A DNA stretch of 64,000 bases from contig NZ_JAPCHV010000011.1 in NCBI RefSeq assembly GCF_026107645.2, positions 62,001-126,000 of the forward strand. Reading direction: 5' to 3'. The notes beneath the pieces were generated by a model. The model saw only the letters and a program-made list of their open reading frames with translations, made no database searches and had not been told where the DNA came from. Positions 1 to 64,000 of this stretch are shown one piece after another; position 1 is the stretch's first letter; the number at the start of each line of letters is the position of its first letter. Made by a program: the position numbers and the translations under genes. This DNA comes from Flavobacterium sp. MFBS3-15 (GTDB lineage: Bacteria; Bacteroidota; Bacteroidia; Flavobacteriales; Flavobacteriaceae).

Positions 1-1212
1 ACACCGCAGGAAGAGATCGATGCGATTGAAAAACGTGTTGACGAACTTCAGAACCAGGTGGTAGAACCATCCGAAATGGCACTCATCCGCAACCTGCACT
101 GGTGGACGGTAGAGTACGGTCTCATTGGCACAGTTGAAGAGCCTAAAATATACGGCGCCGGATTGCTTTCCTCCATTGGAGAAAGCGCGTGGTGCATGAC
201 TGATAATGTAACAAAACTGCCGTACGATATTGAAGCTGCCTACCAGGGCTTCGACATTACCAAGCCGCAGCCGCAGCTTTTTGTTACGCCCGATTTTGCC
301 TTCCTGAGCCAGGTGCTCGAGGAGTTCGCCAACAAAATGGCATTGCGCACCGGGGGACTTTCGGGAGTGCAGAAGCTTATCAAATCGAAAGCGCTCGGTA
401 CAATAGAACTGAGCACGGGCATACAGGTTTCAGGTATATTTACCAATGTAATAGAAAATGACGGCAAGCCCGTTTATATACAAACGACCGGCAAAACGGC
501 TCTTTCCTACCGTGAGAAAGAATTGGTAGGGCATGGCGTAGATTACCATTCCGAAGGGTTTGGAAGCCCGATAGGCAAACTGGTAGGCATCAACCTCGCT
601 ATTGAGGATATGAGCCCGCGCGACCTGAAAGCATACGATATTTACGAAGGACTCCGCGTAACCCTTGAATTTGAAGGCGACATACAAGTGAGTGGAGAAA
701 TCATTACCGGCACGCGAAACATCCAGGGCAAGATCATCATCATCAGTTTCAAAGATTGTACCGTGACCCACGGCGATACCGTGCTGTTCCAGCCGGAGTG
801 GGGCATTTATGACATGGCAGTTGGCAAAAAAGTAGTTTCGGCCTATTCAGGCCCTGCTGATGTAAACAGCTTTGACCTGGTAACACACGTGCCGTCGAGC
901 AAAACTATCAAGGCTAAAAAATCACCGGAACGCGAAGAGCTGGAAGGCTTATACCAAAATATCCGCAGTATCAGGGAAGGCAATGAGCAAACGCTCAACA
1001 TTGCAGATACTTTCGCTAAAGTGAAGGAAAGACACCCGAACGACTGGCTGCTGTCTGTAGAGATCGCCGAGCTGCTCAACGCTGACGATGCCGAAGGCCT
1101 GCTCCCGGAAGTGATGGCGCACCTCGATGAAGTTAAAAAGAAACGCCCCGAAGTCGCCCATCTTATTGATGGCGGCCTCGACCTCATATTTGAAAAAGAA
1201 AAAGCGGTTTAG
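1..1212 (+). CDS. phhA: aromatic amino acid hydroxylase (phenylalanine 4-monooxygenase family), C-terminal part
   Basis: The reading frame is open from base 1, so the gene starts upstream and this is its last 403 codons. The stretch HWWTVEYGLIG (near 96-128) carries the glutamate that is the third iron ligand of pterin-dependent aromatic amino acid hydroxylases, followed by GAGLLSSIGESAWC and the family-like segment ITKPQPQLFVTPDF. The catalytic domain ends near base 350; a further 290 residues form the C-terminal extension seen in Bacteroidota members of about 590 residues. Expected reaction: tetrahydropterin- and Fe(II)-dependent hydroxylation of phenylalanine to tyrosine, cytosolic. The two His iron ligands would lie outside the window. 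A GTG at 58 is an internal codon, not the start. Confidence 0.85.
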   Translation, partial: TPQEEIDAIEKRVDELQNQVVEPSEMALIRNLHWWTVEYGLIGTVEEPKIYGAGLLSSIGESAWCMTDNVTKLPYDIEAAYQGFDITKPQPQLFVTPDFAFLSQVLEEFANKMALRTGGLSGVQKLIKSKALGTIELSTGIQVSGIFTNVIENDGKPVYIQTTGKTALSYREKELVGHGVDYHSEGFGSPIGKLVGINLAIEDMSPRDLKAYDIYEGLRVTLEFEGDIQVSGEIITGTRNIQGKIIIISFKDCTVTHGDTVLFQPEWGIYDMAVGKKVVSAYSGPADVNSFDLVTHVPSSKTIKAKKSPEREELEGLYQNIRSIREGNEQTLNIADTFAKVKERHPNDWLLSVEIAELLNADDAEGLLPEVMAHLDEVKKKRPEVAHLIDGGLDLIFEKEKAV

Positions 1213-1230
1213 TTTTCCCTGCGTTCGTAT

Positions 1231-1321
1231 CAATGCGAGCGTAGCTTACGGAGCGCGGCAATCTTTCCTTGTCTGAGTACAACCGGAGGGAAGATTTCTT
1301 CGTCGTTCCTCCCGGCAATGA
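1231..1321. repeat. dispersed repeat, copy 1
   Basis: The segment shares the core gagcgcggcaatctttcctt and flanking text (tgcgagcg before it, cggcaatga after it) with the copy at 2029-2125, in the same orientation. Its ends are imperfectly complementary (caatgcgag against cccggcaatga), so it looks like a degraded hairpin-type intergenic repeat. It lies between the hydroxylase gene and the DUF4230 gene. Confidence 0.6.
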
Positions 1322-1328
1322 AACAAAC

Positions 1329-1943
1329 TTAAAAAATCCCATCATTCAATCGTTGGTTATCCACCTGCTGGCCATTATATTTAAGCGTCCAGCCCATGGT
1401 ATTGGTCAATATAAGTATCTTGCCCAATTCACTAATCAGGCGGTTTTGGGCGTTGCTCTTCAGTGATGATTTTTCAATCTTTTTGGCAAGGCTTTCTCTT
1501 ACCTGTTTATTGATCTTGTTGTAATCTTCCCCTCCAAACTCGTTGAAGCCATTCTGCTCGATGTCATAGTACTTCAAGTCCGGATTTATCTTAATTTCTT
1601 CTTTAGGTATATTGAGTATGGTGATGGTTTTATTAGTCTCATCAATGTCGTATTTTATCTGGCTCAGGTCATAGCCCACAGTTACCTCCGCATTCACAAT
1701 TACGATGGCTTTCTTCTCGGCATCAAAAATATTTAAAAAACCTTTCTTGGTGTTTTTGTAGGTGATCACCTCACTGAAATGCCCTTCGGTCACTACCAGC
1801 TTGCCCACATTGCGTATCTGCTCCTGTATCAGGGCGCTTTCTTCGATTATGGTCGTGCCGTTGTCATCCTTAAACCCGCAATATTTGAACAGCAGTATAA
1901 TGACCCCGACTGCAATGATGCCCAGCAATGCCTTTTTTACCAT
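1329..1943 (-). CDS. DUF4230 domain protein, membrane-anchored
   Basis: A 204-residue protein with one N-terminal membrane segment (residues 4-20, ALLGIIAVGVIILLFKY) and a soluble domain typed by IRNVGKLVVTEGHFSEV (about 43-58), the signature of DUF4230 proteins common in Bacteroidota. The remainder predicts mixed alpha/beta structure, with no catalytic residues that can be recognised. The protein probably faces the periplasm, anchored in the inner membrane. It stands alone between two copies of a dispersed repeat and is transcribed against the preceding hydroxylase. Function is unknown for the family. Confidence 0.8.
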   Translation of the reverse strand: MVKKALLGIIAVGVIILLFKYCGFKDDNGTTIIEESALIQEQIRNVGKLVVTEGHFSEVITYKNTKKGFLNIFDAEKKAIVIVNAEVTVGYDLSQIKYDIDETNKTITILNIPKEEIKINPDLKYYDIEQNGFNEFGGEDYNKINKQVRESLAKKIEKSSLKSNAQNRLISELGKILILTNTMGWTLKYNGQQVDNQRLNDGIF

Positions 1944-2028
1944 CTTTTTGTTTTAAAGTTAGTAAGAATTATAAGGCAGGAATGTTATAGGAGTTATAAT
2001 TAACGGGAAATTGAGAATCATTTCTTAC

Positions 2029-2125
2029 CGGGCTGTCATTGCGAGCGGAGGATTGGAGCGCGGCAATCTTTCCTTTTTAGGGTGTGATCTGTAAAGATCG
2101 CTTCGTTTCTCGCAATGACTGCCCT
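2029..2125. repeat. dispersed palindromic repeat, copy 2
   Basis: Inverted ends of 16 bases with one mismatch: gggctgtcattgcgag (2030-2045) against ctcgcaatgactgccc (2109-2124), enclosing a 63-base interior with the core gagcgcggcaatctttcctt also present in the copy at 1231. This is a hairpin-forming, REP- or MITE-like intergenic element between the DUF4230 gene and a response-regulator gene. It carries no coding sequence. Confidence 0.75.
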
Positions 2126-2141
2126 AATGAGTATGTGGCAA

Positions 2142-2804
2142 TCAAATCAGGTTATTGCTCTTCGCTTTTTGTACGGCCTCAATCTTAGAGTGTACCTGCA
2201 GTTTCTTGTAAATGTTCTCAATATGCTTGCGTACCGTGCTGGGGGAGAGGAACAGGTTGTCGGCAATGATGGTATAGCTGAGTCCCTTGCTCAATTGCTC
2301 CAGGACATCTATTTCACGCTGGCTGAGCTTTACGTCATCCATTTCCCCAATGTTCTCCATGTCGAAGGGGTTACGCAGCAGCTTCAGTGTTTTCATGGCA
2401 ATGGAAGGGTTCATCGCAGCGCCGCCCTTCAGCGTATCAACAATACCGTCGTACAGGTCGCGCGCCTCAACATCTTTGAGCAAATAGCCATCCGCACCGG
2501 CCTTTATCGATTTAAAGATGTTCTCGTCGTTGTCAAAAACCGTAAGCATAATCACTTTTATCTGGGGATATCGCTGCTTGAGCTGGGTAGTGGCCTCAAT
2601 GCCATTAAGAACAGGCATCTCAATATCCATCAGCACTACGTCTATCTTATGGCTGTCGCCGAGTTTCTTCAGCAATTCCTCGCCATTCAGGGCATGGAAA
2701 CGCACATCGGCATTGGCAAAAAAAGACAGCTTCTCCGCCACCGAACGCAGCAGGAAGGTGTTGTCGTCCGCGATCGCGATGCGTATTTTTTGTTCCATGG
2801 GCAT
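2142..2804 (-). CDS. LuxR/NarL-type response regulator (module 1)
   Basis: A 220-residue regulator with an N-terminal receiver domain (residues 6-125; acidic pocket ADDN, phospho-acceptor Asp60 in VLMDIEMP, conserved K in LLKD) and a C-terminal LuxR-type helix-turn-helix (about 155-215; LSQREIDVLEQLSKGLS and STVRKHIENIYKKL). It is encoded 55 bases after the sensor kinase at 2860-4944 and is surely its partner: phosphotransfer from His506 to Asp60 would activate DNA binding. The start could also be the third codon (Met3). It is a clear paralogue of the regulator at 5708-6355. Confidence 0.92.
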   Translation of the reverse strand: MPMEQKIRIAIADDNTFLLRSVAEKLSFFANADVRFHALNGEELLKKLGDSHKIDVVLMDIEMPVLNGIEATTQLKQRYPQIKVIMLTVFDNDENIFKSIKAGADGYLLKDVEARDLYDGIVDTLKGGAAMNPSIAMKTLKLLRNPFDMENIGEMDDVKLSQREIDVLEQLSKGLSYTIIADNLFLSPSTVRKHIENIYKKLQVHSKIEAVQKAKSNNLI

Positions 2805-2859
2805 TTTATGAAAGGTAAATGTAGCGCATCGGCAGGATAAATCACATACGCCAGTTGCC

Positions 2860-4944
2860 TTATTTCACGTGTATGATAATCTCTGTCCCATCATCCGGTG
2901 CAGTGACCATGGCCAGTTCGCCGCCAATTTCGACTACACGCTTTTTGATGTTCGCCAGCCCGTTGCCGGGGTTGATGTTATTAGCGTCAAAACCATTGCC
3001 GTTGTCTTTTATGCAGATGGTATAGCCGCTTTGCGATTTCGAAATGTCCACATTGATCATCGTGGCGTCAGAGTGCTTCAGTGCGTTGTTGATGCCCTCC
3101 TGGATCACGCGGTACAGGTTGATGCCTTTAAGCGACGAAAAGGACGTGCTGTCGGCAATGCTGCTGTCGGTAGTGAAGTCAAACTGTATGCCTTTGGATG
3201 CTGTTTTGGCTTTTTCGATGAAGTTGCTGATGCGTGTACGCAGGTCCAGCAGCGAAATCTCGTCCTTGTTCATTGCCCAAATGGTGTCGCGCAGTTCGGT
3301 AATGGTATCTTTGGTAAAGGTGTGTATTCCCGAAAGCCGCCCCTGCAACCCGGTGGGTATCTCGAAACCATACTTCAGGTTGTCGAGCGACGATATGATG
3401 AAGGTAAGTTGAGAGCCGATGTTGTCGTGAAGGTCGCGTGATATTTCCAGCCGCTGCTGCTGCAACTGGTTCTGTGTTTCAATGAGCCGTAGCGCTTCTT
3501 TCAGTTCGGCTTCTTTCTCAAGTCGCATGTTCTTGAGTTTTTGCCTGCTGTAGAAAATGAAAACGGTAAGCGTAACAATGATGGCCAGTGCTGTAATCCC
3601 AAGGATCGTCAGGTGCTGCCGGTCCATCTTTATCTGGTTTTCAGCAATGAGCTTACCCCTTCGCCCGGATTCGGCTTCGGTTTTCAGGAGTTTCAGGCGG
3701 TCTTCGGCCAGTTGTTTTTCTCTCTGTCCGGTTTTGGCTTTAGCATCAGCCAGTTCCGCTTTCTTTTGGGCAATTAGCTTTTCATTCTCCTGCATTTCAG
3801 TTTCGGCCAGTAACAGCTTTATATTGTTTTCAGCTATCAGCTTTTCTTTTTTTTCATTTTGGTACCTTGCCTCAAGTTCGGCCATGCGGGCAAAGTTCTC
3901 CCGGTTCAGCAGGGTGTCGCGCATATTGGTCGACTTTACAAAATTGCTGTATGCTCCCGGAATATTGTTACTGGCTTCCTGCACTGTTGCCAGTAGCATG
4001 AGGTGATCGGCCAGTTCTTTTTTGGCTCCTATCCTGTGTGCGATTTCGGTGGCTATAGTGGCGTGCTTTTCGGCATCGGCATACTTTTCCTGTGCCAGGT
4101 AAATCTTTGCCAATATACCGTTGCTCAATATCAATCCCAGTTGGTCGTTCACCTTTTGCCGTATGGCAATGGCTTTGGTCACAGTTTCTATAGCCAATTT
4201 GTAATTGCCCTCTTTGAAGTAAATTTCAGAGAGGTTATTGTAGGCAATACCCACTCCCTTGTCGTCGCGTACCTGTTCCTTTATTGGGATAACTTTGTTG
4301 TATATGGCAATGGCCTTGTCAAAGTCCTGCAGGTGCTTGGAGTAAATGGCGCCTTGGTTCATGAGCGCACCCGATTCGCCGCGCGGATTTCCCGAGAGGC
4401 CGTGGTACTTTTCAGCCAGCCTGAAGTTTTCCAGCGCATCCATATAGCGTTTTTGAGAGTCGTTTATCAGGCCCATGTTCTGGTAGGCGTTGGCAAGCAC
4501 CGAGAATAGTTTGTGTTCCTCGGCCTCCTTTATCACCTCCAGCAACATACCGTGGGCTTTCTCCACATCGCCGAGGTAAAACCAGGTTATGGCAATGTTG
4601 TTCTCGGTCTGCCCGTAGCCCGTGCGGTCTTTTCTTTTACAGTAAATGTTAGAGGCATTGGTAAACGCGTTTATGGCAGGCTTGTACTCGCCCAGGTTGC
4701 GGTGGCAAAGCCCGAGAATGTTCGATGCCGTAGCCTCCACCTGCGGGCATTTCGCCAGTTTTGCCAGGCGAACGCTTTCCTGCGCGTGTGTTTTGCCGAG
4801 GGAAGGGTTGCTGTAGGTATTGTCGCGGGCAATGACATATTCGTTTACCGCTTTTATAGAATCGGTGCGGCGGTCCTGTGCATGGGTATTTTGCCCCGCG
4901 AAGAAAATGATGGAGACCAGTATTATGCAGTATATTTTGTGCAT
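2860..4944 (-). CDS. TPR sensor histidine kinase (module 1)
   Basis: A 694-residue protein: signal peptide (1-22), a run of tetratricopeptide repeats (about 40-330), a charged coiled coil with repeated KLIAEN-type heptads (about 355-445), one transmembrane helix (near 452-472), a HisKA_3 dimerisation domain with the phospho-acceptor in SRDLHDNIGSQL (His506), and a HATPase_c domain (DNGNGFD and NPGNGLANIKKR boxes). The TPR part would lie in the periplasm and the kinase in the cytosol. This is the NarX/DesK-like kinase architecture typical of Bacteroidota, which pairs with LuxR-type regulators. The gene follows a lipoprotein gene and precedes its regulator; the sensed signal is unknown. Confidence 0.92.
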   Translation of the reverse strand: MHKIYCIILVSIIFFAGQNTHAQDRRTDSIKAVNEYVIARDNTYSNPSLGKTHAQESVRLAKLAKCPQVEATASNILGLCHRNLGEYKPAINAFTNASNIYCKRKDRTGYGQTENNIAITWFYLGDVEKAHGMLLEVIKEAEEHKLFSVLANAYQNMGLINDSQKRYMDALENFRLAEKYHGLSGNPRGESGALMNQGAIYSKHLQDFDKAIAIYNKVIPIKEQVRDDKGVGIAYNNLSEIYFKEGNYKLAIETVTKAIAIRQKVNDQLGLILSNGILAKIYLAQEKYADAEKHATIATEIAHRIGAKKELADHLMLLATVQEASNNIPGAYSNFVKSTNMRDTLLNRENFARMAELEARYQNEKKEKLIAENNIKLLLAETEMQENEKLIAQKKAELADAKAKTGQREKQLAEDRLKLLKTEAESGRRGKLIAENQIKMDRQHLTILGITALAIIVTLTVFIFYSRQKLKNMRLEKEAELKEALRLIETQNQLQQQRLEISRDLHDNIGSQLTFIISSLDNLKYGFEIPTGLQGRLSGIHTFTKDTITELRDTIWAMNKDEISLLDLRTRISNFIEKAKTASKGIQFDFTTDSSIADSTSFSSLKGINLYRVIQEGINNALKHSDATMINVDISKSQSGYTICIKDNGNGFDANNINPGNGLANIKKRVVEIGGELAMVTAPDDGTEIIIHVK

Positions 4945-4981
4945 GTGCAGCGGTTTGCATAAAGATACTAAAATAGTTATT

Positions 4982-5025
4982 GCCCCGCCATTCCGGAACT
5001 ATCACATTCCGGAACCGTGCGGGGC
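4982..5025. terminator. hairpin between lipoprotein and sensor kinase genes
   Basis: Stem gccccgc (4982-4988) with gcggggc (5019-5025). Inside the loop cattccggaac occurs twice (4989-4999 and 5005-5015), each holding the palindrome ttccggaa. It lies between the stop of the lipoprotein gene at 5054 and the start of the kinase at 4944. There is no clear T-run on the minus strand, so it could be an attenuator, an RNA-stabilising hairpin or a protein site rather than a full terminator. Confidence 0.45.
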
Positions 5026-5053
5026 GCAACTAAAAAAATACCTGTCGTCAATA

Positions 5054-5551
5054 TTATTGGAAGTTGGCCCTGAACGAACCATCGGTAACCTCAACCATTT
5101 CGGTGCTGCCTTCCTGTACACGCCTGCCGTCAAAATGGAAGGTGCCTTCTACCTTTTCATCATCCACAAGGGTAATTTCAACTTCACCCATAGCGCCTCC
5201 GCCCGCCGCAGACGAGTAAAAGGTTTGTGTTGTGGCCATTCCATACTGAGCAAAGCCATTGGTCATATCGGTCACGTTGTAAGTGCCCTCGCCGTTAAAG
5301 TTCATGATCATCAGCTGGATCACTTTGCCATTGTTGTCGCTGCCCTGCACCATAAGGGTAGATGCATTCGGGTGGGATGCAGCCGTAGCGTCAAACGATG
5401 TGCTGGACCTGAAGTTCTGGCCGTCTACTTTTGCTTTAACATACTCGCCTGACGGAGTACCTCCTCCGGAACTGTCGTCATCACTGCAGGAAGTTAACGA
5501 TAGCGTAAGCCCCATGAACAATACAAACTGAATTTTAGTAATTGTTTTCAT
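5054..5551 (-). CDS. surface lipoprotein (module 1), paralogue of 8718-9236
   Basis: A 165-residue lipoprotein: the signal peptide ends at the lipobox LTSC and the mature protein starts CSDDDSSGG, an acidic run of the kind that acts as a surface-export signal in Bacteroidota. The rest is beta-rich (SGEYVKAKVDGQNF, GEGTYNVTD, EGTFHFDGR) and ends in a strand pair. The fold pattern and order of motifs match the lipoprotein at 8718-9236, resembling small Bacteroidota lipoproteins of the DUF6252 type, though that label is tentative. It heads the lipoprotein-kinase-regulator module 1 and has the composite promoter described at 5579-5626. Confidence 0.85.
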   Translation of the reverse strand: MKTITKIQFVLFMGLTLSLTSCSDDDSSGGGTPSGEYVKAKVDGQNFRSSTSFDATAASHPNASTLMVQGSDNNGKVIQLMIMNFNGEGTYNVTDMTNGFAQYGMATTQTFYSSAAGGGAMGEVEITLVDDEKVEGTFHFDGRRVQEGSTEMVEVTDGSFRANFQ

Positions 5552-5578
5552 AGTAATCAGAAGTTTAAATTAGTTAAC

Positions 5579-5626
5579 CAAAATTCTGATTTACTACTAA
5601 GGCAATCAATAAGGCAAATGGCTTAT
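5579..5626 (-). promoter_or_regulatory. composite operator-promoter, site C
   Basis: On the minus strand: dyad ATAAG-N8-CTTAT (5609-5626; written on the plus strand ataag at 5609-5613 and cttat at 5622-5626), its outer T being the first base of a TTG (5607-5609), then exactly 20 bases, then GAATTTTG (5579-5586). The -7 box lacks the TA of the Bacteroidota consensus TAnnTTTG, which suggests dependence on an activator. The half-sites differ from sites A and B but stay complementary to each other. It drives the lipoprotein at 5054-5551. Confidence 0.6.
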
Positions 5627-5707
5627 TTTTAAATTCCAAAATGCAAATCTCAAATTCCAAAAAGCTTCAAAGTAACAAATGATAACTTCCGAATTCGGAC
5701 TTGCGAC

Positions 5708-6355
5708 CTAAATGATATTATTATGCCTCGCCTTTTCTACAGCCTCCATCTTGTTGTGTACCTGCAATTTCGAATAAATGTTCTCAATGTGCTTGCGGAC
5801 GGTACCTGTTGAGATAAATAAATTAGTCGCAATCTGGTTATAATTCAATCCTTTGCTCAATTGTTCCAATACTTCGGTTTCTCGAGATGTAAGACAAACG
5901 TCGTTGGCAGGTGCCGGATTACGGTTTTCAATAGGATTGCGCAGCAGCTTTAGGGTTTTCAGTGCAATCGAAGGGGTCATTGCAGCGCCTCCTTCCATGG
6001 TTTCGAGGATACCCTTATGCAGCTCTCCCGATTTTACCTCTTTCAGCAAATAGCCATCGGCACCCGCTTTTATGGAGTCGAAGATACGTTCATCATTATC
6101 AAAGATAGTCAGCATGATGATCTTAATATGCGGGTATCTTGACTTTACTGCAAAAGTTGCCTCAATACCATTCATCTTTGGCATCTCTATGTCCATGATG
6201 ATAAGGTCGATGTTAGGGTTGGCTTCCAGCTTTTCCAACAGTTCTTTTCCGTTGAGTGCTGTAAAACGGCAGGCCAGGTCCTCATAAAAGGATATCTTTT
6301 CGATAATGGCCTTTTGCAGGAAAGTATTGTCTTCGGCAATGGCTATTCGTATCAT
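5708..6355 (-). CDS. LuxR/NarL-type response regulator (module 2)
   Basis: A 215-residue regulator with a receiver domain (AEDN acidic pair, phospho-acceptor Asp55 in LIIMDIEMP, LLKEV) and a C-terminal LuxR helix-turn-helix (LTSRETEVLEQLSKGLN, then TGTVRKHIENIYSKL). It starts 11 bases after the sensor kinase at 6367-8307, so the two are co-transcribed and form a two-component pair. It is closely similar along its length to the regulator at 2142-2804, including the recognition-helix region, so both may read related DNA sites. Confidence 0.92.
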   Translation of the reverse strand: MIRIAIAEDNTFLQKAIIEKISFYEDLACRFTALNGKELLEKLEANPNIDLIIMDIEMPKMNGIEATFAVKSRYPHIKIIMLTIFDNDERIFDSIKAGADGYLLKEVKSGELHKGILETMEGGAAMTPSIALKTLKLLRNPIENRNPAPANDVCLTSRETEVLEQLSKGLNYNQIATNLFISTGTVRKHIENIYSKLQVHNKMEAVEKARHNNII

Positions 6356-6366
6356 TGGCTGTAGTG

Positions 6367-8307
6367 TTAGGTGTTTTCTTTTTTGTTGGGCAGGATTGCT
6401 GATACGGTTGTTCCTTCGCCATTAGCAGTGGCCAACTCAAATCTTCCGCCAATGTCACCTATGCGTTTTTCCATATTCAGCAGGCCATTGCCGGGGCTTG
6501 CTTCATTCTTGGCAAATCCTTTTCCGTTGTCCCGGATGCTTATCCTGATAGCGTCATTTTCATAAGTAATAGTAATATCTACCGAAGATGCAGCGGAATG
6601 TTTTATGGCATTGTTCACGGCTTCCTGTATGGTACGGTAAATGTTCATTCCTTCCAGTGACGAAAGGCTGGCCTGCTCCAGGTTTTCATCAACCGTAAAG
6701 GTAAATGCCACATCCTCTTTTGCCTGCCGCGCCTTGTCTATAAAATTGAATATCCGCGCCCCAAGCTGCTCAAACGATATGTCCTTACTGTTCATGGCCC
6801 ATATCGTATCACGCAGTTCCAAAATGGTATCGCGCGTAAAGGATGAAATAGTGTTGAGCCTGTTAGCAATGGCAGGATTCTCAATGTGGTATGCTTCGTT
6901 AATATTGTCTACGGATGAAATAATGAACGTAAGCTGCGATCCTATATTGTCGTGCAGGTCTTTAGAGATTTCAAGCCTTTGGCGTTGCAGGCGGTTTTGC
7001 GTTTCTATTTCCTTGAGTGCTTCCTTGAGTGTAAATTCCTGTTGCAGCTGCTTGTTTTTCAGTTTTTGCTGCCTGTAGATAAGGTAGGTTACAACGAGTG
7101 AGAATACTACTACTATGGAAAGTATAGCAATCAGTGCATTACGCCGGCGTGCTTCAGCCTCTTTAAGCAGGAGTTCCTTTTCTTTCTTTTCGGTTTGGTA
7201 TTTTTTTTCGAGTTCCATAGCCTCGCCCAGTACACGGTCTTCGACCTTTACCCCCATGGCTGCCTTATATTTTTGCAAATGGTAGTCGGCACTGTCCTGC
7301 ATGCCCAGCGAACTGTATATGGGTATAAGGTCCAGATGGAGCCTCTCGGTTTCCCGGCGGTCCATTTTTTTCATTTCACCCAAAGCTTTCAGGTAATAAG
7401 ATTTTGCCTTTTCGTCATCATTTAGCTTTTTATAGGCTATCCCCAGGCCATTATTTATCTTGGCAATGTCATAATTGGATTTTACGGTGTTAGCTATTTC
7501 GAGACTTTTTTCAAACATCGGTATGGCCTCTTTTGGCTTGTCCATGGCATTGTATAAAAAGCCAAGATTCAGGTATGTTGAAGAGACCAGCGTAGGGTCA
7601 TTCTGCTTAAGGGATATTTCCAGCGCATCACGGTAGTAAGGCTCGGCTTCCGCCAGCTTACCCTGCGTTTTTTTGACATTGCCTAAATTGTTCAGCACCA
7701 TGGCCAGCGGTACTTTTTGGCCTGAAGCCCTTCGGTAGGCAGCTACTTCTTTATAAAGCTTTTCTGCCTGGGGATAGTTGCCCATTTTTTCATATAGCAA
7801 CCCTATATTGTTCTTCAGCATGTCCGTTTTCTTATGATCCTTTACAGATTCAAAATAATCCAGTGCATGGGTATAATTCGCCATAGCGCTATCGCGTTGG
7901 CCTATGCGTTCGTAAATCACGCCCAAATTGCTCATTGTTCCGGCTACGCCCGATGCGTCCTTCAATTTCTTCCGTATTTTGAGGCAGGCGAGGTAATTTT
8001 CGTACGAATCATCAATATTGCCTTTGTTCAGGTAAACAGCTCCCAGGTCGCTGTGTACCTGTGCAATAAGCTTTTCATTGTTTTGCACTTTGGCAAGCGC
8101 CAAGGCCTTTTTGCCGTAAGCAAGTGCCGAATCAATGGAGACATTTGCATAATACCATGTGAGGTCGCTGTACACTGCTGCTTTCCTTTCGGGGGTGATT
8201 GGGCGGGATAGCTCAGCCTTGAGCGTATCTATTATTTTTTTTGGATTTTGGGCATTGCAGTCAATGGCCGCGATAAAAAAGAGCAGGCAGAGTATTTTTT
8301 TTACCAT
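6367..8307 (-). CDS. TPR sensor histidine kinase (module 2)
   Basis: A 646-residue sensor kinase: signal peptide (1-19), about eight tetratricopeptide repeats (30-340), a short coiled coil, a transmembrane helix (about 390-410, ALIAILSIVVVFSLVVTYL), a HisKA_3 domain with SKDLHDNIGSQL (phospho-acceptor His452) and a HATPase_c domain (DNGKGFA, SPGNGLLNMEKR). Same architecture as the kinase at 2860-4944 but with a shorter coiled coil. It is followed after 11 bases by its regulator and preceded by a small membrane protein gene. The input signal is unknown; the periplasmic TPR part suggests a protein or peptide partner. Confidence 0.92.
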   Translation of the reverse strand: MVKKILCLLFFIAAIDCNAQNPKKIIDTLKAELSRPITPERKAAVYSDLTWYYANVSIDSALAYGKKALALAKVQNNEKLIAQVHSDLGAVYLNKGNIDDSYENYLACLKIRKKLKDASGVAGTMSNLGVIYERIGQRDSAMANYTHALDYFESVKDHKKTDMLKNNIGLLYEKMGNYPQAEKLYKEVAAYRRASGQKVPLAMVLNNLGNVKKTQGKLAEAEPYYRDALEISLKQNDPTLVSSTYLNLGFLYNAMDKPKEAIPMFEKSLEIANTVKSNYDIAKINNGLGIAYKKLNDDEKAKSYYLKALGEMKKMDRRETERLHLDLIPIYSSLGMQDSADYHLQKYKAAMGVKVEDRVLGEAMELEKKYQTEKKEKELLLKEAEARRRNALIAILSIVVVFSLVVTYLIYRQQKLKNKQLQQEFTLKEALKEIETQNRLQRQRLEISKDLHDNIGSQLTFIISSVDNINEAYHIENPAIANRLNTISSFTRDTILELRDTIWAMNSKDISFEQLGARIFNFIDKARQAKEDVAFTFTVDENLEQASLSSLEGMNIYRTIQEAVNNAIKHSAASSVDITITYENDAIRISIRDNGKGFAKNEASPGNGLLNMEKRIGDIGGRFELATANGEGTTVSAILPNKKENT

Positions 8308-8355
8308 GATCCAAAATTTTAATAAATATAGTTAATAAATGAATAATCATTATAT

Positions 8356-8631
8356 TCAGATTTTTTTTTCAGCTGTAAGGTCGAGGAATTCGCGCATCAG
8401 TTCTTCAATGTCCGTTAAAAGCCTGGTTTTAACACGCTTCATCTTTATCTCAAGTTCTTCGGAAAGACCGGCTTGCTCAGCCTGCGATTTATTGATGGCT
8501 ATTACGTCCTGTATCATGCCGTGAAGCAGCTCCATGTTTTTATGATGCTCTGCTATCGATTTTCGCGCCCTGATAATAATTGCTGCTATAAGTATGAACA
8601 GTGCAATGTTGAGGATTATGAGGAATACCAT
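8356..8631 (-). CDS. small membrane protein with coiled coil
   Basis: A 91-residue protein when started at Met MVFLIILNIALF (codon at 8631); an upstream in-frame extension to 8694 would run through the hairpin at 8654-8677 and is unlikely. It has one N-terminal transmembrane helix (about 2-20) and a long charged helix (about 22-90) predicted to form a coiled coil. No known family is recognised. It sits between the lipoprotein at 8718-9236 and the sensor kinase at 6367-8307, 48 bases before the kinase, so it may be an accessory part of that signalling module. Confidence 0.65.
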   Translation of the reverse strand: MVFLIILNIALFILIAAIIIRARKSIAEHHKNMELLHGMIQDVIAINKSQAEQAGLSEELEIKMKRVKTRLLTDIEELMREFLDLTAEKKI

Positions 8632-8653
8632 GTTCTTGTAATTTAAAGTAAAA

Positions 8654-8677
8654 GAAATACGGCCGTAGCCGTATTTC
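8654..8677 (-). terminator. strong hairpin after lipoprotein gene
   Basis: A 10-base perfect stem, gaaatacggc (8654-8663) with gccgtatttc (8668-8677), around a 4-base loop. Read on the minus strand it is followed by TTTTA. It lies 40 bases after the stop of the lipoprotein gene and 23 bases before the start of the small membrane protein gene, so it may end most lipoprotein transcripts and let a fraction continue into the kinase genes. Confidence 0.6.
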
Positions 8678-8717
8678 GTAAGCAACCAACACAAATTAGA
8701 AAAATTACTATGATCTT

Positions 8718-9236
8718 TTAGTTGGCATAAATGCCCCTGAATTTTCCCTGGGTCACAGTTTTGCTTTGTGAGCAGTCATCATCACTTTTACCTGTAAAAG
8801 TGAATGTTCCTTCGATCTTTTCAGCGCTGTAATGGGTTACTTTCAGTTCGCCCTCTGCCCCGGCACAATCTGCACTGCTTGCAAATGCTGTCTCCGTAGC
8901 CGTATCAAAAAATGCAACTGCATTTCCGGAAGCAGGCCCTACATCATAGGTCCCCGTAGCGGTAATACCCATAAGTGTAATTACCATGGTGTTGGTGTTG
9001 CCGCTTGTAGCGGTTATTGTTATAAAAGTGTCATCGCCAATAACCTGCTTTGTTGCAGATGCTGCATTGAAGCCCTGCTGTGACAAAGTTTCAAAAGTCG
9101 ACCCGCCTACTTTTGCACTGATATAGGTTCCGCTCGGTGTATTTCCGCCCGTGTTCCCGTCACTGTCGTCGCTGCAGGAAGTTAGTAGGGTTGTTGCTGC
9201 AATCATTGCCATTACTGTTTTGTAGATTGTTTTCAT
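8718..9236 (-). CDS. surface lipoprotein (module 2), paralogue of 5054-5551
   Basis: A 172-residue lipoprotein with signal peptide and lipobox LTSC; the mature end begins CSDDSDGNTGG, an acidic surface-export type signal. The beta-rich body shares the motif order of the 5054-5551 protein (SGTYISAKVGGSTF, ATGTYDVG, EGTFTFTGK). It heads module 2 (lipoprotein, small membrane protein, kinase, regulator) and is preceded by composite promoter site A. Possible roles are ligand binding for the sensor or simply being a regulatory target; the sequence cannot decide. Confidence 0.85.
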   Translation of the reverse strand: MKTIYKTVMAMIAATTLLTSCSDDSDGNTGGNTPSGTYISAKVGGSTFETLSQQGFNAASATKQVIGDDTFITITATSGNTNTMVITLMGITATGTYDVGPASGNAVAFFDTATETAFASSADCAGAEGELKVTHYSAEKIEGTFTFTGKSDDDCSQSKTVTQGKFRGIYAN

Positions 9237-9274
9237 AGTTTTAAAAGATAAATGATTATGTGATTTTTATTTGA

Positions 9275-9322
9275 CAAAGGTTTATAATTGGGGTATGCAG
9301 TTCAATACGAAGAGTTGCGTAT
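9275..9322 (-). promoter_or_regulatory. composite operator-promoter, site A
   Basis: On the minus strand: dyad ATACG-N8-CGTAT (9305-9322), its last T opening a TTG (9303-9305), then exactly 20 bases, then AACCTTTG (9275-9282), 38 bases before the lipoprotein start at 9236. The -7 box keeps TTTG but not the TA of TAnnTTTG. An AT-rich TTTAAAATAT block lies just upstream of the dyad, shared with site B. Same geometry as sites B, C and D. Confidence 0.65.
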
Positions 9323-9332
9323 ATTTTAAATT

Positions 9333-10313
9333 TTAATGTACGTATACGTCAAGCACGTTTTCGTCATTGTTTTCAAATGGTGCTGCAATGGTAGTTTCGG
9401 TAAGGTTAAAAACGTACGATTTTGATTTGGCATATCCTTCTCCTGTAACGGTCAGTACGCCCCTGTTCGAGTCTGAAGCCATTGCAACGCGGTATGATAG
9501 CCACCCTCCGGTAAGACCGCTTACGATAGTCATGTCCGATGAAGTCTTCGAATCCATGTTTATTATGCGTAGCCTGATCTCATTGCCGTCTGCGTATGGT
9601 ATGATTGCAAGCTTGCCATCGGTAGTAAATACACCATGGCCAACGGCATATTCTCCAATTCCTTCAAACATTTCGTTATGGTAAAGGCTTCCCGCGCCAT
9701 TGTCGCCTGTGCGGTTTATTATTTGAACGCGTGGGCCATTAGCAGCAGTGACAGGATTTAGCAGCAAGTAGCCCAGGTCATCTGTAATGTCTGCGGCATC
9801 ATATTGTCCGGGCAGGATTTGCAGCCCGCTCCCGTCCGTATTTACAATTTGTAATTTTCTGGTAGCATCAGGCCAGAAGGTTTCTTCAACAAAAAATATC
9901 TTATTACCACTGAGGTATCTTATCGCGCCGAAAGATACACTCGTGTCGTCTGCACTATATACCGCATTATCACCGGTTCCGTCAATTCCTGCGATGCGAA
10001 TTTGGCGGGTGCGCACAGCATCCGGAGAGAACGACAGCGTTTGATAGTCGCCATACGCAATCTTGTCGCCCTCCGGGCTGATAGCTAGTCCGGTGAAGTA
10101 GCTGCTGGAGTTTTGCAGGCGGTTGAGGACGATAGTAGGGTTATTGCCGTTTTCGCCCATGGATATCACCTTGGCGGTATCGATGGCTACGAGCACAAGT
10201 TCGCCGGGTTCATCCGGCCCGGGACCCGGATCGGAGGAATCGTCGCTGCTGCAAGAGGAAATAAGGCCTGCTGCAATGCAGAAAAATACAGGAAGAATTT
10301 TAGTGAGTTTCAT
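9333..10313 (-). CDS. lipoprotein with TolB/WD40-like beta-propeller
   Basis: A 326-residue lipoprotein: signal peptide with lipobox ISSC, then CSSDDSSDPGPGPDEP, a proline- and acid-rich linker. The body repeats beta-strand units with ISPEGDKIAYGDYQ, IRIAGIDGTGDNAVY, LQIVNTDGSGLQIL and LRIINMDSKTSSDM, typical of TolB-like or PD40 propellers that bind proteins or glycans. It is cell-surface or periplasmic by its acidic signal. It is transcribed from composite promoter site B and ends just before site A of the next lipoprotein gene. Function unknown. Confidence 0.75.
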   Translation of the reverse strand: MKLTKILPVFFCIAAGLISSCSSDDSSDPGPGPDEPGELVLVAIDTAKVISMGENGNNPTIVLNRLQNSSSYFTGLAISPEGDKIAYGDYQTLSFSPDAVRTRQIRIAGIDGTGDNAVYSADDTSVSFGAIRYLSGNKIFFVEETFWPDATRKLQIVNTDGSGLQILPGQYDAADITDDLGYLLLNPVTAANGPRVQIINRTGDNGAGSLYHNEMFEGIGEYAVGHGVFTTDGKLAIIPYADGNEIRLRIINMDSKTSSDMTIVSGLTGGWLSYRVAMASDSNRGVLTVTGEGYAKSKSYVFNLTETTIAAPFENNDENVLDVYVH

Positions 10314-10339
10314 AATAATCGGGTTTGAAGTTTACACCG

Positions 10340-10387
10340 CAAAGATGTAAAGTGGCTCAAACCAATTCAATACGAAACTATACGTAT
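10340..10387 (-). promoter_or_regulatory. composite operator-promoter, site B
   Basis: On the minus strand: dyad ATACG-N8-CGTAT (10370-10387), its last T opening a TTG (10368-10370), then exactly 20 bases, then CATCTTTG (10340-10347), 26 bases before the lipoprotein start at 10313. The AT-rich TTTTAAAATATACG block upstream is nearly identical to that of site A although the two spacer sequences differ. Confidence 0.65.
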
Positions 10388-10390
10388 ATT

Positions 10391-11347
10391 TTAAAACCGA
10401 ATATGCGAATGCTGTTGCTGTAAGGCGGCTATTTTATCATTGAGGTTTGATAAAAAATCCCTGTGCTGCTGCGATTCGGGATTAAAAGAGCGGTGCTGCA
10501 ATCCTTTTTGTATGCTGTCGGCCATTTTCATGGTGGCCAGGGCTTCGTGGGTCATGAAGGCGTCGGTAAAGCGCTCCCAAATGTAGTTGATTGCTACCTG
10601 GTTGGGGTGAATCATGTCCTCTGCATAAAAGCGGTAGTCGCGCAGCTCGTCCATCATTATTTCGTAAGAGGGGAAATAACCAGTTGCCGGTTGTTGGTTG
10701 CCGGTTGCCAGTATTTGATGGAGGGCGGTGATGAGGTTGGCCTTGCTCCACTGGTTTTGCACAAAGCCGTCCTTAATGTGGCGCACGGGTGAAATGGTAA
10801 AGATGATGTGTGCTTCGGGATTGGTATCCTTTACCAAAGTTATGATGTTTTGCAGGCTTTGGCGTATCGAATCTACAGAAAGCAATTCTTTCGTAAATTC
10901 TTTTTGCGGGACTTTATGGCAGTTGGCAACAAGCTCCCCGCTTGCATTGCTGCGGTATACCCATGCCGTGCCCAGCGTAATGATAAGGTGCGATGCGGCT
11001 TTTATTTCGGCATTTGCCAAGGCGGCAGCGCTGTTGAGGTTTTGCAGTAAAACATCCTTGTCCGGATGGCTGAGGTCGGAATGCGCATCGAAGCAGTGCC
11101 AGCGCTCGTTATGGAAAAAAATATCGCCTTCGGTAAACGTTTTGCCGTTTACAGCGAAGGCGATGAATTTTTCGAGGGCAAGCGGGTGAAACAGTATGCC
11201 AAACGGGTTGGTCGTGTTCCTGAACTTAAAATAGTCCAGCTTTTGCCTTATGTTTACCGCAAAGCATGAACCCAATGACACCACCCTGCTGTTGTACTCA
11301 ATGGGATTACTGCTTTTCTGGACGGGTATTTGGGTTGTGAATTGCAT
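10391..11347 (-). CDS. GSCFA domain protein (SGNH-hydrolase-like)
   Basis: A 318-residue protein with the family signature SLGSCFAVNI (about 28-37) and, near the C-terminus, DMIHPNQVAINYIWERF. The DMIH segment has the Asp-x-x-His arrangement of SGNH hydrolases and the Ser of GSCF could be the nucleophile, so an esterase or lipase-like activity is inferred, not shown. No signal peptide is present, so it is probably cytosolic. The Gln/Pro-rich stretch ATGNQQPATG (about 223-232) is encoded by a simple DNA repeat and is probably an insertion. The start lies 3 bases after the stop of the lipoprotein gene at 11351, so the two genes are likely co-transcribed. Confidence 0.85.
   Translation of the reverse strand: MQFTTQIPVQKSSNPIEYNSRVVSLGSCFAVNIRQKLDYFKFRNTTNPFGILFHPLALEKFIAFAVNGKTFTEGDIFFHNERWHCFDAHSDLSHPDKDVLLQNLNSAAALANAEIKAASHLIITLGTAWVYRSNASGELVANCHKVPQKEFTKELLSVDSIRQSLQNIITLVKDTNPEAHIIFTISPVRHIKDGFVQNQWSKANLITALHQILATGNQQPATGYFPSYEIMMDELRDYRFYAEDMIHPNQVAINYIWERFTDAFMTHEALATMKMADSIQKGLQHRSFNPESQQHRDFLSNLNDKIAALQQQHSHIRF
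10681..10711. repeat. simple GGTTGCC-type repeat inside GSCFA gene
   Basis: Two copies of ttgccggttg separated by ttgg, in a 31-base stretch that reads as near-mirror text (cagttgccgg ... ccggttgccag). It keeps the reading frame and encodes ATGNQQPATG. Simple repeats of this kind normally lie between genes, so this one looks inserted into the coding region. Confidence 0.55.
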
Positions 11348-11350
11348 TGA

Positions 11351-12121
11351 TTATTCGTAGAAATATTGGATGTTAGTCTGATCATTCGAACCATCTGTAA
11401 GGTTGGTTTCCACAGCAGTTGTTGGATAATCATCAGAATTATAAGTGTAAGTTCTGGTTATGCTTTCAGGATCAGCCCCAGTCTGTGTGTAAGTGAGCAG
11501 GTTGTTTTTGCCGCCATATATTCCATCAAGGAGTGTAAAGATATCCTGTGCAAACGTATTTTTCATTGGGTTGTTCTTCGAGTCGTAAGTGTTTACGGCT
11601 GTATCGCCTTCCGAAACAAGCTTGGTCATATTACCATTAGCTATAGTAATTGTTCCTTCTTCCCACAGTTCTGTTTGGGAATCCATGTCGCCAATATAGA
11701 TAGTACGCGATATTGTGCCATTGGAATTGTATGTAAATACAGATTTTTCAGCCCATTCTTCATCACCTTCTTCCAAAGCATACCAATATTCGACACGGGT
11801 AGCAAGCCTGCCGTTGTTATCGTAAGTCAAAACATCTTCACCAGTAAGGTGATTAGTATCATCATATGATTTTATCCCAGATAGTTTATTGTTAGTATAA
11901 AAGTATTCTGTTCGATAACCGTCAGATTCATTTTTCCGCACAAGTTTGTCCTCGTCATAAGTATAAGTTGTAGTGAAGCTAGTTCCATCCTCATACGTCT
12001 CAACCATTTTCTTCAGCAATACTGCGTCGGAATTATTGTTGTTGTTTGAAGAAGAATCGTCATCAGAACATGATGTGATCATAACCAGGGCAATAGCTGC
12101 CGCAGCAAAAATTTTTTTCAT
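11351..12121 (-). CDS. lipoprotein with YD-like repeats, paralogue of 12178-12936
   Basis: A 256-residue lipoprotein: signal peptide with lipobox ITSC, mature start CSDDDSSSNNNNN (acidic, then an Asn run). The body has repeated beta-hairpin units such as FTTTYTYDEDKLVRK, TEYFYTNNKLSGIKSY and DVLTYDNNGRLATRVEY, the Y-D/N-N-G-R pattern of YD/RHS-like repeats in Bacteroidota lipoproteins. It probably resides on the cell surface. It forms a tandem pair with the next gene upstream (12178-12936), 56 bases apart. Function unknown. Confidence 0.8.
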   Translation of the reverse strand: MKKIFAAAAIALVMITSCSDDDSSSNNNNNSDAVLLKKMVETYEDGTSFTTTYTYDEDKLVRKNESDGYRTEYFYTNNKLSGIKSYDDTNHLTGEDVLTYDNNGRLATRVEYWYALEEGDEEWAEKSVFTYNSNGTISRTIYIGDMDSQTELWEEGTITIANGNMTKLVSEGDTAVNTYDSKNNPMKNTFAQDIFTLLDGIYGGKNNLLTYTQTGADPESITRTYTYNSDDYPTTAVETNLTDGSNDQTNIQYFYE

Positions 12122-12177
12122 TTGGTAAATTGGGTTTGTTAGTGATTAAAAATTGTTGAAATATGTAAAGTAGGGTA

Positions 12178-12936
12178 TTAATACATGAACCATATCTGTG
12201 TTGTCTGCCCATCCTCAACTTCGGTAGCAGATACAGGATAATCTTTGCTGTTGTAGGTAAACGTTGCGCTATAAGAAGGCCCATTGCTGTGTGTAGCACC
12301 GGTTACATTGTTAATGCCGCCATACCCCCACGCAATGTTCAGCGGGCTAATGCCGGTAATGTTCAGTTCGGCATTATTGGCACCGTCAAAAGTATAGGAA
12401 GAGTTTCCTGAAGCCGATGCATAGGCTGTAACGTTCCCGTTGGCAATGGTAAGCGTACCTTCTTCAGTAATTTCGGTTTGCGATTCATGGTCGCCGCTAT
12501 ACTTTATAAGCGAAACGGTTCCGTCTGCATTGAAAGTAAAGGTTGTCCTGTCGGCCCATGGCACTGGTGTAGGATCTTCGCCTTCCTCGCCGGGTACGTT
12601 TTCAATGCCATATTCGAGCATTTCGATTATCCTTCCCTCAGTATCGTATGTAAATTCGGTAGTTTGTGCCTGACCGCTGTTCTCAAAATATTCCACTGTG
12701 GTAATCTGTTCGCCGGTATAGGTAAATTCCATCCTTTGCCCATCGCTTCGCAATATCGATGCTATTTTGGCACCCTCATATTCATATAGGGTGGTGAATA
12801 GGATACCGTCCTCAGATTGCTCGATCTTTTTCTTAAGGAGTACCTCTTTTACATTGGTATCGTCTGAAGAGACCACTTCAGAACAGGAAGTAAAAAGGAA
12901 CAGGGCAGCAGCGGCTGCCGCAATTATTTTTTTCAT
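12178..12936 (-). CDS. lipoprotein with YD-like repeats, paralogue of 11351-12121
   Basis: A 252-residue lipoprotein: signal peptide with an alanine-rich core and lipobox FTSC, mature start CSEVVSSDDTN. The body carries the same repeat units as its neighbour (LFTTLYEYEGAKIA, MEFTYTGEQITTVEY, TEFTYDTEGRIIEML, TFTFNADGTVSLIKYSG) and the same closing pattern TYNSKDYPVSATE. The two genes arose by tandem duplication. Export to the outer membrane is expected; whether it reaches the surface is less certain because the acidic residues start later. Confidence 0.8.
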   Translation of the reverse strand: MKKIIAAAAAALFLFTSCSEVVSSDDTNVKEVLLKKKIEQSEDGILFTTLYEYEGAKIASILRSDGQRMEFTYTGEQITTVEYFENSGQAQTTEFTYDTEGRIIEMLEYGIENVPGEEGEDPTPVPWADRTTFTFNADGTVSLIKYSGDHESQTEITEEGTLTIANGNVTAYASASGNSSYTFDGANNAELNITGISPLNIAWGYGGINNVTGATHSNGPSYSATFTYNSKDYPVSATEVEDGQTTQIWFMY

Positions 12937-13077
12937 TGGTTGGTTATAAGTGTTGCAATATTATGAAAAACGCAGGAAAAAGTAATTTATTCTAGATGTA
13001 AAACACATTATAAGTTATTTGCAACTCTCGTAATCCCATTTTTAATCAGGGTTTCATCTGCTACTGTAGAAATTATT

Positions 13078-13200
13078 TTCACGCAAAGTCGCAAAGCCGC
13101 CAAGACTCATACCGGAAATGTTGCGCTGATAAGCCGCAAAGTTGAATTGCATGCAATTCTATGCGTACAACCTTTACGTCTTAGCGCTTTTGCGTGAAAT
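13078..13200. repeat. palindromic intergenic repeat beside alaS
   Basis: Outer arms ttcacgcaaa (13078-13087) and tttgcgtgaaa (13189-13199) are complementary, and further partial pairing follows inside (caaagccgccaagac against gtcttagcgcttt). A perfect 16-base palindrome, gaattgcatgcaattc, lies at 13144-13159. The whole can fold into a long hairpin. It lies between the alaS stop codon and the lipoprotein gene and has no coding capacity; it looks like a dispersed flavobacterial repeat. Confidence 0.65.
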
Positions 13201-13244
13201 TCAAAAAAGATTTGCGTGAAGTAATCTTCGCGAGAAACATAAAC

Positions 13245-15872
13245 TTACTTCACAAACTCAACAGCCGCGCCCAGCGCTTCATTGATGCCGCCGGGGTTTT
13301 TGCCGCCTGCCGTTGCAAAGAAGGGCTGCCCGCCGCCGCCGCCCTGGATGTATTTACCCAATTCGCGTACCACCTGGCCGGCGTTGAGGCCTTTTTCGGC
13401 CACAAGCTCTTTGGATATGTAGCACGTCAGCATTGGCTTGCCATCGGTTACGGTTGCCAGCACAAGGAACAGGTTCGTACCCAGGTTGCCCAGCTCATAA
13501 GCAAGGTCTTTGGCGCCGTTAGCGTCAAGGTCGACTTGTTTGGCAAGGAACTGCACACCGTTGATGTCCTGCAATTCTTTCACCAGGTCACCTTTCAGGT
13601 TTTTAGCCTTGTCGCGAAGCAGTGCCTCCAGCTGTTTTTTCAGTTTTGTATTTTCATCCTGCAACGATACCACAGCTTTCAGGGTATCCTGCGGGTTTTT
13701 CAGTGCATTGTTGATTTCTTCAAGCGCTTTTTCCTGCCTGGCAAAGTACTCCTTCACAGCCTCGTTGGTAATGGCTTCGATACGGCGTATGCCTGCCGCA
13801 ACCGCCCCTTCGCTCACAATCTTGAAGTACCATATATCGGCAGTGTTCTTCACGTGGATGCCCCCGCAAAGTTCCATGCTCTCGCCAAATTTGATCGCAC
13901 GCACATTGTCGCCATACTTCTCGCCGAACAACGCCATCGCGCCTTCCTCCACCGCCTGCTTGAACGGTATGCTCCTGCGCTCGATAAGCGGCAGGTGCTC
14001 CTGTATGCGGGCGTTCACGAAGTCCTCCACCTGTTGCAGCTCCTCATCGGTCACTTTGGCAAAGTGCGAGAAGTCGAAGCGCAGGTAGTTAGGGCTAACC
14101 AATGAACCTTTCTGTTCCACGTGCGTGCCGAGGATGGTCCTCAACGCCTGGTGGAGCAGGTGGGTAGCCGAGTGGTTGCTCGCCGAATCGTCACGCAGCT
14201 TTTCATTTACTTTCGCGGTAAACACGCCTTCTACATTTTCAGGCAGTTCCTGGGTAGTGTGTATGATGAGGTTGTTTTCCTTTTTAGTGTCAAGTACTTC
14301 TATGCGGTCATTGGCAGATTCCAATACGCCGCGGTCGCCTACCTGCCCGCCGCCTTCAGGATAGAATGGTGTTGCATTAAGAACGATTTGGTATTGTATG
14401 CCATCTTTTGCAGAATCTACCTTTCGGTAACGGGTTATCTTTACCTCGTTTTCAGTTTGGTCATAACCAACGAAACTTTCAGTATTGCCCTCTGTCAAAA
14501 TAACCCAGTCGCCCTTAGCTACTTCATTGGCTTCACGCGAGCGGTCTTTTTGTTTTTTTAGTTCAGCATCGAAAGACGCTTTGTCATAGGTATATCCTTT
14601 TTCCTTTAATATAAGCGCAGTAAGGTCTTCCGGAAACCCAAAAGTGTCATACAGTTTGAAAACTTTTGCTCCCTCAACTTCCTTACCCTTTGTTTCGCCG
14701 ACAACATCTTCCAGTAGTTCCATCCCAAGCACCAGTTTTTGAAGGAAAGAGGCCTCTTCCTCACGGATGACATTCGTTACCAAACCCTGCTGGTTCTTTA
14801 TCTCTGGGAAGAATTCGCCCATCTGGCTGGATAGCACTGCCACTAGTTCATTGATGAACGGCTCTTTCTTGTCAAGGAAGGTAAAGCCGTAGCGTATCGC
14901 CCTCCTCAATATCCTGCGGATTACGTAACCGGCACCACCGTTAGAGGGCAGCTGGCCGTCGGCAATGGCAAAAGCCACGGCACGTACGTGGTCGGCGATA
15001 ACGCGTATGGCGATGTTGGTTTTCTCTTCGGCATCGTTGGCGGCCTTCGAGTTGTATTTTGCACCAGTTAGGGCTTCTATTTTTTCAATCAGCGGAGTGA
15101 AAACGTCGGTGTCGTAGTTGCTCTGCACGTTTTGCAGCACCATGCACAGGCGCTCAAAGCCCATACCGGTATCTACATGCTGTGCCGGGAGTTTTTCCAA
15201 AGACCCATCGGCCTTGCGGTTGAACTCCATAAATACGTTGTTCCATATCTCTACTACCTGTGGGTGGTCGGCATTCACAAGGTCTTTACCGTCAACTTCG
15301 GCCTTCTCTGAAGCCGAACGGATATCCACATGTATCTCCGAGCACGGCCCGCACGGACCCTGGTCGCCCATTTCCCAGAAATTGTCTTTCTTGTTGCCAA
15401 GCAGGATGCGGTCTTCCGCGATAAGCGATTTCCATATGTCGTAGGCCTCCTGGTCGAAGGGCACATTTTCTTCAGGGCTGCCCTCGAATACAGTTACGTA
15501 CAAGATGTCTTTCGGTATTTTGTACACTTCCGTAAGCAGTTCCCATGCCCAGTGGATCGCATCTTTTTTGAAGTAATCGCCAAAGCTCCAGTTGCCCAGC
15601 ATCTCGAACATGGTGTGGTGGTAGGTGTCAAAGCCTACATCCTCAAGGTCGTTGTGCTTGCCGCTCACGCGAAGGCATTTCTGGGTATCGGCAATGCGCC
15701 TGCTCTTTGGCGTGCCGTTGCCCAAAAAGTATTCCTTGAACTGCGCCATCCCCGAGTTGTTGAACATCAGGGTAGGGTCATCTTTGGTTACGATAGGCGC
15801 CGATGGCACGATGAGGTGGCCTTTGCTTTCAAAAAAATCGAGGAATTGCTTCCTTATGTCGCGGGATTTCAT
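13245..15872 (-). CDS. alaS: alanine--tRNA ligase
   Basis: An 875-residue protein of full family length. The class II catalytic core is at the N-terminus ([19 protein letters not shown], motif 2 region [15 protein letters not shown]), followed by the editing domain with the zinc-binding motifs HSATHLLH and CGGIH, and a C-terminal coiled-coil and glycine-rich domain ([17 protein letters not shown]). It charges tRNA-Ala and clears Ser- or Gly-mischarged tRNA in the cytosol. The start at 15872 gives [14 protein letters not shown], the conserved N-terminus. It is transcribed alone. Confidence 0.98.
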
Positions 15873-15926
15873 ATTTCGGGATACTAATTTATTTTACCAT
15901 TTATATTTATAAGCCACTGTTGCTAG

Positions 15927-16392
15927 TTTTTAACCACATAGGTACATAGCTAACTCGGCGGCAAAGAACTAAAATATTCACTTACATATGTTTTTTGACC
16001 TTCTCTAAAAATGTTAGAGCAATTAAAGTTGATCAATATTCCTTTCGGAGCTTTCAATAGCTTCATATAGGTGAGAAGCTGCGCTTCGAAAGCGGGCGTA
16101 AATTCCTGCACAGTTTTCAATTCAAGAACGATGACGTTTTCCACAAAAAGGTCACATCGGAAGTCTAATTCCAGTAGTTTTCCTTTGTAATAAACAGGTA
16201 GTTGCATCTCTGTGTAAAAATTTATTTTTCTATGCTGCAACTCTTCTTTAAGGCATTGATGATACACGCTTTCCAACAATCCCCTCCCCATAATTTTATG
16301 CACTTCAATCGCAGCCCCGATAATCTCATAGGTTAATTCATCAAGATATTTTTTCGTGACCAAGCTCATCTATGTGCCTATGTGGTTAAAAA
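15927..16392. mobile_element. inverted-repeat-bounded GxxExxY cassette (putative)
   Basis: The 23-base arms at 15927-15949 and 16370-16392 are inverted copies with a single mismatch (core taaccacatagg against cctatgtggtta). The GxxExxY coding region (15950-16369) fills the space between them exactly, with the stop codon touching one arm and the start codon the other. No target-site duplication is visible. A related pair of arms without the gene lies at 32268-32409. Mobility is inferred. Confidence 0.5.
15950..16369 (-). CDS. GxxExxY protein, PD-(D/E)XK nuclease-like
   Basis: A 139-residue protein with the family-defining GRGLLESVY (G-x-x-E-x-x-Y, about 29-37) and a PD-(D/E)XK-like core: Glu in YTEMQLPV, Asp in ELDFRCDLFVEN and the ELK of VIVLELKTVQEF (about 87-98). 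Length is normal for the family. Nuclease activity has been proposed from fold similarity for this family; no substrate is established. It is bounded by near-perfect inverted repeats, which suggests a role in, or carriage by, a small repeat element. Confidence 0.85.
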   Translation of the reverse strand: MSLVTKKYLDELTYEIIGAAIEVHKIMGRGLLESVYHQCLKEELQHRKINFYTEMQLPVYYKGKLLELDFRCDLFVENVIVLELKTVQEFTPAFEAQLLTYMKLLKAPKGILINFNCSNIFREGQKTYVSEYFSSLPPS

Positions 16393-16440
16393 TTTATCGC
16401 CCATAAATTAAAAAGGATTCCGCGAAGTCGCAACATTTAC

Positions 16441-16448
16441 TATATTTG
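16441..16448 (+). promoter_or_regulatory. -7 promoter box for the M23 peptidase operon
   Basis: TATATTTG matches the Bacteroidota -7 consensus TAnnTTTG and lies 62 bases before the peptidase start codon. The -33 region holds only TTC (16418-16420), 20 bases upstream, so the match is partial. Confidence 0.5.
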
Positions 16449-16510
16449 TTCGTTTTCACGCTACTTTACAGGCATTTTTCGTAAGGTGCAAAAATAGAAT
16501 AATTTAAGAC

Positions 16511-17488
16511 ATGGCGAAGGTAAAATATTACTTTGATACCGAAAACCTGGCCTACCGGAAGATAAAGACCAAGCTTAGCAAAAAGATAGGCGTGGTGCTG
16601 CTTTTCCTCACGGCGGCGGCCCTCTTCGGGTTCCTGTGTTTTGTCGCGCTCCTTAATACGCCGTACTTCGAAACGCCGAAGGACAGGCTGCAGGCCCGCG
16701 AGATAGAGAACATGAAGATACGTTACGAGATTCTCAACCGTAAAATGGAAGAAGTGGAGGAAGTGCTTGCAAACGTGGAGGACCGCGATAATAATATTTA
16801 CCGTACCTACTTCAATACGACACCAATCCCGGAAGAGCAGCGCAAGGCGGGCTTTGGTGGTGTAAACCGCTATAAGGACATGGAGGGATATAATAACTCC
16901 GAACTCGTTATCAACACGACCAAAAGGCTGGATGTCATCTCGAAGGAATTGGTAGTGCAGTCCAAATCGCTTGATGAAATTGCGAAGCTGGCAAAAGACA
17001 AGGAAAAACTATTAGCCTCGATACCTGCCATACAGCCGGTCAAGAACGAAGACCTGCGGATGATGGCTTCCGGTTTTGGATACCGCAGTGACCCTTTTAC
17101 CAAGATACGCAAATTCCACGCCGGGATGGACTTCTCTGCACGCACCGGTACGCCCATTTTTGCCACGGGTGACGGCGTAGTGGTCGTGGCCGATAACAAG
17201 ATGTCGGGCTACGGCAACCGCATCGTGATACGCCACGGATTTGGTTACGAAACGCTATACGGCCACATGAGCAAGTTCAAGGCGAAAGCGGGACAGAAGG
17301 TGAAGCGCGGCGACATCATTGGCTACGTGGGCAGCACGGGCCGCAGCGAGGCGCCCCACCTGCATTATGAAGTGCATAAGAACGGCGAGGTGATCAACCC
17401 GATAAATTTCTATTACGGAAATATTTCTGCCAAAGAATACATTTTAATTTCTAAATTAGCTAACCAGGAAAACCAATCGTTAGACTAA
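16511..17488 (+). CDS. M23 family metallopeptidase, membrane-anchored
   Basis: A 325-residue protein with one N-terminal transmembrane helix (about 24-48), a coiled-coil region (about 60-190) and a C-terminal LytM/M23 domain (about 190-300). Zinc ligands are visible in HAGMDFSA (H-x3-D) and HLHYEV (H-x-H), and the domain also has GYGNRIVIRHG and LYGHMSKF, so it is probably catalytically active. It would cut peptide cross-links of peptidoglycan in the periplasm. Its stop codon overlaps the start of the MerR gene (TAATG), so they are co-transcribed. Confidence 0.92.
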   Translation: MAKVKYYFDTENLAYRKIKTKLSKKIGVVLLFLTAAALFGFLCFVALLNTPYFETPKDRLQAREIENMKIRYEILNRKMEEVEEVLANVEDRDNNIYRTYFNTTPIPEEQRKAGFGGVNRYKDMEGYNNSELVINTTKRLDVISKELVVQSKSLDEIAKLAKDKEKLLASIPAIQPVKNEDLRMMASGFGYRSDPFTKIRKFHAGMDFSARTGTPIFATGDGVVVVADNKMSGYGNRIVIRHGFGYETLYGHMSKFKAKAGQKVKRGDIIGYVGSTGRSEAPHLHYEVHKNGEVINPINFYYGNISAKEYILISKLANQENQSLD

Positions 17489-17817
17489 TGCATTTAGACC
17501 TTCCCGAAAAAAGATATTACAGCATAGGCGAACTCGCAAAGGCTTTCGATGTGAATGCCTCGCTCATACGCTTTTGGGATAAGGAGTTTGACATCCTGAA
17601 GCCCAAAAAGAACGCCAAGGGCAACCGCATGTTCACACCTGAGGATGTGAAGAACCTCCAACTGATTTACCACCTGGTCAAGGAGCGCGGCTTTACGCTC
17701 GATGGCGCGCGGGTGCACCTGAAGGAAGGGCAGAAAAAAACCATGGATAAATTTGAAATTATCCGAAAGCTTGAAACAATTAAAACTAACCTTATAAATC
17801 TAAAAAATGAGCTCTAG
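17488..17817 (+). CDS. MerR family transcriptional regulator
   Basis: A 109-residue protein with an N-terminal MerR winged helix-turn-helix (YYSIGELAKAFDVNASLIRFW, split about 10-30, then NRMFTPEDVKNLQLIYHLV) and a short helix tail. It lacks cysteines or an effector domain, so it is a minimal MerR protein of the type regularly found after M23 peptidase genes in Flavobacteriia. It overlaps the peptidase by one base and LemA by 11 bases. The target is unknown; autoregulation of this operon is plausible. Confidence 0.9.
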   Translation: MHLDLPEKRYYSIGELAKAFDVNASLIRFWDKEFDILKPKKNAKGNRMFTPEDVKNLQLIYHLVKERGFTLDGARVHLKEGQKKTMDKFEIIRKLETIKTNLINLKNEL

Positions 17818-18427
17818 CACAGTAAAAAGCGGCAGGCCCGGATGGGTAATACCTGCAATCATTATCGGCATACTTGCCGTAATCATTTTCTTTTGGTCGG
17901 TAAATATTAAAAACAGCGCGCTGGAGTTCAGCCAGGGCGTTTCGAAATCGTGGGGCGACGTGAACACATCGTACCAAAGGCGTAATGACCTTATAGGCAA
18001 CCTCGTTAAGACCGTTGAGGGCGCGGCTAATTTTGAGAAAAGCACTTTGGTGGAGGTTACCCAGGCAAGGGCAGCGGCGACACAGGTAAAAGTTGACCCG
18101 AGCAACATCACGCCTGAAAAACTGGCCGAATTCAACCAGGCCCAGGCAGGAGTGTCTTCCGCATTATCCAGGCTATTGGTTACTGTTGAGGCATACCCTA
18201 CGCTGCAAACCAACCAAAACTTCCTGAAATTGCAGGACGAGCTGGCTTCTACAGAAAATGAGATACGTACAGCGAGGACCCGTTACAACGAAAAAGTAGA
18301 GGTTTACAATAATTATGTGCTGCGTTTTCCTAACTCGATGTTCCTGGGCAACTACAAGGAGAAACCTTACTTTGAAGCGGTAGCCAGCGCCTATAAGCCT
18401 GTCGATGTACAATTTAACATCAAATAG
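17807..18427 (+). CDS. LemA family protein
   Basis: A 206-residue protein with an N-terminal transmembrane helix (about 13-33) and the four-helix LemA domain (YQRRNDLIGNLVKTVEGAA, ARAAATQV, YPTLQTNQNFLKLQDEL, FPNSMFLGNY). Full family length. LemA proteins are membrane-anchored helical bundles of unknown biochemical role, nearly always encoded next to TPM-domain proteins, as here. The gene overlaps the MerR gene by 11 bases and is followed after 2 bases by the first TPM gene. Confidence 0.93.
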   Translation: MSSSTVKSGRPGWVIPAIIIGILAVIIFFWSVNIKNSALEFSQGVSKSWGDVNTSYQRRNDLIGNLVKTVEGAANFEKSTLVEVTQARAAATQVKVDPSNITPEKLAEFNQAQAGVSSALSRLLVTVEAYPTLQTNQNFLKLQDELASTENEIRTARTRYNEKVEVYNNYVLRFPNSMFLGNYKEKPYFEAVASAYKPVDVQFNIK

Positions 18428-18429
18428 CG

Positions 18430-18867
18430 ATGGCTAAGGCAAAAGATTTCCTTACGCCGGCTGAGGAGGAAGCTATTATAGCTGCCATAGGCCAGGCAGA
18501 GAAAAACACGTCCGGGGAAATACGCGTGCATGTCGAAAATACATCTGAACAACCTCCGCTCGAAAGGGCACAGGAGGTTTTTCAGCAATTGGGCATGCAG
18601 GCTACCGAAGCGCGCAATGGCGTATTGTTTTATGTGGGTGTGAAGGACCACTCTTTTGCCATTGTGGGCGATGAAGGTATCGACAAGGTGGTGGAGGGTG
18701 ATTTTTGGGACTGTACCAAAGACCTTGTGATAGGGCATTTTAAGGAAGGCCGTTTCAGCCAGGGGCTTGTGGAAGGCATCCTTCGTGCGGGTGACAGGCT
18801 CAAGACCTATTTTCCGTTTGCCGACAGCGACAAGAATGAGCTTCCCGATACCATTTCGAAAGGATGA
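18430..18867 (+). CDS. TPM domain protein, short cytosolic form
   Basis: A 145-residue protein with a single TPM domain (TPAEEEAIIAAIGQAEKNTSGEIRVHVEN in pieces, then ARNGVLFYVGVKDHSFAIVGDEGID) and no signal peptide or membrane helix. It is the compact TPM form that commonly follows LemA in Bacteroidota. TPM domains have been linked to acid phosphatase-like activity and protein repair in photosynthetic organisms; the bacterial role is unproven. It overlaps the next TPM gene by 4 bases. Confidence 0.88.
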   Translation: MAKAKDFLTPAEEEAIIAAIGQAEKNTSGEIRVHVENTSEQPPLERAQEVFQQLGMQATEARNGVLFYVGVKDHSFAIVGDEGIDKVVEGDFWDCTKDLVIGHFKEGRFSQGLVEGILRAGDRLKTYFPFADSDKNELPDTISKG

Positions 18868-19655
18868 GAAAGGCAGCCTACATAATTACGTTATTGGCGG
18901 TATTGCTTCCTGCGGTGGTATTTGCACAGTTCGACATTCCCCAAAAACCTTCACTGCAAACCAGTGTGTATGACTATGCCAAAGTTCTGGCAGCGGATGA
19001 GAAAAGCGCGCTGGAACAAAAGCTGGTACAGTATTCTGACACTACGTCCACGCAAATCGTGGTAATAACCATTAAATCGCTGAAAGGTGAGAGTATTGGC
19101 GAGCTCACCCCAAAATGGGCGCACGAATGGGGCATTGGCCAGGCCGATAAGGACAATGGCGTACTTATCCTGCTGGCAGAAGAAGAGCGTAAGATATGGA
19201 TATCCCCCGGCTATGGCGTTGACGACCGGCTTACAGCGGGAGAGCTTGGCGAAATGACGCGTGATGTGATTATTCCGGAATTTAAGGCAGGAAGCTATTA
19301 CAACGGGCTTGACAAAGGGACCGATGCCATTTTCAAAATGCTAACCGGTAAGTACAAGGCTGAAGCAAAGCGACCCCCCAATAAAAAAAGCTCTGATGAC
19401 GGCCCGGGCGGCTTCATCTTCATCATCATCGTAATCATCATCCTTGCAGCGGTGTTTTCCAGGCGTGGCGGAGGAGGGGGTCGCGGAGGCCGTGGCTTTA
19501 CAGGAAGCACGCTTGGCGACATCCTCATACTTAGCAGCCTTGGGCGCGGCGGACGAAGCAGTGGCGGCTGGGGCGGAAGTTCCGGAGGCGGTGGATTTGG
19601 CGGAGGATTCGGTGGCGGCGGCTTTAGTGGCGGCGGTGCCGGTGGCAGCTGGTAG
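18864..19655 (+). CDS. TPM domain membrane protein 1
   Basis: A 263-residue protein: signal peptide (1-21), TPM domain (about 28-165; YDYAKVLAADEKSALEQKL, TSTQIVVITI, IWISPGYGVDDRLTAGELG), one transmembrane helix (about 176-195, FIFIIIVIIILAAVF) and a glycine/serine-rich tail ending GGGFSGGGAGGSW. The TPM part would lie in the periplasm and the Gly-rich tail in the cytosol. First of four similar tandem genes; overlaps the preceding TPM gene by 4 bases. Confidence 0.9.
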   Translation: MRKAAYIITLLAVLLPAVVFAQFDIPQKPSLQTSVYDYAKVLAADEKSALEQKLVQYSDTTSTQIVVITIKSLKGESIGELTPKWAHEWGIGQADKDNGVLILLAEEERKIWISPGYGVDDRLTAGELGEMTRDVIIPEFKAGSYYNGLDKGTDAIFKMLTGKYKAEAKRPPNKKSSDDGPGGFIFIIIVIIILAAVFSRRGGGGGRGGRGFTGSTLGDILILSSLGRGGRSSGGWGGSSGGGGFGGGFGGGGFSGGGAGGSW

Positions 19656-19692
19656 TTTTACAATCGAAAATCCTAATTCACATCTCATTTCC

Positions 19693-19878
19693 ATGAGTAG
19701 ATCATATAAAGCATTTTCTCTGGCTTCAGGACTGATTTCTTTACTGTTGCCTGCCAATGCCATGGCATGGGCAGCACAGGTGACCCATGCTACCCCTACA
19801 ATTTTTTTTATACTTCTCGCAGTAGCCATTTTTGTAGCATGGCTGCTATACGAAGCCATTAAAAAAAAGAGCGAATAA
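19693..19878 (+). CDS. small membrane protein within the TPM array
   Basis: A 61-residue protein starting at the ATG in MSRSYKAFSLASGL, with two hydrophobic helices (about 8-28 and 36-54) and a basic end EAIKKKSE. A longer in-frame reading from 19444 overlaps the Gly-rich tail of the preceding gene and is rejected. It lies 37 bases after TPM protein 1 and 67 bases before TPM protein 2, in the same direction. No family is recognised. Confidence 0.6.
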   Translation: MSRSYKAFSLASGLISLLLPANAMAWAAQVTHATPTIFFILLAVAIFVAWLLYEAIKKKSE

Positions 19879-19945
19879 TGGCCAATAGCCTTCCCCGGCC
19901 AGTGAGATTGTAAGTGTTGATTATGTTTAAGACGTAACCATTTAG

Positions 19946-20752
19946 ATGATAAAGCTTCACCAAACAAGCGTCCTTCTTTTTATGTTGGCCATGTGGATGC
20001 CACATATGGCATTGGGACAGTTCAACATACCCAAAAAGCCGGAATTACAGTCGGCGATGTACGACTATGCCAACATCCTTAACGGTAACGACAAACAGGT
20101 GCTGGAAAATAAACTGCTGCGCTACGCCGACTCGACGTCTACGCAAATTGTTCTGATTACAATCGAATCTTTGAAAGGCGAAAGCATTGGCGAACTGACC
20201 CCGAAATGGGCGCACGAATGGGGCATAGGGCAGGCTGATAAGGATAACGGCGTACTCATCCTTTTGGCAAAAGAAGAACGAAAAATATGGATTGCCCCGG
20301 GTTATGGGGTGGATGACCGGCTTACCGCGGGTGTTTTGGGTGAAATGATCCGTAATGTCATCATCCCGGAATTTAAAACGGGGAATTATTATACAGGACT
20401 CGATAAAGGCGCGGATGCCATATTTTTACTCCTGAAGGGCAAGTATAAGGAGGAGAGGAAGTTTGAAATGAATGATATTTGGATAAATGGTATAGCATGG
20501 CTTATCGTTATTCTTGTAGTTTTTGCCGGGCTATGGCTTTTATGGCAAATATTGAAAATAATTGCGAAAGGCGGAGGCACGACCTATAGCAGTTCCGGCA
20601 GGAGCAGCTACAGTTCATCGGGTAGTTCTTATACGCCAAGCCGCAGCTCATCGTCTTCACGGAGCAGTTCTTCAGGGAGTTCCCGAAGCGGCTTCCGGGG
20701 TGGTTTTGGCGGCGGAGGCTTTAGTGGCGGCGGTGCCGGTGGCAGCTGGTAG
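19946..20752 (+). CDS. TPM domain membrane protein 2
   Basis: A 268-residue protein with signal peptide (1-24), TPM domain (MYDYANILNGNDKQVLENKL, STQIVLITIESLKGESIG, IWIAPGYGVDDRLTAGVLG), one transmembrane helix (about 180-202) and a long Ser/Gly-rich tail ending GGGFSGGGAGGSW. Its TPM domain is almost identical to that of the next gene, including 66 identical bases (20354-20419 against 21209-21274), while the tails and membrane segments differ. This is a recent duplication or gene conversion. Confidence 0.9.
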   Translation: MIKLHQTSVLLFMLAMWMPHMALGQFNIPKKPELQSAMYDYANILNGNDKQVLENKLLRYADSTSTQIVLITIESLKGESIGELTPKWAHEWGIGQADKDNGVLILLAKEERKIWIAPGYGVDDRLTAGVLGEMIRNVIIPEFKTGNYYTGLDKGADAIFLLLKGKYKEERKFEMNDIWINGIAWLIVILVVFAGLWLLWQILKIIAKGGGTTYSSSGRSSYSSSGSSYTPSRSSSSSRSSSSGSSRSGFRGGFGGGGFSGGGAGGSW

Positions 20753-21274
20753 GTTGAGGTAGGATGCCGTATCCAAAGTTCTTCGTAAATATTTGTAAAA
20801 ATGAAAAAAGCATTAGTCATCAGATTTATCTTCGCTCACCTGTTTCTAATGTTGCCTGCGATAGCATTGGCACAGTTTGACATACCCGAAAAGCCGGAAT
20901 TACAGACGGCGATGTATGACTATGCCAACATCCTGAACGGTAACGACAGACAGGTGCTGGAAAATAAGCTGGTGCGCTATGCCGACTCTACTTCTACCCA
21001 AATTGTACTCATCACTATCGAATCGCTAAAAGGCGAAAGCATTGGTGAGCTTACTCCCAAATGGGCGCACGAGTGGGGCATTGGCCAGGCCGATAAGGAC
21101 AATGGTGTGCTTATCCTTTTGGCAAAAGAAGAAAGGAAAATATGGATCGCTCCGGGTTATGGCGTTGACGACCGGCTAACCGCGGGCGTTTTGGGCGAAA
21201 TGATACGCAATGTCATCATCCCGGAATTTAAAACGGGGAATTATTATACAGGACTCGATAAAGGCGCGGATGCC
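20354..21274 (+). repeat. 66-base identical tract shared by TPM genes 2 and 3
   Basis: Bases 20354-20419 and 21209-21274 are identical over 66 positions, third codon positions included, whereas the DNA on both sides has many synonymous differences. The pattern fits a gene conversion tract or very recent local exchange between tandem paralogues. Confidence 0.7.
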
Positions 21275-21571
21275 CTGTTTTTAATGCTTAAAGGAAAATA
21301 TAAAGAAACAAGGACTGACGAATACACAATTCTCGATTATATATGCAAGTTTCTCATCTGGTTTATAATAATAGGATTTCCGCTGGCACTTTTAATATTC
21401 CGTTTCAAAAGCAAGGATGGATGGAGTGATTCGTCGTCGTCGTCGTCGTCTTCAGGTTCAGAAAGTGTAACGTACAGTAGTCCTTCATCAGGGGGTAAAT
21501 CTTCAAGAGGCTTTCGCGGAGGCTTTGGCGGCGGAGGCTTTGGCGGCGGCGGTGCAGGTGGCAGCTGGTAA
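20801..21571 (+). CDS. TPM domain membrane protein 3
   Basis: A 256-residue protein: signal peptide (1-23), TPM domain almost identical to that of protein 2, transmembrane helix (about 184-203, YICKFLIWFIIIGFPLALLI), then a tail with a poly-serine run encoded by a (TCG) microsatellite at 21431-21450 and the closing GGGGFGGGGAGGSW. The microsatellite could change length by slippage without loss of frame, altering only the number of serines. Starts 48 bases after protein 2. Confidence 0.9.
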   Translation: MKKALVIRFIFAHLFLMLPAIALAQFDIPEKPELQTAMYDYANILNGNDRQVLENKLVRYADSTSTQIVLITIESLKGESIGELTPKWAHEWGIGQADKDNGVLILLAKEERKIWIAPGYGVDDRLTAGVLGEMIRNVIIPEFKTGNYYTGLDKGADALFLMLKGKYKETRTDEYTILDYICKFLIWFIIIGFPLALLIFRFKSKDGWSDSSSSSSSSGSESVTYSSPSSGGKSSRGFRGGFGGGGFGGGGAGGSW

Positions 21572-21590
21572 CTTTACTTAAAGGCTCAAA

Positions 21591-22361
21591 ATGAAAAAAT
21601 CATACGGCACAAACCTGATAATCATATTATTTGCCCTTTTTCCTATGCTGCTGGGGGCAAATACTGCGTTTGGGGTGCAGGATACGCTGTCTTTCGGACA
21701 GACATTCATCATACCGGATAAGCCCGAAATACAGACGAGCGTTTATGACTATGCAAAAACGTTGAAGGCAAGTGATGCAAAAGCACTCGAAACAAAGCTG
21801 CTGAACTATGCCGATACCACTTCTACGCAAATTGTAATTATTACCATACCCTCCCTGCAGGGCGAAAGCATAGGCGAACTCACTCCGCGCTGGGCCCAAA
21901 AGTGGGGCATAGGCCAGGCTGAAAAAGACAATGGCATACTCATACTGCTTTCTGAAAGCGACAGGGAAATATGGATAGCACCCGGCTATGGGGTAGACGA
22001 CCGGCTAACCGCAGGCAAGCTGGGCGAAATGATACGCGGGCGCATCCTGCCTGAATTTAAGGAAGGAAATTATTATGCAGGGCTGGACAAGGGAACCGAT
22101 GCCATTTTCAGCATACTGTCCGGCAAGTATGTTGCCGATGAGGTTGATAAAGGCTTTATGAACAAGTTTTGGGCCATAGTACTGCTGGAACTTTTTGTGT
22201 TCATAGTTTGTTTCCTGTACCATTTTAAAGCCCCGGCAGGCATAGCTCTTGCAGCCTCTGCGCTATCAAGCTCCGGTAAATCGGAAAGCCCCAGAATCGG
22301 TTTCCGCGGCGGCTTTGGAGGCGGCGGATTTAGCGGCGGCGGAGCGGGGGGTAAATGGTAG
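21591..22361 (+). CDS. TPM domain membrane protein 4
   Basis: A 256-residue protein: signal peptide (about 1-27), an extra segment (VQDTLSFGQTFIIPDKP), TPM domain (VYDYAKTLKASDAKALETKL, STQIVIITIPSLQGESIG, IWIAPGYGVDDRLTAGKLG), one transmembrane helix (about 186-206) and a short Gly-rich tail ending GGGFSGGGAGGKW. It is the most divergent of the four long TPM proteins, starting 19 bases after protein 3, and closes the operon. Confidence 0.9.
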   Translation: MKKSYGTNLIIILFALFPMLLGANTAFGVQDTLSFGQTFIIPDKPEIQTSVYDYAKTLKASDAKALETKLLNYADTTSTQIVIITIPSLQGESIGELTPRWAQKWGIGQAEKDNGILILLSESDREIWIAPGYGVDDRLTAGKLGEMIRGRILPEFKEGNYYAGLDKGTDAIFSILSGKYVADEVDKGFMNKFWAIVLLELFVFIVCFLYHFKAPAGIALAASALSSSGKSESPRIGFRGGFGGGGFSGGGAGGKW

Positions 22362-22415
22362 CTTATTCATGGCTCATTTGTCCCATATGTACAATTTTTC
22401 AGTTTTATTCAATCC

Positions 22416-22423
22416 TACTTTTG
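22416..22423 (+). promoter_or_regulatory. -7 promoter box for the DUF5686 gene
   Basis: TACTTTTG fits the Bacteroidota -7 consensus TAnnTTTG and lies 17 bases before the ATG at 22441. At the expected -33 position there is only a T-run (TTTTT, 22395-22399). The box supports the start at 22441 over the longer in-frame reading from 22249. Confidence 0.55.
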
Positions 22424-22440
22424 CCGCAAAATCATCAATC

Positions 22441-24819
22441 ATGCACTTTAAATTTTCATTGTTCCTGTTTTTTGCAGTTATTAATTTTGCTTATTCACAA
22501 CACCGTATCAGTGGCCGGGTAAAGGATAAAGACACGGGTGAGCCACTGGCATTTGCCTCTGTTATCTTTAATAATAACCCACGCTTTGGCACAACAACCA
22601 ATATCGATGGAAAATTTGCCTATTCCGGAGCCGAAGCCATCCATACGATCAAATGCAGTTATGTTGGCTATAGCGAGGAGGTGCTTCAGATTTCAGGCAA
22701 CAGGCAGGACATAGTCATAGAGCTTACATTTGCCGAAAATGTGCTTGAAGAGGTTGTCGTCAACCAGGGAGAAAACCCGGCCAACGCCATTATGAGAAAA
22801 GTGATTGCCAACAAAGAGATTAATAATCCCGAAAATATAGAATCCTTCAAATACAAATCCTATAACAAGGTCATTTACGATTTTAAGGCAAAGGATAAGA
22901 ACGACAGCATTAAGCTGAAGCAGCGGCTGCAAAACGGACACATCTTCATGATGGAGTCGGTTACAGAGAGGAAGTTCATTTCGCCCGACAATAGTGAGGA
23001 AGTAGTGCTTGCTACCAGGGTTTCCGGATTTAAGAATCCTTCGTTTGCCTCACTTGCCACCGACCTCCAGCCGTTTTCATTTTATAAAGACAATATACCA
23101 TTCATCAACGTCAACTACCTGAACCCCGTGAGTAAAGGCAGCCTCAACAAGTATAAGTTTACGCTGCAGGATACCCTTTACCAGGGGCGGGACACCGTGT
23201 ATGTCATCTCCTATAAGCCGCTGCCACGCAAAAATTTTGACGGGCTTACGGGACTCCTGTACATCAATACCAATAAGTATGCGCTGCAAAATGTTTCGGC
23301 CACGCCGTTTGAAAAGGGTAAGATCGACATCAAGATCCAGCAGCAGTACTCTCTTGTGGATGGGCAATGGTTTCCGCAACAGTTGGAATACGCACTCATC
23401 ATGAATGATTATCCTACCAAAAAAACCGGCATGATCGTGCAGGGGAGGAGTTATATTGACAATGTGCAGCTCAATGTGCCGTTACGCAAAAAGGACTTCA
23501 GGCTCGAATCGGTATGGATTGATGACGACGCTGCAAAAAAGGACAGCATTTATTGGCAAACGGCGCGACGCGAAGCCCTGAATACAGAGGAGGCAACGAC
23601 CTACAGGGTTATTGACAGCCTGGGTGAAAAGCATAATTTTGACGGGATGCTTACCGTTGTGGAAAAACTGGTGCGCGGCAGGATCCCTGTAAAATTTGTT
23701 GACATTGACCTCGGCAAAACGCTTGTCTATAACAAATATGAAGGCTTCCGGCTTGGCCTTGGGCTGTATACCAACGAAAAGCTGTTCGACAGGCTTGAGC
23801 TTGGCGGGTTCTTTGGCTATGGCCTAAAGGATGAAAAGTGGAAGTATGGCGGGGAGATCAATTATGAGCTTTCCAAAAGGCATGAATTTAAGATAGGGGC
23901 CAAGTACCAGGATAATCTGGTCGAGGTGGGTGAGCATGGCTTTAAGCATGCCAGCTTCAGCTATTATAATTTCCGTGATATTATTGCCTACCGCATGGAC
24001 AGGATACAGGAGGAAACCTTTAATGTCGGATTCAGGGCGATGCGCTACTTCAAATGGAATTTGAACCTGAGCCACCAAAGAGTCAATCCGTTATATCCGT
24101 ATGCGTTTATTAATGACGGAACCACCTTTACAAGGTATGATAACAGTACCGTGGGCGTAAGCCTCCGGTTTGCGTACAAGGAAAAGATCGTTAATTCTTT
24201 CCGCCAGAATATCAGCACGGGTACAACCTGGCCGGTATTGTACCTTTATTATACGCGTGGGATAAAAGATATGTTTGAGGGCGATTTCAATTACAACAAG
24301 ATCGAAGCGGTCATTGAGGATTCTTTCTATACCAAAAGCTTTGGGAAAACAACATACAGGGTCGAGGCCGGTTACATCGATAAGCCGGTGCCCTACGGCC
24401 AGCTCTTTACCGGAGAAGGGAGCTATGATGACGATACCAAAATCATAGTGAAAAACACTTTCCAGACGTTGCTCCCTTATGAGTTTTTATCCGACAGGTA
24501 TGTGAACCTTTTCACTTCTCACAATTTTGAGAGCCTGCTGTTCAAAACGGCATGGTTCCAGCCGCAACTTTCCGTACACAATAACTTTGGCTATGGCGAC
24601 CTTCGCAACCCGTACAGCCACCTTACCGACTTTAAGGTAAAGGACAAACTATTTATGGAAACCGGCCTTCAGGTAGATCAAATTGTAAAGATGAACTACC
24701 TTAATATTGGCTACCTTGGCTTTGGCGCTGGTGTTTTTTGCAGGTATGGCGGCTATGCCTACGATGATTTTAATGACAACCTTGTATTTAAGATAACGGC
24801 AAGCTTCTCGATAAAGTAA
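22441..24819 (+). CDS. DUF5686 / carboxypeptidase-regulatory-like outer-membrane protein
   Basis: A 792-residue protein when started at MHFKFSLFLFFAV: signal peptide (1-20, ending AYSQ), a carboxypeptidase-D regulatory-like beta-sandwich (about 22-105; ISGRVKDKDTGEPLAFASV, TNIDGKFAYSG) and a long C-terminal region of alternating strands typical of the DUF5686 family, probably an outer-membrane barrel. Such proteins are common in Bacteroidota; the function is not established. An in-frame extension to 22249 overlaps the TPM gene and is not used. Confidence 0.85.
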   Translation: MHFKFSLFLFFAVINFAYSQHRISGRVKDKDTGEPLAFASVIFNNNPRFGTTTNIDGKFAYSGAEAIHTIKCSYVGYSEEVLQISGNRQDIVIELTFAENVLEEVVVNQGENPANAIMRKVIANKEINNPENIESFKYKSYNKVIYDFKAKDKNDSIKLKQRLQNGHIFMMESVTERKFISPDNSEEVVLATRVSGFKNPSFASLATDLQPFSFYKDNIPFINVNYLNPVSKGSLNKYKFTLQDTLYQGRDTVYVISYKPLPRKNFDGLTGLLYINTNKYALQNVSATPFEKGKIDIKIQQQYSLVDGQWFPQQLEYALIMNDYPTKKTGMIVQGRSYIDNVQLNVPLRKKDFRLESVWIDDDAAKKDSIYWQTARREALNTEEATTYRVIDSLGEKHNFDGMLTVVEKLVRGRIPVKFVDIDLGKTLVYNKYEGFRLGLGLYTNEKLFDRLELGGFFGYGLKDEKWKYGGEINYELSKRHEFKIGAKYQDNLVEVGEHGFKHASFSYYNFRDIIAYRMDRIQEETFNVGFRAMRYFKWNLNLSHQRVNPLYPYAFINDGTTFTRYDNSTVGVSLRFAYKEKIVNSFRQNISTGTTWPVLYLYYTRGIKDMFEGDFNYNKIEAVIEDSFYTKSFGKTTYRVEAGYIDKPVPYGQLFTGEGSYDDDTKIIVKNTFQTLLPYEFLSDRYVNLFTSHNFESLLFKTAWFQPQLSVHNNFGYGDLRNPYSHLTDFKVKDKLFMETGLQVDQIVKMNYLNIGYLGFGAGVFCRYGGYAYDDFNDNLVFKITASFSIK

Positions 24820-24836
24820 TCCTGACGTTTTAACCT

Positions 24837-24980
24837 CAAACTCCCCTCACGAAAGGAGAGGGAGTAGTTACACTCGAATGAAAACTACTGTCTAATCCTA
24901 TTTTTGAGGTTGTGATTCATAATTGTATTGGGTTCGGGCTCCCTCTCCTTTGGAGAGAGGTTGGGGGTGAGGTCTGTAGA
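24837..24980. repeat. palindromic intergenic repeat
   Basis: Arms aaaggagagggag (24852-24864) and ctccctctccttt (24939-24951) are perfectly complementary over 13 bases, and the outer text (aaactcccctcac against ggttgggggtgaggt) pairs partly. The 74-base interior is AT-rich without coding capacity. It lies between the convergent DUF5686 and outer-membrane barrel genes and may also stop transcription. Confidence 0.65.
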
Positions 24981-25053
24981 AAGCAGGAGGAATCATGTTT
25001 TGATGAAGTCAATCAAATAAAAAAAGCTGCCCTTTCGGACAACTTACTTATTT

Positions 25054-27882
25054 TTAAAACCACCAGAACGGGCTTCCGCCTTCGTCTTTTTTCTTGGCAA
25101 ACTTGTCCAGCTTAAAGGTTAGCGAGAACATCACATAGCGTTTCAGTACCGTGTTTTCCTCATCGCGTATGCTCGTAGCGTTGATCCTTCTCGAAGTCCC
25201 TACGTTTTGGTTCAGCAAATCGTATACTTTAACTTTGAAAAGCAGGTGGTCCTGTAAAAAGTTGTAGCCAAGGCTGCTGTTCCACAGGAAGAAATCGCGC
25301 TTAAACCCATCAGCAATCTGTGTGGTATAGGTATAGCCAAAGTCGTTACCGAAAACTACGTGCTTGGGCCAGTAGCTGGTTGTCTGCAGGTTAAGCCGGT
25401 GTACCGCATTGCTTGCCTGGCTTTCAGGATAGTTAGCGGAATAATTCGTTTGGTTATATGTAAAATTATACGACGGGTTGATAGTAAGCAACTCGCCAAA
25501 TTCATAGGTAAAATTCACTCGTGGTGTTAAACGTAATGTCTGGGAGTCAAACATTTCACCATTCAGGAAGCCCTTGTCAACATTGTAGTTGCCGCTTAGG
25601 CCAAAGCTAAAGCGGTAGGTGCTGCCGGCTTCTGTTTTGATCGATTTGCTGTAGTTACCCCCAAACCAAGTGTAAAATGTGCCCGAAACATTGGTGTATT
25701 GCGTTGTGCGTTCGCCGCTTGTATTCACCTCGGTAAAGCCTTTTATTTCGTCATGATTGAACTGCCCGCCTGCCCAAAAGTTGTATCCGGAGCGGGTGGC
25801 ATAGTCAAAATCACGGAAGCTCATGTTTACGTTGTGGTAACGCTGCGGATCCAGGTCCGGGTTACCGCGGGTTATGGACAAAGGGTTGCTTACATCATCT
25901 ACCGGCAATATCTGGTTGGGCTGGGCAAAGGTTACATCATAATTGTATCCGACCCACATCGATTTTGACTTTGTAATTTGGTAATGGAAGCCCAAATTTG
26001 CCGAAGGCAGCACATAATCTTTTGCCAGTGTTGTATTCTCGCCCCTGTACAGCGAGTAGTTGTCGAACTTCGAAATTTGGGGACCCGCTTCGAAATTGAA
26101 CCACAGCTTGCCCTTGCTTATGCTGAAGCCTGCAGTGGGGCGAAGTATGTTGGTTTTGGAAGTCATGTAATTGGTCAGCGAGTCATTGTAAATGCTGTAA
26201 CTGTTGGTTGTTGGGTCAAAGTCGAAACCATCGCGGTCCTGCAGCATTCTTTTATGCTCATAGGCCATCCCAATTTTTACGTTCATAGAGTCAGTTACGG
26301 GCTCAAGGTATTCAAGTCCTGCCGTGTAATTGTCATTCGCCTGGCGGTTGTAGCGTAACTGGTTCCTGTTCCTGTTGCGTACGGCTTCTACACCATTTTC
26401 ATACGTATAGGTATCAATATCATAGCTGTTTTGCTCAGTGCCGTCATCAGCCTTATTGTCATTCTGCAGCACAACGTTCATCGACCTTCCTTTCTTTTTA
26501 AAAGCTTTGTTAAATACAAAGTAACTCTCAAAGCCTTTGTTGTCGTTGTTGGTAAAGTTGTTGTTCACACTCTCGTTCATCGGGCGGGCATCCACTACAC
26601 GGTAGGATTCCTGGCTCGAAGCATTGCTGTATTTTGAATTTGCAGTGACAAATTTTGGTGCAAAATAGATTGATGCCGTTGAATCGATCTTAACGTCAAA
26701 CTCGGTGTTGAAGTTATGGGAATAGCGGCTTGTATTCGTTACAGAGCGCGAATCGGTTCGGTAGCTGGGATCGGTCAGGTCACCGGATTCGGCATCTACA
26801 GGAAGAAAATTGGTTTCGCTGGTGCGGTTGCGGTTGTCGGTATCGGCGCTGCTGTAAAAATAGTTGGCGCTCCCGTCAAAGCCTTTTACCCATTCGTCCG
26901 CATAGTTAAGGCCCAGGATGTTGGACTGCGTAATTCCCCTGCCTCCGCCAAACTGCATTCCGTTGATGCTGAAACTTCCATCGTCACTGCTCCAGAAGGA
27001 GCGGTTGCGCCCGCCGCCCATCGTATCGAATATCTCATCCATGCTAAACCCGCTGGAATTGATGTTGTTGGACGATGCCAGCAGGCTTATCTTGGTAGGC
27101 CCTTTAAAGTAGTTGGCCAACAGACTGCTTTCATAGCGGTCATCGCTGCCGTAGCCCCCCATGAGCTTGCCAAAGTAGCCTTTGTTCTTATCTTCGTCTA
27201 TGGTAAGGTTAATGCTCGCGCTGTCGCTCGTTGCCTTTTGTCCGGAAAGCTCTTCCTGCTTGGTTTTGCTGTCGGTTACCTGTACTTTATTGATGATATC
27301 GGCAGGCAGGTTTTGCAGGGCTATCTTGCCGTCCTTGTCAAAAAACGGCTTTCCGTTTACCAGTATCTGGTTTACTTCCTTCCCGTTTACGGTTATCTTG
27401 CCTTCTTCGTCAATGTCTACGCCGGGCAGCTGTTTCAGGAGCGCTTCCACGTTGGCGTCAGGCCGCACCTTGAACGATGCGGCATTAAATTCGAGCGTAT
27501 CCGATTTGATCCGGATGGGCGGTATTTCCGACTCAATGACTACCTCGTTCAGTTCCGAGGGTTTGTCCTCCAGCTTTACCGTGCCGAAATCGCGGTCTTC
27601 GGCAGCCGATTCGATCAGCTGCCTATGGTCGGCCATACCGATGAAGGATACTTTAAGGTAAACAGGCTGCGTGATCTTGCGGGTCTTTATCTCCCAGTTT
27701 CCGTTTTTGTTGGAAATGGTGTAATCCACCATGGTCGAATCCTTTACCGAAGTGAGGTATACCGTGGCCGATTCGAGTGGGATGTCCTGGCTGTCGGTGA
27801 TTTTTCCTTTTAAGGTAATGGTCTGGCTGAAGCTTAATGTGGTACAGGCAAAAAAGAATAGGAACGTTAGTAATTTGTGCAT
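25054..27882 (-). CDS. outer-membrane beta-barrel protein (TonB-receptor-like), paralogue 1
   Basis: A 942-residue protein: signal peptide (1-19), carboxypeptidase-regulatory-like domain (about 20-105; ITLKGKITDSQDIPLESATVYL in part), a plug-like domain (VRPDANVEALLKQLPG, EVNQILVNGKPFFD, DIINKVQVTDSKTK) and a long outer-membrane barrel of the OMP_b-brl_3 type. No TonB box is identified. Expected role: uptake or secretion-linked transport through the outer membrane, substrate unknown. The end SPFWWF has aromatic residues typical of a last barrel strand. It lies just downstream of its paralogue at 27997. Confidence 0.88.
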   Translation of the reverse strand: MHKLLTFLFFFACTTLSFSQTITLKGKITDSQDIPLESATVYLTSVKDSTMVDYTISNKNGNWEIKTRKITQPVYLKVSFIGMADHRQLIESAAEDRDFGTVKLEDKPSELNEVVIESEIPPIRIKSDTLEFNAASFKVRPDANVEALLKQLPGVDIDEEGKITVNGKEVNQILVNGKPFFDKDGKIALQNLPADIINKVQVTDSKTKQEELSGQKATSDSASINLTIDEDKNKGYFGKLMGGYGSDDRYESSLLANYFKGPTKISLLASSNNINSSGFSMDEIFDTMGGGRNRSFWSSDDGSFSINGMQFGGGRGITQSNILGLNYADEWVKGFDGSANYFYSSADTDNRNRTSETNFLPVDAESGDLTDPSYRTDSRSVTNTSRYSHNFNTEFDVKIDSTASIYFAPKFVTANSKYSNASSQESYRVVDARPMNESVNNNFTNNDNKGFESYFVFNKAFKKKGRSMNVVLQNDNKADDGTEQNSYDIDTYTYENGVEAVRNRNRNQLRYNRQANDNYTAGLEYLEPVTDSMNVKIGMAYEHKRMLQDRDGFDFDPTTNSYSIYNDSLTNYMTSKTNILRPTAGFSISKGKLWFNFEAGPQISKFDNYSLYRGENTTLAKDYVLPSANLGFHYQITKSKSMWVGYNYDVTFAQPNQILPVDDVSNPLSITRGNPDLDPQRYHNVNMSFRDFDYATRSGYNFWAGGQFNHDEIKGFTEVNTSGERTTQYTNVSGTFYTWFGGNYSKSIKTEAGSTYRFSFGLSGNYNVDKGFLNGEMFDSQTLRLTPRVNFTYEFGELLTINPSYNFTYNQTNYSANYPESQASNAVHRLNLQTTSYWPKHVVFGNDFGYTYTTQIADGFKRDFFLWNSSLGYNFLQDHLLFKVKVYDLLNQNVGTSRRINATSIRDEENTVLKRYVMFSLTFKLDKFAKKKDEGGSPFWWF

Positions 27883-27996
27883 GCAATTTTAGGTAATAGG
27901 TTGGTTTAAATAGTAAGGTTATCCTTATAAAACTGCTAAGAAAGCATTTTATTGCCAATATTGGCCAAAAGAATTCGTTTTTAACGCTTGTTAGAG

Positions 27997-30792
27997 CTAT
28001 CTCATGCGTGGGCCACGCTGCCTTTGCGGCGCCGGTGTGCTGCCGAACTTGTTGAACTTCCACGTGAGCGAAAACATCACATAACGTTTCAGTACGGTAT
28101 TTTCCTCATTGCTTACAGACGTTGGCTCAATTGTCCTTTTCACGCCGGTGTTCTGGTTCAGCAAATCATAAACTTTTACCTTGAACATAAGGTCGTCCTT
28201 CAGGAAGTTATAGCCCACACTGGTATTGAGAAGGTAAAAATCCTTCCGGAAGCCGTCAGGTATATTGGAATTATAGGTATAGCCAAAATCCAGCCCTGCT
28301 ACCGTATGCTTCGGCCAGTAGCTGGTGGCCTCCATCCCTATGGTATGCATAAAGCCCGAGGCGCTGCTAACGCTGTAATTATCGTAATTATATTCATTAT
28401 AATTAAAGTTATACGACGGGCTGAGGGTGAGCAATTCGCCATAGCGATAGGTAACGTTGACGTTCGGGCTGATGCCGATGGATCTGGAATTGTACAGTTC
28501 GGTGTTCAGGTAGCCCTTGTTGGTGCTGAAATTGGTGCTCAGGCCCGTATTAACCAGCCATTCGTGCGCATCCTGCTTAAAGGTTTTGTTCCAGTTTAGC
28601 GAAACCGAAGCATTCATGTTGCCCGAAATGTTGCGGTAGCTGGTGGTCCGCTTAGCGCTTTCGTCAATGGTGGCATACTGTGTTACCTGGTCGTCATACA
28701 TGACCAGGTAGGCACTTGCGTTTATGCCTGAGCGGCTGCCGTTATTGAAGTTGCGGTAACCGGCCCTGATGGTGTGCGATTGCGTAAGGTCCAGGTTGGG
28801 GTTCCCTACAATGGTGTTCAGCGGATTGCTCAGGTCCTCAACGGGGAGCAGCTGGCCCGGCTGGGGGAAAGTCACCGAATAACGATAGTTGGCAAATACC
28901 GATTTCGTCTTGGTAAACCTGTAGGTGGCACGTAAATATCCCTGTGGCATCAGGTAGTCCCTGTCGAGGTTATACAGCTGGCCAATGTATTCGGCATTGT
29001 TGCGGAACGACGAAAACTGCGCCCCGAATTCGCCACTCATGCGGAGCTTGCTTTTATCCAGGGAAAATCCTGCCACAGGTGCAAGGGTATTGGTCACCGA
29101 TGCAAGGTAGTTCGATAGTGAATCGTTGAAAACCGAATAGGTATTTGTTACAGGGTCATAATCGTAGCTGTTTCGGCTGCTGGTGTCGCTGTTATTGCTG
29201 TAACGGGCAGTGAGGCTGATGCTCAGGGAGTCGGTAAGCGGCTCTATGAACTCAACGTTTGCACTATACGTTGAGGTGTTGTCCGTATTGTCCAGTATTT
29301 GGTTCCGGTTGTCAGTTGTCGTCCCGGTAATGCCGCCCGGATATTTATACTTTATGGTATTGGACCGGTTCAGGTTCTCGCGGTCGCTGTCGTTGCTATT
29401 GGCATTCAGGTGTACGCTCAGCCCACGGCCTTTTTTCGTGAAGCTTTTGAAAAAGGTGAGCGAATTGCCAAAATTGCGCGTCTCGCTTTCCGAGTACGAA
29501 TTGGAGGTGCTCTCATTCAGCAGCTTCCCGTCTGCCATCCTGTTGGAAAAACTGCTGGAAGCGGACGTGCTGTTGGAATTGGACAAACGCAGCCTGGGCA
29601 TGTAATTGAGGGTGGCAGTACTGTCGATTTTATACTGCAGTTCGCCGTTTATGCTATGGGAATACGATTCGCTCTCGTTGCGCGATTCCGATTTTGTGTT
29701 ATAGCTCTTGTCGATGAAGGTGCCGGGATTATCGGCATCCTCACCTTCGGGCAGGTATTCGGTGCCCTCATACTTGCGGCGGTTTTCGGTGGTGGCTCCG
29801 GAATAATTGTAGCTCACGCCGGGCTCAAAGCCTTTAAACCATTCGTCATTGTAGTTTACCCCGGCCGTGTTGCTTATCGTTATGCCGGGGGCGTTGCCGC
29901 CACCGCTTACCAACGACCGCGGGCCCGCCCCGCGCCCCACGCTCCCGAATATTTCATCCATCGAAAAACCGGAAGAGTTGATGTTGTTGGACGATCCCAG
30001 TACGCTTATCTTTCGCTTGTCCTTAAAATAGTTGAGCAGCCCGCTGACTTCATACCGCCCGTCACTGCCATAGCCCCCCGTGACCCGCCCGAAGAGCCCT
30101 TTGTTCTTGTCTTTTTTTATGGTGAGGTTAATGCTGGCATTATCACCGCTGGCCTGCTGTTTGGCGAGTTCTTCTTTTTTGGTCTTGGTATCGGTAACCT
30201 GCACTTTGTCAATCATGTCGGCAGGCAGGTTTTGCAGCGCTATCTGTCCGTCGGCATCAAAAAAGGGCTTGCCGTTCACCAGTATCTGGTTCACTTCCTT
30301 GCCGTTGACGGTTATTTTTTTGTCGGGGGTTATTACTACGCCCGGCAATTGTCTCAACAGTGCTTCCACATTGGCATCGGGCCTGACCTTAAACGATGAC
30401 GCATTGAACTCCAGCGTGTCTTTTTTGATGCGTATGGGTGGAATCTCGCTTTCTATCACCACCTCATTCAGCTCTGTCGGCAGGTCTTTGAGCTGTACCG
30501 TGCCAAAATCGCGGTCTTTTTCCACTGAGGCCATCTCCACCGAATGATTTGCTATTCCCATGAAGGAGATTTTAAGATTTGCGGGGGCAGCCACCGGAGG
30601 GACCTTAAGTTCCCAGCTTCCGCTTTTCGACGTGATGGTATAATCTACGACAGACGAGTCTTTGGCCCGCATGAGGTACACCGTGGCCGATTCGAGCGGT
30701 ACAGCGGCGCTGTCGGTAACAACACCACGGAGCGTGACCGATTGGCTATAGCCGGCAAACGTAAAAAGCAACAGGAATAATAAAAGGCGCAT
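27997..30792 (-). CDS. outer-membrane beta-barrel protein (TonB-receptor-like), paralogue 2
   Basis: A 931-residue protein with the same order as paralogue 1: signal peptide (1-16), regulatory-like domain (VTLRGVVTDSAAVPLESATV), plug-like domain (VRPDANVEALLRQLPG, DMIDKVQVTDTKTKKEELA) and an outer-membrane barrel. The first 270 residues are very alike, while the outer loops differ more. The C-terminus is basic and polar (APQRQRGPRMR), extending past the last conserved strand, unlike paralogue 1. The pair arose by tandem duplication and is probably co-transcribed over the 114-base gap. Confidence 0.88.
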   Translation of the reverse strand: MRLLLFLLLFTFAGYSQSVTLRGVVTDSAAVPLESATVYLMRAKDSSVVDYTITSKSGSWELKVPPVAAPANLKISFMGIANHSVEMASVEKDRDFGTVQLKDLPTELNEVVIESEIPPIRIKKDTLEFNASSFKVRPDANVEALLRQLPGVVITPDKKITVNGKEVNQILVNGKPFFDADGQIALQNLPADMIDKVQVTDTKTKKEELAKQQASGDNASINLTIKKDKNKGLFGRVTGGYGSDGRYEVSGLLNYFKDKRKISVLGSSNNINSSGFSMDEIFGSVGRGAGPRSLVSGGGNAPGITISNTAGVNYNDEWFKGFEPGVSYNYSGATTENRRKYEGTEYLPEGEDADNPGTFIDKSYNTKSESRNESESYSHSINGELQYKIDSTATLNYMPRLRLSNSNSTSASSSFSNRMADGKLLNESTSNSYSESETRNFGNSLTFFKSFTKKGRGLSVHLNANSNDSDRENLNRSNTIKYKYPGGITGTTTDNRNQILDNTDNTSTYSANVEFIEPLTDSLSISLTARYSNNSDTSSRNSYDYDPVTNTYSVFNDSLSNYLASVTNTLAPVAGFSLDKSKLRMSGEFGAQFSSFRNNAEYIGQLYNLDRDYLMPQGYLRATYRFTKTKSVFANYRYSVTFPQPGQLLPVEDLSNPLNTIVGNPNLDLTQSHTIRAGYRNFNNGSRSGINASAYLVMYDDQVTQYATIDESAKRTTSYRNISGNMNASVSLNWNKTFKQDAHEWLVNTGLSTNFSTNKGYLNTELYNSRSIGISPNVNVTYRYGELLTLSPSYNFNYNEYNYDNYSVSSASGFMHTIGMEATSYWPKHTVAGLDFGYTYNSNIPDGFRKDFYLLNTSVGYNFLKDDLMFKVKVYDLLNQNTGVKRTIEPTSVSNEENTVLKRYVMFSLTWKFNKFGSTPAPQRQRGPRMR

Positions 30793-30871
30793 AGGCGTAT
30801 AGTGAGGCTGGTTTATTAAGTAAACTGCATTACGTTGCGTTTTAGTATCAACAAGGCACTGCCGCGTAAAA

Positions 30872-30919
30872 ATACCTACTTATGGGTATTGCCTGCAAAT
30901 GTTATTTGGATGAAATTTA
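30872..30919 (+). promoter_or_regulatory. composite operator-promoter, site D
   Basis: Dyad ATACC-N8-GGTAT (30872-30889), its last T opening TTG (30889-30891), then exactly 20 bases, then GAAATTTA (30912-30919), 26 bases before the ATG at 30946. It repeats the geometry of sites A, B and C on the opposite strand and 20 kb away, with half-sites that differ in sequence but remain complementary. The final base of the -7 box is A rather than G. Confidence 0.5.
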
Positions 30920-30945
30920 CATTGATAACCAATTAAATACCAATT

Positions 30946-31509
30946 ATGAATTTTTCTAAAGAATGCAAAAACGGATTTGGCCTTGCCATGTTCCTGCTGT
31001 TCGCGCTGCCGGCCTTTGCACAAAAGGAGGCCGACTATACCAACTGGCTGTTTGTACAATCGGATAAGGCCGTGCAGGTGCGCTATGCCCTTGTAAAGCA
31101 GGAGGGCGATGTGGGGCACTACAGCGTACAGTTCCGCATCAACCAGCAGGATGACATATTTTGCAAAAGCGCCGACTGCGAAGGGTATGTGATGGCATTT
31201 TCCTATCCCACACCGGATAATAAGAATACCATATACCACCATTTTATCTTTTACAATACGTTTAAAGGGGTATATACCATGAAAAACCTTGTTCCCATAA
31301 AGAACAGCTGGCCCGATGGCTCAAAACGCTTCCTGTCAAAAGAGGAGGGGCTGATGTATGAGCTGGCCGACGGGCAGAAGGGCAGTGCGGCACAGATATT
31401 CTATAACTGCGTGGACGAAAAGCTGAAAAGCACCAACAAGAACCGTTGCGAAGGCAGCGGCGCCTACAGGAATATCTTCATTACTTCCGAAGCGATAATA
31501 GTAAAATAG
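30946..31509 (+). CDS. secreted protein of unknown function
   Basis: A 187-residue protein with a signal peptide (about 1-25, cleavage after PAFA) and a mature domain with four cysteines (FCKSADCEG, IFYNCVDE, KNRCEG) that may form disulphides in the periplasm. The body is rich in beta strands and aromatic residues. No family is recognised. It has composite promoter site D upstream and a bidirectional terminator downstream, so it forms its own transcription unit; by its promoter it may belong with the lipoproteins at 5054, 8718 and 9333. Confidence 0.75.
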   Translation: MNFSKECKNGFGLAMFLLFALPAFAQKEADYTNWLFVQSDKAVQVRYALVKQEGDVGHYSVQFRINQQDDIFCKSADCEGYVMAFSYPTPDNKNTIYHHFIFYNTFKGVYTMKNLVPIKNSWPDGSKRFLSKEEGLMYELADGQKGSAAQIFYNCVDEKLKSTNKNRCEGSGAYRNIFITSEAIIVK

Positions 31510-31532
31510 GGGAGGGACAGTTTGTTTACTGA

Positions 31533-31560
31533 AAAACCCGGAGTGTGAGCTCCGGGTTTT
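31533..31560. terminator. bidirectional intrinsic terminator
   Basis: Perfect 11-base stem aaaacccggag (31533-31543) with ctccgggtttt (31550-31560) around a 6-base loop, with T-rich sequence after it on the plus strand and A-run before it. It lies between two convergent genes, 23 bases after the stop at 31509 and next to the stop at 31562. Confidence 0.85.
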
Positions 31561-31561
31561 G

Positions 31562-32047
31562 TTATTTTTTGTCATTATTTATTTTTCGTAGTTGCTGGAT
31601 ATCCAAAAGGTCTTTTGGCCTGCCTGCCTTAACCTTGCTGGTAATGAGGTCTTCCAATGATAAGACGCTCCACCTTAAAAATCGCGTTTCATTTACTTCA
31701 ACAGCAACGCTATCGGTATATGCCTGTTCGAAAGATTTGTTTACCGAAAAGTTTGTTATTAATTCCAAATCCATGTCTTCCTGCGGAGTGAACTTGATAG
31801 AGATGTTTTGCTGTTGGTTTTTTACAGTATCAGGAAAATCATCAACTTCAAATCCCATCTCATTAAAAACTGTAACAAGCTTTCTGAAATTTTCTTCGGT
31901 AGTTTCGATCCAAAAGTCCACATCAGCCGAATGGCGTTGGTATCCGTGAAAGTTTACCGCACCCCCGCCAACCATGAGCATCCTTACATTATGCTTATTT
32001 GCTAAGGTAATAAATGTACTTATGCTTTCATTCCAGGCCTGTAGCAT
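31562..32047 (-). CDS. nucleotidyltransferase (MNT-like)
   Basis: A 161-residue protein with a minimal nucleotidyltransferase core: glycine-rich VGGGAVNFHGYQRHSADVDF (about 26-45) supplies the GG turn and the D-x-D metal ligands, and a third acidic residue may be in DLELITNF. The C-terminal part has RPKDLLDIQQL, as in AbiEii- or DUF6036-type proteins. Such enzymes often act as one half of toxin-antitoxin or abortive-infection pairs. Its start overlaps the end of a small upstream gene (32028-32228) by 20 bases, which fits a two-gene module. Confidence 0.8.
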   Translation of the reverse strand: MLQAWNESISTFITLANKHNVRMLMVGGGAVNFHGYQRHSADVDFWIETTEENFRKLVTVFNEMGFEVDDFPDTVKNQQQNISIKFTPQEDMDLELITNFSVNKSFEQAYTDSVAVEVNETRFLRWSVLSLEDLITSKVKAGRPKDLLDIQQLRKINNDKK

Positions 32048-32228
32048 TTTTCTTTGGCATTTCTAAAACAAAGTTAGACGATTTATCAGGCTTGGCAGTT
32101 GTCGGGAACATTCTCATCTGCATTGAAAGCTTTAAGAAACGCATCACACGTTCACCCCCTGACAGCTTCAGGAATTCTTCTTCCCTACGCCTGTTGCTTT
32201 CTTCTTTTGTCTCAAACCGCATTTCCAT
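32028..32228 (-). CDS. small basic protein, likely partner of the nucleotidyltransferase
   Basis: A 66-residue protein, very charged (ETKEESNRRREEEFLKLSG), with no signal peptide and a hydrophobic/basic centre (VMRFLKLSMQMRMFP). It overlaps the nucleotidyltransferase gene by 20 bases and lies upstream on the same strand. An internal start at Met3 (MRFETKEE) is equally possible. No family is recognised by eye. Position and size fit the cognate partner (antitoxin or toxin) of the enzyme, but that is inference. Confidence 0.6.
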   Translation of the reverse strand: MEMRFETKEESNRRREEEFLKLSGGERVMRFLKLSMQMRMFPTTAKPDKSSNFVLEMPKKNATGLE

Positions 32229-32267
32229 GATACCTGCTTTGACACAAATTTAGTGAAAACAAATAAA

Positions 32268-32409
32268 TTTCAATCACATAGGCACATAGCATTTAAACGG
32301 ATGAAGTTATCGTGAATTAATAAGGTACTCATAGTGAAGCTTAGCTTCATCTTTGCGTTACTATCCCTCCCTTTACCTCTTAGAAACCTATGTATCTATG
32401 TGGTTAAAT
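32268..32409. repeat. inverted-repeat pair without gene (relative of the GxxExxY element)
   Basis: Arms tcaatcacataggcacatag (32270-32289) and ctatgtatctatgtggttaa (32388-32407) are imperfect inverted copies and match the arms of the GxxExxY cassette at 15927-16392. The 98-base interior has no gene and contains the palindromic text gaagcttagcttc (32336-32348). It reads like an empty or decayed version of the same element. Confidence 0.55.
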
Positions 32410-32414
32410 TATTA

Positions 32415-33725
32415 TTACTTCTGCCTGAAGTAAATGTCAATCGGCACGCCTTCAAAGTTGTATATCTCTCGCATCTTGTTTTCAAGGTAGCGCTTGTACG
32501 GATCCTTTACATACTGCGGCAGGTTGCAGAAGAACACGAACTGCGGTGTAGGCGTAGGCAGCTGCATGCAGAACTTGATCTTTACATACTTACCCTTCAG
32601 TGCAGGCGGCGGGTTATTCTCTATGATAGGCAGCATGGTTTCGTTCAGTTTCGAAGTCGCAATGCGTTGTTTCCTGTTCTCGAATACGTCCACCGCTGTT
32701 TCCAGTGCCTTCAGTAAACGCTGCTTTGTCAGTGCCGACACGAATAGGATAGGCACGTCCGTAAACGGCTGCAGTTCTTCGCGTATCTTGCGCTCATAGT
32801 CACGGGTGGTCATGGTGTCCTTTTCTACAAGGTCCCATTTGTTGACCAGTATCACAACGCCCTTACGGTTCTTTTCTGCAAGCCAGAAGATGCTCTGGTC
32901 CTGGCCTTCAAAGCCACGGGTCGCGTCAATTACCAATATGCAGATGTCGCTGTGCTCAATGGCACGCACGGAACGCATTACCGAATAGAATTCCAGGTCT
33001 TCCTTCACCTTGGCCTTACGGCGGATGCCCGCGGTATCTACCAGGTTGAACTCAAACCCGAAACGGTTGTAGGTCGTGTCGATGGCATCGCGGGTGGTAC
33101 CGGCAATGTCGGTCACCACAAAGCGGTCCTCACCGATAAGCGCATTGATGAACGATGATTTTCCCGCATTGGGGCGGCCCACTACGGCAAAGCGCGGCAA
33201 GGCAACGGCATTCTCATCCGGTGCCACGGCTTCGGGAAGCAGGTCAACAAGGGCATCCAGCAATTCGCCTGTACCCGATCCGCTCATCCCGGCAATGGTA
33301 TAATAATCGCCAAGCCCAAGGTTGTAAAACTCTATCGCGTCTTTTTCACGCATGGAATTGTCCACTTTGTTAACAGCCAAAAGCACCGGCTTGGTGACTT
33401 TGCGCAGCAATTTAGCCACTTCGTCATCCATCGGCGTGATGCCTTCCTCTACATCCACCACAAATATGATCACGTCGGCCTCGTCGATGGCCAGCTCTAC
33501 CTGGCGGCGGATTTCGGCCTCAAAAACATCGTCAGAACCTTTAATGTAGCCACCGGTATCGATCACCGAAAACTCTTTTCCGTTCCATTCGCTTTTGCCG
33601 TAATTGCGGTCACGGGTTACCCCGCTCACCGAGTCGACAATAGCTTCCCTGCGCTGTATCAGCCTGTTAAAAAAAGTGGATTTGCCCACATTCGGCCTTC
33701 CTACTATGGCTACGATATTATTCAT
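32415..33725 (-). CDS. der: ribosome biogenesis GTPase Der (EngA)
   Basis: A 436-residue protein of full length with two GTPase domains in tandem: first [22 protein letters not shown]; second [22 protein letters not shown]; then a C-terminal KH-like domain ([18 protein letters not shown]). Der acts in late assembly of the 50S ribosomal subunit in the cytosol and is essential in most bacteria. Its close neighbour is era, another ribosome-assembly GTPase, separated only by the four-helix bundle cassette. Confidence 0.97.
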
Positions 33726-33759
33726 TCGTTGTTTTTAATTTTTTGCAAAAGTACTCTTT

Positions 33760-33850
33760 TAATTTCAGATTTCAGATTGTAGATTTCAGATTGAGCTTCA
33801 CTCCACTAATTTCAGATTGTAGATTTCAGATTTCAGATTAAGCTTCACTC
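33760..33850. repeat. left repeat array of the four-helix bundle cassette
   Basis: Two units built on tttcagat / agattgtagatttcagat followed by ttgagcttcactcc or ttaagcttcactcc. The unit at 33809-33850 is an inverted copy of 34398-34439 with 40 of 42 positions matching. Between der and the small gene at 33876. Confidence 0.8.
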
Positions 33851-33875
33851 CTTCTGAATAGCTTGGTGGCCTACA

Positions 33876-34232
33876 TTACGAAAGCTTCGCTTTAACTGTT
33901 TTAAGTGAACTGACAAATATTGATGTTAACTCATTTGCTTCTTTCCAGACAACTTCAGTTATGTTTTTATCGAGCCAGTTTTTTTCCATAATTATCTCAA
34001 GCCAAAAGAGTGTCTCGTCTGCTTCTTCAAGCACGATTTCCATCTTGGCAATAAATTCCTTATCGCTCCTTGCCCGGCATACTGCCCTGTAATTTGCCCC
34101 AACTGAAGTCCCGCTTTTAGCAATTTGGTACGATACTATTTTAGATGCAGCAGTAATCGGTAATTTTTCAACCAAATCAATGATAGATAAGGAAAATGAT
34201 TTAGTCCTTGCTTTTAACTGCTCTGCTGTCAT
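33876..34232 (-). CDS. four-helix bundle protein (23S rRNA IVP family)
   Basis: A 118-residue all-helical protein with the family motifs QIAKSGTSVGANYRAVCRA (about 55-73), DKEFIAKMEIVLEEADET and FWLEII. These proteins were first seen inside intervening sequences of 23S rRNA genes and also occur as free genes in Bacteroidota; their function is unknown. The gene is framed by inverted simple-repeat arrays on both sides (33760-33850 and 34258-34439), which suggests that gene and repeats spread as one unit. Confidence 0.88.
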   Translation of the reverse strand: MTAEQLKARTKSFSLSIIDLVEKLPITAASKIVSYQIAKSGTSVGANYRAVCRARSDKEFIAKMEIVLEEADETLFWLEIIMEKNWLDKNITEVVWKEANELTSIFVSSLKTVKAKLS

Positions 34233-34257
34233 TGTTTAATCCATTAAGTTAGAGTAT

Positions 34258-34440
34258 GAGTGTAGCTCAATCTGAAATCTACGATTTGAAATTCCTCAAG
34301 AGTGTAGCTCAATCTGAAATCTGCAATCTACGATTTGAAATACCTCAAGAGTCTAGCTCAATCTGCAATCTGCAATCTACGATCTGAAATACCTCAAGAG
34401 TGTAGCTCAATCTGAAATCTGAAATCTACAATCTGAAATA
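34258..34440. repeat. right repeat array of the four-helix bundle cassette
   Basis: Four units that start gagtgtagctcaatctg or a one-base variant and end gaaatacctcaa, with lengths 42, 49, 49 and about 43 bases; the length step of 7 comes from an inner aatctga/aatctgc subrepeat. The units are inverted relative to the array at 33760. The array ends two bases before the era stop codon. Confidence 0.85.
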
Positions 34441-34441
34441 A

Positions 34442-35326
34442 TTACTTCTGATTATAACCAAACCTCCTCAGCTGGTAGTTGTTGCTCCTCCAGTCCTTAT
34501 TGACCTTTACGAACATTTCGATGTGTATCTGCTTGCCGAAGAATTTTTCGAGGTCGGCACGGGCTTCCATGCCTACACGCTTGATGGCCTCACCCTTATG
34601 GCCGATGATGATGCCCTTTTGGGTATCGCGCTCTACCATGATCAGGGCACGTATGCGGATGATGTTGTCGGTCTCGATGAATTCTTCGGTCTCAATCTCC
34701 ACGGCATACGGGATCTCCTTGTCGTAGTGCAGGAGTATCTTCTCGCGGATGGTCTCGTTGACGAAGAAGCGTTCCGGCTTGTCGGTCAGCGTATCTTTAG
34801 GATAGTAAGGCGGTGATAGCGGCATCAGTTCGATGATGCGGCTGAACACTTCCTTGACGTTGAAGTTCTGCAAGGCGGAGATAGGGTATATCTCGGCATT
34901 GGGCACTTTCTCCGTCCAGAATTGCACCTGCTCTTCTAGCTGTTCCTGCGACGACTTGTCGATCTTGTTGAGCAGCAGCAATACGGGGATTTTGGCGTGG
35001 ATGATCTTATTAAAGAAAGCCTCGTCCTTCAGTTCCTTTTCACCGATCTCCACCATATAGATAAGGATGTCGGCATCCTCGAAAGCCGACTTTACAAAGT
35101 CCATCATGGAGCTTTGCAGCTCATACGCCGGCTTGATGATGCCCGGCGTATCGGACAATACCACCTGGAAGTCGTCGCCATTGACGATGCCCAGTATGCG
35201 GTGGCGCGTAGTCTGTGCCTTGGAGGTGATTATGGAGAGGCGCTCGCCCACGAAGGCATTCATGAGGGTTGATTTCCCTACGTTGGGGTTGCCTATTATA
35301 TTAACGAAACCGGCTTTGTGTGACAT
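34442..35326 (-). CDS. era: GTPase Era
   Basis: A 294-residue protein when started at MSHKAGFVNIIG (codon at 35326); a start seven codons upstream (35347) lacks family support. GTPase motifs GNPNVGKSTLMNA, SDTPGI and NKID are present, followed by a C-terminal KH RNA-binding domain (IIIGHKGEAIKRVGMEARAD). Era binds 16S rRNA and helps mature the 30S subunit. It is transcribed in the same direction as the four-helix bundle gene and der. Confidence 0.97.
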   Translation of the reverse strand: MSHKAGFVNIIGNPNVGKSTLMNAFVGERLSIITSKAQTTRHRILGIVNGDDFQVVLSDTPGIIKPAYELQSSMMDFVKSAFEDADILIYMVEIGEKELKDEAFFNKIIHAKIPVLLLLNKIDKSSQEQLEEQVQFWTEKVPNAEIYPISALQNFNVKEVFSRIIELMPLSPPYYPKDTLTDKPERFFVNETIREKILLHYDKEIPYAVEIETEEFIETDNIIRIRALIMVERDTQKGIIIGHKGEAIKRVGMEARADLEKFFGKQIHIEMFVKVNKDWRSNNYQLRRFGYNQK

Positions 35327-35400
35327 GGTAAAAATATTATCCCGCAAAGGTAGGCATATCAGCGGAATAGTAGAAATAAAAGATTTTTATCAATTTTAAC

Positions 35401-35430
35401 TTGCTATTTTAAATAACCGTCGTATATTTG
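35401..35430 (+). promoter_or_regulatory. promoter of the initiator tRNA gene
   Basis: TTG (35401-35403), 19 bases, TATATTTG (35423-35430): a full match to the Bacteroidota housekeeping promoter. The tRNA starts 12 bases further on. Confidence 0.8.
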
Positions 35431-35442
35431 CACTCGAAACAT

Positions 35443-35515
35443 CGCGGGATAGAGCAGTAGGCAGCTCGTCGGGCTCATAACCCGAAGGTCACAGGTTCGA
35501 GTCCTGTTCCCGCTA
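35443..35515 (+). tRNA. initiator tRNA-fMet (CAT)
   Basis: A full cloverleaf: acceptor cgcggga/tcccgct with an unpaired first position (C1 against U72), D arm, anticodon loop ctcataa with CAT, and T arm acaggttcgagtcctgt. The C1:U72 mismatch and the three G:C pairs at the base of the anticodon stem (ggg/ccc) mark an initiator rather than an elongator. The CCA end is not encoded. It is followed at once by a terminator and then by two copies of its 3-prime end. Confidence 0.95.
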
Positions 35516-35521
35516 CTAAGT

Positions 35522-35550
35522 AAACCCTCTCAGAAATGAGAGGGTTTTTT
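35522..35550 (+). terminator. intrinsic terminator of tRNA-fMet
   Basis: Perfect 11-base stem aaaccctctca (35522-35532) / tgagagggttt (35537-35547) with a GAAA loop, then a T-run. Two more hairpins of the same design follow the tRNA-like fragments at 35633-35660 and 35734-35760. Confidence 0.9.
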
Positions 35551-35570
35551 GTTTATTATCAAAGTGTAGG

Positions 35571-35760
35571 CTTTGGAGGGCTCTTATCCGCCGCGGCGGA
35601 CACAGGTTCGAGTCCTGTTCCCGCTACTAAGGAAAAGCCATTCAGAAATGAGTGGCTTTTTTCATTATGTGCTTTGGAGGGCTTCTATCCGTAGCGGCGG
35701 ACACAGGTTCGGGTCCTGTTCACGCTACAAAGGAAACCCTCTCAGAAATGAGAGAGTTTT
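35571..35760 (+). repeat. two tandem tRNA-fMet 3-prime-end copies with terminators
   Basis: The 31 bases from the T arm of tRNA-fMet to just past its 3-prime end (35490-35520) recur exactly at 35601-35631 and with three changes at 35702-35732. Each copy is preceded by ctttggagggct and a tccg...cgga block (a 14-base palindrome tccgccgcggcgga in the first) and followed by a terminator hairpin with a GAAA loop (35633-35660, 35734-35760). In the first of these hairpins the stem bases differ from the tRNA terminator but still pair. The copies lack a complete acceptor stem and D arm, so they are not functional tRNAs. Confidence 0.8.
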
Positions 35761-35844
35761 TTATTGCCTATAAAATATCTTTGCCGCGCACAGGTCTGTT
35801 ACTCTTCCCCTACGGAAAGTTATTATGAGTCTTATAAAAGTTTT

Positions 35845-35953
35845 AGCCACGAATTACACAAATTTTCACAAATTGCGCTAATGGTCAGATTTTCATTGCT
35901 GAAAATTACTGAAATGAGGTAAAAATTAGTGGAAATTTGTGTAATTCGTGGCT
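35845..35953. repeat. 25-base inverted repeat, 59-base loop
   Basis: The arm agccacgaattacacaaatt plus five bases (35845-35869) and its complement at 35929-35953 differ at one position. It lies in the gene-free stretch 35761-36084 and can form a long hairpin; it resembles dispersed flavobacterial repeats. Nothing else is recognised in that stretch. Confidence 0.75.
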
Positions 35954-36084
35954 GTTTTTGATGGGTTTGCCACCGCAGTTAAACCGGCCATTTACAATTA
36001 TTTACAAAGTTTACATTTTAATTTACAATCCAAATTGCTCATTTTCAAAACATCGGGGGTAGCTTCGCTGTATCAATTTAAAAA

Positions 36085-36639
36085 ATGAAACAGATGAAAA
36101 AAAAACTCTATGTACTGATCCTGCCACTGGTTGTGGCGGGCGGACTGGTATTTGCGAATCGCGAATTCAAAAATGAAACCCAACTATCCCAAAAGCCGGT
36201 AGCTGTCGCGCCGGCGAAATCCTGCACGGATGAAAAGAAAAAATGGGAGGCTTCCCCTGACGGCGTCAAGTACAAAGCATGGGAGGCTTCCCCGGAAGGT
36301 AAAAAAGTGCATGCCAGCCATGATAAGATCAGGAAGCAGATTGATGCATTCGCCGATATGGAGGCTGTGGTAATTTCGGATACTTTTCAGCGTGAGGGTG
36401 CGGAACATGGCCCTAAATGGCTTATCGTGAGTATTGATGGCGACTATTACATGATGCAGTTTATCCCTGATGAGTGGGAACAGCTGAGCAGCCTTGAGGT
36501 CGGCGACAAAATTACGGTAAAGAGCCGCAGTGCAGGTTATTCGAACAACCATCCCTACCTGATCCTGTCGGGCGATTATATCGAGCATAACGGCAAGGTG
36601 CTTTTTAAGCGCGACTTTAGCAAGAATAAGGGTTGCTGA
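36085..36639 (+). CDS. exported protein of unknown function with duplicated WEASP motif
   Basis: A 184-residue protein with a signal or anchor sequence (about 6-24), then two copies of a KWEASPDGVKYKA / AWEASPEGKKVHA motif (about 52-78), then a compact beta-rich domain (about 90-180) that may be OB-like (LEVGDKITVKSRSAGYS). A single cysteine near each end could pair. The second in-frame ATG at 36094 is an equally good start. No family is recognised. It ends just before a strong terminator. Confidence 0.7.
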   Translation: MKQMKKKLYVLILPLVVAGGLVFANREFKNETQLSQKPVAVAPAKSCTDEKKKWEASPDGVKYKAWEASPEGKKVHASHDKIRKQIDAFADMEAVVISDTFQREGAEHGPKWLIVSIDGDYYMMQFIPDEWEQLSSLEVGDKITVKSRSAGYSNNHPYLILSGDYIEHNGKVLFKRDFSKNKGC

Positions 36640-36659
36640 GGAATCTCATAATAATAAGG

Positions 36660-36686
36660 AAAGCCACTCGGGATTGAGTGGCTTTT
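36660..36686 (+). terminator. intrinsic terminator
   Basis: 10-base stem aaagccactc (36660-36669) / gagtggcttt (36676-36685) with a 6-base loop and a following T-run, 20 bases after the stop at 36639. Confidence 0.85.
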
Positions 36687-36739
36687 TGTTTTGTAAAAAT
36701 TCCACAAGAAATATTTATCTTTATGATATAATATTCATC

Positions 36740-36910
36740 ATGGATATACAATCAGCAAAAATGAAATTTGCCCAACTGCTCCGGGAACAAAATAGCCTAA
36801 CCGCAGACGATTACATAACAATCGACTCCCGCAGGGAATGCCACCTGAATGGTGAAAGCAAGTCTTATAACTGGCAAGAAGCAAAACAAAAAATCCGAAA
36901 CCGTCAATAA
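36740..36910 (+). CDS. small hypothetical protein
   Basis: A 56-residue soluble protein starting MDIQSAKMKFAQLL (ATG at 36740). A longer in-frame reading from 36674 runs back through the terminator and is rejected. It has no known motif; the C-terminus is basic (EAKQKIRNRQ). It ends 6 bases before the next gene, so the two are likely co-transcribed. Confidence 0.55.
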   Translation: MDIQSAKMKFAQLLREQNSLTADDYITIDSRRECHLNGESKSYNWQEAKQKIRNRQ

Positions 36911-36916
36911 TGCGGC

Positions 36917-37396
36917 ATGAGCAAATTCCTACCTTTTGAAAGTATCGAGTACAAGACCAGCCTTTCCAAAACAGAAGTATTTCAAAGGCTTCAGGAGAAT
37001 GTTGAGATGCAAAAGTTTAGTTTTTTTGGGAATAGTTATTCAAAACCTTATGTAGGGGTTGTCAGCGATAGCTCCTTCAGGATTAAAAGGGTAATTTGGT
37101 ATAGAAATTCATATTTGCCTGAGATTAAAGGAGAGATATTTGAACACGCCGAAAGCACAAGAATAAAAGTAACTATGAAGCCTGTCGGTTTTGTGATCGC
37201 ATTTACGATCATTTGGTTTGGAGGTACTTCATTGGGCTGCATCGCTATAGCTCTTTCGGGAGGATTCACTATGTCTTTCATAGTGCTGTTCGGGATGCTT
37301 TTATTTATGTTAGCGTTTGTGCATGGCCTGTTTAAGATCGAAAGCAAAGGAAGCCTGCAAGACCTCAAAGAAATACTGAAAGCTGAGATCGTGTGA
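36917..37396 (+). CDS. hypothetical membrane protein
   Basis: A 159-residue protein: a soluble N-terminal part (about 1-92) with the pattern YSKPYVGVVSDSSFRIKR and IWYRNSYLPEIKG, then two transmembrane helices (about 93-113 and 118-140) and a short charged end. Several Bacteroidota proteins share the RxIxYRNSFLPxIxG-like segment but no function is known. It follows the 56-residue gene directly. Confidence 0.7.
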   Translation: MSKFLPFESIEYKTSLSKTEVFQRLQENVEMQKFSFFGNSYSKPYVGVVSDSSFRIKRVIWYRNSYLPEIKGEIFEHAESTRIKVTMKPVGFVIAFTIIWFGGTSLGCIAIALSGGFTMSFIVLFGMLLFMLAFVHGLFKIESKGSLQDLKEILKAEIV

Positions 37397-37445
37397 ACGC
37401 ATCATTATCATTTTGCTAATTCCCTCAATATTTTCTAATTACGCC

Positions 37446-37475
37446 TTGCGTCTTCATTATATTTGACTACTTTTG
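37446..37475 (+). promoter_or_regulatory. promoter of the J-domain/KTSC gene
   Basis: TTG (37446-37448), 19 bases, TACTTTTG (37468-37475), a good Bacteroidota promoter, 36 bases before the start codon. Confidence 0.75.
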
Positions 37476-37510
37476 CCGCCGCTAACTAAAGCGCAATTAC
37501 TGAGGAATTT

Positions 37511-37966
37511 ATGAACATGAACAAGATTGTTGAGTACCGCAAGCTGCTCAACGTTACAAAAACAGCCACGCTAAAGGAACTGAAAACCATTTACAGGAAC
37601 AGCATGAAAGAATGCCATCCTGATACCCTGACCACCGAGGAGGAAAGGAATGCTGCCGAAGAAAAAAGCAAGACCATCATTGAGGCGTACCACTTTTTGG
37701 TGAGCATTGCACCCGAAACTTCCGAAAAGAATAAGGAGGAATACACAAAGACGACTTCAGCATCGCCTATAACCGAATTTTACTTCGAGAAGCAGGCACT
37801 GTACATCAACTTCCTCGACGGCAGCAGCTACGAGTACTTCGGTGTGCCGTACAACACCTATGTAAAAATGGTAAATGCCGAGTCGCCGGCGCGTTTTGCC
37901 CGCAGGCATATCTACGGTACCTACCTCTACCGCAGCGCCCAGAAGATCGTTGCCAACGCGGAGTAA
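37511..37966 (+). CDS. J-domain / KTSC domain fusion protein
   Basis: A 151-residue protein. The first 65 residues form a J-domain-like helical hairpin with the HPD tripeptide in KECHPDTLTTEE; the last 60 form a KTSC domain (INFLDGSSYEYFGVPYNTY, ESPARFARRHIYGTYLYR). J domains stimulate Hsp70 ATPase; KTSC is a small RNA- or nucleic-acid-related domain also found in lysyl-tRNA synthetases. The combination would suit a cochaperone with its own targeting domain; this role is inferred. It has its own promoter and terminator. Confidence 0.85.
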   Translation: MNMNKIVEYRKLLNVTKTATLKELKTIYRNSMKECHPDTLTTEEERNAAEEKSKTIIEAYHFLVSIAPETSEKNKEEYTKTTSASPITEFYFEKQALYINFLDGSSYEYFGVPYNTYVKMVNAESPARFARRHIYGTYLYRSAQKIVANAE

Positions 37967-37985
37967 TTTACATCCCAAACAATAC

Positions 37986-38013
37986 AAAAGCTTTCCGGAA
38001 GGAAGGCTTTTTT
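37986..38013 (+). terminator. intrinsic terminator
   Basis: 11-base stem aaaagctttcc (37986-37996) / ggaaggctttt (38001-38011) with one G:T pair and a GGAA loop, followed by T residues, 20 bases after the J-domain/KTSC gene. Confidence 0.85.
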
Positions 38014-38046
38014 GTTTGCAATAAACAGGAGAAATGATCTGAAGCC

Positions 38047-38187
38047 TTAACTGCAAAAAGTGCAGTTAAAAGTGTTGACTATCGGATTCAGGCAATTTTA
38101 AAAAATGGCTCAATAAGTAACCTTTTTTTCCTATCGGGCTACCCCTAAAATCATCATTCTAATTGTTATATATACCCTAAAATCATC
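38047..38187. promoter_or_regulatory. hairpin and 32-base-spaced direct repeats before the CoA-binding gene
   Basis: A perfect 9-base inverted repeat ttaactgca/tgcagttaa (38047-38055, 38061-38069) is followed by two copies of ccctaaaatcatc (38143-38155 and 38175-38187) spaced by 32 bases, that is three helical turns. The second copy touches the TTG of the promoter at 38188. This arrangement fits binding sites for an activator on one face of the DNA. Confidence 0.5.
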
Positions 38188-38216
38188 TTGGGATCACGCT
38201 AAAATTCCTAAATTTG
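38188..38216 (+). promoter_or_regulatory. promoter of the CoA-binding protein gene
   Basis: TTG (38188-38190), 18 bases, TAAATTTG (38209-38216), 14 bases before the start codon. Confidence 0.7.
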
Positions 38217-38230
38217 GGTAAAAAGTCATC

Positions 38231-38596
38231 ATGAAAGTAAAAAAGACCCTGGTTATGGGGGCATCTACCGATCCCGGCCGGTACTCCTATAAAGCCATAA
38301 AAATGCTGCAGCGCTATGGCCACCCGGTTTTGGCGGTGGGCAAAAAAGAAGAAGACCTCGACGGCCTGAAAATAGAGAAGGAGCAGGTGCCTTTTGAGGA
38401 TGTGGATACGGTTACCCTGTATCTTAACCCAATGAACCAAAGGCAGTATTACGACTACATTGTTGAGTTGGAGCCCGAGCGTGTCATCTTTAATCCGGGG
38501 ACTGAGAACCCCGAGTTTTTTGAGCTGCTAAAGAAAAACGGGATAGAAATAGAAGTGGCCTGTACGCTGGTTATGCTCTCGATAAATCAGTATTAG
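38231..38596 (+). CDS. CoA-binding domain protein (YccU-like)
   Basis: A 121-residue protein with a Rossmann-type CoA-binding domain: TLVMGASTDPGRYSYKAIK, GHPVLAVGKK, TVTLYLNPMNQ and VIFNPGTENPEF. Same length and order as YccU-type single-domain proteins. A ligand role for CoA or acyl-CoA is inferred from the fold; cellular function is unknown. Its last 26 bases overlap the end of the convergent symporter gene. It has a good promoter and unusual upstream repeats. Confidence 0.85.
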   Translation: MKVKKTLVMGASTDPGRYSYKAIKMLQRYGHPVLAVGKKEEDLDGLKIEKEQVPFEDVDTVTLYLNPMNQRQYYDYIVELEPERVIFNPGTENPEFFELLKKNGIEIEVACTLVMLSINQY

Positions 38597-40079
38597 CGGC
38601 TTTTTTGCTGATGCACAACAGCAACAGGAAGGTTATCAATCCATTAACGATGATGAGTTCGTTATCAAACACATAGCCGCCCAGCAATTCTCCGGAATAG
38701 GTGTGCAGCAGTAACGTCAATAATGGCGATGCAATGCATATGAAAGGTACTGCTTTGTCCATTACGGTATAGTTTTTCATGAAAAGCCCAAAGGAGTAAA
38801 GCCCCAGCAGCGGTCCGTAAGTATATCCCGCAATACGGAATATCATGCTTACTACTGATTTGTCATTCAGTGAATTGAATACGATTATAACCAGGAACAT
38901 CAACAGCGAAAAGGCTATGTGTACCCCATGGCGTGTTTTTACATTGCCTGCTTTTCCCTGGTTTTCGGCTTTGTCCATACCTAAAAAATCGACGCAGAAT
39001 GATGTGGTCAGTGCTGTAAGCGCCGAATCGGTCGTGGCGAAGGTTGCGGCAGTGAGCCCAAGCAGGAAAATTACTGAAGGGATAAGCGCCAAGTGATGGA
39101 AAGCGATCTCGGGGAAAAGCAAGTCGGTGCGGGGCTTGCCGGCCTCAAGCGGAACGTCTATTCCATTCCTGGAGGCATAGATGTACAGCAAGGCACCCAC
39201 TCCAAGGAAAAAAATGTTTATTACCACGAAGATGCCTGTAAAAGTGAACATGTTCTTTTGTGCTTCGCCAATGTTTTTGCAGCTCAGGTTTTTTTGCATC
39301 AGGTCCTGGTCAAGCCCTACCATCGCAAGGGTGACAAAAATACCACCCAGTATCTGCTTTACGAAGTGGAACCTGCTCCCTATGAAATCTTCAAAGAAAA
39401 ATATTTTCGAATAGCTGCTTTGCTCTACAGCGGTAAATGCCTCGCCAAGGCTCATTTCCAGGCTGTCGCAGATGAAGTAAATGGTAAAGAAAACCGATGA
39501 TACCAAAAAGAATGTTTGAAGTGTATCAGTAATGATGATGGTTTTTAGGCCGCCTTTGTAAGTATAGGCAAAAATGAGCAGCAATGAAAGCAGTACCGTT
39601 ACCCAAAACGGAATTCCAAAGGCATTGAACACATAGCGTTGCAGTACGATAACCACAAGATACAAGCGAAATGCCGACCCGATAGTACGGCTGATGAGGA
39701 ATATCATAGCCGAGGTTTTGTAGCTGTAGTAGCCCAGCCTGCCTTCGATGTAGCTGTAAATGGAGGTAAGGTTAAGTCTGTAATACAGCGGCAGCAATAC
39801 TTTGGCAATCAGTATGAAGCCTATGGCATTGCCGAGAATGAACTGGAAATACTTAAACTGCTCACCGTTTGGTGAGCCCACTTCTCCCGGTACCGATATG
39901 AAAGTTACTCCCGAGAGCGCGGTGCCTATCATCCCGAAGGCTACCAGGTACCATTTTGAGTTTTTATTGGCTTTGAAAAACGTATCATTGCTGCTGTCCT
40001 TTCGGCTTACGACCCTCGAAATGAGGATGAGTAACCCAAAGTAGACTATTATGATGGAAAGTATGGTGACCGGCTGCAT
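38571..40079 (-). CDS. sodium:solute symporter family protein
   Basis: A 502-residue integral membrane protein with about 13 transmembrane helices and SSS-family features: unwound-helix region FGMIGTALSGVTFISVPG (about 48-65), the signature-like ATFATTDSALTALTTSFCVDF (TM8 region, in part) and RIAGYTYGPLLGLYSFG. It is expected to import an organic solute with sodium across the inner membrane; the substrate is not readable. It is transcribed opposite to recR and overlaps the end of the CoA-binding gene. Confidence 0.9.
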   Translation of the reverse strand: MQPVTILSIIIVYFGLLILISRVVSRKDSSNDTFFKANKNSKWYLVAFGMIGTALSGVTFISVPGEVGSPNGEQFKYFQFILGNAIGFILIAKVLLPLYYRLNLTSIYSYIEGRLGYYSYKTSAMIFLISRTIGSAFRLYLVVIVLQRYVFNAFGIPFWVTVLLSLLLIFAYTYKGGLKTIIITDTLQTFFLVSSVFFTIYFICDSLEMSLGEAFTAVEQSSYSKIFFFEDFIGSRFHFVKQILGGIFVTLAMVGLDQDLMQKNLSCKNIGEAQKNMFTFTGIFVVINIFFLGVGALLYIYASRNGIDVPLEAGKPRTDLLFPEIAFHHLALIPSVIFLLGLTAATFATTDSALTALTTSFCVDFLGMDKAENQGKAGNVKTRHGVHIAFSLLMFLVIIVFNSLNDKSVVSMIFRIAGYTYGPLLGLYSFGLFMKNYTVMDKAVPFICIASPLLTLLLHTYSGELLGGYVFDNELIIVNGLITFLLLLCISKKAANTDLSRA

Positions 40080-40150
40080 ATGTTTGTGTTTGTTTTACAA
40101 AGCAACTAAAAATATTTTGAATAATGCACGTATGCTAAATTTGTATCAAT

Positions 40151-40183
40151 TTTGTTTAATATTTCGGATGATTGTTACCTTTG
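40151..40183 (+). promoter_or_regulatory. promoter of recR, almost at the start codon
   Basis: TTTG (40151-40154), 21 bases, TACCTTTG (40176-40183). The -7 box ends only 4 bases before ATG 40188 and 7 before ATG 40191, so the transcript would start at or within a few bases of the start codon. This rules out the longer reading frame from 40152. Confidence 0.7.
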
Positions 40184-40190
40184 CACCATG

Positions 40191-40802
40191 ATGGAAATGT
40201 CTTCAAAATTACTGGAAAGGGCTGTGGCAGAGATATCCCAACTACCCGGCATAGGTAAGCGTACGGCGCTCAGGCTGGCATTGCACCTGCTTAAACAGCC
40301 GGAAGATCAAACGCAGGAACTGGCAGCGGCGCTACGCAAAATGAGGGAGGAAATACAGTTTTGCAGGCAATGCCATAACATATCTGATGTTGAGGTGTGC
40401 GGGATATGTGCCAATGCTCTGCGCGATAAGTCGGTCATTTGTGTGGTAGAGGATATTCGCGATGTGATGGCTATTGAGAATACCGGTTTTTTTAAAGGTA
40501 TTTACCATGTGCTGGGCGGCAAAATTTCACCAATAGACGGTGTGGGGCCGGGGCAGCTGAATATAACATCGTTGGTTGAGAAAGTAAAATCCGGTGGTGT
40601 AAAGGAGCTTATTTTTGCCCTCAGTTCCACTATGGAGGGCGATACTACCAATTTTTATATATACAGGCAAATCAGGGATTATCAGGTTACTACAACTACA
40701 ATTGCGCGTGGCATAGGGGTTGGGGATGAGCTTGAGTTTGCCGACGAGGTTACACTGGGAAGGAGCATCGTGCACAGGGTACCATTTGAAGGAGTGATTT
40801 AG
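40191..40802 (+). CDS. recR: recombination mediator RecR
   Basis: A 203-residue protein when started at [15 protein letters not shown] 40188 (one codon earlier) and ATG 40197 are alternatives. Visible parts: helix-hairpin-helix ([19 protein letters not shown]), C4 zinc finger (FCRQC ... VCGIC), Toprim domain ([28 protein letters not shown]) and a C-terminal [15 protein letters not shown] segment. RecR works with RecO and RecF to load RecA on gapped DNA. The promoter lies so close that the mRNA may be leaderless. Confidence 0.97.
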
Positions 40803-41118
40803 GATAATTGCTATAATGGTGTTAAAATATTTAAAATTTAAATATTTATAGTCGTATATTAGCGGCATTTGTGCGTTCTCTTAATGTTGATTATAGTATT
40901 TTGTCAAAATGTTCTGATAGTTTTGTACCGGTACGGAAATAATTGGTTTTTACCGTGGCTAAATGGGTGAATCATTGCTGTTTTTTCAGGTGTTTTGGGG
41001 TAATATTGAATTAATAAAAAAAGGACAGAAGTAAAGATAAAATAATAGTATGTTAAAATATTAGTCTATATATTTGCAATCCAAACCAGATGCTATTTAT
41101 AGCATAAAACCAATTTTA
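40803..41118 (+). promoter_or_regulatory. 316-base leader of the polysaccharide locus
   Basis: No gene is seen. Contents: an AT-rich near-palindrome around 40825-40850; the palindrome gtaccggtac (40925-40934); a -7 box TATATTTG at 41069-41076 without a clear TTG upstream; and, 13 bases after that box, a perfect 7-base dyad atgctat/atagcat (41090-41096 and 41099-41105) that ends 13 bases before the first start codon. The dyad may be an operator or a hairpin at the very start of the mRNA. Confidence 0.55.
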
Positions 41119-42120
41119 ATGCACGCAGAATTAAAGAAAAAAGTTCTTATAACGGGTGGTGCAGGCTTTATCGGCTCAAATTTGTGCGACCATTTTATAA
41201 ACAAAGGTTATAAAGTAGTTTGCCTTGATAATTTTGCCACCGGCCACAGGAAGAATATCGAACACCATCTTTCAAATCCCGATTTCACGCTTATTGAGGG
41301 CGACATAAGGAATATGGCTGATTGCATGGCAGCAGCTGAAGGTGCTGACTATGTGTTGCATCAGGCGGCCTTGGGTTCTGTGCCGCGCTCCATAAAAGAT
41401 CCGTATACCAGCAACGATGTCAATGTTAGCGGGTTTCTTAACATGATCATAGCATCCAGGGATGCGGGTGTTAAGAGGTTTGTCTACGCTGCAAGCTCAT
41501 CCACCTACGGTGATTTTGAGTCGCTTCCTAAAGTCGAGGATAAAATTGGGAAACCGCTATCGCCTTATGCCATTACCAAGTATGTGAATGAACTATATGC
41601 CGATATCTTCAGCAAGACCTATGGCATCGAAACGATCGGTCTCCGCTATTTCAATGTTTTTGGCAGGAGGCAGGACCCTAATGGGGCTTATGCGGCGGTA
41701 ATACCAAAATTTGTAATGCAGTTCATGAAGCATGAGAGCCCTGTTGTTAACGGTGATGGTAATTATTCGAGAGATTTTACCTATATCGATAATGTGGTGC
41801 TGATGAATGAGCTGGCTATGACTACGGATAATCCGGAGGCTGTAAATACAGTATATAACACCGCTTTTGGCGACCGCAATACGCTTAATGACCTTATTGG
41901 CTACCTGAAGCAATATCTTTCTGAATACGATGCAGAAATTGCTAATGTAGAAGTTATTCACGGGCCAAACAGACAGGGGGATATCCCGCATTCGCTTGCA
42001 AGTATAGACAAAGCGAAGCAGATGCTTGGCTATAATCCGGAATTTTCACTTCAGGCCGGTTTAAAACAAGCCGTGGGATGGTATTGGGAAAACCTAAAAA
42101 CTACAGAAACAGTAAAATAA
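41119..42120 (+). CDS. tviC: UDP-GlcNAc(A) 4-epimerase-like SDR (TviC/WbpP type)
   Basis: A 333-residue extended short-chain dehydrogenase started at MHAELKKKVLITGG (ATG 41119); the longer frame from 41074 begins inside the promoter. NAD-binding TGGAGFIGSNLC, catalytic Ser-Thr region AASSSTYGD, and Tyr-x3-Lys in SPYAITKYVNEL are present; GRRQDPNGAYAAVIPKF and GPNRQGDIPHSLA match the WbpP/TviC group, which interconverts UDP-GlcNAc(A) and UDP-GalNAc(A). The next gene is a TviB-like dehydrogenase, so together they would make UDP-GalNAcA. First gene of the polysaccharide locus. Confidence 0.88.
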   Translation: MHAELKKKVLITGGAGFIGSNLCDHFINKGYKVVCLDNFATGHRKNIEHHLSNPDFTLIEGDIRNMADCMAAAEGADYVLHQAALGSVPRSIKDPYTSNDVNVSGFLNMIIASRDAGVKRFVYAASSSTYGDFESLPKVEDKIGKPLSPYAITKYVNELYADIFSKTYGIETIGLRYFNVFGRRQDPNGAYAAVIPKFVMQFMKHESPVVNGDGNYSRDFTYIDNVVLMNELAMTTDNPEAVNTVYNTAFGDRNTLNDLIGYLKQYLSEYDAEIANVEVIHGPNRQGDIPHSLASIDKAKQMLGYNPEFSLQAGLKQAVGWYWENLKTTETVK

Positions 42121-42123
42121 TAG

Positions 42124-43392
42124 ATGAAAATAGCAGTAATTGGATTAGGATATGTCGGGCTGCCTTTAGCCAGGCTGTTTGCTACAAAATATTCAGTAAT
42201 AGGCTTTGATATCAACCAATCCCGGGTAAATGAGCTTAATTCAGGCAAAGACAGTACCCTGGAGGTTGAAGATGATCTCCTTAAGTCTGTCCTTGTAGAT
42301 GAGCCGGGCAAGCCTGGCTTGTACTGCTCAACAAACATAGACGATATCAAAGACTGTAATTATTATGTAGTTACTGTTCCGACCCCTGTTGATAAGAACA
42401 ACAGGCCGGATCTCACGCCGCTTTATAAGTCCAGCGAAACCGTAGGTAAGGTGCTCAAGAAAGGCGATATTGTCATTTATGAATCTACTGTGTATCCCGG
42501 AGTTACCGAGGACGAATGCGTACCGGTGCTGGAGCGTGTAAGCGGCCTTAAATTCAATGAGGATTTCTTTGCAGGCTACTCTCCCGAAAGGATTAACCCC
42601 GGTGATAAAGAACATACTGTAGAAAAAATATTAAAGGTGACTGCAGGTTCTACACCTGAAGTTGGCGAGAAAGTAAACGAGCTTTACAGGTCGGTTATAA
42701 AAGCGGGTACACACCTTGCGCCAACTATAAAAGTTGCCGAAGCGGCTAAAGTAATCGAGAACTCGCAAAGGGATATCAATATCGCCTTTGTAAATGAGTT
42801 GGCTAAAATATTCAACTGCATGGACATTGATACACATGCAGTATTGGAGGCCGCGGGTACAAAGTGGAATTTCCTTCCCTTCAGGCCGGGCCTTGTGGGG
42901 GGGCACTGCATAGGGGTAGATCCTTATTACCTGGCCCAGAAAGCCCAGGAGGTAGGCTATCATCCCGAAATCATTCTTGCAGGCAGGAGGCTTAATGACA
43001 GCATGGGGGAGTATGTAGCATCCCAGGTGGTTAAGCTGATGATAAAGAGGAATATAACGATCAATAATTCTAACCTCCTCATGCTGGGTATTACCTTTAA
43101 AGAGAACTGCCCGGATGTGAGGAATACAAAGATTATCGATGTTATCAAGGCACTGAAGGATTACGGTATCAATATTACCATTTTTGATCCGTGGGCAAGC
43201 CCTGCGGAGGTTAATCATGAATATGGCCTTGAAACCGTTACCGTGCTTCCTTCTGAAAAGTATGATGCCATTGTTCTTGGTGTCGCTCACAATGAGTTTA
43301 AAGAGCTTGATTTTTCAAATATCAGGACAGCTAATAGTGTTGTTTATGATGTGAAGGGTATACTGGGCGCTAAAGCCGACGGTAAGCTCTAA
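42124..43392 (+). CDS. tviB: UDP-N-acetylglucosamine/galactosamine 6-dehydrogenase (TviB/WbpO type)
   Basis: A 422-residue nucleotide-sugar dehydrogenase: N-terminal NAD domain ([19 protein letters not shown]), central helical domain with Lys and Asn active-site region ([19 protein letters not shown]), catalytic cysteine in [12 protein letters not shown], and a C-terminal UDP-binding domain ([16 protein letters not shown]). It oxidises UDP-GlcNAc (or UDP-GalNAc) to the uronic acid with two NAD. It starts 3 bases after the epimerase gene, as in Vi-type pathways. Confidence 0.92.
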
Positions 43393-43418
43393 TATTGGAT
43401 ACTTACATTTTTACAATT

Positions 43419-44816
43419 ATGAAAATTACAAATATATGTTGTATAGGTGCCGGTTACGTTGGCGGGCCGACAATGGCAGTCATTGCGCACAAGTGCCCGG
43501 ACATTAAGGTAACAATTGTTGACCTGAATGCTGAAAGGATTGCAGCATGGAATGATGAAAATATAGATAACCTTCCTGTTTATGAACCGGGCCTTGGAGA
43601 GATTGTCCGGTCGGCAAGGGGAAGGAACCTTTTTTTCTCTACAGAAGTTGAAAAAGCGATTGACGAAGCGCAGATGATATTCATTTCTGTGAATACCCCA
43701 ACGAAAACTTATGGACTTGGGAAGGGCAAGGCGGCAGATTTGAAGTATATTGAACTTTGTGCCAGGCAGATTGCCTCTGTGGCAAAGGATGATAAAATAG
43801 TAGTTGAAAAATCAACACTTCCCGTGCGTACTGCTGAAGCGGTGAGGAGCATTCTTGATAATACAGGGAATGGTGTTAAATTCCAAATATTGTCGAACCC
43901 AGAATTCCTTGCCGAAGGAACAGCTGTAGATGATTTGCTGAATCCTGACAGGGTGCTTATAGGCGGCGATACCGATGCAGAAGGGCAGGAAGCTATCAAT
44001 GCGCTGGTTGAGGTATATGCAAACTGGATACCTAAGGAGCGCATCCTTACTACGAATGTATGGTCGTCAGAACTTTCAAAGTTAACTGCCAACGCTTTCC
44101 TGGCGCAAAGGGTTTCATCTATCAATGCAATGTCGGAGCTGTGTGAAAAAACCGGTGCCGATGTGAATGAGGTGGCAAGGGCTATAGGGATGGACAGCCG
44201 GATAGGGCCAAAATTCCTCAAGGCATCTGTTGGTTTTGGCGGCTCATGTTTCCAAAAGGATATCCTTAATCTTGTCTATATTGCCAAGTCATACGGCCTT
44301 CATGAAGTTGCTGATTACTGGGAGCAGGTTATCATAATGAACGATCATCAAAAAAGGCGTTTTGCGGCAAACATTGTTAAAACGCTTTACAATACCGTAT
44401 CCGGGAAAAAAATTGCTTTCCTCGGATGGGCATTTAAAAAAGACACCAATGACACACGTGAATCGGCAGCAATATATGTAGCTGATGACCTGTTAAACGA
44501 ACAAGCCAGCATAGCGGTTTATGACCCGAAAGTGGAGACTGAAACAATTTACAGGGATCTGGACTATCTCGGTACAAGGACGCCTGCTGAAAACAAATCG
44601 GGCGTTGTAACATTTGAAGATGCCTATGAGGCATGCCACAATGCTCATGCTATAGCAGTATTGACAGAGTGGGATGAATTTAAAGGATATGACTGGCAAA
44701 AAATATACGATAATATGAAAAAACCTGCCTTTGTTTTTGATGGCAGGAATGTTTTGGATGCCGGTAAGCTGATGGGAATAGGGTTCATATTTAATGGGGT
44801 AGGAAAAGCCTATTAA
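43419..44816 (+). CDS. ugd: UDP-glucose 6-dehydrogenase, eukaryote-like
   Basis: A 465-residue enzyme started at [16 protein letters not shown] (ATG 43419); an upstream TTG frame is not needed. The text follows animal UGDH very closely: [59 protein letters not shown], the catalytic cysteine in [11 protein letters not shown], and [15 protein letters not shown]. It converts UDP-glucose to UDP-glucuronate. It lies 26 bases after tviB and supplies the substrate of the epimerase at 45424. Confidence 0.95.
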
Positions 44817-44928
44817 CGGATCCTTAGGGTTTTGAATAATATTAATTAATAATACTGAATGTTAGCCCAAAGGTAATTGGGACTGACGGGGCGGAGCCGT
44901 GAAAAGGCGTGCCGAAAAGGACCTGATA

Positions 44929-45411
44929 ATGCCGTGGTACGTAGTTTATACAAATCCGAAATCCGAGAAAAAAGTTTCACAACAGCTTGTCGCAATGGGC
45001 ATCGAGGTATATTGCCCTTTGGTGTCTGCTGTAAGGCAATGGTCTGACAGGAAGAAGAAGGTAGAAGTACCTTTATTTACATCCTATGTGTTTGTAAATA
45101 TAGAGGAAAAAGATAAAAACCGTGTGTTTGATGCCAGGGGAGTTGTCAAATACCTGTTTTGGCTTGGCAAGCCTGCGGTTGTGAGGGAAGAAGAAATTCT
45201 TGCCATAAAAAAATGGCTTACAGAAGAGGTGACAGATGTAGAAGTTGGCAGCATAAAAAAAGGCGATCTTTTTGAAATTAAAGACGGGCCTTTTGCAAAC
45301 CATTCCGGCGTTATACATGAAATAAGCAAAAGCACAATTAAACTGATAATAGAATCAATAGGTGTCGTGCTGACCATTAAATATGGCGCGGGCAAGGACA
45401 CAACCAGATAA
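44929..45411 (+). CDS. UpxY-type transcription antiterminator (NusG/RfaH family)
   Basis: A 160-residue protein started at MPWYVVYTNPKSEKKV (ATG 44929; a GTG ten codons earlier is less likely). N-terminal NGN domain (PLFTSYVFVNIEEKDKNRVF, VVKYLFWLGKPAVV) and C-terminal KOW domain (KGDLFEIKDGPFANHSGVI). UpxY proteins of Bacteroidota capsule operons stop premature termination in the operon they belong to. Here the gene is fourth in the locus, so it would mainly favour transcription of what follows. The 112 bases before it hold a short hairpin (cccaa/ttggg, 44863-44880 region) but no clear promoter. Confidence 0.88.
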   Translation: MPWYVVYTNPKSEKKVSQQLVAMGIEVYCPLVSAVRQWSDRKKKVEVPLFTSYVFVNIEEKDKNRVFDARGVVKYLFWLGKPAVVREEEILAIKKWLTEEVTDVEVGSIKKGDLFEIKDGPFANHSGVIHEISKSTIKLIIESIGVVLTIKYGAGKDTTR

Positions 45412-45423
45412 ACCGGACATAGC

Positions 45424-46425
45424 ATGAAAATATTGGTTACAGGCGCTGCGGGATTCATTGGATACCACCTTTGTGAGAGGCTTCTGGCTATGGGCCATGA
45501 TGTAGTGGGGCTTGACAACATTAATGATTACTATGATGTAAACCTTAAATACGGAAGGCTTTTGCAATTGGGTATTGCAGATCCTGCCGACAATGTTTTG
45601 CAGCCAAGCAGCATTTATGATAAATTCAGCTTTGTGAAGATGGGGCTTGAGGAAAGGCAAGCGCTACCTGCCCTGTTTGAACAACAGCAATTTGACATCG
45701 TATGCAATCTTGCAGCCCAGGCGGGAGTAAGGTATAGCCTGCAAAACCCGTTTGCCTATATAGACAGCAACATTGTAGGATTCATGAACATACTCGAGTG
45801 TTGCAGGAATAATAATGTGAAAAATCTTGTGTATGCAAGCAGCTCAAGTATATATGGGCTTAACGATAAGATTCCATTTTCTACAGATGACAACGTCGAT
45901 AACCCGATAAGCCTCTATGCTGCCACCAAGAAAAGCAATGAGCTGATGGCGCACACTTACAGCCACTTGTTTGGAATCAAGACAACTGGCCTCCGCTTCT
46001 TTACTGTGTATGGCCCATGGGGCAGGCCTGACATGGCCATGTTCCTGTTTACAGACGCAATATTAAAAGATAAGCCAATACAAGTATTCAATGAAGGTAG
46101 GCTCTCAAGGGATTTTACTTATATAGATGACACAGTGCAGGGTATTGTAGATACATTGTTTGATGCTGATAAGGATACACTGTACAAAGTATACAACATA
46201 GGTAACAGCAAGCCTGTAAAACTGTTAGATTTTATTGCCGAAATAGAAAAAACCATAGGCCGCGAGGCAAAGAAGGATTACCTGCCAATGCAGCCGGGTG
46301 ACGTTGAAAGGACATGGGCCGATGTAGCGCCTCTTGCTGCCGATTTTGACTACCAGCCTTCAACCGATATCAGTGTGGGGGTCGAAAAATTCATAAACTG
46401 GTATAAGGAATATTATAAAGTATAA
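45424..46425 (+). CDS. UDP-glucuronate 4-epimerase-like SDR
   Basis: A 333-residue extended SDR: NAD motif VTGAAGFIGYHLCERL, LDNINDYYDVNLKYGRL (typical of the UDP-glucuronate epimerase group), AAQAGVRYSLQNP, SSSSIYG, Tyr-x3-Lys in SLYAATKKSNEL, and FFTVYGPWGRPDMA. It would turn UDP-GlcA from the preceding Ugd into UDP-GalA. It lies 12 bases after the antiterminator gene and closes the nucleotide-sugar block. Confidence 0.9.
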   Translation: MKILVTGAAGFIGYHLCERLLAMGHDVVGLDNINDYYDVNLKYGRLLQLGIADPADNVLQPSSIYDKFSFVKMGLEERQALPALFEQQQFDIVCNLAAQAGVRYSLQNPFAYIDSNIVGFMNILECCRNNNVKNLVYASSSSIYGLNDKIPFSTDDNVDNPISLYAATKKSNELMAHTYSHLFGIKTTGLRFFTVYGPWGRPDMAMFLFTDAILKDKPIQVFNEGRLSRDFTYIDDTVQGIVDTLFDADKDTLYKVYNIGNSKPVKLLDFIAEIEKTIGREAKKDYLPMQPGDVERTWADVAPLAADFDYQPSTDISVGVEKFINWYKEYYKV

Positions 46426-46467
46426 TTAGTAAGGTTGGAAACAATATGTTGAATGCTAACACTATAT

Positions 46468-46490
46468 AATTATACTGATTTGGTATAATT
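46468..46490 (+). promoter_or_regulatory. perfect 8-7-8 operator upstream of the PAPS operon
   Basis: Half-sites aattatac (46468-46475) and gtataatt (46483-46490) are exact inverted copies around a 7-base spacer. The dyad lies 15 bases upstream of the promoter at 46506-46533, centred about 60 bases before the expected start of transcription, a usual place for an activator or repressor. Confidence 0.5.
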
Positions 46491-46505
46491 AATAGAATTC
46501 TTCGC

Positions 46506-46533
46506 TTGCTATTGTGAAATTGCATTATATTTG
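46506..46533 (+). promoter_or_regulatory. promoter of the cysQ-DUF2061-cysC-cysD-cysN block
   Basis: TTG (46506-46508), 17 bases, TATATTTG (46526-46533). It lies 84 bases before the cysQ start codon in a 192-base gap and indicates that PAPS genes have their own transcript besides read-through from upstream. Confidence 0.7.
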
Positions 46534-46617
46534 CCCGGTTGCTAAGAGCTTGAGATTGTTAAGAAAAACAGGCTTTCGAAGCAATTTTTGAAAATATAAA
46601 ACCAAACCATACAATTG

Positions 46618-47418
46618 ATGAACCAGAACTACAAAACAGCCATAAAAGCCAGTATTGAGGCAGGAGAGGCGATCATGCAAATTTATGTAAAGGATTTTGC
46701 AGTTGATTACAAACAGGACGAGTCGCCCCTGACCGATGCCGACAAGGCTGCTAATGAGGTTATCATGGAGCACCTGATGCCTATTGGAATCCCTGTAATC
46801 AGTGAGGAAAACAAACAATTGCCATATGAAGAACGTAAAGGCTGGACATCTTGTTGGATAGTGGACCCACTTGACGGTACAAAGGAATTCATCAAGAAGA
46901 ATGGAGAGTTTACTGTAAATATTGCATTAGTGACTAATGGTGTGCCACAATTTGGTGTAATTTATGTCCCTGCTGTAAATATGGTGTATTATGCCGATGC
47001 AGCTACAGGTACTGCCTATCGTGCTGAAGTCAAAGATACCTCTGCAGATGTTGAAGAAGTGTTAAAAAATGCAGTTGCCATTGGCCCGGCAAGGGACGAT
47101 AAGGCGATGAGGGTGGTAGGCAGCCGGTCACATATGAGCCAGGATACATTGGAGTATGTAGATGGCCTTAAACAAGTTACGGATAAGGAAATAGAGATTG
47201 TTTCTAAGGGTAGTTCACTTAAATTTTGCCTTGTTGCAGAAGGTAAAGCTGATGTTTACCCCAGGTTTGCCCCTACCATGGAATGGGATACAGCTGCAGG
47301 ACAGGCCATCTGTAAGGCTGTTGGCGTTTCTGTCATTGATTGGGGAACCAAGCAGGAAATGCAGTATAATAAAGAGAATCTTTTAAATCCGTATTTTTTA
47401 GTGTCATATGAAGGATAA
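46618..47418 (+). CDS. cysQ: 3-prime(2-prime),5-prime-bisphosphate nucleotidase CysQ
   Basis: A 266-residue inositol-monophosphatase-fold enzyme (ATG 46618). Metal site I: DESPLTDADKAANE; metal site II: WIVDPLDGTKEFIKKNGEF; C-terminal site PTMEWDTAAGQAI. It hydrolyses 3-prime-phosphoadenosine 5-prime-phosphate (PAP), the by-product of sulfotransferases, to AMP. First gene of the PAPS block; it overlaps the next gene by 11 bases. Confidence 0.95.
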   Translation: MNQNYKTAIKASIEAGEAIMQIYVKDFAVDYKQDESPLTDADKAANEVIMEHLMPIGIPVISEENKQLPYEERKGWTSCWIVDPLDGTKEFIKKNGEFTVNIALVTNGVPQFGVIYVPAVNMVYYADAATGTAYRAEVKDTSADVEEVLKNAVAIGPARDDKAMRVVGSRSHMSQDTLEYVDGLKQVTDKEIEIVSKGSSLKFCLVAEGKADVYPRFAPTMEWDTAAGQAICKAVGVSVIDWGTKQEMQYNKENLLNPYFLVSYEG

Positions 47419-47878
47419 TTCACACAAGCGGCATTTAGTTAAGGCGGTTAGCTGGCGTGTAGTGGGTACTATTGATACCATGCTGCTTAGCTGGCTGATT
47501 TCCGGAGACCCAATGATAGGTGTCAAGGTAGGCTTCTCTGAAGTATTGACCAAAATATTGCTCTATTATCTTCATGAGCGGGCGTGGTTTAAAATTAACC
47601 TTTCTAAAGACGGGATATTACGCGAAAGCCGCAAGCGCCACCTTGCAAAAACTGTTAGCTGGCGTATGGTTGGGACAATCGACACTATGATACTTGCCTG
47701 GATTATTTCGGGTAATCCTCTCACAGGATTTAAAATCGGCCTTTCGGAAGTGATGACTAAAATGACGCTTTATTACCTGCACGAAAGGATTTGGTATAAA
47801 GTGAAATTCGGCCTGCCTAAAGAAAAGATTGAAGAAATGGAAGCAGTAAAGGCTGCTAAGCAAAACGGCAAGATATGA
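47408..47878 (+). CDS. tandem DUF2061 membrane protein
   Basis: A 156-residue protein made of two DUF2061 repeats. Repeat 1 (about 7-62): KRHLVKAVSWRVVGTIDTM ... GFSEVLTKILLYYLHERAW; repeat 2 (about 75-130): KRHLAKTVSWRMVGTIDTM ... GLSEVMTKMTLYYLHERIW. Each repeat has two hydrophobic helices, giving four membrane helices with a basic R-H-x2-K-x2-SWR face. DUF2061 genes recur beside PAPS-synthesis genes, so a role in sulfate or PAPS handling at the membrane is a reasonable inference. Overlaps cysQ by 11 and cysC by 4 bases. Confidence 0.88.
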   Translation: MKDNSHKRHLVKAVSWRVVGTIDTMLLSWLISGDPMIGVKVGFSEVLTKILLYYLHERAWFKINLSKDGILRESRKRHLAKTVSWRMVGTIDTMILAWIISGNPLTGFKIGLSEVMTKMTLYYLHERIWYKVKFGLPKEKIEEMEAVKAAKQNGKI

Positions 47879-48468
47879 GCGAAAATATTGTAATGCATGA
47901 TTATGTGGTTTCGAGAGAAATGCGAAATCATAAGAACAAACATAAATCGGTTGTATTATGGTTTACCGGCCTTTCCGGCTCAGGGAAATCGACTATTGCT
48001 AATAAGGTTGAAGAAGCGCTTTTTCTTGACGGCCTTCAGACCTATACACTGGATGGAGATAACATCCGCTCAGGAATAAATAAAGGGCTGAGTTTCTCTG
48101 AAGAGGACAGGTATGAAAATTTAAGGCGTATCGCAGAAGTGGCAAAACTATTTGCAGATGCGGGAATGGTCACGATAGGAGCTTTTGTATCGCCTTTGCA
48201 TAAAGACAGGGAATTGGTGAGAAACATTGTTGGCGGGGCCGATTTTGTGGAAATCTTTGTAGATACCAGCCTGGAAGAGTGTGAGCGCAGGGATGTTAAG
48301 GGCCTTTATAAAAAAGCCCGTGCCGGTGAGATTAAGAACTTTACAGGCATAGATGCCCCTTACGAGAAGCCTGTTAATCCTGATGTTTTAATCGAAACTG
48401 AAAAGGAATCTATTGATATGGCAGTTAAAAAAGTAGTTACATTTGTAAAGCATAAACTTGAAATTTAA
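47875..48468 (+). CDS. cysC: adenylyl-sulfate kinase CysC
   Basis: A 197-residue P-loop kinase of full length: GLSGSGKSTIANKVEEAL, YTLDGDNIRSGINKGLSFS, RIAEVAKLFADAGMV, FVSPLHKDRELVR, and GLYKKARAGEIKNFTGIDAPYE in part (lid and substrate loop). It phosphorylates adenosine 5-prime-phosphosulfate (APS) to PAPS. Start overlaps the DUF2061 stop by 4 bases. Confidence 0.96.
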   Translation: MSENIVMHDYVVSREMRNHKNKHKSVVLWFTGLSGSGKSTIANKVEEALFLDGLQTYTLDGDNIRSGINKGLSFSEEDRYENLRRIAEVAKLFADAGMVTIGAFVSPLHKDRELVRNIVGGADFVEIFVDTSLEECERRDVKGLYKKARAGEIKNFTGIDAPYEKPVNPDVLIETEKESIDMAVKKVVTFVKHKLEI

Positions 48469-48472
48469 AGCA

Positions 48473-49378
48473 ATGAGCAAATATTATTTGAATTACCTTG
48501 ACGAGTTAGAGTCCGAAGCAATATTCATTCTTCGCGAAGTATGGGCACAGTTCCAAAACCCCGTAATCCTTTTTTCAGGCGGTAAGGACTCGATTGTTGT
48601 AACCCATCTGGCTAAAAAAGCTTTTCATCCTGCAAAAATACCTTTTGCTCTATTGCATGTTGACACCGGGCACAACTTTCCGGAAACGATGCAGTTCAGG
48701 GACGATCTTGTAAAGGAGCTGGGTGTAAGCCTGCTTGTGGGATCTGTACAGGAAGCTATTGACAAAGGCCGCGTTACTGAGGAAAAAGGTAAAAATGCAA
48801 GCCGTAACGTGCTTCAGATTACAGCCTTGCTTGATGCTATAGAAAGTAACAAAATCGATTGTGCCATTGGCGGTGGCCGTAGGGACGAGGAAAAAGCAAG
48901 GGCAAAAGAGCGCTTCTTCTCTCACAGGGACGACTTTGGCCAATGGGATCCTAAAAACCAGCGTCCTGAGCTTTGGAACCTGTTGAATGGCAAGCATTTT
49001 ATGGGTGAACACTTTAGGGCATTCCCTATCAGTAACTGGACTGAAATGGATGTTTGGAACTATATTAAGCGTGAAAACATTGCAATACCCTCCCTTTATT
49101 TCGCACACGACCGAGAAGTTGTGTGGCGTAATGACAGCTGGATACCAAAATCGGAATATCTTAAACTGGATGGAAGAGAAGAGGTTATCACTAAAAGGAT
49201 ACGTTTCCGTACCCTTGGAGATATTACGATTACAGGAGGTATTGAATCTGACGCAGATACACTTGCCAAGATTGTGGATGAAGTTTCCACTATGCGCCAT
49301 ACCGAAAGGGGTAACCGTTCTGATGACAAACGTTCAGAATCTTCTATGGAAGACAGGAAACGCGAAGGATATTTCTAA
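48473..49378 (+). CDS. cysD: sulfate adenylyltransferase subunit 2 CysD
   Basis: A 301-residue PP-loop ATPase (ATG 48473, 4 bases after the cysC stop). FSGGKDSIVVTHLAKKAF is the PP-loop; LLHVDTGHNFPETMQFRD, GGGRRDEEKARAKERFFS and the closing HTERGNRSDDKRSESSMEDR segment are characteristic. With CysN it forms ATP sulfurylase, making APS from ATP and sulfate; CysN hydrolyses GTP to drive the reaction. Confidence 0.97.
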   Translation: MSKYYLNYLDELESEAIFILREVWAQFQNPVILFSGGKDSIVVTHLAKKAFHPAKIPFALLHVDTGHNFPETMQFRDDLVKELGVSLLVGSVQEAIDKGRVTEEKGKNASRNVLQITALLDAIESNKIDCAIGGGRRDEEKARAKERFFSHRDDFGQWDPKNQRPELWNLLNGKHFMGEHFRAFPISNWTEMDVWNYIKRENIAIPSLYFAHDREVVWRNDSWIPKSEYLKLDGREEVITKRIRFRTLGDITITGGIESDADTLAKIVDEVSTMRHTERGNRSDDKRSESSMEDRKREGYF

Positions 49379-49455
49379 GAGGAAAGCAAATTACCAATCC
49401 ATATTTAATAAATTGTACAATCTAAGCCCGAGCTTACAACTTATACTTCAATACA

Positions 49456-50715
49456 ATGAGCATTGACAATAATCAGCTATTACGATTTACAACGGCAGGA
49501 AGCGTTGACGACGGAAAAAGTACCCTTATAGGACGCCTTTTATATGATTCCAAATCTATTTTTGAAGATCAATTGGAAGCCATTGAGGCGACCAGTAAAA
49601 GAAAAGGGCACGGAGGTGTAGACCTTGCGCTTTTTACAGACGGACTCAGGGACGAGCGTGAGCAGGGTATTACTATAGACGTGGCGTACCGCTACTTTAC
49701 AACACCAAAGCGGAAGTTTATCATTGCAGATACACCGGGACACATACAGTATACACGTAATATGGTAACCGGAGCTTCTACCGCCAATGCAGCCATCATC
49801 CTCATCGATGCGCGCCATGGCGTTATAGAGCAAACCAAAAGGCATGCTTTCATTGCGTCGCTCCTGCAGATTCCACATATCATTGTATGTGTAAATAAGA
49901 TGGATCTTGTTGATTTTTCTGAAGAGGTTTATACGAAGATTGTTTCGCAGTTTGAGGAGTTCTCCTCAAAGTTGAATGTTAAGGACGTACATTTTATTCC
50001 AATCAGTGCGCTTGATGGCGACAATGTGGTAAACAGGTCTGAAAGGGCCGACTGGTATCAGGGATCCCCACTTTTGCATGTGCTTGAAACTCTGCATATC
50101 AGTAGCGACATTAATAAGATTGATGCACGATTCCCCGTACAGACAGTTATCAGGCCACAGCGTGAAGGGTTTATTGACTACAGAGGTTATGCGGGAAGGA
50201 TTGCAAGCGGAATATACCGTGTTGGAGATGATGTTGTAGTGCTTCCTTCAGGATTTACTTCAAAGATCAAGTCAATAAACGCCGGTGAGGTTGAAGTTGA
50301 TGAGGCTTTCGCTCCAATGTCGGTTGCCATACAGCTTGAAGATGATATAGATGTGGGACGTGGCGATATGATCGTAAAGGCGAACAACCAGCCTGAATTA
50401 TTCCAGGAATTCGACGTAATGCTTTGCTGGTTAAATAACAATCCAATGAAACCGGGTGCGAAATATACGCTTATGCATACTTCGAATGAGCAGCGTGCAA
50501 TTATAAAAGACGTAATTTACAAAGTCGATATCAATACCTATGAAAGGATTACCGACAATAAAGATCTTCAAATGAACGATATTTCACGAGTAACCCTGAA
50601 AACAAACAACCGTTTGATGCTTGACTCATATCGTGAGAACCGTATTACAGGAAGTATCATCCTTGTTGATGAAGGTACCAACGAAACGGTTGCTGCCGGT
50701 ATGGTTGTTAACTAA
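49456..50715 (+). CDS. cysN: sulfate adenylyltransferase subunit 1 CysN
   Basis: A 419-residue EF-Tu-like GTPase: TAGSVDDGKSTLIGRLLYD (P-loop), EREQGITIDVAYRYF (switch I), ADTPGHIQYTRNM (switch II) and VNKMD (NKxD). Domains II and III follow. The protein lacks a fused kinase domain, consistent with a separate cysC. GTPase partner of CysD in ATP sulfurylase. No cysH, cysI or cysJ follows, so this copy does not look like part of an assimilatory sulfate reduction operon. Confidence 0.97.
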   Translation: MSIDNNQLLRFTTAGSVDDGKSTLIGRLLYDSKSIFEDQLEAIEATSKRKGHGGVDLALFTDGLRDEREQGITIDVAYRYFTTPKRKFIIADTPGHIQYTRNMVTGASTANAAIILIDARHGVIEQTKRHAFIASLLQIPHIIVCVNKMDLVDFSEEVYTKIVSQFEEFSSKLNVKDVHFIPISALDGDNVVNRSERADWYQGSPLLHVLETLHISSDINKIDARFPVQTVIRPQREGFIDYRGYAGRIASGIYRVGDDVVVLPSGFTSKIKSINAGEVEVDEAFAPMSVAIQLEDDIDVGRGDMIVKANNQPELFQEFDVMLCWLNNNPMKPGAKYTLMHTSNEQRAIIKDVIYKVDINTYERITDNKDLQMNDISRVTLKTNNRLMLDSYRENRITGSIILVDEGTNETVAAGMVVN

Positions 50716-50799
50716 TATGGCTAACCTGACTTAAGAATACTTTGTGTTTTTGAGGTAGGCTGCCCGCAATAATTCTCCTGAATATTTTAATACTATAAA

Positions 50800-52281
50800 G
50801 TGTCGTCCAAGGAAAAAACATTAAAATCTAAAGCAAAAAATGCTTTAGCCTGGGATCTTGCAGGTTCCTTTTTGAGGCAAGCTGTTAGTTTAGGGATAAC
50901 TATTCTTTTAGCCCGCCTTCTTGCTCCGGAGCAATTCGGTATTATTGGGATGAGCCTTATATTTATTACTGTTACCCAGGTGTTTATAGACGTTGGGTTT
51001 ACAGATGGCCTGATTCAGAAAAAAGACGCAAGTGATGTTGCATATTCATCGATTTTTTATATCAATATCGCTATAAGCGTACTTTTAGCAGTAATAATTT
51101 TCTTTGCGGCCCCTTATATCGGTGTATTTTATGAGAATGCCCAGGTTACTGTCGTTTTGCGTTGGCTTTCTGTTGTTCCGGTCATTGGAGCTTTGGGTAA
51201 AGTCCACGGTACGATACTTGTAAAAAACCTGAATTTTAAATCCCTTAATATAAGGGACATTGTCGCAACTATTGCCGGTGGTATAGCCGGAGTAATAGCT
51301 GCCTTCAACGGGCAGGGAGTGCTTAGTTTGGTTTGGCAGCAAATCGTCACTGCTCTTGTAGGGACAATAAGTTTATGGTTTAGCTCAAACTGGCGGCCAA
51401 AACTTATTTTTTCGCTTGCTGAAGTTCGTGCGCTTTTTTCTTATTCCAGCTATATTTTCCTCGATCAGTTCATGAGGAATGTTTTTGACAGGATTGACAC
51501 ACTTTTTATAGGTAAAGTATTTTCTCCTGCAATATTAGGTTTTTACACGAGGGCTGAATCGCTAAATGCTCAGATTAATTCTTATTGTTCCAATAGCCTT
51601 CGTAAAATTGTTTTTCCTATTTTAAGTACTGTACAGGATGATGATGAACGTTTTAAAACGATATATTTTAAGGTATTTAACTTAGCATCTGTCGTTTCGT
51701 CATCAATTGCGGGAGTCTTATTCTTTCTATCGGACAAGATCATTTTGGGTCTTCTCGGAGGTAAGTGGGCACCAAGTATAGTCATTTTCCAGATATTGGT
51801 TTTCAAAACGCTAACTTCTCCTTTCGGAGCTTTATTAAGCAAAGCATTGTTGAGCAAAGGCTTTTCCAAAGTAAAATTTAATCTTAGTATCGTGCAAAGG
51901 TTAATAATGTTTACTCCTTTGACGTTGGGTTATCTTTATAATGATATTACAGTATTCGTAATTATAATGGTTATTGCCAATGTTGTAGCTTTTATAGTTA
52001 ATGCATACGTAGTATATCGTTATCTCCATCTTAGCTTTGCAAAACAACTTTCGGGCTTTTTTGTGCCATTAGTTCCGTTATTTGGCTTATACATAGGGTA
52101 CAAACAACTTTTTCCGGAGATAAGTTCATGGATTTTAGCTATTATATTTATCGCTTTACAATGGATATTTTTTATAGCAACCAAGAATGCAGGCTATCAA
52201 TTTATTCTGCATGAACTTAAACCAATTGTCAGCAAAGTGAAGAATTCAATGCCACAATTTTTAAAAAGGATTTATCGGTGA
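50800..52281 (+). CDS. Wzx/WzxC-type polysaccharide flippase
   Basis: A 493-residue integral membrane protein (GTG start at 50800) with about 12-14 transmembrane helices. The MOP-superfamily opening is clear: NALAWDLAGSFLRQAVSLG, LLARLLAPEQFGIIGMSLIF, DVGFTDGLIQKKDASDVAYS. The WzxC-like group exports lipid-linked repeat units across the inner membrane. It opens the polymer-building block, 84 bases after cysN. From about here the DNA becomes visibly richer in A and T. Confidence 0.92.
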   Translation: MSSKEKTLKSKAKNALAWDLAGSFLRQAVSLGITILLARLLAPEQFGIIGMSLIFITVTQVFIDVGFTDGLIQKKDASDVAYSSIFYINIAISVLLAVIIFFAAPYIGVFYENAQVTVVLRWLSVVPVIGALGKVHGTILVKNLNFKSLNIRDIVATIAGGIAGVIAAFNGQGVLSLVWQQIVTALVGTISLWFSSNWRPKLIFSLAEVRALFSYSSYIFLDQFMRNVFDRIDTLFIGKVFSPAILGFYTRAESLNAQINSYCSNSLRKIVFPILSTVQDDDERFKTIYFKVFNLASVVSSSIAGVLFFLSDKIILGLLGGKWAPSIVIFQILVFKTLTSPFGALLSKALLSKGFSKVKFNLSIVQRLIMFTPLTLGYLYNDITVFVIIMVIANVVAFIVNAYVVYRYLHLSFAKQLSGFFVPLVPLFGLYIGYKQLFPEISSWILAIIFIALQWIFFIATKNAGYQFILHELKPIVSKVKNSMPQFLKRIYR

Positions 52282-52357
52282 ATTTCCTTTACAGTTTCTT
52301 AAATGAGTATATAATCGTGCTTGAAGAATATAACTAGTGTTTAAGGCTTAATTTTTT

Positions 52358-52831
52358 ATGGATTTACAATTAAAAATATATTTATTTCTTAAGAGAAGGA
52401 TTGGAAAAATACAGGAACAGCATTATAAGAAATTGTATAACTTAAGTTCCAGCGTGCGACTACACAATCCGTTAATAACAACTTTGAAAGGTAATATTAG
52501 CATTGGTCCACACACATATATTAATTCGGGAAGATTCTTAACGGGAAAAGAATCCAAAATAGTGATTGGTGAAAGCTGTGCAATTGGCCATAATGTTACA
52601 ATATCAAGTATCACGCATGATTTAGCACAGCCTACAGGTCCTAATATTAAACATATCGAGAGTGATACGATCATTGGTAATAACGTATGGATAGGCACTA
52701 ACGTGTTTATAAAAGAAGGTATTATTATTGGGAATAATTGTGTAATAGGCGCAAACAGCGTAGTAACTAAAAGTTTTCCGGACAATTCAATTATTGGGGG
52801 AATTCCTGCAAAATTAATTAGGACGCTGTAA
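52358..52831 (+). CDS. hexapeptide-repeat O-acyltransferase
   Basis: A 157-residue left-handed beta-helix protein: repeated hexapeptides (ISIGPHTYINSG, VIGESCAIGHNVTI, TIIGNNVWIGTNVFI, IIIGNNCVIGANSVV) and the catalytic-type His in SSITHD, with the end GGIPAKLIRTL typical of maltose/virginiamycin-type acetyltransferases. It probably adds acetyl groups to a sugar of the repeat unit using acetyl-CoA. The stop codon is directly followed by the ATG of the next gene. Confidence 0.85.
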   Translation: MDLQLKIYLFLKRRIGKIQEQHYKKLYNLSSSVRLHNPLITTLKGNISIGPHTYINSGRFLTGKESKIVIGESCAIGHNVTISSITHDLAQPTGPNIKHIESDTIIGNNVWIGTNVFIKEGIIIGNNCVIGANSVVTKSFPDNSIIGGIPAKLIRTL

Positions 52832-53656
52832 ATGGAATATACCAAAATTATATGGATGTACTGGCATCAGGGTTTTGAACAAGCACCTGAAATTGTTTCA
52901 CGCTGTGTGGAACAATGGATTGTGATGCATCCTGACTGGGAAATAAAATTGCTTGATCAAAACTCTGTTAATCAATATGCCGGGCCTTTGCCCATAGCGG
53001 AAAATGTTCTTAATAAACTTAACCTAGCCCACAGGTCTGACCTTATAAGGACGCAATTATTAATAAAATATGGTGGAGTTTGGGCCGATCCTACTACTTT
53101 TTGTACCACAAGCCTGAATTCATGGATTCCGGAATATTTGTCAGGCGGTCTTTTTATGTTTTATAAACCAGGGAGAGACAGGATTATTTCCAATTGGTTT
53201 ATAGCTGCAGAAAAAGACAATATGATTTTGAAAAAAATGTTTAAGGAATTATGTGAATATTGGCAGAATAACAAATTTAAGAATCATGGTTCCAAAGTTT
53301 GGTATGAAGCTTTTTGTAATCGCTTGCTAAATCGTTCCCTGCCGCTTACAAAATTATGGTTCACGTTCTTATTTAAAAAAGTCTTAAGGATTTACCCTTA
53401 TATGGTATACCACTATAAATTTTACCAAATTATTAGTTCAACAAAAAAATATGAATCGATTTGGAATTCAGTCCCTAAGTTTTCAGCACATATACCTCAT
53501 AAACTTCTTCATTTAGGCCTTTTAAAACCATTAACTTCAGAAGGTAAGGATTGGATAGATCAAAAAAAGTCTCCCATCTTTAAACTAACATGGAAATTAG
53601 GCGTTCAAGAGTTTCCAAAGGGATCATTACTGAAATATATATTTGAAAATGAGTAA
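52832..53656 (+). CDS. capsular polysaccharide glycosyltransferase (Caps_synth / GT32-like)
   Basis: A 274-residue protein with IIWMYWHQGFEQAPEIV (N-terminal strand and the WxQG turn), WEIKLLDQNSVNQY, and the nucleotide-sugar segment LAHRSDLIRTQLLIKYGGVW followed by ADPT, where Asp residues stand in for the DXD metal site. It belongs to the capsular polysaccharide synthesis group (PF05704). Acceptor and donor are not readable. The next gene overlaps its last 8 bases. Confidence 0.85.
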   Translation: MEYTKIIWMYWHQGFEQAPEIVSRCVEQWIVMHPDWEIKLLDQNSVNQYAGPLPIAENVLNKLNLAHRSDLIRTQLLIKYGGVWADPTTFCTTSLNSWIPEYLSGGLFMFYKPGRDRIISNWFIAAEKDNMILKKMFKELCEYWQNNKFKNHGSKVWYEAFCNRLLNRSLPLTKLWFTFLFKKVLRIYPYMVYHYKFYQIISSTKKYESIWNSVPKFSAHIPHKLLHLGLLKPLTSEGKDWIDQKKSPIFKLTWKLGVQEFPKGSLLKYIFENE

Positions 53657-54725
53657 TATTAAACTATATCTCCACGTTGGAACTGAAAAGACAGGCAGTT
53701 CCTTTCTTCAGGCATTGCTATCACAAAATAGGGATAAACTTTGGGCGAAAGGAATACATTATCCTTCAGGGGGTAAGTATGAACGAGGAATGAAGGCCGG
53801 TAGAATATCTCCTGGTAACGGTAAGTACCTTTGGGAAATACTTATGAAGAAGGACTGGAATAGACTTAAACATTTGTTGCAGGGATATAAAGCAGAGGCA
53901 GAAAAAAGGAATAGCAGCAAAATACTCATTTCAAACGAAAATATTGTAGAAGCATTTTCACAGGAAGCAACGCTTTATGAATTCACAGAATGTTGTAAAA
54001 ATTTAAGCATCGATATTTCCGGCATGCTATTGGTTTTGCGTGACCCTGTAGATCAGGCATTATCCCTTTATAAGCACAGAGCTAAAAGTGGAAATATTGC
54101 AAGTATTGATAAGTGGCTTGAAGAAGGATATTTTTTGCCCCGTTTTTTATTTGGTTTTTTCCAAAATGTAGAAGAATCTAAAACTCACCTTCTTGTTCAG
54201 AAGTATCATAAAAACAGTGCTATTCTTTCAGAATATTTTTTTAAGGACTGGTTAGGAATAGAGGTACCTCCACATTCAGATGATACTTCTGTCAATCCGT
54301 CACTTACCTTGTCGGAATTACAGGTAATTAAGCAAGTAAAGACAATCAGTCCAAATTTGGTGCCGTTTTATTATAAGCGCATGCTTACAATACCTGTGAA
54401 ACAAAAGGCCGAAGATAAGTTTCTTAAAAAGAAATACTTATCGGTAATATCTTCATATTTGGTAAAATATAATTCTTTGTGGAATCATTGCAATGATATG
54501 ATTTTTAATAGTGATAAGCTACAACTTCCAGTAGGAGAAGATATTATTCAAGATAGCGGATCGATATTATGTTTTTCGGAAATACAAACTGAAGCATTTG
54601 TTTTGTTGATGAAGGAAAGCAATACCTTACCCTACAAAATTGATGTTGCTTTTAACCAGAGAATAAGGCCAAAGCTTGCTAAAATTAAATGGGCTGTTAT
54701 AGATTATATTAAAAAGGGAAAATAA
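53649..54725 (+). CDS. sulfotransferase-like protein 1
   Basis: A 358-residue protein (ATG 53649; a TTG two codons upstream is possible). The PAPS 5-prime-phosphosulfate loop is read in YLHVGTEKTGSSFLQALL (about 5-22), and the 3-prime-phosphate motif in LVLRDPVDQALSLYKHR (about 132-148). The rest is helical and only weakly like known families. It would move sulfate from PAPS to a hydroxyl of the polymer or its lipid-linked precursor, probably in the cytosol since it lacks a signal peptide. First of three sulfotransferases here. Confidence 0.78.
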   Translation: MSNIKLYLHVGTEKTGSSFLQALLSQNRDKLWAKGIHYPSGGKYERGMKAGRISPGNGKYLWEILMKKDWNRLKHLLQGYKAEAEKRNSSKILISNENIVEAFSQEATLYEFTECCKNLSIDISGMLLVLRDPVDQALSLYKHRAKSGNIASIDKWLEEGYFLPRFLFGFFQNVEESKTHLLVQKYHKNSAILSEYFFKDWLGIEVPPHSDDTSVNPSLTLSELQVIKQVKTISPNLVPFYYKRMLTIPVKQKAEDKFLKKKYLSVISSYLVKYNSLWNHCNDMIFNSDKLQLPVGEDIIQDSGSILCFSEIQTEAFVLLMKESNTLPYKIDVAFNQRIRPKLAKIKWAVIDYIKKGK

Positions 54726-54726
54726 A

Positions 54727-55413
54727 ATGGGCGATAATAAAAAAAGCAAAGTAATTTGTATCGGATGGCATAAAACAGGCACTACAACTATGGGAGAGGC
54801 GCTTCTCCTTTTAGGTTATAAAGTGGTTGGTGCGAGATTGGATTTTGCCGAATCACTATTAGAAAGTGATTATACTAAGGTTCTGAAGGAAGCTGAAAAA
54901 TTTGAAGCGTTTCAGGATGTTCCATGGGCAGCTTTATATAAAGAGCTTGATGCCGCTTTCCCCGGGAGCAAATTTATTTTAACTATTAGGGACGAATCGA
55001 AATGGATTAAGAGCGCAGTAAAACATTTTGGAAGCAGGGATATATTACTGCACCGATGGTTGTACGGAAATGGAATGGCAGCGGGAAATGAAGAATTATA
55101 TCTTGAGCGTTACAGAAGGCATAATGCTGAAATACTGCAATATTTTAAAAACAGGCCTGATGATTTCTTGCTGTTATCTCTAGAAAATGGTGATGGGTGG
55201 AATAAATTATGCCCATTTTTAGGCGTACCTTTGCCGTCTGTGAAATTTCCTTACGCAAATAAAGCCAGACATAACTACACCTTTAGAGAGAAATTTTACG
55301 CATATTTCAGAGATATTATACCTGTGTCTTTAAGAGTTAGAATTTTAATGTTTTTTGCAAAGAAAAATAAAAGAAACAGGTTTAATAACTATTATGAAAA
55401 TAAAGTTAAGTAA
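54727..55413 (+). CDS. sulfotransferase family protein 2
   Basis: A 228-residue P-loop protein: VICIGWHKTGTTTMGEALLL (5-prime-phosphosulfate loop, about 9-28), FQDVPWAALYKELDAAFPGS, and ILTIRDESKWIKSAVKHFG (3-prime-phosphate motif). The order and the DVP-W-x-x-LYKELD segment match the Sulfotransfer_4-type family. The C-terminus is basic. It starts one base after sulfotransferase 1. Donor PAPS is inferred from the motifs and from the PAPS genes just upstream. Confidence 0.85.
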   Translation: MGDNKKSKVICIGWHKTGTTTMGEALLLLGYKVVGARLDFAESLLESDYTKVLKEAEKFEAFQDVPWAALYKELDAAFPGSKFILTIRDESKWIKSAVKHFGSRDILLHRWLYGNGMAAGNEELYLERYRRHNAEILQYFKNRPDDFLLLSLENGDGWNKLCPFLGVPLPSVKFPYANKARHNYTFREKFYAYFRDIIPVSLRVRILMFFAKKNKRNRFNNYYENKVK

Positions 55414-55448
55414 ACAATTAAATTACGGATTTAATTAACTAAAATGAT

Positions 55449-56618
55449 ATGAAAATATTATTTGTTCTAGCGCAGGCTTTCGATCCAAACGCAGGAGGTG
55501 TGCAGCGTACTACTTTTACATTGGGAAAACATTTTAGTGAAAAAGGATTTGACGTAGCCTATTTTTCTTTTTCTAATAAACATCAAGCTAAACCGCAGTA
55601 TGGTCGTTTGTTTTTTGTTATAGCTGCAGGGGGGAGCGCTATAAAGGCTAATAAAGCCTTGTTTATAGAGAATTTAGAAAATTTTAAACCTGATTATGTT
55701 ATTAATCAAGCTCCTTATGACAAGAATATCCGTGATTTATTGTCATACCACAGTTTTTTTTTAAAGTATATTAATTTAGCGTGTATACATAATTCATTAT
55801 TTAGTTTTAAGAGCAATGTAGAGGATATTCTCATGTCACGATTCCCGACATATTTAAAACTAATAATTACTTCCAGGATAGTAAAACTAATTGCCCAAAG
55901 AAATCATTTAATTAAGCATCGAAAGGAATTAACAGATATAATAAGCAAGCATGACAAACTTATATTGTTGACCCCTAAAAATATTGAAGAACTGGAATAT
56001 TTTTTAGGCAAGAACTATCCTAAAGAAAAAATTATATCAATTCCCAACCCAATCGCTATTTTCGAGAACCAATTAGATGAAAAGGAAAATGTTTTACTTC
56101 ATGTTGGCAGAATCAATATACCTCAAAAGCGATCAGACTTATTGCTAAAGACCTGGGAGTTGTGCTATGATCAATTGCCTGGATGGACTTTTATAATTGT
56201 TGGTGACGGCCCATATCTAACTGTTTTGCAAAGAAAGATTGAAGAAAAAAAAATACCAAGGGTTATAGTGACAGGATTTCAAAATCCTGAAGAGTATTAT
56301 CGAAAAGCGAAACTATTTATGATGCCCTCAGCATACGAAGGGTTGCCAAATACTATACTTGAAGCGCAAAGCTATGGGTGCGTTTCTTTTGCATTCGACT
56401 CCTATGCTGCGATTGGCTGGATTGTTAACGACAAACAAGATGCACTATTATTACAACCCTTTGATGTCAAAGCAATGGCAGAATCTATAATTGATTTAGC
56501 AAATAAACCTGACAAATTATTAAAAATGCAAAAAAATGCTCTCAATAACGTAAACAGGTTTGCGATTGACACAGTAATTAACAGCTGGATTAGCCTATTT
56601 GATGAGACAAGAAAATAA
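55449..56618 (+). CDS. glycosyltransferase family 4
   Basis: A 389-residue GT-B enzyme: N-terminal glycine loop FDPNAGGVQRTTFTLGKHF, C-terminal domain with HVGRINIPQKRSDLLLKTWE, IIVGDGPYLTVL, VTGFQNPEEYYRKAKLFMMP and SAYEGLPNTILEAQSYG (E-x7-E). Retaining sugar transfer from a nucleotide sugar, cytosolic face of the inner membrane. Its last 17 bases overlap the polymerase gene. Confidence 0.92.
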   Translation: MKILFVLAQAFDPNAGGVQRTTFTLGKHFSEKGFDVAYFSFSNKHQAKPQYGRLFFVIAAGGSAIKANKALFIENLENFKPDYVINQAPYDKNIRDLLSYHSFFLKYINLACIHNSLFSFKSNVEDILMSRFPTYLKLIITSRIVKLIAQRNHLIKHRKELTDIISKHDKLILLTPKNIEELEYFLGKNYPKEKIISIPNPIAIFENQLDEKENVLLHVGRINIPQKRSDLLLKTWELCYDQLPGWTFIIVGDGPYLTVLQRKIEEKKIPRVIVTGFQNPEEYYRKAKLFMMPSAYEGLPNTILEAQSYGCVSFAFDSYAAIGWIVNDKQDALLLQPFDVKAMAESIIDLANKPDKLLKMQKNALNNVNRFAIDTVINSWISLFDETRK

Positions 56619-57888
56619 TAGACATAATGTACCTTACCTTTTAACAATGGTAGCCATATCGCCTGCCATAAGTTTGTTTTATCTTATATCTAATTTTGAT
56701 TGGAAGGTCAAAAAGCCTTTTTTTATATTCCTAACAGTTCTTTTTGGAGCTACAATTTTGCTTTCAAGTTCCGATGGGGCTGTGTTGAAAGAACTTGTAT
56801 ATATACATTATATTAATTTGCCGTTTAACCAATGGCTGGATGAACTAATTCAGATTCTCCAATTCAAGCAACCATATGGAACAAAAGGAGATGTTTTCAA
56901 CCACTTGGTTTCTTACATTTCCGGGACTCTTCTAATGCTACCAGAAACTTACTTTTATTTAGTTTCTTTTGTCTATGCATATTTCTTTGTGAATAGTTTG
57001 GAAAAAATATTGAATAGACCTACAATAGGACATAAAGGAATTTTATTTTGGCTTATAATTATAATTTTTGTTACTTATCGTTTTGTGGATAATCTCCAAT
57101 CCGTAAGGACATGGACTGGTTTGTGGGTCCTTTTTTACGGAACATATTGTTTCTACACAACGGGGAAGAAAAAATATCTTTTAATAATGTTGATGGCCCC
57201 ACTATTTCATATTGCTTACTTTATTATGGCGCTGCCTGTTTATTTGAGTATTATTTTAAAGAAAGTGGATTTCCGAATATTAGTTATCTTCTATATCATG
57301 TCTTTTTTTATTACAATAAATCACGAAGCGATTGTTAAACAGCTTGGTAGTACCGACATTGGAGCTAATAAGATTGATGCTTATTATGACGAAGATGGCG
57401 GTACAGATATTTCTCAAAGGAGGGTATCAGGTACCTTTTATGCTGTTTATGGCAGGAGTTGGTCCCAAATACAATCACCCCACATCCTCATCTTTGCTTT
57501 AATATTATCAGGCTTTATAACTAGAAAACGCTTAACTGCCATAGAATATGGTCTTTTTTGTAGTGCCTTACTATTATCAATAACTGCTAATTTAGTGTCT
57601 TTTATTGGTGCTTTTTATGTCCGGACAATGACAAATGCAGGGATATATGTGACGGCTGCAACTGCTTTATTGGCCATGAGAGGGGCTTTTGATATAAAAA
57701 GCACAGGACATTTAAATTTATTTCAGAAAACTGCTTTATGGATTGCTTTATTAACCTTTATTCCTTATATTATATACGTAGTCGCTAACATGTTCCAATT
57801 TACCAGCGCATATATGATAGTGTTTCCAATAGGAGGTTTTTTTGGCGATAATATTTCAATCGGCCAATTACTAAAACAATTTTTTTAA
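56602..57888 (+). CDS. EpsG/Wzy-like polysaccharide polymerase
   Basis: A 428-residue integral membrane protein (ATG 56602; an internal ATG at 56647 is also possible) with about ten transmembrane helices and large polar loops (YIHYINLPFNQWLDELIQ, KQPYGTKGDVFNHLVSYISG, FVDNLQSVRTWTGLWV). The layout and loop residues match EpsG-type proteins, which act as Wzy polymerases joining repeat units in the periplasm. It is the only polymerase candidate in the window. Confidence 0.82.
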   Translation: MRQENNRHNVPYLLTMVAISPAISLFYLISNFDWKVKKPFFIFLTVLFGATILLSSSDGAVLKELVYIHYINLPFNQWLDELIQILQFKQPYGTKGDVFNHLVSYISGTLLMLPETYFYLVSFVYAYFFVNSLEKILNRPTIGHKGILFWLIIIIFVTYRFVDNLQSVRTWTGLWVLFYGTYCFYTTGKKKYLLIMLMAPLFHIAYFIMALPVYLSIILKKVDFRILVIFYIMSFFITINHEAIVKQLGSTDIGANKIDAYYDEDGGTDISQRRVSGTFYAVYGRSWSQIQSPHILIFALILSGFITRKRLTAIEYGLFCSALLLSITANLVSFIGAFYVRTMTNAGIYVTAATALLAMRGAFDIKSTGHLNLFQKTALWIALLTFIPYIIYVVANMFQFTSAYMIVFPIGGFFGDNISIGQLLKQFF

Positions 57889-57892
57889 ATTT

Positions 57893-59005
57893 ATGAGTAT
57901 AAAAAATCAATTTATAAAATCCCTTAGCAATCTGGTTGGTTTTTCAACCAAGAGAAAAATTGTGGTTATTGAATCTGACGATTGGGGAAGCATCCGTATG
58001 CCTTCTAACGAAATCAGGCAAGAATTACAGCAAAAAGGTATTCCACTAGGCGAGGGTACTCCAGGATACAGTTACAATTTATACGATACATTAGCTTCTG
58101 AAGATGATTTGAGCCATTTGTTTGAAGTACTTTCGAGTTTTAGGGATAAGAATGGAAGGCACCCTGTATTTACAGGAATGAGTTTAGTTGCAAACCCTGA
58201 TTTTGAAAAGATAAGACAATCTGGGTTTCAAGAATATCATTATGAGTCTTTTACGGAAACATTAAAGAGGGAAGGTAAAAACTCATTCAAACTTTGGAAG
58301 GAAGGAGAAAAAAATGGAATTTTTTGGCCTGAATTTCATGGAAGGGAACACTTGAATGTTCCTGTATGGCTAAGAAGCCTACAAATGAATGATGAAAATA
58401 CATTGAGAGCTTTTGACTCTGGAATATGGGGCTTTAAAAGGAAAGGCATCAATTACCAAGCTGCATTTGACCTGGAATTCAGTACTGATTTGGCCTTTCA
58501 GAAAGAAATCATTGCTGATGGGTTAAAGCTTTTTAAAGAAATACACGGAAGAGAAGCCAGTCTTTTTGTGCCGCCAAATGGACCTTTTAACGAAAGCCTA
58601 GAAGAGGTGGCGGCTAAGGGAGGCATTAAATATATGTCTGCTGCTAAAATTCATAAACAGCCTTTAGGAAATGGAAAGATGAAGAATAAATATCATTGGC
58701 TGGGACAAAAAAATAAGCATGACCAAATATACATAACAAGGAATGCATTTTTCGAACCGTCTAATCCTTCCAGGAATTGGAATGCAGATTGCCTCAATGA
58801 TATTCAAATCGCATTCAGGTTTAACAAGCCTGTGGTAATAAGTACGCACCGGGTTAATTATATTGGGTCATTGGATGTTAATAACCGGGATAAGGGCTTG
58901 AGAGAGCTGGGAAGTCTCTTTAAAGAAATCCTGAACCGTTGGCCGGATGTCGAATTTATGACGTCAACGGAATTAGGGAATTTGATGTCTGGCAAATTAA
59001 CATGA
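57893..59005 (+). CDS. CE4-like polysaccharide (de)acetylase, paralogue 1
   Basis: A 370-residue protein with an order of motifs like a diverged NodB/CE4 deacetylase: VVIESDDWGSIRMPS (Asp pair, about 25-39), FHGREHLNV (H-x3-H, about 148-156), FVPPNGPFNESL and VISTHRVNYIGSL (C-terminal His). No signal peptide is visible. It shares these motifs and also SLVANPDFEKIRQS and RNAFFEPSNPS with the protein at 59570-60688. Predicted role: removal or transfer of acetyl groups on the polymer or a precursor. The fold assignment is inferred from motif spacing. Confidence 0.65.
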   Translation: MSIKNQFIKSLSNLVGFSTKRKIVVIESDDWGSIRMPSNEIRQELQQKGIPLGEGTPGYSYNLYDTLASEDDLSHLFEVLSSFRDKNGRHPVFTGMSLVANPDFEKIRQSGFQEYHYESFTETLKREGKNSFKLWKEGEKNGIFWPEFHGREHLNVPVWLRSLQMNDENTLRAFDSGIWGFKRKGINYQAAFDLEFSTDLAFQKEIIADGLKLFKEIHGREASLFVPPNGPFNESLEEVAAKGGIKYMSAAKIHKQPLGNGKMKNKYHWLGQKNKHDQIYITRNAFFEPSNPSRNWNADCLNDIQIAFRFNKPVVISTHRVNYIGSLDVNNRDKGLRELGSLFKEILNRWPDVEFMTSTELGNLMSGKLT

Positions 59006-59024
59006 TGTAATTTTATTATAAAAC

Positions 59025-59570
59025 ATGATTCCGATTGTAAAAAAAGACCTGTATAGGTATTTTCCGCAAAAATATTCTTTCAGAATATTGCTGAAAGGCA
59101 TGAGGTCACAAGGATTCCGCTATATGTTTTTTCGTAGGTTGAGAGACCATTATGGGAAAAAGTCTTTTATGGGAATTATCTCTTTTTTTTTTCTTCGGCA
59201 CTATACCTACAAGTATGGTTTTCAAATAGGAGGCAAGATAGGAGCAGGTTTTTACATAGGCCACTTTGGTACTATAGTGATAAGTAACCTGGCAGTTATT
59301 GGTTCCAATTGTAACATTGCTCATGGAGTTACAATAGGTGCGGCCCGGAGGAGTAAAATGGGTGCCCCGAAAATAGGTAGCAACGTATGGATGGGTGCGA
59401 ATTCTGTTATGGTAGGTAACATTACTATAGGAGACGATGTGATGATAGCACCAGGGGCATTTGTAAATTTCGATGTGCCTGACCATTCTCTGGTAATTGG
59501 AAACCCTGGTAAAATTATACCTAAAGATATTGCAACGGAAGGATATATCAACAATATTTTAGAGGACTAA
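59025..59570 (+). CDS. serine-acetyltransferase-like hexapeptide acyltransferase
   Basis: A 181-residue protein: a helical N-terminus (about 1-65) followed by a left-handed beta-helix (IGGKIGAGFYIGHFGTIVI, IGSNCNIAHGVTIGAARR, IGSNVWMGANSVMVGNITI, IGDDVMIAPGAFVNFDVP). The catalytic-type His is in NIAHGVTIG and the pattern GNPGKII resembles CysE-like sugar acetyltransferases. It lies between the two CE4-like genes, 19 bases after the first and overlapping the second by one base (TAATG), which suggests opposite or successive acetyl edits. Confidence 0.85.
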   Translation: MIPIVKKDLYRYFPQKYSFRILLKGMRSQGFRYMFFRRLRDHYGKKSFMGIISFFFLRHYTYKYGFQIGGKIGAGFYIGHFGTIVISNLAVIGSNCNIAHGVTIGAARRSKMGAPKIGSNVWMGANSVMVGNITIGDDVMIAPGAFVNFDVPDHSLVIGNPGKIIPKDIATEGYINNILED

Positions 59571-60688
59571 TGTTATTATCAAACTATATATCACAAATAC
59601 CCGGATACCATACAAACCGTAAATTGATTGTGATTGAGTCAGATGACTGGGGAAGTATCCGTACTTCATCAAAAGATAATATGGACAAACTAGGAAGCAG
59701 GTTTACCCATTTCTGTAAAGATCCCTATTTTTATTATGACAGGCTCGAGAATGTTTCTGATCTTGAATCACTTTACGAGGTACTCGCATCTGTAAAAGAC
59801 AGCAATGGCCGTCCAGCGATTTTAACTGCAAATACAATTGTTGCCAATCCGAATTTTGAAGCAATACAAAAAAGTGCTTATTCAGACTACAGTTACGAGT
59901 TATTTACCGACACATTGAAAAAACGGGATGGTAACCTGCACGTATTTGACACAATAAAAGAAGGGATGGCAGCAAAAGTTTATCGGCCGCAGCTACATGG
60001 ACGGGAGCATTTAAACGTTAATCAGTGGTTAAAAGGACTAAATGAAGGCCACACCGAACTTTTGGCGGCATTTGAGCATCACATGTTTGGCGTTCCGTTA
60101 AATCAGCGGATAAATATGCGAAGAAATGTCATGGCTGCGCTTGACTTTAATGATAATCATGAAATAAATTTACACAGGGATATACTTTTTGCAGCTCAAA
60201 ATCATTTTGAGGAATTATTTGGTTTCCGGTCTATTACATTCATTGCGCCAAGCTACATTTGGCATCCGACCCATGAGCAATTTTTGCAGGACATGGGAAT
60301 ATTAGGGATACAAGGCCTGCCATATCAATATATCCCTAATCCGGGTGGCACCTGGTACAAGAAGAAATTTCGCTACACGAAACGTGAAAAAGATAATCCC
60401 GTGGCATTGGTACGAAATGCATTCTTTGAGCCGTCTCTTGATGATACGGGAAAAGATACCGTCGCGGAATGCCTCAGAAGGATATCAATAGCGTTTACAA
60501 TGAAAAAGCCAGCCATAATTGGGAGCCACCGGCTAAACTATATTGGGAGCCTCTCTGAAAAAAACAGGGAACATACCTTAACTTTGCTTCGTCAATTATT
60601 AAAAGAAATAGTTACAAGGTGGCCATCTGTTGAATTTGTTAGTTCCGACGAACTCACCAGACTTATAAAATATAAGATTCAATTTTAA
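59570..60688 (+). CDS. CE4-like polysaccharide (de)acetylase, paralogue 2
   Basis: A 372-residue paralogue of the protein at 57893-59005: LIVIESDDWGSIRTSS, TIVANPNFEAIQKSAYSDY, QLHGREHLNVNQWLKGL, FIAPSYIWHPTHEQFL, RNAFFEPSLDDTG, GSHRLNYIGSLSEKNRE and TRWPSVEFVSSDEL. The Asp pair, H-x3-H and final His are all kept. The middle third differs more, as expected for a change of substrate. It starts in the stop codon of the acyltransferase gene. Confidence 0.65.
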   Translation: MLLSNYISQIPGYHTNRKLIVIESDDWGSIRTSSKDNMDKLGSRFTHFCKDPYFYYDRLENVSDLESLYEVLASVKDSNGRPAILTANTIVANPNFEAIQKSAYSDYSYELFTDTLKKRDGNLHVFDTIKEGMAAKVYRPQLHGREHLNVNQWLKGLNEGHTELLAAFEHHMFGVPLNQRINMRRNVMAALDFNDNHEINLHRDILFAAQNHFEELFGFRSITFIAPSYIWHPTHEQFLQDMGILGIQGLPYQYIPNPGGTWYKKKFRYTKREKDNPVALVRNAFFEPSLDDTGKDTVAECLRRISIAFTMKKPAIIGSHRLNYIGSLSEKNREHTLTLLRQLLKEIVTRWPSVEFVSSDELTRLIKYKIQF

Positions 60689-60699
60689 ATTACAATAGG

Positions 60700-61530
60700 A
60701 TGAACACTCCAAATTTTTTAATAGTAGTATCTCAAAAAGCCGGTACAACATCTTTGCATGATATACTACGTATGCACCCTGAAGCGAATATGTCTGAAGT
60801 TAAAGAAATAAATTTTTTTACTTTGGAGCAAAAATATTCGAAAGGGCTGGAATATTATCGTCACTATTTTAAGCCTCAATCGGAGGATCAGAAGGTTACT
60901 GGAGAATCTAGCCCAGGATATATATGCCATCCGGGTGTGGCGCAAAAAATTAGACAAGACTTGGGGCCTATCAAAATTGTGATTATATTAAGAGACCCCA
61001 TCAAGAGAGCGCTTTCCCAATATTGGGATAATAGAAGGCACTTGAGCGAAGCCTTGGAATTTGAAGAAGTGGTTGATAAGTATATGGACGACACCTATCT
61101 GCCCGAAAGGCTTGGTTATATTAGTCGGGGTGTATATGTAAAATATATTATGCAATACGAAGCTCTTTTCGGTAGGGAAAATTTGCATATAATGATACTG
61201 GAAGACCTCATTGCAAATCAAGAGGAAGAGCTAAGAAATCTATATAGATTTTTGAGCATTAATGAGACACTTGGGTTGCGGTTACTTCCGAAGGCTTCAA
61301 ACAGTTCTATGATATGGACAAACCCATTATATAGCCTGATGTTCAAAAACCCACATTATACTAAATATTTGCCTAAGAGGCTGAGGCGGTTTTTCTTTTT
61401 TGGCAAGGCAATAAACTATAAATACCAGTTGCCTAAAGAGAGTGTGATAAAAAAACTAACTGATTTTTATTCTCCGTGGAATAAAAAACTTGAGCAATAT
61501 TTAAACAGGAGCCTGGACTCATGGCTATAA
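60700..61530 (+). CDS. sulfotransferase 3 (Sulfotransfer_1 type)
   Basis: A 276-residue sulfotransferase of the heparan-sulfate type: LIVVSQKAGTTSLHDILRMH (5-prime-phosphosulfate loop, about 6-25, with Ser where Gly is common), VKEINFFTLEQKYSKG (the catalytic-type KE and F-F segment), TGESSPGYICHPGVAQKI, and VIILRDPIKRALSQYWDNRR (3-prime-phosphate motif). All parts needed for PAPS binding are present. It starts 11 bases after paralogue 2 of the CE4-like pair. Confidence 0.92.
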   Translation: MNTPNFLIVVSQKAGTTSLHDILRMHPEANMSEVKEINFFTLEQKYSKGLEYYRHYFKPQSEDQKVTGESSPGYICHPGVAQKIRQDLGPIKIVIILRDPIKRALSQYWDNRRHLSEALEFEEVVDKYMDDTYLPERLGYISRGVYVKYIMQYEALFGRENLHIMILEDLIANQEEELRNLYRFLSINETLGLRLLPKASNSSMIWTNPLYSLMFKNPHYTKYLPKRLRRFFFFGKAINYKYQLPKESVIKKLTDFYSPWNKKLEQYLNRSLDSWL

Positions 61531-61534
61531 AAAA

Positions 61535-62527
61535 ATGGATAAGAAAAAGAGTGTTACTTTTCCTCACCCTCCTGGATTAGGCGGGCCGGGTAGTTTTCAA
61601 ATACGATTTGAAAAAGCTATAAAAGAAAAAGGTTATAGTGTTTCCTATGCAAAAGATAAAAGCAAGCCCGATGTGATTTTTATCGTTGGTGGTACAAAAA
61701 AACTGTTTTGGTTGCTACGCAAAAAACTTAAGGGTGTTCCTATAATTTACAGACTTGACGGAATCAATTGGCTACACAGGAAAAAGAAGTTCAATCTGCG
61801 GAGCTTTTTAGTAAATGAATTTAGGAATTTTCTTAGTAAGTTTATTCATGCTTTTTTAGCTGATTATATTATTTATCAAAGTGAATTTGTACGCAATTGG
61901 TGGGACAAATCTGGATACAGGCGACATAAAAATTATACAATAATTCATAATGGAGTAGATCTTGAGGAATTTAAACAGGAAATACCTGATTATGCTAATA
62001 GGAGATTGGTTATATTGGAAGGAACTATAGACTATACGCCATATGCTGTGAGATTATTGAATGAGTTGGCCGAAAAGCTTCCTGATGAAGTTGTTATAGA
62101 TCTGTATGGAAGTTTTGAAGACAAGTCAAATAGATCTAAAATTGATTCCAGGATAAATTATCACGGTCCTATACCTAGGCAGGATGTTTCTAAGGTGTTA
62201 AGCAATTGTGTTTACTTATCGTTGGATATTAATCCGGCATGTCCAAATACTGTTTCCGAGGCATTGGCGAGTGGCACACCTGTTGCGGCTTATGATACAG
62301 GAGCATTGATCGAACTTGTAGATACAACTTCAGGAATGGTAATTCCTTACGGAAGTAATCCATGGAAATTAGGTTATCCCAATCCGGACCATATGGTAAA
62401 TGCTATATTGCATATATATGAGGACTGGCATCTATATTCACAAGGCGCACGCCAAAGAGCGGAGAAACACTTTGACATAAAGGATATGACGGAAAAATAC
62501 CAGTCTATATTAGATAAATTTTTATAA
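61535..62527 (+). CDS. glycosyltransferase family 4
   Basis: A 330-residue GT-B enzyme, short in its N-terminal half: FPHPPGLGGPGSFQIRFEKA (glycine loop), IIYRLDGINWLHRKKK, IIHNGVDLEEFKQE, and C-terminal NYHGPIPRQDVSKVLSNC with CPNTVSEALASGTPVAAYD (E-x7-type donor site). A 159-base gap follows, holding a 15-base tandem duplication, so the next gene may not be tightly coupled. Confidence 0.88.
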   Translation: MDKKKSVTFPHPPGLGGPGSFQIRFEKAIKEKGYSVSYAKDKSKPDVIFIVGGTKKLFWLLRKKLKGVPIIYRLDGINWLHRKKKFNLRSFLVNEFRNFLSKFIHAFLADYIIYQSEFVRNWWDKSGYRRHKNYTIIHNGVDLEEFKQEIPDYANRRLVILEGTIDYTPYAVRLLNELAEKLPDEVVIDLYGSFEDKSNRSKIDSRINYHGPIPRQDVSKVLSNCVYLSLDINPACPNTVSEALASGTPVAAYDTGALIELVDTTSGMVIPYGSNPWKLGYPNPDHMVNAILHIYEDWHLYSQGARQRAEKHFDIKDMTEKYQSILDKFL

Positions 62528-62602
62528 AGGTCGTTTTTGGATTAAAAATATCGATTTGATGATGAAATCTTACAATAGTTTAACTCGCCTGTGAGCTGTC
62601 TT

Positions 62603-62632
62603 TAAGACAAAACCAGATAAGACAAAACCAGA
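62603..62632. repeat. 15-base tandem duplication
   Basis: taagacaaaaccaga occurs twice in direct succession (62603-62617, 62618-62632) in the 159-base gap between two glycosyltransferase genes. No promoter or terminator is clear in the gap. Confidence 0.8.
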
Positions 62633-62686
62633 AACTGGTAAAGCAGGACCTCTATTAAATCGGAAATCAAACTAAAGAATTAATTA

Positions 62687-63796
62687 ATGAATGATGCACG
62701 TGTTTGTTTTATACTAAATTACGCCCCTCATTATCGGGAAGAAATTTTCCAAAAACTTATACAGGAACTTCCGTCGGATATATTTACAGGAAGCTACGTA
62801 AAGGGAAACATAAAAAAAATAAATCCGGATAAATTAGGTGCTTTGCATAGCGAATTGTACTCTTCATGGTTTGGCCCGTTTTATTGGATTAATGGTGAAG
62901 TAAAACTTCTGTTTAAAAAAAGATATAAGAAATATATCCTAACAGGACAACCAACTTGCTTGTCAGATTTAGCATTCATTTTATGTTGTAAATTTACGTC
63001 AAAAGAGGTATATTTTTGGAACCATGGGGCGTATGGAAATGAAAGCGTCGGAAGAAAATTTTTTAACAGGTTGATTTTTTCATTATACGACGGTTGTTTT
63101 CTATATTCTGATGGGGCGGCTAACATACTAATGCGTGAATACAAAGTCCCAGTTAAGAAAATTAATGTAATATACAATTCACTTGATTATTCAAAACAAC
63201 TGGTCTTTCGTCAAGGTTTAGCAATTAATGGCAATTCTTCTGAAAGATTCATTTTTTTTAAAGATCAGAGTTTACCAACATTGCTTTTTATCGGCAGGCT
63301 CGCAAAAATTAAAAGACTTGATTTGCTTATCGATGCGCACAACCTTTTACTGGATAAAGGGTTTTTCTGTAACCTCTTAATAATTGGTGATGGTGAAGAG
63401 CGGGATGTGCTCGAAGGTCAGGTGCGTTATCCAGATAATACCTTTTTTTTTGGATCAAGTTATGATGAGCAAGTTAATGCCAAAATGATTGCCAATTCAG
63501 ATCTTTGTGTTTCTCCAGGGAATGTAGGGCTTACAGCAATACATTCGTTAATGTACGGTACTCCTGTATGTACTCACGATAATTTCTTTGAGCAGATGCC
63601 TGAACATGAAGTTATAGAAGAAGGAAAGACTGGATTATATTTTTCTAAGGAAAAAAACAATTTGGCCGACAGGATTCAAGATTGGTTTTCATTAGGGAAA
63701 AATCGCGAGGAAACGAGAAAGGATTGTTATCATGTTATTGATGCAAAATATAATCCTGATTATCAGTTGAAAATTTTTAAGGCAGCACTTAAATGA
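62687..63796 (+). CDS. glycosyltransferase family 4-like
   Basis: A 369-residue GT-B enzyme: N-terminal FILNYAPHYREEIFQKLI, then YFWNHGAYGNES, VIYNSLDYSKQL, LLFIGRLAKIKRLDLLIDAH, LLIIGDGEERDVLEGQV and SPGNVGLTAIHSLMYGTPV. The last segment replaces the usual E-x7-E with GLTAIHS, a variant seen in some GT4 members. It overlaps the next gene by 4 bases (ATGA). Confidence 0.85.
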   Translation: MNDARVCFILNYAPHYREEIFQKLIQELPSDIFTGSYVKGNIKKINPDKLGALHSELYSSWFGPFYWINGEVKLLFKKRYKKYILTGQPTCLSDLAFILCCKFTSKEVYFWNHGAYGNESVGRKFFNRLIFSLYDGCFLYSDGAANILMREYKVPVKKINVIYNSLDYSKQLVFRQGLAINGNSSERFIFFKDQSLPTLLFIGRLAKIKRLDLLIDAHNLLLDKGFFCNLLIIGDGEERDVLEGQVRYPDNTFFFGSSYDEQVNAKMIANSDLCVSPGNVGLTAIHSLMYGTPVCTHDNFFEQMPEHEVIEEGKTGLYFSKEKNNLADRIQDWFSLGKNREETRKDCYHVIDAKYNPDYQLKIFKAALK

Positions 63797-64000
63797 GGAT
63801 TCTTCAGATAAATACAATAGTCAATTCTGGAAGTACTGGTCGTATTGCCGAAGATATAGGAAAGGTAGCGATGGCAGAAGGTCACGAAAGTTATATTGCA
63901 TATGGCCGGGGTGACAGGCCAAGTGCTTCTGAACTTATCAAGATAGGCACTGATCTCGATGTTTATGGCCATGTTGCTCTTACCCTGCTTTTAGACAAGC
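63793..64000 (+). CDS. glycosyltransferase family 4, N-terminal part (runs off the window)
   Basis: The frame opens at ATG 63793 (overlapping the previous stop) and stays open to base 64000. The 69 visible residues start MRILQINTIVNSGSTGRIAE and continue with AMAEGHESYIAYGRGDRPS, the usual N-terminus of WcaC/colanic-type GT4 enzymes with a G-S-T-G-R donor loop. The catalytic C-terminal half lies outside the window. Confidence 0.8.
   Translation, partial: MRILQINTIVNSGSTGRIAEDIGKVAMAEGHESYIAYGRGDRPSASELIKIGTDLDVYGHVALTLLLDK

Follow-up and report, generated by a model that had tools for sequence, protein, structure and literature searches.

A block of five genes, cysQ-DUF2061-cysC-cysD-cysN, lies within the 64,000-nucleotide stretch of flavobacterial DNA analysed here (the window). 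With a probability of about 0.83, it supplies the sulfate donor for a surface polysaccharide locus of the Wzx/Wzy type, in which PAPS made by CysDN and CysC feeds two or three sulfotransferases and the predicted product is sulfated; the role of the DUF2061 protein is proposed as a hypothesis. The enzyme families and their co-localisation are established. All genes given below with window coordinates are on the forward strand.

Organization of the sulfate-donor block

The block begins with cysQ (46618–47418), which encodes a 3'(2'),5'-bisphosphate nucleotidase for PAP removal and scores 264.8 bits against the TIGR01331 cut-off of 228.8. It is followed by the gene of a membrane protein with two copies of the DUF2061 domain (47408–47878; two stretches matching PF09834) and by cysC, the APS kinase gene for PAPS synthesis (47875–48468; PF01583, E 3e-67; NF003013, 282 bits, cut-off 163). 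The genes of ATP sulfurylase are cysD, for subunit 2 (48473–49378, with ATG 48473 as the likely start; TIGR02039, 409 bits, cut-off 396.6), and cysN, for the subunit 1 GTPase (49456–50715; TIGR02034, 560 bits, cut-off 336). This cysD is the only copy in the genome, and this CysN the only match above the cut-off. The motifs GLSGSGKS of CysC, SGGKDS of CysD, GSVDDGKS/DTPGH/NKMD of CysN, and DPLDGTKEF of CysQ are intact. The five genes form one tight block, in which cysQ, the DUF2061 gene, and cysC overlap end to end, and cysC, cysD, and cysN are located between uronic-acid sugar genes and wzx. The sequence-only reading had named the PAPS cycle genes (cysD-cysN, cysC, and cysQ), and the curated cut-offs passed and the intact motifs confirm them. 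Its named genes stand, but it missed the DUF2061 gene between cysQ and cysC, and its start at 46468 has to be abandoned because that frame contains stops and cysQ begins at ATG 46618. The window contains 78 copies of the promoter motif TAnnTTTG against 66.8 expected, and the copy at 46526, in the interval preceding cysQ, is not significant.

The surrounding polysaccharide locus

Upstream of the block are genes for a TviC-like UDP-sugar C4-epimerase, which may convert UDP-GlcNAcA to UDP-GalNAcA (41074–42120; best NCBIfam model NF011728, 378 bits, cut-off 760), a TviB-like UDP-GlcNAc 6-dehydrogenase (42124–43392; NF011729, 563 bits, cut-off 592; TIGR03026 above cut-off), and a nucleotide-sugar dehydrogenase that is probably the UDP-glucose 6-dehydrogenase Ugd (43395–44816; passes TIGR03026 and falls short of the models for UDP-glucose dehydrogenase). 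An UpxY-family transcription antiterminator (44899–45411; NF033644, 135 bits, cut-off 100; PF02357) and an NAD-dependent epimerase, perhaps a UDP-GlcA 4-epimerase (45424–46425; PF01370), complete this part.

Downstream, a Wzx-type flippase (50800–52281; PF13440, E 5e-77) is followed by a hexapeptide-repeat acyltransferase (52358–52831; PF00132), a capsular polysaccharide synthesis glycosyltransferase (52832–53656; PF05704, E 6e-40), a group 1 glycosyltransferase (55449–56618; PF00534), and a probable EpsG-like polymerase in the Wzy role (56599–57888), which is just below threshold (PF14897, 29.4 bits, cut-off 30.1). The protein encoded at 57893–59005 has a trace of polysaccharide deacetylase similarity (PF01522, E 0.059 at best) and gave no match in the PDB. 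The protein encoded at 59570–60688 resembles it, sharing by eye the segment IESDDWGSIR, and has no Pfam match at E≤1. A second hexapeptide-repeat acyltransferase (59025–59570; PF00132) is encoded between them, and two glycosyltransferases (61535–62527, PF13692 and PF13439; 62687–63796, group 1, PF00534) are encoded near the end of the window. Farther along the contig, beyond the window, reading by eye picked out candidates for fcl, gmd, more glycosyltransferases, initiating transferases, Wza, and Wzc; the last three would, with the flippase and polymerase candidate, make up a Wzx/Wzy set. The locus is thus wider than previously proposed, extending from tviC at 41074 to beyond the window.

Sulfotransferases

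Three genes, ST1, ST4, and ST3, are interleaved with those of the glycosyltransferases, flippase, and polymerase candidate. ST3 (60700–61530; PF00685, E 2e-19) is the only match of the genome to PF00685 and PF13469, and its closest solved relatives are glycosaminoglycan sulfotransferases, namely heparan sulfate 3-O-sulfotransferases (3uan, E 5e-20). ST4 (54727–55413; PF17784, E 4e-34) has distant relatives in the PDB that are sulfotransferases, the closest being oxamniquine-type enzymes and SgdX2, which presumably act on small molecules.

ST1 (53649–54725) is a probable, divergent sulfotransferase, as judged from its sequence. It has no family match at E≤0.001 and scores 17.9 bits against PF00685 (cut-off 22, E 0.002). 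Its 360-residue frame contains KTGSS at positions 16–20 and RDPVDQALS (R-D-x6-S) at 133–141, which we take to be the 5'-phosphosulfate loop and the 3'-phosphate site, and K14-T15-G16, R131, and S139 are invariant in an alignment of four sequences. The predicted structure is poor (pLDDT 50.7). With this low-confidence model, Foldseek ranks the sulfotransferase 3rnl best (E 1e-4), ahead of a tRNA kinase (E 8e-4), whereas in VIA-align an adenylate kinase (Z 11.2) leads an N-sulfotransferase (Z 10.5). A search of PDB sequences gave no match, and 395 genomes of the order yielded three weak relatives besides ST1 itself. The earlier count of three sulfotransferases therefore holds for ST3 and ST4, which exceed the Pfam cut-offs, and extends to ST1 as a sub-threshold protein that keeps the motifs. 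The placement of the PAPS cycle and sulfotransferases within a polysaccharide locus is borne out by families, motifs, and the position of cysC, cysD, and cysN between uronic-acid genes and wzx.

Distribution in Flavobacteriaceae

We surveyed 149 Flavobacteriaceae genomes from 148 genera, with statistics that ignore kinship. APS-kinase matches occur in 91 genomes; the 70 matches above 160 bits, from 69 genomes, were kept, and those of at most 32 bits were left out as partial P-loop matches. A canonical APS kinase is thus present in 69 of the 149 genomes, including 55 of the 57 with PF00685 (55 with both, 14 with cysC only, 2 with PF00685 only, 78 with neither; Fisher p 6.5e-25). The corresponding counts for the sulfite reductase family PF01077 are 33, 36, 42, and 38 (p 0.62), and the association of cysC with PF00685 persists within both PF01077-positive and PF01077-negative genomes. 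For reduction, cysC is dispensable in the family, as 42 of the 75 PF01077 genomes carry no canonical copy. As a working rule, the canonical APS kinase of this family tracks sulfation, not sulfur assimilation.

Among the 62 cysC regions of at least 15 kb (the other 7 of the 69 fall below this length), 29 contain a sulfotransferase, 33 contain wzx, and 52 contain one or more of the markers sulfotransferase, wzx, and GT4; no sulfotransferase was seen in the other 33. The 40 random control regions from the same genomes gave 0, 3, and 6, respectively, and at least two of the three marker kinds occur in 30 of the 62 long cysC regions versus 2 of the 40 controls. The region profiles started from window proteins and were extended over sequences that included the control regions, and with no GT2 seed among them they undercount glycosyltransferases. 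By the statistics of the 149 genomes, the combination of PAPS block and sulfotransferases in a polysaccharide locus exceeds chance. The arrangement had been called unusual for a flavobacterium, which is not borne out by the 69 family regions read, where the block recurs beside polysaccharide genes. A search of 299 genomes gave 15 genomes above 200 bits, and most matches of 72–148 bits seem to be another short protein (four regions fetched, three read). One set of loci covers 80 of the 511 encoding a relative.

Three further species of the genus conserve the donor block beside recR, and the downstream cassette varies, sulfotransferases included. Species of the genus also retain the block between uronic-acid genes and wzx. 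The genus loci extend about 10 kb past cysC, so that the comparison covers window genes up to about 58000. Bacteroidota have mostly been studied as degraders of sulfated polysaccharides. If our reading is true, many Flavobacteriaceae make sulfated surface glycans, though the group is known for eating sulfated sugars, which bears on the diversity of capsules, on interactions with phages and grazers, and on where sulfated polysaccharide in nature comes from.

Alternative uses of PAPS

The block could instead be a general sulfate-activation operon that mainly serves reduction, its position in the polysaccharide locus being incidental. The window contains no reductase gene, as the sequence-only reading had stated. 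The three PF01507 matches in the genome are the cysD described here, on contig C11, a DndC-type protein on C17, and a cysH on C8, where it adjoins an Rrf2-family regulator. The layout is not that of an assimilatory operon, and a cysH inside the locus was rejected. A second cysDN set was likewise rejected, as the other CysN matches (30–101 bits) are sub-threshold and were taken for translation GTPases. The earlier proviso that the only cysDN might serve cysteine synthesis with a cysH elsewhere is half borne out, as this cysDN is the only one and a cysH lies elsewhere. APS made here may therefore also feed CysH. The only NCBIfam model that CysH passes is NF002537 (phosphoadenylyl-sulfate reductase; 248.6 bits, cut-off 154), and it misses the APS-reductase model TIGR02055 by 12 bits (223.3, cut-off 235.3), so its sequence leaves room for PAPS as a possible substrate. 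Against this, it scores far lower with the PAPS-reductase model TIGR02057 (122.7 bits, cut-off 254.2) and has both cysteine pairs, which we take to be the APS-reductase signature. Four family genomes exceed the APS-reductase cut-off, none with a canonical APS kinase and one from the genus of the window with PF01077 nearby; the CysH discussed here ranks next after them. CysH seems to be of the APS type, in which case reduction would leave cysC unexplained. Furthermore, PF01077 has no match in this genome (99.83% complete), whereas 11 of 14 control genomes match. Together with the family-wide tracking of sulfotransferases by cysC and the retained position in the genus, this makes a mainly assimilatory role unlikely.

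The sulfotransferases might also act on a lipid, secondary metabolite, or protein, as the solved relatives of ST4 could suggest. A case in Bacteroides is the cholesterol-sulfating BT_0416, which adjoins the putative PAPS genes BT_0411-0415 (PMC9417993). The interleaving of the three genes with polysaccharide genes, the relationship of ST3 to heparan sulfate enzymes, and the family-wide enrichment of cysC beside polysaccharide genes make such acceptors very improbable. Least probable of all, to the point of being barely credible, is a mainly regulatory block with PAPS as a signal controlling polysaccharide production: PAPS mediates calcium-induced brp expression in Vibrio vulnificus (PMC6113621), but the sulfotransferases of this locus require it as a substrate. 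Glycan sulfation is the best reading of PAPS at this locus.

Proposed pathway and the DUF2061 protein

In the proposed glycan-sulfation pathway, CysDN would adenylate sulfate to APS, which CysC would phosphorylate to PAPS. Two or three sulfotransferases, taken as cytoplasmic, would then sulfate the repeat unit on its lipid carrier, or the sugars of that unit, presumably before flipping by Wzx, and CysQ would clear the left-over PAP. A PAPS cycle and sulfotransferases lie together in a polysaccharide locus, and a sulfated, uronic-acid-rich, acylated glycan is therefore predicted, which would be a capsule or exopolysaccharide.

The DUF2061 membrane protein may act at the start of the pathway, where supplying sulfate is its likeliest task, and is the newest element of the finding. 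The AlphaFold2 model is helical (pLDDT 85.5), and Foldseek found no PDB structure similar to it at E≤0.001 (best E 3.3). The tandem form precedes cysC, the single form precedes cysH in 67 of 71 cases among the matches listed (open frames of at most 125 residues, hand-typed), and two other lineages have the domain fused to APS kinase. The open-access literature found gives no molecular function for it. The sole candidate examined for a conserved transporter near cysC, a protein of 598 residues, has no relative among the fetched loci. We tentatively suggest, at somewhat less than even odds, that DUF2061 is a dedicated membrane part of bacterial sulfate activation, perhaps an entry gate handing sulfate to CysDN/CysC, with the tandem form marking PAPS (sulfation) operons and the single form reduction operons in Flavobacteriaceae, and that over one third of the genomes sampled would be equipped, through the donor module and sulfotransferases carried in exchangeable cassettes, to make sulfated surface polysaccharides themselves. 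DUF2061 thereby gains a role open to test.

Comparison with known systems

No description of the Flavobacteriaceae arrangement as a sulfation locus was found in the open-access literature on Bacteroidota and flavobacteria, as far as its accessible text goes. The Zunongwangia genome paper reads cysC/cysDN (ZPR_0539-0541) as sulfate assimilation; judged by locus tag, these genes lie near the polysaccharide cluster with ZPR_0565 (PMC2864250). Lacinutrix sediment strains, also Flavobacteriaceae, have an APS kinase, a PAP phosphatase, and a putative sulfotransferase and were suggested to give rise to sulfated material, the accessible text describing no polysaccharide locus or gene neighbourhood (PMC4755562). 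A metagenome study reported the sulfotransferase it searched for as absent from all its Bacteroidetes genomes (PMC9723792). Bacteroides BT_0411-BT_0416 likewise combines putative PAPS genes, including the proposed sulfate importer BT_0412, with a sulfotransferase, but the acceptor is cholesterol and the available text describes no polysaccharide assembly genes (PMC9417993).

A 2021 paper regarded cyanobacteria as the only bacteria making sulfated extracellular polysaccharides (PMC8205485). Its synechan (xss) cluster of Synechocystis 6803 resembles the present locus in that its polysaccharide genes include two for sulfotransferases, which belong to distinct subfamilies, and the sulfated product was measured; it differs in its cyanobacterial host and in that the terms PAPS and cysC are absent from the text available (PMC8205485).

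The closest counterparts, with the same locus logic, are the chemically proven sulfated capsules of Vibrio sp. KMM 8419 (PMC11641403) and Cobetia marina KMM 1449 (PMC11766843). Interspersed with polysaccharide genes, the Vibrio locus has cysC, cysN, cysD, and three genes for sulfotransferases; unlike here, this gammaproteobacterium exports its capsule by an ABC transporter (Kps), its cys genes are second copies, and cysQ, present here, is not a term of the text available (PMC11641403). The Cobetia capsule locus contains cysN/cysC, cysD, cysQ, and sulfotransferase genes, but cysN and cysC are fused, export is of the ABC type, and a sulfate permease gene accompanies the PAPS genes where the flavobacterial locus has DUF2061; the structure of its sulfated capsule was determined, whereas the flavobacterial product is predicted (PMC11766843). 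PAPS genes resident in loci for sulfated capsules are thus already on record from Vibrio and Cobetia, and the flavobacterial locus joins that type.

Donor block and surrounding locus

The donor block consists of cysQ, a gene for a tandem DUF2061 protein, cysC, cysD, and cysN, located at 46618–50715 on the plus strand. Overlaps join cysQ to the DUF2061 gene and that gene to cysC, and cysD comes immediately after. Every cys protein of the block passes its curated cut-off and retains its motif. The sequence-only reading had placed a PAPS cycle inside a polysaccharide locus, and the block is confirmed. Its start at 46468 has to be corrected to the start of cysQ at 46618, since the frame at the former position contains stops. 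Upstream of the block are TviC-like and TviB-like genes, a nucleotide-sugar dehydrogenase, a UpxY-type antiterminator, and an epimerase. Downstream there are wzx, two hexapeptide acyltransferases, glycosyltransferases, an EpsG-like polymerase candidate, and three sulfotransferase-like genes. As read by eye, the locus continues beyond the window on the same contig, C11, with GDP-fucose synthesis genes, more glycosyltransferases, sugar-phosphate transferases, a CapD-like protein, Wza, Wzc with a GYGYG tail, and a CpsB-like phosphatase. Two alike proteins of about 370 residues (57893–59005 and 59570–60688) have the segment IESDDWGSIR in common and are separated by an acyltransferase gene; the former has a trace of polysaccharide deacetylase similarity.

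The three sulfotransferase-like genes differ in how clearly they can be assigned. ST3 (60700–61530) is a PF00685 protein; among solved structures, heparan sulfate 3-O-sulfotransferases are closest to it (3uan, E 5e-20). ST3 is the only match to PF00685 and PF13469 in the genome. ST4 (54727–55413) belongs to PF17784. ST1 (53649–54725) has no match at E ≤ 0.001, and its best match, PF00685 at E 0.002, is under the cut-off. In an alignment of ST1 with three proteins encoded beside cysC in Methylophaga and Shewanella records, all four sequences share K-T-G and the pair R131/S139, which fits the usual PAPS-binding motifs. The AlphaFold2 model of ST1, for which four sequences were used, is of low quality (pLDDT 50.7); with this model, Foldseek ranked the sulfotransferase 3rnl first (E 1e-4) and a tRNA kinase next, and VIA-align placed adenylate kinases at the top (Z 11.2) and sulfotransferases after them (Z 10.5). 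Because of the sub-threshold family match, the retained motifs, and the mixed fold matches of a poor model, ST1 is a probable, as yet unproven, sulfotransferase.

Use of APS and PAPS in the genome

In the whole genome (3.99 Mb in 43 contigs, with a stated completeness of 99.83%), a single cysD and a single cysN score over the cut-offs, and both are in this locus. The sequence-only reading had left room for a second cysDN set and for a cysH elsewhere. The genome search found no other cysDN set over the cut-offs, and the copy in the locus is thus the only one, whereas cysH is present outside the locus, on contig C8 at 74114, where it adjoins a gene for an Rrf2-family regulator. The substrate of CysH is of importance here. 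CysH passes NF002537, a model named phosphoadenylyl-sulfate reductase, with 248.6 bits against a cut-off of 154. It is 12 bits short of the APS-reductase model TIGR02055 (223.3 versus 235.3) and far below the PAPS-reductase model TIGR02057 (122.7 versus 254.2). The protein contains both cysteine pairs that characterize the iron-sulfur APS type. Among 149 genomes of Flavobacteriaceae, nearly all from separate genera, CysH exceeds the APS-reductase cut-off in four, and that of the window's genome ranks next. None of the four carries a canonical APS kinase (cysC match above 160 bits); one of them, G127, is from the window's own genus and has a PF01077 sulfite reductase gene about 3 kb from its cysH. 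The model scores, the cysteine pairs, and the lack of APS kinase in the four top-scoring genomes indicate that APS is the most likely substrate of this CysH, which would then have no need of cysC. A search that matches 11 of 14 control genomes found no PF01077 sulfite reductase in the window's genome. Since CysH is likely APS-using, PF01077 has no match, and ST3 is the sole PF00685/PF13469 match, the PAPS made here is best read as serving sulfation, and APS may be shared with CysH.

A DndC-type phosphorothioation sulfurtransferase is encoded at 42224 of contig C17 (stretch L003) and scores above the TIGR03183 cut-off, which points to a possible DNA phosphorothioation system.

Recurrence in the family and the genus

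The arrangement had been called unusual for a flavobacterium, a view that does not hold: canonical APS kinase is present in 69 of the 149 family genomes, often beside polysaccharide genes. Of the 57 genomes with PF00685, 55 also have cysC (Fisher p 6.5e-25), and of the 75 with PF01077, 33 do, which is the chance level (Fisher p 0.62); both tests ignore phylogeny. Neighborhoods of up to 20 kb were taken around 69 cysC matches outside the window, and the 62 of them that span 15 kb or more were compared with 40 random regions, drawn from 40 of these genomes. Sulfotransferases were found in 29 cysC regions versus none of the random ones, wzx in 33 versus 3, and a GT4 enzyme in 32 versus 5. At least one of the three was present in 52 cysC regions versus 6 random regions, and at least two in 30 versus 2. 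The order tviC, tviB, ugd, cysQ, DUF2061, cysC, cysD, cysN recurs in six loci from Salinimicrobium, Salegentibacter, and Christiangramia (L020, L021, L022, L025, L028, and L029), with extra genes interposed in places. A seventh locus, L030, has the cys block order without tviC, tviB, and ugd in the stretch fetched. Three of the loci (L022, L025, and L028, from Salegentibacter and Salinimicrobium) contain two cys-block copies within about 12 kb, one of them without DUF2061 and some truncated where the stretch ends, as if the donor modules had been duplicated.

Within the genus, cysC is patchy, as only 15 of 299 genomes carry the canonical gene. Three of the 14 others (L207, L208, and L209) keep the same place, with a symporter gene, recR, tviC, tviB, ugd, an epimerase, the cys block, and wzx. 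Across the tviC–cysN segment, their genes share 66–92% identity with those of the window, and upxY, found among them in L207 only, is 73% identical. Identity is 48–50% for wzx, and most genes downstream of it have 28–42% identity or no match, in a comparison that reaches about 10 kb past cysC and leaves the window's last genes outside; the sulfotransferases have 24–28% identity to ST3. The window's GC content is 0.43 over the conserved part and drops to 0.354 starting with wzx. Based on the conserved tviC–cysN segment, the divergent downstream genes, and the GC drop at wzx, the locus looks like a fixed donor module joined to an exchangeable assembly and sulfation cassette. In three further loci (L211, L214, and L215), recR, tviC, ugd, tviB, and the cys block are kept but rearranged.

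Other members of the genus (L221, L222, and L223) have a second, shorter APS-kinase-like gene of about 177 codons beside a sulfotransferase-like gene, which is a weak profile match; in L222, one gene intervenes. By eye, the neighbors resemble housekeeping genes, and the pair is possibly another sulfation system.

DUF2061 and sulfate activation

The least expected component of the locus is the small membrane domain DUF2061. A DUF2061 gene lies at most two reading frames upstream of cysC in 54 of 69 family regions, in 52 of them with tandem length (more than 115 residues), and in none of the 40 random control regions. The domain occurs in 114 of the 149 family genomes. Among the matches listed, 67 of 71 short frames (up to 125 residues) are within 1.5 kb of cysH, two are beside cysC, and two are near neither gene. 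No DUF2061 is found near the window's own cysH; both matches of the genome fall in the gene beside cysC (47408–47878). In Hydrogenimonas and Calditrichota records, the domain is fused to APS kinase in one protein (PF09834 + PF01583; L050:2758–3483 and L078:3665–4384). DUF2061 is thus tied to sulfate activation, in tandem before cysC, single before cysH, and fused to APS kinase.

An alignment of 22 proteins retains K, W-R, T, E, K, Y, H-E, and W in both halves. The predicted structure of the tandem protein (pLDDT 85.5) has four long helices plus another at the C terminus, with no fold match in the PDB. The passages available in the literature place DUF2061 in tables of iron-related regulation, report lower polymyxin resistance of a Pseudomonas aeruginosa mutant in a DUF2061 gene, and list one mutation in such a gene; no molecular function is given in them. 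The sections available on Cobetia describe a sulfate permease gene with PAPS genes (PMC11766843), and those on Bacteroides a proposed importer (PMC9417993). By analogy with these two, sulfate entry is our leading guess for the role of DUF2061; alternatively, it might anchor the activating enzymes to the membrane. Neither sulfate entry nor anchoring explains the iron link and the polymyxin phenotype.

Comparison with known systems

We found no publication in the open-access literature that presents this arrangement as recurring across Flavobacteriaceae. For Lacinutrix, a member of the family, an earlier study had suggested that sulfated material is made by means of APS kinase, PAP phosphatase, and sulfotransferase, and it recorded strains that lack APS kinase but have PAPS reductase and sulfite reductase (PMC4755562). 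This agrees with the split found here. In Vibrio (PMC11641403) and Cobetia (PMC11766843), the sections available report capsule loci with PAPS genes and sulfotransferases, a pairing called a hallmark, and sulfated structures that were determined. Since such capsule loci are already published, the window's locus is a predicted member of the same kind in another phylum. It differs in its probable Wzx/Wzy-type assembly, in contrast to the ABC-type assembly of the Vibrio and Cobetia loci.
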